Part shown: piece by piece, positions 1 to 22,342 of the stretch
Numbering within the stretch: the stretch's first letter is position 1
Layout of the letters: each line of letters starts with the position of its first letter
The notes under the pieces: generated by a model
What the model was told of the DNA's origin: nothing
Databases searched by the model: none
The model's input: the letters and a program-made list of their open reading frames with translations, nothing else
IMG/VR virus record: IMGVR_UViG_3300030098_007065
Coordinates: 63,203-85,544 of that record
Source: a virus
Length of the DNA stretch: 22,342 nt
Reading direction: 5' to 3' (one strand)
Translations under genes and position numbers: made by a program

Positions 1-497
1 TTTAATCCTTGCCAAATTTTATCACCACCAAATTTTATACCCTTCCAGATCCAATCACCAAGCATTTTTAATAAACCACGACGACCTAGTGCACCACCAA
101 TACCAAACAATCCCATTAGACCAGATATATAATCCAGAATACTTTGACCATCTCTTTCACCTTCACCTTTTCCCATCATAAGATCTGTGCTTTTTTTAGC
201 ATCAGCTTGTTTTCTCTTTATAACAGTATCAGGTTTTGTATCTTTTTCATACCTACTTTTTAATTTGAAAAATTCTGCAATAACTATAGCTGTGCTATTT
301 TTAAGTCTGCCTCTTTCTGCTGATGTTAAAGATGCTTTTACTGTTTCCTTTTTCTTAACGCCAAAAAGAGAAGAATTATTAACATTCTTACCAATGTTAT
401 TAACAGCATCGTAATCTTGTGCAGCTTGACCTTCTGCACGCTGCATAGCAGTTAACGCTTCTAAAGCTTGCTGTATGGGTATAATATCATCTGCCAC
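1..497 (-). CDS. Structural protein, N-terminal part only (possible tape-measure/baseplate component)
   Basis: The reading frame is open from a GTG at 497 to the window edge, giving the first 165 residues (MADDIIPIQQ...). The GTG is chosen because a TAAATA late element ends 5 nt before it, as at the neighbouring genes, and because it follows the stop of the upstream gene by 8 nt. Residues 1-40 are Gln/Ala-rich and helical, 45-105 are very basic, and about 121-151 form a Gly-rich hydrophobic stretch (ISGLMGLFGIGGALG) like the membrane-active segments of tail tape-measure proteins. It lies directly downstream of two hub-assembly-like genes, which in T4-type phages neighbour gp27-gp29. I do not recognise the family. 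Tail or baseplate structural protein is an inference from position. Confidence 0.6.
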   Translation of the reverse strand, partial: MADDIIPIQQALEALTAMQRAEGQAAQDYDAVNNIGKNVNNSSLFGVKKKETVKASLTSAERGRLKNSTAIVIAEFFKLKSRYEKDTKPDTVIKRKQADAKKSTDLMMGKGEGERDGQSILDYISGLMGLFGIGGALGRRGLLKMLGDWIWKGIKFGGDKIWQGL

Positions 498-502
498 TTA
501 AA

Positions 503-508
503 TATTTA
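503..508 (-). promoter_or_regulatory. Late-type promoter element TAAATA
   Basis: Minus-strand TAAATA ends 5 nt before the GTG at 497. Its first three bases are the TAA stop codon of the upstream gene. Confidence 0.6.
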
Positions 509-1234
509 ATCACCACTCGATGTATCGAAAAATTCTGCATCAATCTCAAGCTCTGTTTCATCAACAGTTAGAAGGTCATTATTATATTTGCTAACACCTT
601 CAATGAAATTAGATATTCTAGAATAAACACTAAGAGGAAGCTTTTCAACAAGTTTTATACGTTCATGTATTCGAATATCATCTAAGTCAATAACATCTTC
701 CTCAATTTGTATAATATCAATAAATTTAATTATTTCGTAAATATAAAGCGTCCCAACACCTTCTTTAAGAACAGATTGATCTCCATCAATCTCTTGCTCG
801 CATTTATTAAGCAAAATATTTTCTTGCTTTAATGTAGGAATCTTAAGCGTTAATTTTAAAGTACCTTCTTTGATAGTAAAAGTATCTTTTATATTAAACG
901 GAATATTCTTAATATTATTAAGAACGCTTTGCAATTCAATACCACCTACTTTATCACCTAAAGCATTTTTTCTTAATGCAATAATAAAAGGTAGCTTATC
1001 ATATACCTTCAAATCAGATAAGCCTGAGTTTTCAATAATAATTTTATTAAGTGTTCTGTTAAAATCTAAGGCTCCTTTAAGACCATCAAGCACAGAAGAA
1101 ATTAAATCTTTTTGCTGCTTTAAATTTAAAGGCTTTGTTGGTACTTTCTTCTTTAAAGATGGTACAAAAACTTCGATAGTTTCATCTTGAAGCTTATCTA
1201 ACTTATTCAGAAAAGAAGAAACATTTTTACTCAT
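506..1234 (-). CDS. Baseplate-hub assembly-like protein (T4 gp26/gp51-type candidate), copy 2
   Basis: 242 aa, no membrane segment, acidic C-terminus (residues about 225-242). The family guess, a T4-type baseplate protein, rests on size, position after the tail tube genes and general look; it is not a firm motif match. What can be seen directly is relatedness to the preceding gene. Residues 79-96 (DKLPFIIALRKNALGDKV) match EKLLAFFILREKCIGEQV there, and 197-212 (EKLPLSVYSRISNFIE) match SRLPDSIFGHLEAFVD, in the same order and with similar spacing. It is probably a late gene needed to assemble the baseplate hub. The ATG at 1234 is supported by a TAAATA element 5 nt upstream. Confidence 0.6.
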   Translation of the reverse strand: MSKNVSSFLNKLDKLQDETIEVFVPSLKKKVPTKPLNLKQQKDLISSVLDGLKGALDFNRTLNKIIIENSGLSDLKVYDKLPFIIALRKNALGDKVGGIELQSVLNNIKNIPFNIKDTFTIKEGTLKLTLKIPTLKQENILLNKCEQEIDGDQSVLKEGVGTLYIYEIIKFIDIIQIEEDVIDLDDIRIHERIKLVEKLPLSVYSRISNFIEGVSKYNNDLLTVDETELEIDAEFFDTSSGD

Positions 1235-1239
1235 AATGA

Positions 1240-1245
1240 TATTTA
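1240..1245 (-). promoter_or_regulatory. Late-type promoter element TAAATA
   Basis: Minus-strand TAAATA ends 5 nt before the ATG at 1234. Its TAA is also the stop codon of the upstream gene, as at 503-508. Confidence 0.6.
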
Positions 1246-2037
1246 GCTAATCTTTTGGTTTTTCAAGTCTTGGTTTTGCTTTTCAATTTCATCTAAGTAT
1301 AATTTATAATAATCATTAAGCTCTAAAAAAGTACACGATGTAAGATATGATACATCAGGTATTCTTTTACTTAAAGTAAAAATCATTTCTCTATAATCAG
1401 TATCTTGTACGCAATCAAATAGCCTAACAATAAAAGTAGTAAGAGATATATCAAACATATTAATTCTAATAGGATCTATTTTCATATTCTCTTTACCTTC
1501 AAACACTAGAATATCAAAATGAGATCTATTTTTGTCAACAAAAGCCTCGAGATGTCCAAAAATACTATCTGGCAACCGACTAAAGACGTCTTTATATTCC
1601 TTTTCAGATAATAACGATACAACTATTTCCTCATCTTCAATCTTTAATTTTTCTATAAGAGAAAATATAAAATCTGTATCACCCGTATAAAACTTAGTAG
1701 GATAATTTAAAGTACATACTATATTATCAACAACAACTTCTTCTTGTATATCATCAAAAGAACCAATATTATTTTTAAAAAGCTGTAAATCTATATTAAC
1801 GTTACCTTTAGTAGAACCTACGGCAACCTGTTCCCCAATACACTTTTCTCTTAAGATAAAAAAAGCTAATAATTTTTCTACAACTGTTAATCCTTTTGTT
1901 ATAATAAACGACTCCAAAAATTTAATTATATTTGATATAGAAGAATCGCTATATAATGCTAACTTTCTTAGATCTCTATAGAGTATTTCTTTTACTGTAA
2001 CTTCTTTCTTATTAAGAAGGGTAAAGGATAAATCCAT
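1243..2037 (-). CDS. Baseplate-hub assembly-like protein (T4 gp26/gp51-type candidate), copy 1
   Basis: 264 aa, soluble, mixed alpha/beta, with a Lys/Gln-rich C-terminal helix. It aligns by eye with the next gene (506-1234) in two blocks: residues 54-71, containing FFILREKCIGEQV, and 153-169, containing RLPDSIFGHLEAF. The two genes are therefore probably a tandem duplication that has diverged strongly. Its position between tube-like proteins and a probable hub or tape-measure gene fits the T4-type baseplate hub chaperone/subunit family, but this assignment is inference. The start has only a one-mismatch late element (TAATTA, 5 nt before the ATG). Confidence 0.6.
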   Translation of the reverse strand: MDLSFTLLNKKEVTVKEILYRDLRKLALYSDSSISNIIKFLESFIITKGLTVVEKLLAFFILREKCIGEQVAVGSTKGNVNIDLQLFKNNIGSFDDIQEEVVVDNIVCTLNYPTKFYTGDTDFIFSLIEKLKIEDEEIVVSLLSEKEYKDVFSRLPDSIFGHLEAFVDKNRSHFDILVFEGKENMKIDPIRINMFDISLTTFIVRLFDCVQDTDYREMIFTLSKRIPDVSYLTSCTFLELNDYYKLYLDEIEKQNQDLKNQKIS

Positions 2038-2042
2038 ACTAT

Positions 2043-2048
2043 TAATTA
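2043..2048 (-). promoter_or_regulatory. Degenerate late-type element TAATTA
   Basis: One mismatch to TAAATA, at exactly 5 nt from the ATG at 2037. Called because spacing and position match the exact copies. Confidence 0.35.
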
Positions 2049-2062
2049 TTGTGCATTAACAT

Positions 2063-2767
2063 TTAAGCAATGTTACCAACATCAGCAATAGACTGATCAA
2101 AGGGCACACCAAAATCACCAACTGGTAGCTGATTATCTGTTCCTTGGCCCTTTGTTGTTTTTATAGGACGATAATTTTTAAATGCAAAAGTTACACTCTT
2201 TTCCATAAATGTTTCATTATCATAATCTAATTGATAGCCTTCTATGTTTGTAGGAAATACATCTGTAAAAATATAACCTTTACGAATCTCCCCTTTAGTG
2301 TTATATTGCCTTAAAACAACATTAGGACATAATAATCCTCTATTAATTAAGCCATCTATTCCAACCGCTATCATCCACGGTCTAAAAAAAGTATGCTCTA
2401 AATCATCCTCAGTATCAAAAATATTTACACCTAAATTTCTGTTTAAGAATCCCTGCCTTTTCTCTACACCGAACGCCGGTAAAAAGCCTCCTTTATTTAT
2501 ATCACTCCCCGCTTCTAAAAACTCTGTAGTTTCACCTGGAACAGAAACTTCACGCGCTACTAAAGTATTACCATTAGAAACAAATTCTTCAGGAGTATTT
2601 TCAACACGCCAAGATTCACCTGCTTTTTCTAATGCAGCATCAACCTGACCCCTTACAGTTTCAGCATTAGAAAATTCTATCTTCCAAAGCGTTGGTAACG
2701 AGAGAACATATCTCGAAGGACCATTAATACTATATTTGCTAAGAAAATCGTATAGTTCACGCGCCAT
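2063..2767 (-). CDS. Tail tube-like / baseplate-tube protein (gp19 superfamily, long form)
   Basis: 234 aa. The core, from about residue 70 to 202, has the gp19-type layout: a strand with REVSVPGE, a glycine-rich turn, then FFRPWMIAVGIDGLI, then a beta-rich C-terminal half ending in KSVTFAFKNYRP. The same final strand pattern closes the other two tube-like proteins here (TTFAYHFYRDF in 2805-3341; GFTFVYSQLHTE in 6272-6859). In T4 the gp19 fold also builds the tube initiation proteins gp48 and gp54, so this copy could be a tube-baseplate adaptor. The C-terminal 30 residues are Gly/Gln/Asp-rich and likely flexible. An ATG with TAAATA 6 nt upstream supports the start. Confidence 0.6.
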   Translation of the reverse strand: MARELYDFLSKYSINGPSRYVLSLPTLWKIEFSNAETVRGQVDAALEKAGESWRVENTPEEFVSNGNTLVAREVSVPGETTEFLEAGSDINKGGFLPAFGVEKRQGFLNRNLGVNIFDTEDDLEHTFFRPWMIAVGIDGLINRGLLCPNVVLRQYNTKGEIRKGYIFTDVFPTNIEGYQLDYDNETFMEKSVTFAFKNYRPIKTTKGQGTDNQLPVGDFGVPFDQSIADVGNIA

Positions 2768-2773
2768 TAATAA

Positions 2774-2779
2774 TATTTA
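2774..2779 (-). promoter_or_regulatory. Late-type promoter element TAAATA
   Basis: Minus-strand TAAATA ends 6 nt before the ATG at 2767, in the 37-nt gap between two tail genes. Confidence 0.6.
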
Positions 2780-2804
2780 ATCGGCAATTTAATTAAACAT
2801 GTAA

Positions 2805-3341
2805 TTAACTAAAGTCTCTATAGAAATGGTAAGCAAATGTAGTTGAGAAGTTTAATACAGCACCTTCACCTTCTGCAATAGAGTATTCAATATCACCAAT
2901 CTCTCTAATAGATGCACCAACAAGCTCAATATTTCTCACGTCGTTTAAACTCTTATCAATTTGTACAAGATTTATTCTTGATTCTTCTCCAGGCATTCCA
3001 TATTGCCCTAAAGAAGTTTCGTTGTTAAATACTGCCCTTGAAGCAGCTTCCATTTTAGTTCGAAGCTCACAATTTTCATCATGATAGAATTCAATCGAAT
3101 AACCTTCAGCGTTTGCGTAAGTTGATCTTCCAGGCACCTGAAACTCTTGACCGAAATAATTAACTGTTTGGTTAGTTATATTTCTACCCGGTAAGTTTGC
3201 TGTCCTAGCATAAACTAGGTCGTCCTCTCCGTTAAAACTAATTCCACCGATTAGATCTATTTGCCTAACTCGAAATAGAAAGTCACGGGAAAATTGCTTT
3301 TCTGCAGCTCTAGTAAAGAAGTTTTGAATAGTTGTTGCCAT
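2805..3341 (-). CDS. Tail tube protein (T4 gp19-like)
   Basis: 178 aa, close to the T4 gp19 length (163 aa). It begins with FFTRAAEKQFSRDFLFRVRQI and continues with ARTANLPGRNITN, a contact segment typical of tube subunits (small residues plus LPG). It then has YSIEFYHDENCELRTKMEAA, corresponding to the gp19 region that reads roughly VTVMNDE..DARQKF, and ends in beta strands IELVGASIREIGDIEY...TTFAYHFYRDF. It forms the inner tube of the contractile tail. It is transcribed immediately after the sheath gene, as in T4 (gp18-gp19). The ATG is supported by a TAAATA element 5 nt upstream. Confidence 0.82.
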   Translation of the reverse strand: MATTIQNFFTRAAEKQFSRDFLFRVRQIDLIGGISFNGEDDLVYARTANLPGRNITNQTVNYFGQEFQVPGRSTYANAEGYSIEFYHDENCELRTKMEAASRAVFNNETSLGQYGMPGEESRINLVQIDKSLNDVRNIELVGASIREIGDIEYSIAEGEGAVLNFSTTFAYHFYRDFS

Positions 3342-3346
3342 AATAT

Positions 3347-3352
3347 TATTTA
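3347..3352 (-). promoter_or_regulatory. Late-type promoter element TAAATA
   Basis: Minus-strand TAAATA ends 5 nt before the ATG at 3341, between sheath and tube genes. Confidence 0.6.
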
Positions 3353-3365
3353 ATAGTTTGTTTCA

Positions 3366-6239
3366 TTAACCACCGACTAATTCTTCAAAATTAGCATCTG
3401 TTCTAGTGGCAAAGAAGTTAACTAAGATAAACTCTGCTGTTCTTGTTGGTTTGATGTAAATATCAACTACCAACTCATTAGCATCTATAATTGCTGGTGT
3501 GTTGTTTCTCTCATCACATACAATCAAGTAATCAAACAAGCCTTCGTTATTCTTAGCCCTTTCAAAGATTGGGGTAAGAGTATTAACTATTCTTGTTCTA
3601 GTAAACTCTGTATTTTGTTCAAATACAAAGAATCTAGTAGCTTTCTTAGTAGGTCTTTCTAAGCTTAAGAACAACCTTCTAACATTAATTCTGTCAAATG
3701 CACTCGATTTCTTTGAAAGTGTTTTCTGTCCAAATACTACTAATCCCTGCGATGGGAATTGTGCTACAGGGTTAATGTTTGCTTTATAAAACTCATCCCT
3801 TTGCTTTTGATTAGGATTAACCGCTATGTCATTAGCATTTGTTACAAGCCCTCTTGTGAAGCCAGCTGGTGCAAACCATGGGAAGGTTGCAGCATCTGAT
3901 CTTGCCATTATAGCTCCAGCAAATCCAGAGAACGGAACATATACTTGACGTCCAGAATAGGTATCATATATTAATGCCCAGTTACCATATACTGCCGCGT
4001 AAGATGTATTCTCGTTTTCAAATTGATGTCTTACAGGCCAGTAAATATCTGTCTGGAAGTTCTTATTTTTATCATCAAGTATCTTACCTTCTGTTCCTTG
4101 TACAAAGATTTGACGTAATGGATCAGCAATAAATATACAATCACCTCTACCACCTCCTAAGTAAGGTGGTGAGACAAATTGCTCGAATTTATTAAAGATA
4201 GTCGAGTAATTATTTCTAAGAGTTGCTGCAGCACCTGTAATTTCATTCGATGTTCTTAATCCATTAACAGCTTCAGCAGATGTTGCTGAATACTCATCGT
4301 AATAAGTTAAATTATCAGCACTTGCTATAGTATAGATTGTACCTAAGCCACCTTCAACAACAACATCAATATCGTAGATATCATCGTTTTTAATAGCATC
4401 AAGTGCTCTTTCTAACTTATTAGGAATATCTCCTAATTCTTTACCTTCGACAGTTGCTTCGGTATAAGCACCTAATGGGAATAAACTTTCAGCTTTTCCA
4501 ACAGCAGTTTCTAAGCCTGAATATTGCGATCCATCAATTCCTGTCTTTGCTACACCCTCAGCATCAGTATTAGTAGCTAGCTCAGTAGTTAATAATCTAA
4601 TTCTCTTATTAACATTTCCATTAGCATCTAGAGCGTTTGTACCTCTAAGTCTATTTGATACGTAATCATTAACTTTAACAACAACGTTACGTGATAAATC
4701 ATCTCGAGATTCTACAAAGAATGGAATATCCTGTCCTCCAGCTGGGTTAAGCTGCGTTCTATAATAGTTAATTGATCCAGCTATACCATCTTCTAATACA
4801 TAATCAAGCTTGAATGCTTCATTAGCGTAAATCGATTTACGTAACTTAAATACACCTAAGCTTAAGACATCATCATCAGTTCTTCCATCGATTTCAAAAT
4901 CAGTAAGATTTTCCATCACTTCAGATACTGAATTAGTTGTACCTGTTTCAAAGTTAGCTGATAGTTTAAACACTTGCGTACCTGCTGGTATTGTTGTATA
5001 TGTTGTTGTTGCAGCAGCTGATTGTGTTAGCGTCTTAGTTGTTAATATATTATTAAAGTTAGTACCTGGCGTTGTGTTTGTGTTATCAGCAAGACCAACA
5101 TAAAAACCTTCAAATTGATTATTAATAGTTGACGTTGACTTATTTAAGATAACAGCGCCGGCTCCTCCTGCATCAGCAATAGTACTGAAAGAATCTTTCG
5201 CACCAGCAGTTTTTGACCAAGTATACGCTGTACCTTGTAAAGCACTAAGATATTGTGATTCAGTAAGTTCTAAGTGTGTAGGCTGACCTAATACGTATAC
5301 TGCTGAAGCCGTATCTAAGCTAGTTGAAATTTGCTGATTAGATTCAGCACTAATAGAGAAAGTATCAGTAGCACCGGTAAATGGATTATTAACTGACGGT
5401 GTAATTACACCAACAGTCTTAAGTGCAGAAGCACCAGTAAGACTAATTTTAATAGAAGTACTAGCGAAAGTATTAGGTGCATTTCCTGCACTTGCTGCAA
5501 AGTTAAATGAATCTACTTTAATTGTGTTATTAACACCAGGAGCTGCAGCTTTAGTACCATAACCAGCTGATAAACGAACTACAGAAGACAATACGTGTCT
5601 AATCGATTGAGGTGTATTACCACCAGTTTTACTAGCACTAATTTGAATTACGTTAGTAGTTCCACCACGATTAATTCCTACAGAGGACGTCGTAGGGAAT
5701 TCACTAGCACCGGTATTAGCACCCACAAGAGGGTTGGCAGAACCACTTGGTTTAGCAGTGCCAAATCCAAAGACAACAGAGCTTAGAACTCCACGACCAG
5801 ATTGAATTTGAATCTCTACTCCAGAGAGAGCAGTATGTGAATTAGTAGCATTAAATTTTTGATTAAGATGGAAGGCACTTAACTGACCCAGTTGCGAATC
5901 ACCAGTAACGTTACGTACTGGGTATACTAAAGCTGAATATTTAGATCCAAATCCATCACCAGTACCATGGCCGTATGGCAATCTACTAGCAAATATATTA
6001 GCTGGTGAATTTAACAATTCATTTATAGTATAGTAGAAATATCTTTCAGATGAGTTGGTTGGAGGTCCAAAGACGTTATTTAGTTCTTGTTTAGTTGTAA
6101 TTTTAAGAACTTCATCAAGGGGTCCCTGTTGCGCGAAACCAGTAACATATACGTTAGTTCCAACGTTTAACGGGGCGGTGAGTGAAAGATCTGCTTCTCT
6201 AATTTCTACTCCAGGAGAGTTAATCGTACGCTGTGCCAT
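3366..6239 (-). CDS. Contractile tail sheath protein (T4 gp18-like, enlarged)
   Basis: 957 aa against 659 in T4 gp18. The N-terminus (INSPGVEIREADLS, then VGTNVYVTGFAQQGP and FASRLPYG near residue 100) is the canonical sheath start. The C-terminal 270 or so residues carry the conserved sheath core: YAAVYGNWALIYD, VPFSGFAGAIMARSDA, FPWFAPAGFTRG, NPVAQFPSQGLVVFGQKTL, FDRINVRRLFLSLE and a final ADANELVVDIYIKP-like strand followed by VNFFATRTDANFEELVGG. Between them, roughly residues 110-560 are rich in Ser/Thr/Ala/Gly/Asn and look like inserted surface domains. The product wraps the tail tube and contracts at injection. The ATG has a TAAATA element 5 nt upstream. Confidence 0.93.
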   Translation of the reverse strand: MAQRTINSPGVEIREADLSLTAPLNVGTNVYVTGFAQQGPLDEVLKITTKQELNNVFGPPTNSSERYFYYTINELLNSPANIFASRLPYGHGTGDGFGSKYSALVYPVRNVTGDSQLGQLSAFHLNQKFNATNSHTALSGVEIQIQSGRGVLSSVVFGFGTAKPSGSANPLVGANTGASEFPTTSSVGINRGGTTNVIQISASKTGGNTPQSIRHVLSSVVRLSAGYGTKAAAPGVNNTIKVDSFNFAASAGNAPNTFASTSIKISLTGASALKTVGVITPSVNNPFTGATDTFSISAESNQQISTSLDTASAVYVLGQPTHLELTESQYLSALQGTAYTWSKTAGAKDSFSTIADAGGAGAVILNKSTSTINNQFEGFYVGLADNTNTTPGTNFNNILTTKTLTQSAAATTTYTTIPAGTQVFKLSANFETGTTNSVSEVMENLTDFEIDGRTDDDVLSLGVFKLRKSIYANEAFKLDYVLEDGIAGSINYYRTQLNPAGGQDIPFFVESRDDLSRNVVVKVNDYVSNRLRGTNALDANGNVNKRIRLLTTELATNTDAEGVAKTGIDGSQYSGLETAVGKAESLFPLGAYTEATVEGKELGDIPNKLERALDAIKNDDIYDIDVVVEGGLGTIYTIASADNLTYYDEYSATSAEAVNGLRTSNEITGAAATLRNNYSTIFNKFEQFVSPPYLGGGRGDCIFIADPLRQIFVQGTEGKILDDKNKNFQTDIYWPVRHQFENENTSYAAVYGNWALIYDTYSGRQVYVPFSGFAGAIMARSDAATFPWFAPAGFTRGLVTNANDIAVNPNQKQRDEFYKANINPVAQFPSQGLVVFGQKTLSKKSSAFDRINVRRLFLSLERPTKKATRFFVFEQNTEFTRTRIVNTLTPIFERAKNNEGLFDYLIVCDERNNTPAIIDANELVVDIYIKPTRTAEFILVNFFATRTDANFEELVGG

Positions 6240-6244
6240 AAAAT

Positions 6245-6250
6245 TATTTA
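6245..6250 (-). promoter_or_regulatory. Late-type promoter element TAAATA
   Basis: Minus-strand ATAAATA ends 5 nt before the ATG at 6239 of the sheath gene. Confidence 0.65.
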
Positions 6251-6271
6251 TCTATTTCATGACAATTATAT

Positions 6272-6859
6272 TCAAAAATCCATAACTTCCGTATGTAATT
6301 GCGAGTATACAAACGTAAATCCAGAAGTAATTTCATCTGCTGTTTGGTAGTTGTAATTTATTTGATCAATGGTAGTTGGAAATGCTTTAGTATAGGTAAA
6401 TTTTATCCTATTGTTATTAAACTCGTCTTTACCAAAAATAGATAAATTAGTTTGATAGTCTTTAAAATTTTCATCTGGATCGTTTGCATTTATTTCCCGT
6501 GCATTATATGTACCAGTATACTGATCATGTAATAAATTTAACCATTGATATATTACCCAGTAATTTTTGTATTCATTATCTACATTAAAGTTAACACTTA
6601 CGGGGGGATAAGGATTTTTACTATGTGAAGTAACATATAACGTGCTTCCAGAATATCTATTTTCTACAGCTGGTACAGTTATTTCAGGTACTGCAGAACC
6701 AAAAATAGAAAATTGAACAGAATCGCTTATAATTGATGTGTTATCTTGATTAAATTTTTTATTAAATTCTCTCAAGATGGGAGGTATATCAAACACAAGC
6801 AAAAACTTATCAGCTCTTGACTTGTTGAGAATTGATTGCTGCATGGAATTGTATGCCAT
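6272..6859 (-). CDS. Tail tube-like protein between terminase and sheath (gp19 superfamily)
   Basis: 195 aa, beta-rich, no membrane segment. It shows FLLVFDIPPILREF near the N-terminus, then SIFGSAVPEITVPAVENRY, the tube-type segment in which a strand is followed by P-x-I-x-V-P and an aromatic/Gly turn. PPVSVNFNVDNEYKNYWVIYQWLN matches the gp19 central region. The C-terminal strand pair ends with SGFTFVYSQLHTEVMDF. It lies where T4 has gp17 directly followed by gp18, so it is an extra gene in this order. It could be a tube-completion, tube-initiation or neck-tube protein. The gp19-fold call is moderately sure and the exact role is not known. Confidence 0.6.
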   Translation of the reverse strand: MAYNSMQQSILNKSRADKFLLVFDIPPILREFNKKFNQDNTSIISDSVQFSIFGSAVPEITVPAVENRYSGSTLYVTSHSKNPYPPVSVNFNVDNEYKNYWVIYQWLNLLHDQYTGTYNAREINANDPDENFKDYQTNLSIFGKDEFNNNRIKFTYTKAFPTTIDQINYNYQTADEITSGFTFVYSQLHTEVMDF

Positions 6860-6865
6860 ATAATA

Positions 6866-6871
6866 TATTTA
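6866..6871 (-). promoter_or_regulatory. Late-type promoter element TAAATA
   Basis: Minus-strand ATAAATA ends 6 nt before the ATG at 6859 and directly abuts the terminase stop codon. Confidence 0.6.
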
Positions 6872-8605
6872 TTACCTAATCCGTTCACCTGTCCAATTAG
6901 TAGGTGGTTTTTCATTCAGTAATTGATAACCAAAAGCTTCGAGTTCATCTTTATCTGATAATACTTCCTCACCCATACCCCATACTAGAGCATTCATTTC
7001 ATTATTATGATTGCCTACTATCTCATCATCTAAATAGATCGATGTTGGATCTTCAAAATATTCTACTCCAAAATCCATCGGCTCAATAACAGAAGGCTTA
7101 CCCATATCATCCACTTCAACAATTTCAAAAAACCGCTCTGTTATTTCTTTTTCTAAAATGAACAACCCATATAACATAGCCATTACTCTGTCATCATGAA
7201 AACCTCCTCTAGCTTTCCATGTACCGTTAGGGTAACGTACAAAATTTCTAAGTTCTTCAACTGTTTCTTGCTCATTAACATTAACTACTCTAATTTCATT
7301 CATAAAATAGCGCATATTTAAAACGCCTTTATACTTTGTATTTGTATGTGCAATCATTCCACGCATAACATTTCGCCTATGAGCATTTTTATTTCCATAA
7401 GAAACTATTTTTTCATAGCCTAAATCAACAGCTAGCCTATCAACTACCTGTGCACCACAATTATTTCTCTCAATTAAAGCTAAAGGTGAACCCCAATTAC
7501 GTAAAATTTTATATAATCTGTTAGTAAACTCTAATGGTGGTATTTTGTTATTTCTATAAACAGCTACTTGTTTAATGTCTTTTATATCAGTTATATCTAA
7601 AATTTGTATAACAGAAGAATCAACACCTACACCTTCTGATATATCAACACCAGCAACATATAGCTTAGATTCATCTGGTTCTTCCCATAACTTATAGTGA
7701 CCTTCATCAAGAACTATTTTTGGTTTAGATACTTTTGACATCATTTCTTCAAACAGCTCATCATCTAAAGTTGATTCACCTGAGTGAATAAACTCACATT
7801 CAAATTCTTGCAACCAAGCATCTGCTGATCCTATTGCTGTTTTAGTAGCTTGAGCCCATTCTTCATCTCTTCCAGGTATCTCATTCCATTTAATTTTATC
7901 ATGTGCCCATCCGTTATCACCTTCGATAGCTCCAATGTATAATTTATAAAATAGATTATCTGTACCATTAGCAGTTGAACACACAAACACTTTTGATTTC
8001 TTAGAAGAGGTAATAATTGGAAAGACCGATTTCCAAAACTCTTCAACTAAGTGAGGTTCAATAAAAGCCATCTCATCAATTACTAAACAATTAACAGACT
8101 GACCCCGTGCAGCAGTACCAGTTGTAGTTGTAATACCTATACGACTGCCATTTTCTAATGTCATAGATGTCTTAGCATACTCCTTTACTGGTGGTTTTAA
8201 CCAGTTAGGTAATTCCTCATACGCCATTCTTACGCGTTGAAATATTTCAATAGCAGTAGCTTCTTTGTTTGCTACTAAAAGTATACGTTGATCATTATTA
8301 AAGCATGCTTGCCAAAGAATATAGATAGTCATCATAGTTGACTTGCCTATCTGCCTAGAAGCTAGCAAACAGAAAAAACGATTATCTCTCATCTGTCTAA
8401 GAGCTCTTTTTTGTGGCTTGTATAATTGTATCTTTTCTTTACCTCTATCTAAATTTACAATATGAAAAAAGTTTTCTGCAAAATAAAGAATATTTTTACT
8501 TGCTTTTCTAAGATCTTTTACTTGTTGTTTAGTATATTCACCTTTCCAGTTTACGTTGGGTAAATTCTTATTACCCATATAAAACATATTATCTTGTCTG
8601 GCCAC
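6872..8605 (-). CDS. Terminase large subunit (T4 gp17-like)
   Basis: 577 aa, similar to T4 gp17 (610 aa). The N-terminal ATPase has Walker A SRQIGKS at residues 83-89, Walker B CLVIDE with D177-E178, and the coupling motif CSTANG around 209-214. The C-terminal RNase H-fold nuclease has GVDISEG with D321, IERNNCG with E379 and GGFHDDRV with D471/D472, which are the three acidic positions expected for metal binding. The enzyme packages DNA into the prohead through the portal and cuts the concatemer. The GTG at 8605 is preferred over the ATG six codons later because a TAAATA element ends 5 nt before the GTG. The gene starts the leftward structural block. Confidence 0.95.
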   Translation of the reverse strand: MARQDNMFYMGNKNLPNVNWKGEYTKQQVKDLRKASKNILYFAENFFHIVNLDRGKEKIQLYKPQKRALRQMRDNRFFCLLASRQIGKSTMMTIYILWQACFNNDQRILLVANKEATAIEIFQRVRMAYEELPNWLKPPVKEYAKTSMTLENGSRIGITTTTGTAARGQSVNCLVIDEMAFIEPHLVEEFWKSVFPIITSSKKSKVFVCSTANGTDNLFYKLYIGAIEGDNGWAHDKIKWNEIPGRDEEWAQATKTAIGSADAWLQEFECEFIHSGESTLDDELFEEMMSKVSKPKIVLDEGHYKLWEEPDESKLYVAGVDISEGVGVDSSVIQILDITDIKDIKQVAVYRNNKIPPLEFTNRLYKILRNWGSPLALIERNNCGAQVVDRLAVDLGYEKIVSYGNKNAHRRNVMRGMIAHTNTKYKGVLNMRYFMNEIRVVNVNEQETVEELRNFVRYPNGTWKARGGFHDDRVMAMLYGLFILEKEITERFFEIVEVDDMGKPSVIEPMDFGVEYFEDPTSIYLDDEIVGNHNNEMNALVWGMGEEVLSDKDELEAFGYQLLNEKPPTNWTGERIR

Positions 8606-8610
8606 AGAAA

Positions 8611-8616
8611 TATTTA
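8611..8616 (-). promoter_or_regulatory. Late-type promoter element TAAATA, leftward half of a divergent pair
   Basis: Minus-strand TAAATA ends 5 nt before the GTG at 8605 (terminase). It is mirrored by a plus-strand copy at 8627-8632, with 10 nt between the two. Confidence 0.65.
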
Positions 8617-8626
8617 GTAGCTAGCA

Positions 8627-8632
8627 TAAATA
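8627..8632 (+). promoter_or_regulatory. Late-type promoter element TAAATA, rightward half of a divergent pair
   Basis: Plus-strand ATAAATA ends 5 nt before the ATG at 8638. With 8611-8616 it forms an inverted repeat around a GCTAGC palindrome. Confidence 0.65.
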
Positions 8633-8637
8633 ATTAC

Positions 8638-9672
8638 ATGTCAAAAAAGAAAGACTGGGTATCATTAGGTGAAGCATATAAAGATGTCTTCAGTAAAGTT
8701 GTTGTAAATGAAAACGTACCTGAGGGTCAAGTTGGTGCTGCGCCTCTTGAAGCCGGTGGTCCATTAGAGAAAGGAGGATTTAGAGAGCCGTTAATTGATA
8801 TTACTAAAATGTCTGAAAAAGATAAAAAGGATAATATCTATAATATAAAAGGCTATACATACGGCGATGGTAATGATCCAGTAGATTGTCAAGAGCCTAA
8901 ACCAACAGGTCCGGAATATGCACAAGTACCATATACAGGAGCAGTTGGACCTGAAGAGGACGAAGAAGATAGTGTTAAAAATAAGAAAAAAGCAGATCTT
9001 AATAAAGATGGTAAGCTTTCAGAGTATGAAAAGAAGAGAGGAAAAGCTATTGAAAAGTCTATGAGTAAGGATTCTAAGGAAGAAGATGAAGAATTTTTGG
9101 AAGAACACGAGAAAATTGCACGCTCTGGCCTAAATAATTTTATGAGCAAATCCGTATTTGATAAACTTTATAATAAAGTAATGGTAAGTGAAAGCTTTGG
9201 CGAAGATGCTGAAGATGTAACTGAACTCGAAGCTTTAGGAATTGAAACTGATGTTGATGTTGAAGTTGATGATGTTCCAGATGAGATTACAGTTTCCATT
9301 CCTGGTAAATTAGCACAAGAGATGGCTAACCTACTTCAAACTGCTATCGCACAGCAAGAAACTGATGTTGATATTGACGTTGATGTTGAAGAAGTAACCG
9401 ATAGTCAGTTTGAAGAAGATGAAGAAGCAGCCATGAAAGACGGAGGTGGATATGGTATGGATGCTGGTTCAACATTAAATCATACTGTAGATATGGGCCA
9501 CGGAGGAAAAAATAAAGTTAGTAACTTGAAGCCTGCTGGTGGTGCTAAGCAAACAGACGGTGGAGGTTATGGTATGGATGCCGGCTCTACTTTAAACCAT
9601 ACTGTAAATGATGGTAAAGGTGGAAAGAATAAAGTTGGTACCTTAGCAGTAGGTAAAAACGCCTTCGAATAG
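8638..9672 (+). CDS. Acidic EF-hand and tandem-repeat protein, probable late/structural
   Basis: 344 aa, strongly acidic and probably low in globular structure. Residues 120-131 (DLNKDGKLSEYE) are a perfect EF-hand calcium loop: D1, N3, D5, G6, hydrophobic 8, S9, E12. It is followed by KKRGKAIEKS, a helix often seen after this loop in T4-like marine phages. Acidic strands TDVDVEVDDV (204-213) and TDVDIDVDVEEV (242-253) look duplicated. The C-terminus is two copies of a 38-39 residue unit starting DGGGYGMDAGSTLNHTV (268-306 and 307-344). It is transcribed divergently from the terminase by its own late element and ends before a strong terminator. Scaffold, prohead-core or decoration roles are possible. 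I do not recognise the family. Confidence 0.8.
   Translation: MSKKKDWVSLGEAYKDVFSKVVVNENVPEGQVGAAPLEAGGPLEKGGFREPLIDITKMSEKDKKDNIYNIKGYTYGDGNDPVDCQEPKPTGPEYAQVPYTGAVGPEEDEEDSVKNKKKADLNKDGKLSEYEKKRGKAIEKSMSKDSKEEDEEFLEEHEKIARSGLNNFMSKSVFDKLYNKVMVSESFGEDAEDVTELEALGIETDVDVEVDDVPDEITVSIPGKLAQEMANLLQTAIAQQETDVDIDVDVEEVTDSQFEEDEEAAMKDGGGYGMDAGSTLNHTVDMGHGGKNKVSNLKPAGGAKQTDGGGYGMDAGSTLNHTVNDGKGGKNKVGTLAVGKNAFE
9439..9672 (+). repeat. Two in-frame tandem repeats of about 117 bp
   Basis: Unit 1 spans 9439-9555 and unit 2 spans 9556-9669 plus the stop. The protein copies share DGGGYGMDAGSTLNHTV and GGKNKV nearly exactly, while the DNA differs mainly at third codon positions (for example gctggttcaaca against gccggctctact). 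This suggests an old duplication held by selection on the protein. Confidence 0.85.
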
Positions 9673-9698
9673 TAAGTCGCTCAAAAATTAAATACAAT

Positions 9699-9733
9699 AA
9701 AAAGCCCGTTGAGTACCCCTCTTCGGGCTTTTT
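9699..9733 (+). terminator. Rho-independent terminator hairpin, potentially bidirectional
   Basis: A 10-bp stem (AAAAAGCCCG at 9699-9708 with CGGGCTTTTT at 9724-9733) is topped by a TT/TT internal loop and a further GAG/CTC stem (9711-9713 with 9719-9721). A T run follows to 9734. The A run before the stem gives a U tract on the other strand, so it could work both ways. It lies 26 nt after the stop of the EF-hand gene. Confidence 0.88.
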
Positions 9734-9736
9734 TAA

Positions 9737-9742
9737 TAAATA
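9737..9742 (+). promoter_or_regulatory. Late-type promoter element TAAATA
   Basis: AATAAATA starts right after the terminator T run and ends 5 nt before the GTG at 9748. Terminator and promoter together insulate the next gene. Confidence 0.65.
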
Positions 9743-9747
9743 TAATT

Positions 9748-10782
9748 GTGAGGTTTTATAATAATACTCTTAATCAAAAATTTTGGTCAGAAGATAATAA
9801 ATTTAATCCTGACATTAGGAAAAAGCTTTTATCAATTACTGATGATTTTATTGATAGCTTAGACTTACAAGATGTTGAAATACATGATATAACTTTAACA
9901 GGTAGTAATAGTAATTATAACTATAATGAATATTCTGATTTAGATGTACATGTGCTTATCGATTTTAAAGATATTAATGAAGATGAAGATTTAGTTAAAA
10001 AGTCTTTAGATGGACCGCGCTTTGTATGGAATCTTAGACATAATGTAAATCTTAGAGATCATGATGTTGAAATGTATATGCAAGACAAAGATGAACCTCA
10101 TATTGCTTCTGGTTTATATTCTTTGAAAGATGATAAGTGGATAACTGTACCATCTTATGACCCGCCTTCAATAGATACAAAAGATGTATTTAAAAAAGCT
10201 AAAGCTATTGAGACAGATATAGATATTTTAAAAGATAAAATATCAAAAGCAGATAGTGAAGAAGCTAGAAAGCTACATGAGAGGGCAAAAAAGTTAAAAG
10301 AAAAAATATCTAAAATGCGCAAGCGTGGGCTAGCGCGTGAAGGGGAATTCAGTGTTGAAAATTTAGCTTTTAAAGTGCTTCGTAATACCGAAGCTATTGG
10401 TGATCTAATAGATATAATTTCTACATCTTATGATAAAATTTATTCAGAAAAATTTATGACATTTTTTGAATATTTTCAAGGTAACTCAATTATGAATCCT
10501 CATATGCGTAGTGGTAAAAATATTAACAGGGTAGGAATAACAAAAAAGAACTTAAACACTTTACCAAAAAAGTATAAACATAAATGTCCACATGTAGATA
10601 ATATTGTTAATGGGTCAGCTCACCAAATACAACTTATGGGTAGACCTTTATTAGATACTCTAGCAGCATATGAAGTAGATTACAAACCTGGTGTAACTAA
10701 TAGCTTAGGAAACTCAGGTGTAGAAGTACAAATGTTTGAAGATAACGAAGGTTCACCTTGTGGAATGTTAAGAAAAAAGTAA
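9748..10782 (+). CDS. Nucleotidyltransferase-fold protein with coiled-coil middle
   Basis: 344 aa from the GTG at 9748. A longer frame from a TTG at 9709 is rejected because its first 13 codons lie in the terminator hairpin. Residues 52-68 (GSNSNYNYNEYSDLDVH) fit the polymerase-beta-type nucleotidyltransferase signature GS-x(9-13)-D-x-D, with D64 and D66 as metal ligands; E108 in HDVEMYM is a plausible third acid. Residues about 148-195 are Lys/Glu-rich and predicted coiled coil. The C-terminal part (about 200-344) is unrecognised and contains KKYKHKCPHVD. The substrate could be a nucleic acid, a protein or a small molecule; nothing visible decides this. The gene is followed after 1 nt by the neck gene, so it probably shares its transcript. 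Confidence 0.75.
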   Translation: MRFYNNTLNQKFWSEDNKFNPDIRKKLLSITDDFIDSLDLQDVEIHDITLTGSNSNYNYNEYSDLDVHVLIDFKDINEDEDLVKKSLDGPRFVWNLRHNVNLRDHDVEMYMQDKDEPHIASGLYSLKDDKWITVPSYDPPSIDTKDVFKKAKAIETDIDILKDKISKADSEEARKLHERAKKLKEKISKMRKRGLAREGEFSVENLAFKVLRNTEAIGDLIDIISTSYDKIYSEKFMTFFEYFQGNSIMNPHMRSGKNINRVGITKKNLNTLPKKYKHKCPHVDNIVNGSAHQIQLMGRPLLDTLAAYEVDYKPGVTNSLGNSGVEVQMFEDNEGSPCGMLRKK

Positions 10783-10783
10783 A

Positions 10784-11605
10784 ATGCCATCAACCCCTCC
10801 ATGTAATCAAAATAGATTAAACTGCCTCCCAGAGGAAGTTTTAGCAGCGACTGCAATACCTTCATGTGGTCAGCTTGTTAATCCATTTAATTTACAAGCA
10901 GAGCAGTTAATTTTTGATCAAGCATATAATGACTTAATTAATAATTTTGGTATACCAGTTGATTATTATATTAATACTTTTAATCTATCTGCAGCTGATT
11001 TACTTTATGGAGAAGATTTTGGTAATGAAACCAACAGAAGGCAATATCAAGGACCTCTATCAGGTATGCAAATGTATGTTGAATTATCTGATGATGCAGT
11101 AAATCTTTCTAGATTTGGTTTTGATCCAGATGATGAATTTACTGCCTTTGTACATATAAGTAGTTTTCAATCTACAGCTTCAGCCTATTTTGATTATTCA
11201 GCTGTAGCACAAGCAATAGAACCAAAAGCAGGTGATGTAATTGATCTTAAAGTGTTAGGTTGCGATCGACCTAATCAAAGAGGTTCTGTTATGTTTCAAG
11301 TAACAGAAAGAATGGATCAAGACTTATCTACTTTAAACCCTATACTTGGTCACTACGTTTATAGACTTCGTGGTAAGAGGTTTAACTACTCATTTGAGTC
11401 AGGCTTATCTAGTGAGCCTGTTAATGAACAAATTTATGATAGTACAAAGAGTGGTATACTATCTACAACCTTCTTTAGTCAATCAGCATCAGAAGATAAG
11501 ACGTATCCTAATGTGCATGATCCTTATGATAAAAATGAAGTATCAAAAACTCAAGTTACTGATATGGATGTTAACGATACTGATATTTACGGGTCGTATT
11601 ATTAA
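10784..11605 (+). CDS. Neck protein (T4 gp14-like)
   Basis: 273 aa, close to T4 gp14 (256 aa). The second half fits the neck-protein layout seen in T4-like phages: a block ending EPKAGDVIDLK, then MFQVTERMDQDLSTLNP and GHYVYRLRGKRFNYSFESG, matching the family pattern of a small, beta-rich domain with a phrase close to NP-x-x-x-L-x-x-Y-x-Y-x-L. The N-terminal 40 residues carry four Cys (positions 7, 14, 28 and one just before the first block are in or near PPCNQNRLNCL and IPSCGQ). It would join the DNA-filled head to the tail. The ATG follows the previous stop by 1 nt, so translation is probably coupled. The stop overlaps the convergent glycosyltransferase gene by 4 bp. Confidence 0.62.
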   Translation: MPSTPPCNQNRLNCLPEEVLAATAIPSCGQLVNPFNLQAEQLIFDQAYNDLINNFGIPVDYYINTFNLSAADLLYGEDFGNETNRRQYQGPLSGMQMYVELSDDAVNLSRFGFDPDDEFTAFVHISSFQSTASAYFDYSAVAQAIEPKAGDVIDLKVLGCDRPNQRGSVMFQVTERMDQDLSTLNPILGHYVYRLRGKRFNYSFESGLSSEPVNEQIYDSTKSGILSTTFFSQSASEDKTYPNVHDPYDKNEVSKTQVTDMDVNDTDIYGSYY

Positions 11606-12498
11606 GCTTCAACTGCTTTAATAATAGTTTGAACATCATGTAGTTCATCTAAACTATCATACGGGCATTGATGTATTGTTCCTCCGAAATCATAATCGTA
11701 AAAATAAGAATCAACCGTACCGTTATCTTTAGCAACCTTTGTAAGGATATTTGTATGAATATCATACCCAAAAACTTTTGGTTGTGTATTAACCCAGCAC
11801 ACCACGGAAGGTAGTTTAAGAGCTGCAGCTGCATGTTGTAAAGAAGAATCAACAAAGATTCGTTTTTCAGCATGAGCAATCATTGCAAATAATGGCTTTT
11901 TACCAATCGTTTTGTCAAATCTATGACAGTTATTTAACTTAGGGTGAAATTCATAACATATATGAACAATGTTATATTTTTCTGCTAACCCATCAACCAC
12001 TTCTTGTGCTTGAGCAGGGTGCATATCTCTTGTCCAAGAGTAAGGATGCTGTTGATGATCAGGGCCAGGTCCTCCAAATGGTTGGAATACTAGTAAAGGT
12101 TTTTGATCAACAGCAAACTGACTCATATATGCTCGTGCTTCTTCTATTTCTCTAAAATTAAAATTAAGGACAAGTTCTTCACTATTATATTTTATACCAA
12201 CCATATCACACCATGTGTCAATTAAGTGTGTCTTTTTTGTAATATGGTTTGTCTGCTTATATGGGTCTTGAGCGAATACTTTTACATCTTTACCTTTGAT
12301 AACATCTTGATAAAAATATGGTGTATTTCCTATTCTATAAAATCTAGCAATATCTTTATTTTTAACCCATACTTCAGGCCAAGCCGAAACAACAATAATC
12401 TTACGCTTTGGATTTGCTTTTTTATACGCATGCGTTACAGCAGTTGCGGCAACATTTTTTCCAATGCCTCCTTCAATGTGAAATACAGTAGTAGCCAT
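11602..12498 (-). CDS. Glycosyltransferase, GT9/heptosyltransferase-like (GT-B fold)
   Basis: 298 aa. The N-terminus VFHIEGGIGKN (5-14) fits the first GT-B strand and Gly loop of the family (usual phrase L-x-x-x-G-D). LLVFQPFGGPGP (135-146) resembles the start of the second Rossmann domain. FVDSSLQHAAAALKLPSVVCW (residues 215-235) is the diagnostic donor-binding motif in which D217-S-S and H222 precede AAAL and P. The enzyme should move a sugar from a nucleotide-sugar onto an acceptor. It is transcribed in the same direction as the giant fibre gene and 40 nt behind it, so fibre glycosylation is a reasonable idea. Modification of host surface glycans to block superinfection is another. Upstream, TATATA is a weak version of the late element. 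Confidence 0.78.
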   Translation of the reverse strand: MATTVFHIEGGIGKNVAATAVTHAYKKANPKRKIIVVSAWPEVWVKNKDIARFYRIGNTPYFYQDVIKGKDVKVFAQDPYKQTNHITKKTHLIDTWCDMVGIKYNSEELVLNFNFREIEEARAYMSQFAVDQKPLLVFQPFGGPGPDHQQHPYSWTRDMHPAQAQEVVDGLAEKYNIVHICYEFHPKLNNCHRFDKTIGKKPLFAMIAHAEKRIFVDSSLQHAAAALKLPSVVCWVNTQPKVFGYDIHTNILTKVAKDNGTVDSYFYDYDFGGTIHQCPYDSLDELHDVQTIIKAVEA

Positions 12499-12502
12499 AC
12501 GT

Positions 12503-12508
12503 TATATA
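12503..12508 (-). promoter_or_regulatory. Degenerate late-type element TATATA
   Basis: Minus strand, one mismatch to TAAATA. The local TA repeat allows a register ending 4 or 6 nt before the ATG at 12498; the 4-nt register is given. Confidence 0.3.
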
Positions 12509-12538
12509 TATGACCTTGTAAAAAAAGATCAATACTTA

Positions 12539-14944
12539 TTATGGTCCAACAGAGATCTTTAAGTCAGTTCCGGAACGCCAGACAACACCCGCAACTTTTG
12601 GATCACTTGTTGGTATACCACAACCAGAGCAATCAGCACTAAGAAAGAGTCTATTAGTATGAAGCATATGACCAGAAACTGCAACAATATCAGAACCTAA
12701 TATTGAAGAATGACAAAAACATGCTCGGCTCGCTCCGGATCCACCACCTGGTCGTGGAGATGATGCGGTACCAACGCCACCAATAGTATTACAAAGCCCA
12801 CCGCCAATAAAACTAAAATTAGTACATATGCAACTTCGCTGACCACCAGCTATAGATGAAAAGCATCCACAGGAGTTTAACTGATTTGCATCTCCACCAA
12901 TAACAACGCTATTTTTTGCACATGTGGTGTGATTACTACCACCACCTATTATACTCAGACAGCCTCCTTTTAAAATAGCATTACAAAAACCACCAACGAG
13001 TGCAGCTTGATCTGTCGTAGTACAGTTAGCAGTACCTCCACCTATAAATGCACAATTTCCTGCTGCAGATAAAGACTGACCACCTACAACTGTAGAGTAA
13101 CAATTACGCGCTACGTTATTGCAACCTCCTACAATGTTTGAAAAACATCCATGAGCTCTATTATTCCTACCACCAACAACTACACTAGTTGATCCACATG
13201 CAGAGTTATTAGTACCGCCGCCTGCAAAAGCACTTGTTCCAACTACATTCGAAAAACCACCAACTACCACTCCATTTTTAGCGTCACCAGTAGTAGTATT
13301 TTTACTACCACCTACAATCACTGCTTGCCTACCACATGTAACAACATTTTCTTCCCCTCCGCCTATAAAGCTTGCTCGAGCACCACCTCCTGTTGCAGGT
13401 ACATTATTTTTATTACCACCAACAATTGTTGAAAAAAGATCTGCTGCTGAAAGAGCAAAACCACCACCGATAAATACACACGACGCTGTAATGTGATTAT
13501 GTTTACCACCTGCAACAGTTCCAGCATCACCTGTAACTTTATTGCCGTCACCACCCCCTATACTGCCATTAGTGCTTGTCACAGTATTAAAGCCACCTCC
13601 TACAATAATGCTACACGTTCCAGAGGAGCTATTACCCTCACCACCACCTACAAAAGATTTACCACCGCATGCACAGTTTCTTAAACCACCAACAACTGTA
13701 TCATAACAACAAGTACTAGCCCCAATATTGCATTCCCCTCCTCCAACGAATCCAATATTCGCAGCTCTATTATTACTTCCTCCTGCAACAGTAGAAAAGC
13801 ATCCGCAATCAGAAGCAATATTACTACAACCTCCACCAATAGTAGAATGGCGCCCACAAATGGAATTTGATTGCCCACCAGTAATAACGCTCTTAGCTCC
13901 ATTAACATTATTACCAACACCACCGCCGATAAAACCGAGTGTAGATCCTACCGAATTAGTATGTCCTCCAACTACAGCACTACCTTCAGAGCCAGCTGTA
14001 TTACACTGACCCCCTCCAATGAATGAACTTAAGCCAGTCGCACTACTCTTCATACCTCCAACAACAACTGAACCACAGTTACCTGAAGCTGTATTGCATT
14101 CACCACCACCAATAAATGAACTTAAACCTGATGCAGTATTTGCACCTCCACTGACAACAGCTGCATATTGTTGACTAGCGCAGTTATCAAAACCACCACC
14201 AACAAAAGCATAATCTGATCTTGCGCATGAACTAAGACCACCTACAGCTGTAGAAAAGTCCGCGTTTGCTTGATTATTCTTACCCCCACCTACAAAAGCT
14301 TGGTTGCCATTAGCTATATTATAAAAACCACCCGCTACAACATCTTGAGAGCCACTAGAACTATTCTTAAACCCTCCTCCTACTGTAGAACAAACACCAC
14401 TAGCGCAATTTAGCCTACCGCCTAAAATACTCGCACTGGCGCCAGACGCATCATTAGCTTGACCACCACCGACAGTTGCACAGCCACCAGACCCGGCCTT
14501 GTTACTAAATCCACCACCTACAGTCGAGCATGCACCACATGCAAAGTTTGATCGACCTCCTCCAATATTAGTATTAGCTTGAGTAGCTGAGTTCTGTTGA
14601 CCGCCGACAACAGAACAACCACCTGTTGCGCTGTTACCAGTTCCACCAACAACAGAGGCTAGAGTACCACTACTTACAATACTCTCACCAATAAACAATC
14701 TTCCTGTAGCACTTAAGTCTCCTACTGTTGATTGAGTTTTTTGAAAGAAATTATTACCCAGTGGAGAGGCTATAGGTCTATCGATTGGCTGACCTGCTGC
14801 TGTTTGGTAAGTTGCACCTGAAAGATAATTTGTAATTGAGCTCAGAGAAGCGCGTCGAGTTTGTGCGTCGTCGACTAATGCTACCTCTTCGGTTCCGGTA
14901 TATGGTATAACGCCTTCATTGAGCTCAGTAATCTTTTTACCCAT
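12539..14944 (-). CDS. Giant cysteine-rich beta-roll fibre protein (YadA-head-like repeats)
   Basis: 801 aa. The N-terminus (KITELNEG...PYTGTEEVALVDD...TRRASLSSITNYLSG, residues 4-43) is the typical virion-attachment start of phage fibres. Residues about 96-759 consist of roughly 42 repeats of 14-17 residues with the pattern S/A-x-V/I-x-GG-x-x-N-x-A-x-G. This is the pattern of left-handed beta-roll heads such as YadA. The last 42 residues (PKVAGVVWRSGTDLKISVGP at the end) form a capping or tip domain. About 40 cysteines sit at the turn positions, which is unusual. It probably trimerises and binds the host surface. It starts at an ATG 5 nt after TAAATA and is followed by a glycosyltransferase gene. 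Confidence 0.8.
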   Translation of the reverse strand: MGKKITELNEGVIPYTGTEEVALVDDAQTRRASLSSITNYLSGATYQTAAGQPIDRPIASPLGNNFFQKTQSTVGDLSATGRLFIGESIVSSGTLASVVGGTGNSATGGCSVVGGQQNSATQANTNIGGGRSNFACGACSTVGGGFSNKAGSGGCATVGGGQANDASGASASILGGRLNCASGVCSTVGGGFKNSSSGSQDVVAGGFYNIANGNQAFVGGGKNNQANADFSTAVGGLSSCARSDYAFVGGGFDNCASQQYAAVVSGGANTASGLSSFIGGGECNTASGNCGSVVVGGMKSSATGLSSFIGGGQCNTAGSEGSAVVGGHTNSVGSTLGFIGGGVGNNVNGAKSVITGGQSNSICGRHSTIGGGCSNIASDCGCFSTVAGGSNNRAANIGFVGGGECNIGASTCCYDTVVGGLRNCACGGKSFVGGGEGNSSSGTCSIIVGGGFNTVTSTNGSIGGGDGNKVTGDAGTVAGGKHNHITASCVFIGGGFALSAADLFSTIVGGNKNNVPATGGGARASFIGGGEENVVTCGRQAVIVGGSKNTTTGDAKNGVVVGGFSNVVGTSAFAGGGTNNSACGSTSVVVGGRNNRAHGCFSNIVGGCNNVARNCYSTVVGGQSLSAAGNCAFIGGGTANCTTTDQAALVGGFCNAILKGGCLSIIGGGSNHTTCAKNSVVIGGDANQLNSCGCFSSIAGGQRSCICTNFSFIGGGLCNTIGGVGTASSPRPGGGSGASRACFCHSSILGSDIVAVSGHMLHTNRLFLSADCSGCGIPTSDPKVAGVVWRSGTDLKISVGP
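12668..14659 (-). repeat. About 42 degenerate in-frame repeats of 42-51 bp encoding a beta-roll
   Basis: Each unit encodes 14-17 residues centred on GG followed by a turn with Asn, Ala, Gly and often Cys. Units starting S-F-I/V-GGG tend to alternate with units starting S-V-V/I-x-GG, giving a higher-order period of about 30 residues from about unit 11 onward. No two units are identical at DNA level, so this is an old array and not a fresh expansion. Confidence 0.8.
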
Positions 14945-14949
14945 ATGTA

Positions 14950-14955
14950 TATTTA
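14950..14955 (-). promoter_or_regulatory. Late-type promoter element TAAATA
   Basis: Minus-strand TAAATAAATA ends 5 nt before the ATG at 14944 of the fibre gene. Confidence 0.65.
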
Positions 14956-14956
14956 T

Positions 14957-15196
14957 TTACTTCGGCGCTTTTAGCCTGCAACAAATAGCAATAACTATTG
15001 CAAAAATTCCAGAGAATAGTAAATGTTTCTTAAATCCATCAACCGTTGTGCAAAGGCTATTGAAGTCTGTAGCTTTATTTCCACTGACTTGAATAGCCTC
15101 TAACGAAAGCTTTAATTCTTCCGCGCAAGTATAGCCTCTTATAACAAAAGTTAAGATTATAGCAGATAGAATATATACTAGATACCTTGGTTTCAT
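14957..15196 (-). CDS. Small two-helix membrane protein, possible lysis-cassette member
   Basis: 79 aa with two hydrophobic segments, residues about 5-19 (YLVYILSAIILTFVI) and 59-73 (LLFSGIFAIVIAICC), separated by a polar loop with two Cys. The start overlaps the stop of the upstream gene as ATGA, so translation is coupled. The pairing with a holin-like protein suggests an antiholin, a second holin or a spanin-like factor, but no family is recognised. Confidence 0.6.
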   Translation of the reverse strand: MKPRYLVYILSAIILTFVIRGYTCAEELKLSLEAIQVSGNKATDFNSLCTTVDGFKKHLLFSGIFAIVIAICCRLKAPK

Positions 15197-15510
15197 TTTT
15201 TAAGAATTTTTTCGGGACTATCAGCGAATTTTTTACCAAGTTTAACAATACCTGCTATTACTTCTGGGGAGATAACACCAATAATACCGTAGGTAACAGC
15301 TTTATAAAGAGACGAGATTTCTGTTTGCTCTAGTATAAACCATGCTATACCTGCTGAAAGACCAGCAGTAAATATCTTTTTAAGTTGTTGTCCCCAAGTA
15401 TAATTATTTTCTCCAGATAGTAGACGAGCAAGCATCGCGCCAGCACCGATCAAAGGTACGACCCAGCCTCCTTGGAGGAACTCTTTTAGCAGGGATTTTT
15501 CAGGTTCCAT
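15193..15510 (-). CDS. Putative holin (small multi-span membrane protein)
   Basis: 105 aa with three likely membrane segments: about 15-31 (GWVVPLIGAGAMLARLL), 47-60 (FTAGLSAGIAWFIL) and 71-90 (AVTYGIIGVISPEVIAGIVK). A Lys-rich C-terminal tail ends in KKILKK. Size, number of spans and charged tail fit holins of the LydA or lambda-S type, which open the inner membrane at lysis. No endolysin gene lies next to it in this window, so the role is inferred from shape alone. It is followed by the overlapping 79-aa membrane gene. It has the full T4 consensus TATAAATA upstream. Confidence 0.55.
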   Translation of the reverse strand: MEPEKSLLKEFLQGGWVVPLIGAGAMLARLLSGENNYTWGQQLKKIFTAGLSAGIAWFILEQTEISSLYKAVTYGIIGVISPEVIAGIVKLGKKFADSPEKILKK

Positions 15511-15516
15511 TTTATA

Positions 15517-15524
15517 TATTTATA
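15517..15524 (-). promoter_or_regulatory. Full T4-type late promoter TATAAATA
   Basis: The minus strand reads TATAAATA, ending 6 nt before the ATG at 15510. It is the best match to the T4 late consensus in the window. Confidence 0.72.
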
Positions 15525-15563
15525 TTAAAATCTGCGTAGTTCTAGAGAGTTGTAAATTTATTA

Positions 15564-15590
15564 TTGATTTATAATTATTCCGTATATAAT
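15564..15590 (+). promoter_or_regulatory. Sigma70-like promoter with 15-bp spacer (probable early/middle class)
   Basis: TTGATT (15564-15569), 15 bp, TATAAT (15585-15590), then AT-TAGATAG running into the GTG at 15599. The same elements, spacer and TAGATAG tail occur before guaC at 17117. There are only 8 nt between TATAAT and the start codon, so the transcript would have almost no leader. Confidence 0.5.
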
Positions 15591-15598
15591 ATTAGATA

Positions 15599-16324
15599 GT
15601 GAAGATAAAGTTTGATGAAGCGTCTCATACTTATACGCATAAAGATACAAAAGAAAAGTTTATTTCAGTAACTACTCTACTTGGCAAATACAAACAACCT
15701 TTTGATAGAGAAGGTCATTCTAAAAGAGTAGCTGATAGAGAAGGAGTATCGCAGGAGCTTGTTTTAGAAATGTGGGAAAAGGAAAAGGTACGAGCTTGCA
15801 ACCGCGGTACAGATATTCATAAGATCTTAGAAGATTATATTAGCTTTGGTGATGTTAAAGATAACTATGGGTGGTTATGTAAATCATATGATAAAGCTGC
15901 TGAGCGATCTATAGATTCATTTAAAAATGTATTATGTGAGAATCTTTTATATGATGAGGAATATAAGGTGGCTGGTACAGCTGATCTTATCTATGAACAT
16001 AAAAATGAGTTTACTATAGGTGACTTTAAAACTAATAAACGATTCAGATTTAGTTCTCCATTTAGCGAAAGATTAAAGGATCCAGTAAGTCATTTACATA
16101 ACTGCGAGTTTAATTTATATGGATTGCAGCTATCTATGTATGCTTATCTCTACGAGAGAATGACTAGTAAGAGATGTAGAAAATGTGTTATCTATTATTT
16201 GAAAGATGATAGATTTTTGTCTTATCATGTAAACTATATGAAAGCAGAAGTAGAAGCTATCTTAGCTAGTATGCAACAGAGCGGAGCAGAAGTCCCAGTT
16301 AACAATATCGAAAAAATTGCTTAA
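15599..16324 (+). CDS. PD-(D/E)XK nuclease (RecB/Cas4-like)
   Basis: 241 aa. The motifs appear in the order of RecB-family nucleases: NRGTDIHKILED with H74, AGTADL with D129, IGDFKTNK with D142 and K144 as the D-x-K catalytic strand, and YGLQLSMYAYL with the Q-x-x-x-Y helix (Q177, Y181). It probably acts as an exonuclease or flap nuclease in phage recombination or repair, or degrades host DNA. The GTG start follows its promoter by 8 nt; no ATG precedes it in frame. The last 63 bp overlap the 3' end of the convergent superoxide dismutase gene. Confidence 0.87.
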   Translation: MKIKFDEASHTYTHKDTKEKFISVTTLLGKYKQPFDREGHSKRVADREGVSQELVLEMWEKEKVRACNRGTDIHKILEDYISFGDVKDNYGWLCKSYDKAAERSIDSFKNVLCENLLYDEEYKVAGTADLIYEHKNEFTIGDFKTNKRFRFSSPFSERLKDPVSHLHNCEFNLYGLQLSMYAYLYERMTSKRCRKCVIYYLKDDRFLSYHVNYMKAEVEAILASMQQSGAEVPVNNIEKIA

Positions 16325-16888
16325 CCATTCTTTTCTTTTAGGACCATACATTAGATAATAACTATGCTCCCATACATCAACACCGAGAATAGGCTTACCT
16401 AAATTAAACATTAAAGGATTATCTTGATTAGGTGTTCTTACTAAATCTAATTTATCATTTTTCTCTACCAACCATCCCCAGCCAGAACCAAACTGCCCAG
16501 CTGCATTATCAATAAATTCTTTTTTAAACTTTGAAAAAGTACCAAATCGTTTTAGTATTCTATCTTTTATTTCTCCATTAAAGTCACTACCCCCAGGCTT
16601 CATCATATTAAAAAACAGCTGATGGTTATAAGCTCCACCGGCATTATCTTTTATATGATCATTATATTTTGATATCTCTTTAACTAATTCAACTAAGGCT
16701 GGCTTTCTCTTACTACTCATAGCAGTATTAAGCTTTTTAACATACCCCTTATAATGATCATTATAATGAAAATCGGTAGTTTGTCTATTAACTATGGGTT
16801 CTAAAGCATTTAAAGAATAAGGCAAGACTATAGGTTTATATGTACTTACTTCTTCTAAAAGCAAATCTACTTGATTTAAGAACTTCAT
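16262..16888 (-). CDS. Superoxide dismutase, Mn-type of the Fe/Mn family
   Basis: 208 aa, about the usual length with a 15-residue N-terminal extension; no signal peptide. It converts superoxide to oxygen and hydrogen peroxide. All four metal ligands are present: H41 (DFHYNDHYKGYV), H89 (GGAYNHQLFF), D171 and H175 (VDVWEHSYY). Gateway residues H45 and Y49 are present too. The pair GG at 84-85 and Q155 (TPNQDNPLM) matches Mn enzymes, where Fe enzymes usually have Gln at the first site. VNWDF near the end is the family C-terminus. It lies inside the region overlapping the nuclease gene, so the 63-bp overlap is real. A late element 6 nt before the ATG predicts expression with the virion genes. 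It is a rare cargo gene for a phage. Confidence 0.95.
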   Translation of the reverse strand: MKFLNQVDLLLEEVSTYKPIVLPYSLNALEPIVNRQTTDFHYNDHYKGYVKKLNTAMSSKRKPALVELVKEISKYNDHIKDNAGGAYNHQLFFNMMKPGGSDFNGEIKDRILKRFGTFSKFKKEFIDNAAGQFGSGWGWLVEKNDKLDLVRTPNQDNPLMFNLGKPILGVDVWEHSYYLMYGPKRKEWLSNFFDIVNWDFCSALLHTS

Positions 16889-16894
16889 TGATTA

Positions 16895-16900
16895 TATTTA
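16895..16900 (-). promoter_or_regulatory. Late-type promoter element TAAATA, leftward half of a divergent pair
   Basis: Minus-strand ATAAATA ends 6 nt before the ATG at 16888 (superoxide dismutase). The plus-strand partner lies 5 nt away at 16906-16911. Confidence 0.65.
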
Positions 16901-16905
16901 TTAAA

Positions 16906-16911
16906 TAAATA
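16906..16911 (+). promoter_or_regulatory. Late-type promoter element TAAATA, rightward half of a divergent pair
   Basis: Plus-strand AAATAAATA ends 5 nt before the ATG at 16917. It forms a near-palindrome, TATTTATTAAATAAATA, with the leftward copy. Confidence 0.65.
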
Positions 16912-16916
16912 GCGAT

Positions 16917-17120
16917 ATGAAACGAAATTCTTTACTCAAAAAGTTTGATAAGCAAACAGCAGACTTATGGGAACAGCTTTACAAGATGAAAGACCTTTTA
17001 GAAAGTTCAGATGATTTTGAACTTTCAGACTTAGGAAATCGATTTTTAGATCAAATAGCTGAAATTATTGAAGAAGGTGATATTAAACTTGAAGATATAA
17101 GAGATCAAATAATAGGTTGA
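16917..17120 (+). CDS. Small hypothetical acidic helical protein
   Basis: 67 aa (MKRNSLLKKFDKQTADLW...). After a basic N-terminus of about 12 residues the rest is Asp/Glu/Leu-rich and looks all-helical. It has no Cys and no membrane segment. The late element 5 nt upstream supports both the start and real expression. The guaC promoter overlaps its last codon and stop. I do not recognise it. Confidence 0.65.
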   Translation: MKRNSLLKKFDKQTADLWEQLYKMKDLLESSDDFELSDLGNRFLDQIAEIIEEGDIKLEDIRDQIIG

Positions 17121-17143
17121 AAATATTTAATATGCACTATAAT
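17117..17143 (+). promoter_or_regulatory. Sigma70-like promoter with 15-bp spacer for the guaC operon
   Basis: TTGAAA (17117-17122), 15 bp, TATAAT (17138-17143), then TAGATAG and the guaC ATG at 17153. It has the same layout as at 15564-15590. Only 9 nt separate TATAAT from the ATG. Confidence 0.52.
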
Positions 17144-17152
17144 TAGATAGGC

Positions 17153-18205
17153 ATGAGAATAGAAACTGAACTTAAGTACGATTTTGATGACGTACTTATC
17201 CGTCCTAAGCGATCGACTTTAAAATCAAGAAAAGAAGTTGATTTGCATAGATCATATAAGTTTAAACATGGCGGAACGTATTTTGGCATTCCTATTATGG
17301 CTGCTAATATGGATGGGGTAGGAACTTTAGATGTTTCAAAAGAGATAGGAGATTTAGGATTATTTACTTGCTTAAGAAAATCTTTAAGTGAAAAATTTCT
17401 CATTAAGGAATTAAAAGCTACCGAAGGTAATAATCTTGCAGTTACTGTAGGTAGAAATAAGGATGACCTACAAAAGCTCAAGAGAATAGTTAAAGAGCTT
17501 TCACCTTGTTATAAATTAAAATATATATGCGTTGATGTAGCAAATGGTTATAGTCAGAGTTTTGTTGATTTTATTAAAGAAGTAAGAGATGAAATACCTT
17601 ATGCCAATATTATAGCAGGTAATGTGGTTACTGGAGAGATGGTTGAAGAGCTTTTACTAGCCGGTGCTGATATTATTAAAGTTGGTATTGGATCTGGAAG
17701 TGTATGTACAACGCGAATTAAAACTGGAGTAGGTTATCCTCAATTTAGTAGTATTGCTGAATGCGCTGATGCTGCTCATGGTCTTAACGGTCATATAGTA
17801 GCTGATGGGGGTTGTACTTCTCCTGGTGATGTAGCAAAAGCTTTTGGTGCTGGAGCTGATTTTGTTATGCTCGGTTCAATGTTAGCCGGCTGTAAAGAAG
17901 GAGGTGGTAAAATAGTTAAAATTGACGGTAAAGAATATGTAGAGTTCTATGGAATGAGTAGTAAAGTCGCTAATGAAAAACATAATGGCGGTCTTAAAGA
18001 TTATAGGACTTCAGAAGGTAGAAGAGTTCTACTACCCTATAGAGGAGAAATTAAGAACGTAGTACAAGATATTCTAGGAGGTTTAAGAAGTACATGTACT
18101 TACGTTGGAGCTAATCAACTTAGACATCTTAGCAAATGCGCAACGTTTATAAGATGTACAAATACTCATAGTAAAATATATGAAGCTAATACTTTAGAAA
18201 TATAA
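17153..18205 (+). CDS. guaC: GMP reductase
   Basis: 350 aa against 347 in E. coli GuaC, collinear over the full length and without the CBS domains of IMP dehydrogenase. It reduces GMP to IMP with NADPH and releases ammonia, moving guanine nucleotides back towards the adenine branch. It starts MRIETELKYDFDDVLIRPKR, then has IPIMAANMDGVGT, AGNVVTGEM, the active loop GIGSGSVCTTR with catalytic C185 and T187, VADGGCTSPGDVAKAFGAGADFVMLG and FYGMSS. DILGGLRSTCTYVGA near the C-terminus is the GuaC form. It is the first gene of a four-gene operon; its stop overlaps the next start as TAATG. The promoter class suggests expression before the late genes. Confidence 0.95.
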   Translation: MRIETELKYDFDDVLIRPKRSTLKSRKEVDLHRSYKFKHGGTYFGIPIMAANMDGVGTLDVSKEIGDLGLFTCLRKSLSEKFLIKELKATEGNNLAVTVGRNKDDLQKLKRIVKELSPCYKLKYICVDVANGYSQSFVDFIKEVRDEIPYANIIAGNVVTGEMVEELLLAGADIIKVGIGSGSVCTTRIKTGVGYPQFSSIAECADAAHGLNGHIVADGGCTSPGDVAKAFGAGADFVMLGSMLAGCKEGGGKIVKIDGKEYVEFYGMSSKVANEKHNGGLKDYRTSEGRRVLLPYRGEIKNVVQDILGGLRSTCTYVGANQLRHLSKCATFIRCTNTHSKIYEANTLEI

Positions 18206-19059
18206 TGAAAAAGATACTTATACTCGGATATGGATACGTTGGGGGATACCTCTACAGCAAATTAAAAAAAGATAATGATGTAGAAATTGTAAGAAGAGAA
18301 TTTTTAGACTATACTAACGCTAACGATCTAATAAAATATCTTTGTAGTTCTAAATTTGATTATGTTATTAATGCTTTTGGTTTTACTGGTAGACCGAATG
18401 TTGATCAAGGTGAACTAGAGCCTGAATTATGTTATGAGTTAAATACTTTTGCTCCTTTAAGAGTTAGTACTATATGTCAGTGCTTAGGTATAAATTATAT
18501 TCATATTTCTTCAGGGTGTATTTATACAGGATACGACAAGCCTTATGAAGAAGATGATATTCCTAATTTTGGTTTTCATGATGAAGAATCTTCTACCTAT
18601 TCTAAAAGCAAACACGCGTATGAGCTAGGATGTGATTATGGTCTAATTTTTAGAGTAAGAATGCCATTTTGCGATAAGCTTCATGAAAGATCATATCTAA
18701 CTAAAATTAAAAAATATGATAACTTAATCAATTTAACTAACTCTAAAACTTATATACCTTCACTAACTCAATTTGTAAGTGAGTTTATTGCTTCAGGGCA
18801 GGAAGCAAAAGAAAAAGATATAATTAATTTTGTTCAACCTGAACCACTCCGTACAGATGATATTGTATCGCTAATGAAAACTTATAATCTTGGTAACAGT
18901 AACTGGGAATGGGTACAGTTTGAAGAATTAAATTGTAGAGCAAATAGATCTAATTGCGTATTAGATACTTCAAAGATAGGATCAAAGTATGGATTTTATC
19001 CAATAAAGGAAGAGGTTGCTATTCGCGGTGCATTGAATAAGATAATAAAGGATGAATAA
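18205..19059 (+). CDS. NDP-4-keto-6-deoxyglucose 3,5-epimerase/4-reductase-like SDR (UER1/RmlD type)
   Basis: 284 aa, extended short-chain dehydrogenase. The NAD(P)-binding start is LILGYGYVGG (G8, G10, G13) and the catalytic pair is Y132-x-x-x-K136 (TYSKSKHAYE). Several phrases recall the bifunctional plant UER1/RHM C-terminal enzyme, also known in giant viruses, more than bacterial RmlD: VINAFGFTGRPNVD (54-67), SSGCIYTGYDKPYEEDDIPNF, and FRVRMPFCDKL...LTKIKKYDNLINLTNS. That enzyme turns the 4-keto-6-deoxy product of the dehydratase into an L-rhamnose nucleotide without a separate RmlC. The matching 4,6-dehydratase is two genes downstream. RmlD-only reductase activity remains possible. It overlaps guaC by 1 nt and the next gene by 8 nt. 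Confidence 0.83.
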   Translation: MKKILILGYGYVGGYLYSKLKKDNDVEIVRREFLDYTNANDLIKYLCSSKFDYVINAFGFTGRPNVDQGELEPELCYELNTFAPLRVSTICQCLGINYIHISSGCIYTGYDKPYEEDDIPNFGFHDEESSTYSKSKHAYELGCDYGLIFRVRMPFCDKLHERSYLTKIKKYDNLINLTNSKTYIPSLTQFVSEFIASGQEAKEKDIINFVQPEPLRTDDIVSLMKTYNLGNSNWEWVQFEELNCRANRSNCVLDTSKIGSKYGFYPIKEEVAIRGALNKIIKDE

Positions 19060-19492
19060 AGAAATAGTAGGTTTTACTGCAGGCAATTTTGATTTATTAC
19101 ACCCTGGGTATATTAGATGCTTTAGGGAAGCTAAAAGACATTGTGATAGATTTATTGTTTTTTTGCAGAAAGATCCTTCTCTTCATAGAAAGAGTAAATA
19201 TAAACCTGTTATATCTTTATACAATAGATATGAAGCGTTAATGGCTATTAGATATATTGATGATGTATATACGTATCAAACAGAAGAAGAGCTTTATAGC
19301 TTGATTAAGTTTTGGAAACCGGATATTCGTATCTTAGGAGAAGATTATATTGAAAAAGAATCATTTACTGGTGATGATTTACCTCCTAAAGTAATATATA
19401 CGACACGTTCTCATGGGTGGTCTACTACGCGACTAAAAGATCTTATTACAAAGCAGACAATAAAGCAGAATCCTGACGTTTTAAAGAAATGA
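19052..19492 (+). CDS. Cytidylyltransferase-like nucleotidyltransferase (TagD/HldE-C type)
   Basis: 146 aa, a single domain of the HxGH superfamily. FTAGNFDLLHPGYI (8-21) is the nucleotide-binding start, but the second His of HxGH is Tyr (H17-P-G-Y20). NRYEALMAIRYIDDV (58-72) fits the TagD helix with R59. ILGEDY (94-99) matches the usual GDDW/GDDY. HGWSTTRLKDLI (121-132) is the C-terminal ISTTxI signature. Relatives activate glycerol-3-phosphate or a sugar phosphate with CTP or ATP. Placed between two deoxysugar genes, it probably activates a sugar or polyol for the same glycan. It overlaps both neighbours (8 nt before, ATGA after), so the operon is translationally coupled. Confidence 0.85.
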   Translation: MNKEIVGFTAGNFDLLHPGYIRCFREAKRHCDRFIVFLQKDPSLHRKSKYKPVISLYNRYEALMAIRYIDDVYTYQTEEELYSLIKFWKPDIRILGEDYIEKESFTGDDLPPKVIYTTRSHGWSTTRLKDLITKQTIKQNPDVLKK

Positions 19493-20457
19493 ATACATAT
19501 GTTGTAACTGGAGGTTGTGGTTTTATTGGATCATATGTAATCAAAGAGCTTCTCAAAAAAGAAGATATTTTTATATACAATATCGATAAGATGGGTATCG
19601 GCTCATCTAAAGAAAATATTGTAGAAGATGATCGCGTCGAAAATCATTTTATGGATATTGCTAATGATGATGCTTGGAGGCTACATATGTCGCATCCTTT
19701 AGATTTTATATCTGAAGATATCAATTATGTTATTCATTTAGCTGCTGAGTCGCATGTTGATCGTTCTATTGATAACCCTTTATCGTTTGTTGATTCAAAT
19801 TTAAAAGGTACAGCTAATATATTAGAGTTAGTAAGAAAACATAGATCTAGAATGGTTCATGTATCAACTGATGAAGTGTATGGTCATTTAGGAAAGGACG
19901 ACCCTCCATTTACAGAAGAGAGTTCTCTTGCTCCAAGATCACCATACTCAGCAACTAAGGCCGGTTCAGATTTATTAGTACAGTCTTATATTGAAACGTT
20001 TAATATTAATGCTTCAATTACTAGATGTTGTAATAATTACGGACCGCGGCAAGATGATGAAAAATTAATTCCTACAGTAATTAGATCTATTATTAAAGGA
20101 AATAAAATACCAGTTTACGGTACAGGAGAAAATATACGTGAATGGATTAACGCTGAAGATCATGCTAAATCTATTCTAGAAGTTTTACATACTGATAGCT
20201 GTCAAGTACATAACTTACCAGGCAATTTAGTATGCAATAATTTAGAGCTAATTAATAAAATTATTAAAGAAGTAGAGCATCAATTTCCAAACTATAAAAG
20301 AAAGAAAGATGAATATATTGAATTTGTACCTGATAGAAAAGGACACGACTTCAAATATCAGCTAGCTACTAAACATAAATTGGATGCTATAAAAAAGCAA
20401 AAGAAATTTAGTTTATCATCAACTGTAAAATATTACGTTGAAAAATATCGATCTTAG
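19489..20457 (+). CDS. NDP-glucose 4,6-dehydratase (RmlB-like)
   Basis: 322 aa. It removes water from dTDP- or UDP-glucose to give the 4-keto-6-deoxy sugar, the entry step to rhamnose and other deoxysugars. Motifs in order: TGGCGFIGS (7-15), HLAAESHVDRSID (83-95), STDEVYGHL (126-134) with catalytic D128-E129, SPYSATKAGSD with Y153 and K157, NNYGPRQ...KLIPT, GENIREWI and DRKGHDFKY. These are all features of the RmlB family. The natural base (dTDP or UDP) cannot be told from the sequence. It is the last gene of the guaC operon; the start overlaps the preceding stop as ATGA. Only 6 nt separate its stop from that of the convergent next gene. Confidence 0.93.
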   Translation: MNTYVVTGGCGFIGSYVIKELLKKEDIFIYNIDKMGIGSSKENIVEDDRVENHFMDIANDDAWRLHMSHPLDFISEDINYVIHLAAESHVDRSIDNPLSFVDSNLKGTANILELVRKHRSRMVHVSTDEVYGHLGKDDPPFTEESSLAPRSPYSATKAGSDLLVQSYIETFNINASITRCCNNYGPRQDDEKLIPTVIRSIIKGNKIPVYGTGENIREWINAEDHAKSILEVLHTDSCQVHNLPGNLVCNNLELINKIIKEVEHQFPNYKRKKDEYIEFVPDRKGHDFKYQLATKHKLDAIKKQKKFSLSSTVKYYVEKYRS

Positions 20458-20463
20458 AGATTA

Positions 20464-20940
20464 TTAATCAACATTAAAAAATTTTAAAAGCATCTCCTCT
20501 TCAGTCATTTCTGTTTCTACTATAGTTTCATTTTCTGTTTCTTCTGTATCGCTATAATATTTGTAGATATCCTCTTCTTCCATACTATAGTCGAAGTTAG
20601 TTGACGTTGTTACGGTAGTATCAAACTTTGTTTTAATATCACCGATAATGGTATGCTTGAGTTGCTTTACAGGGTTATCTTTTTCCGCTCTCTTTAGAAA
20701 ATCTGTTACATCGTCTTTTGTAAACTTTCCTTTTAGAGCTTTAAAAGGGTCTGAATATGAACTCCAGATGTGATGAACAAGATACTTTTGCGTAATCATT
20801 GCGCAGTCTCTAATAACATAATAGGCTGATTTATTCTGGATCTCAACACCAATATCCGGCTTCTTATGAGCACGTTGCGCGGGACCCAAAAGCTTAGCTT
20901 GTTTTTCTGAGCTATTTTCTAATATAATCTGTTCGAACAC
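20464..20940 (-). CDS. Hypothetical late protein with acidic C-terminus
   Basis: 158 aa, GTG start at 20940 supported by ATAAATA 5 nt upstream. Residues 1-105 are mixed and basic, with SAYYVIRDCAMITQKYLVHHIW as the most folded-looking part. Residues 115-155 are rich in Glu, Thr and Asp (EETENETIVETEMTEEEM), like a flexible acidic tail. No known family is seen. A late element and convergent position separate its control from the upstream sugar operon. Confidence 0.7.
   Translation of the reverse strand: MFEQIILENSSEKQAKLLGPAQRAHKKPDIGVEIQNKSAYYVIRDCAMITQKYLVHHIWSSYSDPFKALKGKFTKDDVTDFLKRAEKDNPVKQLKHTIIGDIKTKFDTTVTTSTNFDYSMEEEDIYKYYSDTEETENETIVETEMTEEEMLLKFFNVD
20899..20928 (+). promoter_or_regulatory. 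Possible sigma70-like promoter for the 20959-21629 genes
   Basis: TTGTTT (20899-20904), 18 bp, TATAAT (20923-20928), inside the start of the opposing gene. It is weak and lacks the TAGATAG tail of the two better promoters. It is offered because the downstream gene has no late element. Confidence 0.25.
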
Positions 20941-20945
20941 ATAAT

Positions 20946-20951
20946 TATTTA
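20946..20951 (-). promoter_or_regulatory. Late-type promoter element TAAATA
   Basis: Minus-strand ATAAATA ends 5 nt before the GTG at 20940, in the 18-nt gap between divergent genes. Confidence 0.62.
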
Positions 20952-20958
20952 TGTTGCC

Positions 20959-21180
20959 ATGGCTAAGGAACTAGCATATAATAAGAAGGAAATGCCTAAA
21001 CGTAGACCTCCCATAAAGCCATTCGAATATGGTAAGTATCTGATTGAGTATCGTGAAGAGAAAGCAGGTCTACTTAGATTCTATAAGGAACGCATAGATA
21101 ATTACAAAGATGCTGAAAAAATCCGGGAAAAATTATTACGGGAAGGCTATCATGAACCAGTTATTAAAAAAATAGGATGA
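20959..21180 (+). CDS. Small basic hypothetical protein
   Basis: 73 aa, Lys/Arg/Glu-rich, with RRPPIKPFEYGKYLIEYREEK early and a helical second half (DAEKIREKLLREGY). The end of the sequence looks like a short beta-alpha modifier domain. The ATG is the first in frame, and the stop overlaps the next start as ATGA, so the two genes form a pair. No family is recognised. Confidence 0.65.
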   Translation: MAKELAYNKKEMPKRRPPIKPFEYGKYLIEYREEKAGLLRFYKERIDNYKDAEKIREKLLREGYHEPVIKKIG

Positions 21181-21629
21181 TTAAGTTTTTACCTTCAACA
21201 GGGATAATTAACGATACTAAAATTGATTTTGATTTACTTGGAACGATCTGTTCTAATATATTTGAAAAGGGGTTCGAGAGAAGAATCAATATTGAAGTAG
21301 TAATATGGAAGAGTAAAGTAAAAGAGCAATCAACTATGGAGCGTACTTCTAGAAGTATGCGATACTATAAGATGAACTTAGATACTTCTGGTAATAGACG
21401 ATATATATTTGGTACTATTCTCCATGAATTAAGGCATGCTTTTCAAGAATACGTATTTAACTTTACTCATATAGCGAGATTTGCTACTTATAATGCTTAC
21501 TATAACTCTCAAGAAGAAAGAGACGCTAGAAAACAAGAGAAGTTGACTACTGAATTAATAAAAATTTATGATTCATTTAAGAAAGCTGAAGAAAAATTTG
21601 AAAGATTTAATCTAAAGGAACTAGGTTAA
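21177..21629 (+). CDS. Small zinc-metallopeptidase-like protein (HELRH motif)
   Basis: 150 aa. ILHELRHAFQEY (81-92) contains H83-E84-x-x-H87, the zinc-binding and catalytic motif of gluzincin-type peptidases. About 26 residues later, YNSQEERDARKQEKL (109-123) supplies a candidate third ligand (E113 or E114) followed by Ala, as in ImmA/IrrE-like and related small families. The N-terminal 75 residues form the expected mixed strands with RRINIEVVIWKS. There is no signal peptide, so it would act inside the host cell, for example on a repressor or toxin; the target is unknown. It may also be an inactive relative. It is translationally coupled to the 73-aa gene. Confidence 0.7.
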   Translation: MIKFLPSTGIINDTKIDFDLLGTICSNIFEKGFERRINIEVVIWKSKVKEQSTMERTSRSMRYYKMNLDTSGNRRYIFGTILHELRHAFQEYVFNFTHIARFATYNAYYNSQEERDARKQEKLTTELIKIYDSFKKAEEKFERFNLKELG

Positions 21630-21669
21630 AATAAAAGGGTAGAACGAAACAAACTAAAAAATAAAAAAA

Positions 21670-22342
21670 ATGGGATTCTTAACTGAAATCGAAACGCTAG
21701 AAGAAGTACCTCGCTTTGAGGTAAATAAAGTGCCGCTTAAAAATGATCGCGGCGAACATAACGGAGTATTCGCTCTTGAACGCTCTGATAATGGCGCACA
21801 CCTTGGTAGTTGCGGAAGAAAATATCGTCCAATTCAAATGGAAGAGATGTTTGATATTCTTGATACGGCTAGTGATAAGGTAGGCGGTATTGAGCATAAA
21901 GGATTTACCTTTGCCGGTGACGGTAAACGAGTCGTTGTTCAGTCTAAGCTCGGTGAGCCGATTGACGTTGAAGGTGATAAAGTAGATGGTTACTTCTATA
22001 CTATTATCGATAATACTGGAATGAGCTCTAATAAATGTGCTCCTTCTACTACGAGGATTGCTTGCGATAATGCTCTTCACTTGATTGAGAAGCGTCGTGG
22101 AGATAATCTCCGTCACTCAGCCACCTTCGATGCAAACGTTGAGCGTATGGTTCATAGGATTGCTAAAAATATTGAAGACTTCAAAGGCTTTAACTCTACT
22201 GTTGAGTTCTTGAAGAGCAATAAGTTTTCACGTGACCAGATGGTTAAGCTTACTCAAAAGCTTATTCCGGTTGAGAAGGACGAGTCTACTCGCAGGGTTA
22301 ATCAGCGCGAGGGTATCGTAGAACTCTACGCGAACGGTCGAG
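21670..22342 (+). CDS. DUF932 (phage/plasmid-like, TIGR03299-type) protein, 3' end cut by window
   Basis: An uninterrupted frame runs from the ATG at 21670 to the window edge, giving 224 residues (MGFLTEIETLEEVPRF...). The pattern LGSCGRKYRPIQMEEMFDILD, then VVVQSKLGEPIDV and, after the Asp/Gly strand, STTRIACDNAL matches the DUF932 family (usual phrase tRVVCxNTL). The family is common in phages and plasmids, and its biochemical role is not established. The gene is clearly richer in GC and in codons such as cgc, ggc and gag than its AT-rich neighbours. The upstream 40 nt are A-rich with no clear late element. A GGG at 21637-21639 is too far from the ATG to be a good ribosome-binding site. Confidence 0.87.
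   Translation, partial: MGFLTEIETLEEVPRFEVNKVPLKNDRGEHNGVFALERSDNGAHLGSCGRKYRPIQMEEMFDILDTASDKVGGIEHKGFTFAGDGKRVVVQSKLGEPIDVEGDKVDGYFYTIIDNTGMSSNKCAPSTTRIACDNALHLIEKRRGDNLRHSATFDANVERMVHRIAKNIEDFKGFNSTVEFLKSNKFSRDQMVKLTQKLIPVEKDESTRRVNQREGIVELYANGR

Follow-up and report, generated by a model that had tools for sequence, protein, structure and literature searches.

We conclude that a large family of T4-like marine viruses, uncultured and represented by hundreds of contigs in IMG/VR, has probably moved the T4-type late promoter onto the start codon, so that a gp55-type promoter and the beginning of the gene are fused and late mRNAs are likely to be leaderless. This conclusion is inferred from sequence, with no mapped RNA 5′ ends. 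Directly observed are the promoter-like box, its rigid position and conservation, a pyrimidine-purine step at a fixed distance from it, the absence of Shine-Dalgarno (SD) sequences, the geometry of a terminator and of divergent gaps, and the presence of a gp55 gene.

The window considered here is the whole stretch of viral DNA analysed, 22,342 nucleotides in length. Fourteen of its genes have an exact TAAATA before the start codon, with a spacing (the number of nucleotides between box and start codon) of 5 nt in ten cases (genes starting at 497, 1234, 3341, 6239, 8605, 8638, 9748, 14944, 16917 and 20940) and 6 nt in four (2767, 6859, 15510 and 16888). All 14 boxes, with these places and spacings, had been claimed by an earlier sequence-only reading, and that claim held fully; of two further one-mismatch forms that it listed, the one at 12498 is only a weak match to TAAATA, and the other, at 2037, failed and is discussed below. 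TAAATA occurs 44 times in the window, compared with 52.9 expected, so that its abundance is ordinary and it is the placement that is unusual. The putative late boxes and two associated features are as follows.

503..508, minus strand: late −10 box TAAATA; spacing 5, gene 3-497, GTG start; spacing 5 and GTG in 16/16 orthologs
1240..1245, minus strand: late box; spacing 5, gene 506-1234 (baseplate hub-like); 66/66 orthologs
2038..2060, minus strand: TATAAT-type −10 region; 7 nt before the ATG at 2037; degenerate here (AATAAT), TATAAT in most orthologs
2774..2779, minus strand: late box; spacing 6, gene 2063-2767 (tail tube paralog); orthologs have 6 in 70/76, 5 in 5/76
3347..3352, minus strand: late box; spacing 5, gene 2805-3341 (tail tube gp19); 76/76 orthologs
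6245..6250, minus strand: late box; spacing 5, gene 3366-6239 (tail sheath gp18); 51/51 orthologs
6866..6871, minus strand: late box; spacing 6, gene 6272-6859 (tail tube paralog); orthologs have 6 in 26/45, 5 in 17/45
8611..8616, minus strand: late box; spacing 5, gene 6872-8605 (terminase large subunit gp17, GTG start); 27/27 orthologs, all GTG
8627..8632, plus strand: late box; spacing 5, gene 8638-9672; 26/26 orthologs
9703..9734, plus strand: intrinsic terminator, hairpin and U-tract; −14.5 kcal/mol, z −4.9; ends 13 nt before the GTG at 9748
9737..9742, plus strand: late box; spacing 5, gene 9748-10782 (GTG start), immediately past the terminator; 20/20 orthologs
14950..14955, minus strand: late box, second of two overlapping TAAATA; spacing 5, gene 12539-14944 (801-aa repeat protein)
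15517..15522, minus strand: late box, full TATAAATA; spacing 6, gene 15193-15510
16895..16900, minus strand: late box; spacing 6, gene 16262-16888 (Fe/Mn superoxide dismutase)
16906..16911, plus strand: late box; spacing 5, gene 16917-17120
20946..20951, minus strand: late box; spacing 5, gene 20464-20940 (GTG start)

In the first of these boxes, at 503..508, the TAA doubles as the stop codon of the upstream gene.

The same placement is found throughout the record (85.5 kb, 33% GC, 83 genes, with starts taken from our own gene calls and not from annotation). TAAATA lies 4-6 nt before the start of 24 of the 83 genes, against 0.86 expected under a first-order model of upstream regions, and the highest count reached in 2000 simulated runs was 6 genes. 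Spacings of 4, 5, 6, 8, 9 and 10 nt are found in 1, 15, 8, 4, 2 and 1 genes, respectively, and the histogram is almost empty elsewhere out to 60 nt. The sequence-only reading would have been refuted by a genome-wide distance plot lacking a peak at 5-6 nt; the peak is present. TAAATA ranks first of all 4096 hexamers at a spacing of 4-6 nt, and just 4 of 1511 internal ATGs have it there.

This pattern extends to 160 related IMG/VR contigs, in which unique contexts were counted, the contigs not being independent of each other. Spacings of 5, 6 and 8 nt occur 299, 65 and 60 times, against a background of 8.4 per spacing; there is no excess at 4 nt (4 occurrences) or 7 nt (9), and none closer than 5 nt. 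Such a one-sided cut-off is expected under a leaderless model, because a box any closer would cost the transcript its start codon. Among orthologs the box is constant and the flanking sequence variable, and seven ortholog sets show a single spacing without exception (16/16 to 76/76). The TAAATA core stands at structural genes, the first two bases of the T4 octamer being only weakly kept, and relaxed in most genes of the relatives.

Could the boxes be a by-product of AT-rich intergenic DNA and of TAA stop codons adjoining starts? The low GC content and the presence of the upstream gene's stop codon in some boxes speak for this, but it is all but excluded by the 24 genes against 0.86, the hexamer ranking and the internal-ATG control. 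Same-composition control hexamers show no such spacing peak in the relatives (ATAAAT was excluded as a control since it overlaps the TAAATA motif), and the box is invariant across the 160 contigs despite their differing flanks.

Where, then, would transcription start? The T4 octamer occupies −13 to −6, with its first base at −13, which places +1 at the sixth base after the box. In the relatives, base 5 after the box is a pyrimidine in 95% of spacing-5 genes and base 6 is a purine; in spacing-8 genes the corresponding figures are 93% and 95%, and when these genes are collapsed to families the purine at base 6 is retained in 14/16 (p = 6e-4). The pyrimidine-purine step is tied to the box, also where the start codon sits 3 nt further on. 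For boxes lying 15-42 nt upstream in T4, Syn9 and S-PM2, base 6 is a purine in 85%. Against a start at base 6, it is a purine in just 68% of spacing-6 genes. The earlier proposal of a start about 6 nt past the box, at or adjoining the start codon, is supported indirectly by this step and by the T4 numbering.

In the mechanism that we propose, TAAATA would serve as the −10 element of late promoters of the T4 type and be recognised by the host's RNA polymerase when this is equipped with gp55, the sigma factor of the phage; gp55 binding is inferred. Transcription would start on the purine at the sixth base after the box, which is likewise inferred. At a spacing of 5 this purine would be the first base of the ATG or GTG, giving a leaderless mRNA, on whose 5′-terminal start codon ribosomes would initiate without an SD sequence; leaderless translation, too, is an inference, and the host's ability to translate leaderless GUG mRNAs is unknown. 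The leaderless late mRNAs of the sequence-only reading are thus supported by the sequence, with three amendments. Leaders of 1 and 3 nt would also occur, at spacings of 6 and 8; the plan would not be confined to the late programme, early and middle genes with their own sigma70-type TATAAT 6-7 nt upstream appearing to share it; and genes inside operons would probably be reached by longer transcripts as well, probably through translational coupling.

A gp55 homologue is encoded at 7792-8229 of the record (phrog_234 late sigma, E 9.9e-26; Pfam Sigma70_r2, 8e-5) and is 35-39% identical to gp55 of HTVC008M, Syn9 and S-PM2. The gp44 clamp loader is also present (phrog_168, E 1.5e-80). No match to PF09116, PF02916 or S-PM2 gp45 was found in four records (G000-G003), which are possibly fragments, and the gp45 clamp may be divergent; nor was there a gp33 family match among the small proteins next to gp32. 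Of the three homologues that the earlier reading had suggested seeking, only gp55 was therefore found, and activation by the T4 route through gp45 and gp33 is unconfirmed in the marine lineage. Searches with the superoxide dismutase and gp55 against genome contigs identified no host.

The absence of an evident SD sequence, also noted earlier, held: of the 83 genes in the whole record, 4 are preceded by an SD core 4-mer where 6.5 were expected, which is no excess, there is little or no AGGAG peak clade-wide, and neither SD nor any other leader motif is enriched for downstream cistrons. Start codons at a spacing of 5 in the relatives are ATG in 221 cases, GTG in 64 and TTG in 14 (background for the three together, 8.4), which fits leaderless genes in that the mRNA would begin with ATG or GTG and not with TTG. 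GTG accounts for 22% of starts at this spacing and 5% at spacings of 6 and 8 (p = 6e-6), in agreement with the +1 RTG rule known from mycobacteria (PMC4633059).

These observations bear on a second alternative, that TAAATA is an RNA-level ribosome-binding or standby element replacing the SD sequence, in transcripts that start elsewhere and have leaders. In its favour, 5-6 nt is also the usual SD spacing, and SD sequences are absent. We consider it very unlikely, however, since it gives no reason to expect a pyrimidine-purine step that keeps its distance to the box while the start codon shifts by 3 nt, an abrupt drop in boxes below 5 nt and their scarcity at 7, or boxes immediately past a terminator. 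Further points against it are that T4, Syn9 and S-PM2 have the same hexamer about 23-28 nt upstream, that in HTVC008M close boxes exclude SD and distant boxes include it, and that none of the genes overlapping an upstream neighbour has the box (0/17).

The promoter reading gains further support from the gene layout. The stem of the terminator at 9703..9734 is preserved in relatives by compensatory base changes, and in every ortholog checked the terminator stops 13 nt short of the 9748 GTG, with terminator, promoter and start codon packed within about 45 nt. The gp17 and 8638 promoters are back to back, with start codons 32 nt apart; 16888 and 16917 diverge across a gap of 28 nt; and in several divergent pairs the start codons are 17-32 nt apart. 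The terminator and these very short gaps leave no room for a leader and, as far as can be inferred from sequence alone and barring read-through, mean that at least 8638, 8605, 9748, 16888 and 16917 are not transcribed from upstream. A third alternative accepts real gp55 promoters but holds that the start is shifted or scattered, or that stable mRNAs come mainly from upstream promoters and are leadered or polycistronic. Many boxes do lie in gaps of 1-40 nt among closely packed genes of one strand, each of which must be included in longer transcripts as well, and there are no RNA data; even so, the five genes just named, together with the lack of any SD or leader motif for downstream cistrons, make this alternative very unlikely too.

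A promoter of another type appears to share the leaderless arrangement. In the relatives TATAAT peaks at 6-7 nt before starts (52 and 74, against 8), also a leaderless position, suggesting that early and middle sigma70-type promoters look leaderless as well. The 2037 site belongs here. Its reading as a one-mismatch TAAATA is rejected because 72/73 orthologs have no TAAATA and most have TATAAT-N7-ATG. A TTGACA ahead of the 2037 orthologs was rejected as a −35 element, being just 13 nt from TATAAT; better sigma70 pairs were found before the gp55 gene.

In the textbook case of T4, late mRNAs have leaders with an SD sequence. With the T4 late promoters (TATAAATA; gp55, gp33, gp45) the marine lineage has in common the TAAATA core, the lack of a −35 requirement, a gp55 homologue, the gp44 clamp loader, late structural genes on both strands and a purine at base 6 after the box. 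It differs in the distance of the box from the start codon, which is mostly 20-28 nt in T4, where the leader contains an SD, compared with 5, 6 or 8 nt without SD in the marine lineage. In this lineage, moreover, most genes are less strict in the octamer's first two bases, and gp45 and gp33 were not detected. The leadered cyanophages Syn9 and S-PM2 (Kyanoviridae) have the same box about 20-40 nt upstream. In the cultured Pelagibacter phage HTVC008M (Kyanoviridae) the box stands exactly 5 nt before 11 annotated genes, one of which likewise comes straight after a terminator, but unlike the marine lineage this phage retains leadered, SD-bearing late genes, both modes standing side by side; an SD motif is found in 2/16 close-box genes and 10/11 distant-box genes (p = 8e-5). 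In leaderless 'TA-led' genes of mycobacteria, other Actinobacteria and Deinococcus-Thermus, a −10 box lies about 10 bp before the start and the ATG or GTG is at +1 (PMC3160421, PMC4633059). The layout resembles that of the marine lineage (TAAATA at 5-6, TATAAT at 6-7), but there host sigma factors are used, compared with chiefly a phage late sigma here, where the layout covers essentially all genes with a recognisable late promoter. We found no paper on leaderless late genes of T4-like phages in the open-licence literature searched, and earlier reports elsewhere are not excluded. What is likely to be new, again by inference, is a variant of T4 late transcription with the box at the start codon.

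A bolder reading, towards which the evidence leans slightly, is that the whole lineage runs its early and middle (sigma70-type) and late (gp55) programmes on leaderless mRNAs, with promoter and start codon forming one 14-nt unit genome-wide, a host whose translation from AUG and GUG at the 5′ end is no less efficient than from SD-led mRNAs, and HTVC008M-like Pelagibacter phages half-way. If the leaderless reading is true, each such mRNA would begin at the start codon or within three letters of it, coupling the starts of transcription and translation in one short element. The promoter-start module would then serve as a precise predictor of gene starts and as a means of genome packing, and the host would be constrained to one capable of efficient initiation on leaderless AUG and GUG.

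All 14 exact TAAATA boxes that the sequence-only reading had listed as candidate T4-type late promoter −10 elements, ten of them 5 nt and four 6 nt before a start codon, are present in the window. The distance plot that it proposed as a check was run over the whole record of 85,544 bases (the window being bases 63203-85544), using 83 genes called by a simple coding-potential method and measuring every distance from TAAATA to a start codon. The peak at 5-6 nt was found: one gene has a spacing of 4 nt, 15 of 5, eight of 6, four of 8, two of 9 and one of 10, and the range 11-60 is almost empty. Spacings of 4-6 nt occur in 24 genes, compared with 0.86 expected when these upstream regions are simulated by a first-order model (no more than 6 in any of 2000 runs), and TAAATA ranks first of all 4096 hexamers there. 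Among 1511 internal ATGs, just 4 are preceded by TAAATA at that spacing. Shine-Dalgarno (SD) cores are not enriched in the whole record (4 genes, 6.5 expected). These whole-record counts are conservative, because the gene caller overlooked some of the listed starts (6859, 15510, 16917, 20940).

Genes are named below by the window position of their start codon. Other features are as follows.

Window 2063-2767, 2805-3341 and 6272-6859, minus strand: three paralogous tail-tube genes (each phrog_45), the sheath gene lying between them
Window 506-1234 and 1243-2037, minus strand: two baseplate hub-like paralogs, both phrog_150
Window 12539-14944, minus strand: 801-aa protein with GGG-containing repeats and many cysteines
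Window 16262-16888, minus strand: Fe/Mn superoxide dismutase (Pfam) under a late promoter
Window 17153-20457, plus strand: IMP dehydrogenase/GMP reductase-like gene, then RmlD-like, cytidylyltransferase-like and dehydratase sugar-nucleotide genes
Record 17814-18503 and 20400-21029: QueC-like gene and glutamine amidotransferase-like gene

The 801-aa protein has no match in Pfam and resembles a trimeric fibre or adhesin head. No close bacterial relative of the superoxide dismutase was found by pattern search. The plus-strand run is possibly a glycosylation cassette, and the QueC-like and amidotransferase-like genes could have a role in modified bases or nucleotides.

Relatives were drawn from IMG/VR, as 80 loci of 132 related stretches from a tail tube protein search and 80 of 573 from a gp55 search. 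The box lies at exactly 5 nt in all orthologs of gp19 (76/76), the hub-like gene 1234 (66/66), gp18 (51/51), gp17 (27/27, the start always GTG), 8638 (26/26), 9748 (20/20) and 497 (16/16), and at 6 nt in 70 of 76 orthologs of the tail tube paralog 2767. Information per column is at or near 2 bits across TAAATA, with variable flanks. A count free of start choice, taking every TAAATA with a start codon after it whose reading frame stays open for 100 codons or more and keeping unique contexts only, gives 299 at spacing 5, 65 at 6 and 60 at 8, and 4 at spacing 4, against a background of 8.4 per spacing. The edge is thus one-sided, start codons closer than 5 nt not being favoured, as expected from a fixed transcription start at the sixth base after the box (base 6), which would leave any nearer start codon out of the mRNA. 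All subgroups behave alike, down to 73% gp55 identity. Spacing 7 stays at background (9 contexts) between the peaks at 5, 6 and 8 in these 160 contigs, corresponding to leaders of 0, 1 and 3 nt, not 2 nt.

Where would transcription begin? In T4 late genes the first base of the promoter octamer is −13 (PMC2988020); the octamer therefore runs to −6, which makes the sixth base after it +1. For spacing-5 genes base 6 is the start codon's own A or G, and 95% of these genes have a pyrimidine just before it. The step keeps its place in spacing-8 genes, although their start codon lies three bases later: 93% have a pyrimidine at base 5 and 95% a purine at base 6 (14/16 for each when collapsed to families; for the purine, p = 6e-4). 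A purine occupies base 6 in 68% of spacing-6 genes, and in 85% of T4, Syn9 and S-PM2 boxes lying 15-42 nt upstream. TAAATA might instead be a translation element, but a pyrimidine-purine step at a fixed distance from the box is not expected of one, and we regard this as very unlikely. Leaderless late mRNAs, with the promoter box abutting the start codon, are the probable arrangement. The sequence-only reading, which proposed them, finds good support in sequence evidence of several independent kinds and remains an inference without mapped 5' ends; one amendment to it is that some leaders are 1 or 3 nt long. Predicting leaderless genes from a −10 signal placed some 10 bp ahead of the start codon is an established method (PMC3160421).

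Start codon usage bears on the host. Of the ATG/GTG starts, 22% are GTG when the spacing is 5, compared with 5% when it is 6 or 8 (p = 6e-6, computed over contexts that are not independent). In mycobacteria, a leaderless mRNA +1 works with ATG or GTG, not TTG or CTG (PMC4633059). The fit suggests, without showing, that the host initiates efficiently on leaderless mRNAs.

The surrounding layout is compact and leaves no space for leaders. A hairpin with U-tract (−14.5 kcal/mol, z = −4.9) ends 13 nt ahead of the GTG of 9748, its stem kept in relatives through paired changes. Divergent start codons lie 32 nt apart at 8605/8638 (8605 being the gp17 terminase gene) and record 29481/29514, 28 nt apart at 16888/16917 and 17 nt apart at record 19867/19885, so close that both promoters must abut them. 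The box is never present in genes overlapping their upstream neighbour (0/17), which we infer probably rely on translational coupling.

Named phages, for which annotated starts were used, differ. Most T4 boxes lie 20-28 nt upstream and are accompanied by SD sequences, and those of Syn9 and S-PM2 about 20-40 nt upstream, whereas the cultured Pelagibacter phage HTVC008M has both layouts, with 11 annotated genes at exactly 5 nt and others at 16-38 nt. Its close-box genes have an SD core in 2 of 16 cases, compared with 10 of 11 distant-box genes (p = 8e-5). Phage Mosig shows a like split in few cases (0/3 and 7/11). One HTVC008M close-box gene, downstream of the capsid gene, directly follows a strong terminator, which runs straight into TAAATA-N5-ATG (HTVC008M 75499-75559, L013 35500-35560 in the stretch analysed), matching the compact layout at window 9703-9750. 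Over whole records, TAAATA-N5-ATG and its reversed pattern number 18/2 in this record, 40/2 and 30/5 in two large relatives, 14/4 in HTVC008M, 10/5 in T4, 3/3 in Syn9 and 5/3 in S-PM2.

The arrangement does not seem to be confined to late genes, since sigma70-type promoters appear to be built on the same plan. A separate peak of TATAAT lies 6-7 nt ahead of start codons (52 and 74 contexts, against a background of 8), and 6-7 nt is the canonical gap between a sigma70 −10 box and the transcription start. At spacing 7, a −35 element with at most one mismatch is present in 39 of 67 contexts, the gp55 gene among them. Evidence for this class is weaker because a few gene families dominate it.

A gp55 homologue is encoded at record 7792-8229 (phrog_234, E 1e-25), with 35-39% identity to the gp55 proteins of marine T4-like phages. 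There is a gp44 clamp loader as well, and gp43 and gp44 are both clear in G000, one of four records searched for the sliding clamp gp45. None of the four (G000-G003) has a recognisable gp45, and gp33 was not found; each could have diverged or, in the case of this record, be missing from the fragment. The phage may have a divergent clamp or borrow that of its host. In a gp17 tree the clade occupies its own long, fully supported branch, apart from T4, phiM9, cyanophages and pelagiphages, its exact position being unsure owing to long branches. No prior report of T4 late transcription of this kind was found in the open-licence literature searched. We conclude, by inference from sequence alone, that a box set on the start codon is likely to represent a new form of T4 late transcription.

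Follow-up and report, generated by a model that had tools for sequence, protein, structure and literature searches.

A cysteine-rich beta-roll phage fibre linked to a heptosyltransferase-like gene, with possible S-glycosylation of its thiols

A candidate for cysteine glycosylation in a phage fibre

A phage fibre with 41 cysteines and the GT9/heptosyltransferase-like gene that follows it are encoded in the stretch of 22,342 nucleotides analysed here, referred to as the window. Among viral loci, this type of enzyme and cysteine-rich neighbours were found together whether the search started from the fibre or from the enzyme. This two-way linkage is a strong regularity that needs an explanation, even if cysteine should prove to be the wrong acceptor. 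The linkage suggests the thiols as sugar acceptors, and we give about even chances to the explanation we find most economical, a phage-encoded S-glycosylation of the fibre cysteines, a chemistry deduced from sequence comparisons. From the same comparisons, we infer that the fibre is the substrate of the enzyme, with Cys rather than Ser/Thr as acceptor.

In the proposed mechanism, the product would be a trimeric phage fibre. Its shaft would consist of about 42 turns of left-handed parallel beta-roll, and the solvent-facing Cys of this shaft would be the acceptors. The GT9/heptosyltransferase-like enzyme encoded by the next gene would transfer a sugar to the thiols while the fibre is in the host cytoplasm, giving rise to a sugar-coated fibre that would be S-glycosylated ahead of contact with oxygen. 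Where related phages encode a sulfotransferase next to the enzyme, sulfation of the coated fibre may follow. The identity of the sugar is presumed, heptose being a guess, and the benefit might consist in thiol protection, solubility, or receptor binding or masking. If true, phages would make S-linked glycoprotein fibres by means of a virion glycosylation system, which would offer a new view of host recognition, fibre stability and escape for abundant marine phages, and the cyanophage 'LPS' sugar-gene clusters would gain a testable function.

The fibre gene and its fold

The fibre is encoded by an ORF of 801 aa in which Gly, Ser, Ala, Val and Asn are the dominant residues and Cys accounts for 5.1%. 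The preliminary description of this DNA had reported about 40 Cys over about 42 repeats, in agreement with the 41 Cys and 42 turns counted here within the exact limits of the ORF. The following parts were distinguished:

12539..14944, minus strand: Cys-rich beta-roll fibre protein, stop codon included, with a match to the UspA1 head by sequence
14657..14944, minus strand: Cys-free N-terminal 96 aa of the fibre (MGKKITEL...), aligning with phage relatives
12755..14656, minus strand: left-handed beta-roll with 15-residue turns, aa 97-730, 37 Cys, based on the register, the model and the BpaC match
12542..12754, minus strand: C-terminal 71 aa of the fibre, 4 Cys, based on alignments with relatives

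The N-terminal 96 aa are probably the virion-attachment end. Alignments with relatives revealed a conserved C-terminal VSxxMLHxxxL...PTxxPxxxGV end, and two of the four C-terminal Cys sit in an insert without counterpart in the aligned relatives. According to the register assigned here, the repeat is a turn of mostly 15 residues, [S/T/F][I/V][G/V/A]GGxxNxAxGxxS, which occurs about 42 times.

The top solved relative by sequence was the head of Moraxella UspA1 (3PR7, E 1.6e-15), and the fibre had no Pfam family at E<=1 and no PHROG match. A monomer model of aa 97-354 (258 aa), built from an alignment that included four relatives, was obtained with a mean pLDDT of 90 and shows a beta-roll. Its structural alignment placed the BpaC head 7o23 first (Z 21.7, 241 aligned, rmsd 7.5), followed by CbpF (Z 18.0), BoaA (12.4), and EibD (10.8). 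Thus, the sequence match, the model that the preliminary description had called for and the BpaC alignment together bear out its beta-roll fibre, a phage fibre-type protein with the roll of trimeric adhesins. Foldseek alone returned nothing with E<0.5 for the same model. UspA1 was absent among the matches listed by the second structural aligner, which is no argument against the UspA1 likeness. A model of the full-length fibre (pLDDT 61.9) was discarded, having no useful fold match.

Phe at turn position 1 was accompanied by Gly at position 3 in 444 of 450 turns of viral rolls, a coupling expected if both positions face a shared core. On BpaC numbering, in our own mapping, positions 1 and 3 would be core-facing, and a large-small packing around the threefold axis is therefore likely. 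This core coupling lends indirect support to the view that the fibre is a homotrimer. TAA heads (UspA1 3PR7, BpaC 7o23) share with the fibre, again by our own mapping, the left-handed parallel beta-roll, the GG and N positions, and the core pattern (PMC9543794). The 15-residue turns of UspA1, one residue longer than the 14 of BpaC, are marked there as unusual (PMC9543794). In contrast to TAAs, the fibre is Cys-rich, is encoded by a T4-like phage, has no signal peptide evident by eye and lacks a YadA-type C-terminal membrane anchor in the Pfam search at E<=1.

Regarding the genomic background, the same 85,544-base contig encodes a tail sheath and a T4-type terminase that matches T4-like phages, and by this gene content a phage genome is the context of the tail fibre. 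When cultured phages were searched by tblastn, the whole fibre, either of its ends and a piece of 251 aa from its middle gave no or only chance matches, for which low-complexity filtering by BLAST is a possible cause. The middle piece matched three plasmid records.

Position and spacing of the cysteines

No Cys is present in aa 1-96 of the fibre, whereas 37 occur in aa 97-730 and four in aa 731-801, all 41 lying beyond residue 109. Of the 21 other ORFs counted in the window, two exceed 2.9% Cys, namely an epimerase-like ORF of 284 aa with 3.2% and a 79-aa ORF with 5.1%; the remaining 19 range from 0 to 2.9%. Out of 39 register-assigned Cys, 37 are located at turn positions 6, 7, 9, and 11-14, and two at position 15. 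The register finder favours fixed residues at positions 2, 4, 5, 8, and partly 10, so that the zero Cys there is partly by construction; the less constrained positions 1 and 3 also have zero Cys. Similarly, 781 of the 813 Cys in 82 viral rolls fall on positions 6, 7, 9, and 11-14, and the remaining 32 on the inward-type, unforced positions 1, 3, 10, and 15, zero Cys at 2, 4, 5, and 8 being forced by the search expression. The alternation of residues, together with the published description of BpaC, suggests that positions 6, 7, 9, and 11-14 form the solvent-exposed face, in line with the surface location of the Cys put forward in the preliminary description.

In the family that shares the N- and C-termini of the fibre (6 proteins, 104 turns), Cys accounts for 10-23% of residues at each of positions 6, 7, 9, 11, 13, and 14. 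Conservation in homologues had been proposed as a check on the role of these residues, and Cys was indeed kept more than the average surface residue in 12 of 12 relative pairs (68% vs 47%, 45% vs 30%, and 29% vs 14%, for instance), although the pairs are not independent and the excess at high divergence partly reflects the high Cys frequency.

In the preliminary description, the Cys were expected to form ladders on the surface, where they could act as disulphide staples or bind metal and possibly make the fibre redox-sensitive. The number of Cys and their exposed-type positions are compatible with this proposal, as is a superoxide dismutase gene nearby that is kept in relatives. However, the Cys-x-Cys and Cys-x-x-Cys motifs highlighted there did not exceed register-preserving shuffles of the window fibre (CxC, 5 observed vs 3.5 expected, p 0.26; CxxC, 1 vs 2.4), nor did CC (1 vs 2.3). 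The surface ladders were not borne out either: for Cys at the same position of successive turns, 66 viral rolls gave 86 cases against 88 expected, six members of the fibre's family gave 0 against 7.4, and a looser register gave 23 against 30.6, whereas Ser and Thr do stack in successive turns of viral rolls. Close Cys pairs inside one turn, from which staples or metal sites could be built, were depleted (59 vs 83), Tyr pairs being depleted as well, and the possible inter-chain pairs between position 14 and positions 6/7 of the next turn, evaluated by statistics only, amounted to 28 vs 30 expected. The lack of CxC/CxxC excess and of stacking, together with the depletion of near pairs, makes disulphide ladders and metal-binding Cys clusters unlikely at the sequence level. 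Since a redox-sensitive fibre would also leave the glycosyltransferase linkage unexplained, we regard it as improbable.

Dispersed and mildly conserved Cys would also be compatible with free thiols that act singly as an adhesive surface for host thiols or soft metals. Nevertheless, many surface thiols should oxidise outside the cell, and their association with a sugar enzyme would be left without explanation, which leaves this alternative a slim chance.

Cysteine content of viral and cellular rolls

Viral and cellular rolls were gathered by means of a DNA pattern in which none of the fixed bases calls for a Cys codon. This search retrieved 120 viral and 119 cellular stretches, which together with earlier loci provided 172 roll proteins, thinned to 154. 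The comparison of composition was limited to rolls having 4 or more strict turns, namely 82 viral and 34 cellular (bacterial/archaeal) ones. Viral rolls contained 0.51 Cys per turn vs 0.024 in cellular rolls (p 9e-11); their surface composition was otherwise similar, the other difference being acidic residues, which are commoner in cellular rolls. Hence, the earlier statement that adhesin heads normally lack Cys holds for cellular rolls but not for viral ones, and the window fibre, rather than being very unusual, is one of many Cys-rich viral rolls.

Of the 19 cellular rolls whose start was visible, 15 had a signal-like hydrophobic N-terminus, vs 1 of 62 viral rolls, and Cys avoidance in exported proteins may explain part of the cellular-viral difference. 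This observation favours a neutral explanation, in which the cytoplasmic folding of phage fibres tolerates Cys and exported cellular rolls avoid it. On the other hand, TGDxTVTG phage fibres free of the enzyme had a median of 0.15% Cys, with 0 of 116 reaching 2%, and 26 NTAIG-repeat proteins one of about 0.35%, a single protein reaching 2.6% (the repeat protein was present in 26 of 28 loci; 25 records were searched, without positive control). These other phage fibres are presumably also made in the cytoplasm, and their low Cys content weakens an explanation by cytoplasmic folding only. Likewise, neutrality would account neither for the difference in surface Cys between viral rolls without and with the enzyme (2.5% vs 10.4%) nor for the 10-23% Cys at six turn positions in the family of the window fibre, and it seems to us a poor candidate. 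As a linkage test the TGDxTVTG set was uninformative, the enzyme being present in 2 of 118 loci and away from that fibre. Viral roll Cys drops as GC content rises (rho -0.47), and phage lineage or habitat may confound the enzyme-Cys linkage.

The neighbouring enzyme and its gene context

The enzyme gene lies 40 bp downstream of the fibre on the same strand. The surroundings of the fibre include:

11602..12498, minus strand: GT9/heptosyltransferase-like protein, 298 aa, candidate fibre Cys glycosyltransferase, based on a weak PF01075 match and on linkage
14957..15196, minus strand: 79-aa ORF directly upstream of the fibre, with 4 Cys and counterparts of 56-72% identity in 7 loci
15193..15510, minus strand: holin-like protein upstream of the fibre (phrog_785, E 0.0019), kept in relatives
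18205..20457, plus strand: RmlD-like and dTDP-glucose 4,6-dehydratase-like genes flanking the nucleotidyltransferase, by profile matches
19052..19492, plus strand: nucleotidyltransferase resembling heptose-1-phosphate adenylyltransferase (TIGR02199, E 4e-19, far under cut-off; TIGR01518, E 3e-17)

The window enzyme matched PF01075 with E 3.8e-4 and 20.3 bits, below the 22-bit cut-off; 8 of 21 enzyme homologues matched this family at E<=0.1 (best E 4.6e-5), and 6 of 21 matched the heptosyltransferase I model (heptsyl_trn_I). Columns conserved in the 21 enzymes comprise GGxGK, RD, and DSxxxH, and a motif of the DSxxxH kind occurs in GT9 enzymes. The sole nearly invariant Cys of these enzymes is C97. 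No PDB chain matched the enzyme by sequence or profile at E<=1. The nucleotidyltransferase is a possible source of donor, and the RmlD-like and dTDP-glucose 4,6-dehydratase-like genes possibly supply sugar nucleotides. A superoxide dismutase gene is also found near the fibre and in its relatives. The preliminary description did not mention any linkage with a glycosyltransferase-like gene.

Next to the first-clade enzyme, a sulfotransferase (PF13469) was present in 15 of the 25 roll loci that carry the enzyme and in 26 of 78 enzyme loci; none was detected beside the second-clade enzyme (0/64) or in the four searched stretches of the window's contig. At one Cys-rich roll locus free of the enzyme (L128), the contig edge falls inside a sulfotransferase, and the enzyme may be cut off.

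Linkage between the enzyme and cysteine-rich neighbours

Enzyme homologues were detected by tblastn in 20 of the 82 viral roll loci, all of them with at least 0.32 Cys per turn, and in none of the 26 viral roll loci below 0.3 Cys per turn or the 34 cellular roll loci. When whole records were considered, the enzyme was present in 32 of 50 with at least 0.3 Cys per turn vs 1 of 21 with less (p 3e-6), the single Cys-poor positive being a weak partial match; for records of at least 20 kb, counted by hand, the figures were 26 of 34 Cys-rich vs 0 of 11 Cys-poor. The thresholds of 0.3 per turn, and of 3 and 5% used below, were set after inspection of the data. With enzyme-positive loci typed by hand, Cys at surface positions reached 10.4% with the enzyme, 2.5% without it and 0.2% in cellular rolls. 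The corresponding values were 17.3, 21.4, and 19.1% for Ser and 13.2, 15.5, and 12.1% for Thr; the enzyme was also accompanied by somewhat more surface Lys (2.4 vs 1.1) and by less Asp (1.7 vs 4.1).

The reverse test started from 80 loci fetched by the enzyme alone, 76 of which had an ORF of 100 aa or more upstream on the same strand. This upstream ORF had a median Cys content of 4.39%, compared with 1.27% for 577 other ORFs, and reached 3% or more in 67 of the 76 loci. In a set thinned to 29 loci, 23 of 26 upstream ORFs reached the 3% level, and in 23 of 24 cases no other ORF of 150 aa or longer was richer in Cys. Not all neighbours were GGGxxN rolls: others were SNFIG-type repeats, TVTG-type fibres (Cys, 2.9-5.2%) and a protein of 1229 aa (3.5%). 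Judging from these loci, the same fibre-enzyme pairing recurs in many unrelated aquatic viruses. A search with the N-terminus of a TVTG fibre retrieved only close relatives, largely on contigs already in the set.

Instead of acting on Cys, the enzyme could glycosylate Ser/Thr of the fibre or modify host LPS, for example against superinfection, the high Cys having a separate cause shared by lineage. GT9-type enzymes act mostly on LPS, which favours this possibility, and both Ser and Thr are abundant on the roll surface. Moreover, TibC, the nearest functional analogue, modifies Ser (PMC4358343), and oceanic cyanophage sugar-gene clusters have been interpreted as LPS genes (PMC3037559). However, Ser and Thr were not raised with the enzyme, while Cys increased fourfold, a surface composition that would look odd with Ser/Thr as acceptor; in addition, the Cys richness is confined to the neighbour instead of extending to the whole locus, and the linkage spans several folds and two enzyme clades. 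We consider this alternative unlikely, albeit the strongest competitor of cysteine glycosylation.

Several loci depart from the linkage. The enzyme is missing from 18 of the 50 Cys-rich records (8 of 34 at 20 kb or more), and a broader enzyme profile found it in 0 of these 18. Conversely, it lies beside low-Cys genes in Marine virus AG-345-L05, next to upstream neighbours of 1.5-2.1% Cys at locus L516 and next to one of 0.7% at L310, and a weak partial match accompanies a Cys-free roll at L056. No general alternative neighbour was shared by the Cys-rich rolls free of the enzyme. Among the enzyme-free loci, L033 has a PF11397 GlcNAc transferase, and L009, L042, and L087 share one ORF.

Comparison with known glycosylation systems

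To our knowledge, S-linked glycoprotein chemistry is restricted to small bacteriocins. The SunS/ThuS-type glycocin S-glycosyltransferases resemble the proposed enzyme in placing a sugar on Cys, and are set apart by their substrates, which are small secreted peptides, and by belonging to another GT family. Like the window pair, BAHTs (TibC/AAH) combine a heptosyltransferase-type enzyme with a beta-rich adhesin, and they heavily decorate Ser of beta-helical adhesins (PMC4358343). They differ from the window enzyme in the Ser acceptor and in a four-Cys iron finger, absent from the 21 enzymes, and the window enzyme had no sequence match to solved BAHT members in the profile search of PDB chains at E<=1. 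No description of Cys-rich or S-glycosylated phage fibres was found in the literature searched, which mostly excludes subscription papers.

A divergent enzyme clade and cultured phages

Divergent enzyme homologues are carried by cultured phages. One of them, PSSM2_307 of Prochlorococcus phage P-SSM2, is preceded by PSSM2_304 and PSSM2_306, which contain 36 Cys each (10.1%) and are separated by one Cys-free ORF. Genes annotated downstream of PSSM2_307 comprise a carbamoyltransferase, a heptose kinase/adenylyltransferase, a carbohydrate kinase, a phosphoheptose isomerase, a cysteine dioxygenase, and an epimerase. This cluster (PSSM2_304-313) resembles the window in having an enzyme homologue near Cys-rich proteins; unlike in the window, these proteins are Gly-rich without beta-roll motif, and heptose genes and a carbamoyltransferase are annotated. 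According to Sullivan et al. (2010), whether cyanophage sugar clusters work or are 'stuffer DNA' is not known (PMC3037559).

ORFs of 9-11% Cys were also found upstream of the enzyme in Marine viruses AG-345-O18 and AG-345-P14. In the divergent clade as a whole (63 of 80 loci examined, leaving out the partial L443 and 16 belonging to the first clade), an ORF of at least 5% Cys occurred within 4 kb in 31 of 39 non-redundant loci and was absent in 8, the neighbours being Gly-rich with up to 11% Cys, vs 0 of 28 and 1 of 21 control loci. Furthermore, for a divergent enzyme met by chance in the TGDxTVTG control set, previously unseen upstream DNA contained three tandem ORFs with 11.3, 10.0, and 8.4% Cys. 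We give slightly less than even chances to a broader proposal: a widespread class of aquatic phages would use a heptosyltransferase-like enzyme of their own, in some cases with sugar-nucleotide genes, a carbamoyltransferase or a sulfotransferase, to attach S-linked glycans to receptor-binding fibres that fold in the cytoplasm and represent several unrelated folds.

In the Pelagibacter phages HTVC111P/112P, as in the window, a tail fibre gene and an enzyme gene lie side by side. The enzyme, annotated as 'putative glycosyl transferase', is a divergent homologue with about 22% identity to that of the window, but the fibre contains only 1.5-1.9% Cys. Among cultured phages, the enzyme-Cys pair is present in P-SSM2 and, more weakly, in HTVC112P.

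Gene neighbourhoods of the divergent enzyme

The second, divergent clade of enzyme homologues is accompanied by the following ORFs:

L353:4100-4777, Cys-free ORF of phage P-SSM2 (PSSM2_305)
L594:4570-5295, Cys-free ORF of another phage
L594:1703-4497, three Gly-rich ORFs in tandem (8-11% Cys)
L354:6735-11666, tail protein of Vibrio phage K479 (1643 aa, 39 Cys)

PSSM2_305 sits amid Cys-rich, Gly-rich proteins, and its Cys-free counterpart in L594 is placed between such proteins and the enzyme; both ORFs (225-242 aa) perhaps encode an assembly protein. The tandem ORFs of L594, located immediately upstream of the divergent enzyme, appear to be fibre tips that form a related set. In K479, the enzyme homologue is directly followed by the tail protein, many of whose Cys residues lie within Ala-rich AYADGIVT-type repeats.

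Cys-rich rolls without the usual enzyme

In the locus L033 (4399-5661), from which the usual glycosyltransferase-like enzyme is absent, a PF11397 GlcNAc transferase, perhaps standing in for it, was found near a Cys-rich roll. Three further loci with Cys-rich rolls and without the usual enzyme (L009, L042, and L087) have in common an ORF (L042:8452-9429, 326 aa in L042) with no Pfam match. Among the control NTAIG-repeat proteins, the sole outlier was that of L375 (2.6% Cys), and no enzyme was found across its 18.7-kb record.

Associated genes in the window and its relatives

In many relatives, the glycosyltransferase-like gene is directly adjoined by a sulfotransferase gene, often with a gap of ≤10 bases (among others, L055:3552-4364 and L039:6709-7524). 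Two further genes were identified in the window:

17153-18205 (+), IMP dehydrogenase/GMP reductase-like gene (PF00478, E 1.4e-74)
16262-16888 (-), phage-encoded iron/manganese superoxide dismutase (PF02777, E 1.7e-33; PF00081, E 3.6e-19)

The former precedes the sugar-nucleotide genes. The superoxide dismutase gene overlaps the end of an exonuclease-like gene, and its product is conserved at 80-84% identity in six loci (L003, L004, L031, L032, L072, and L132).
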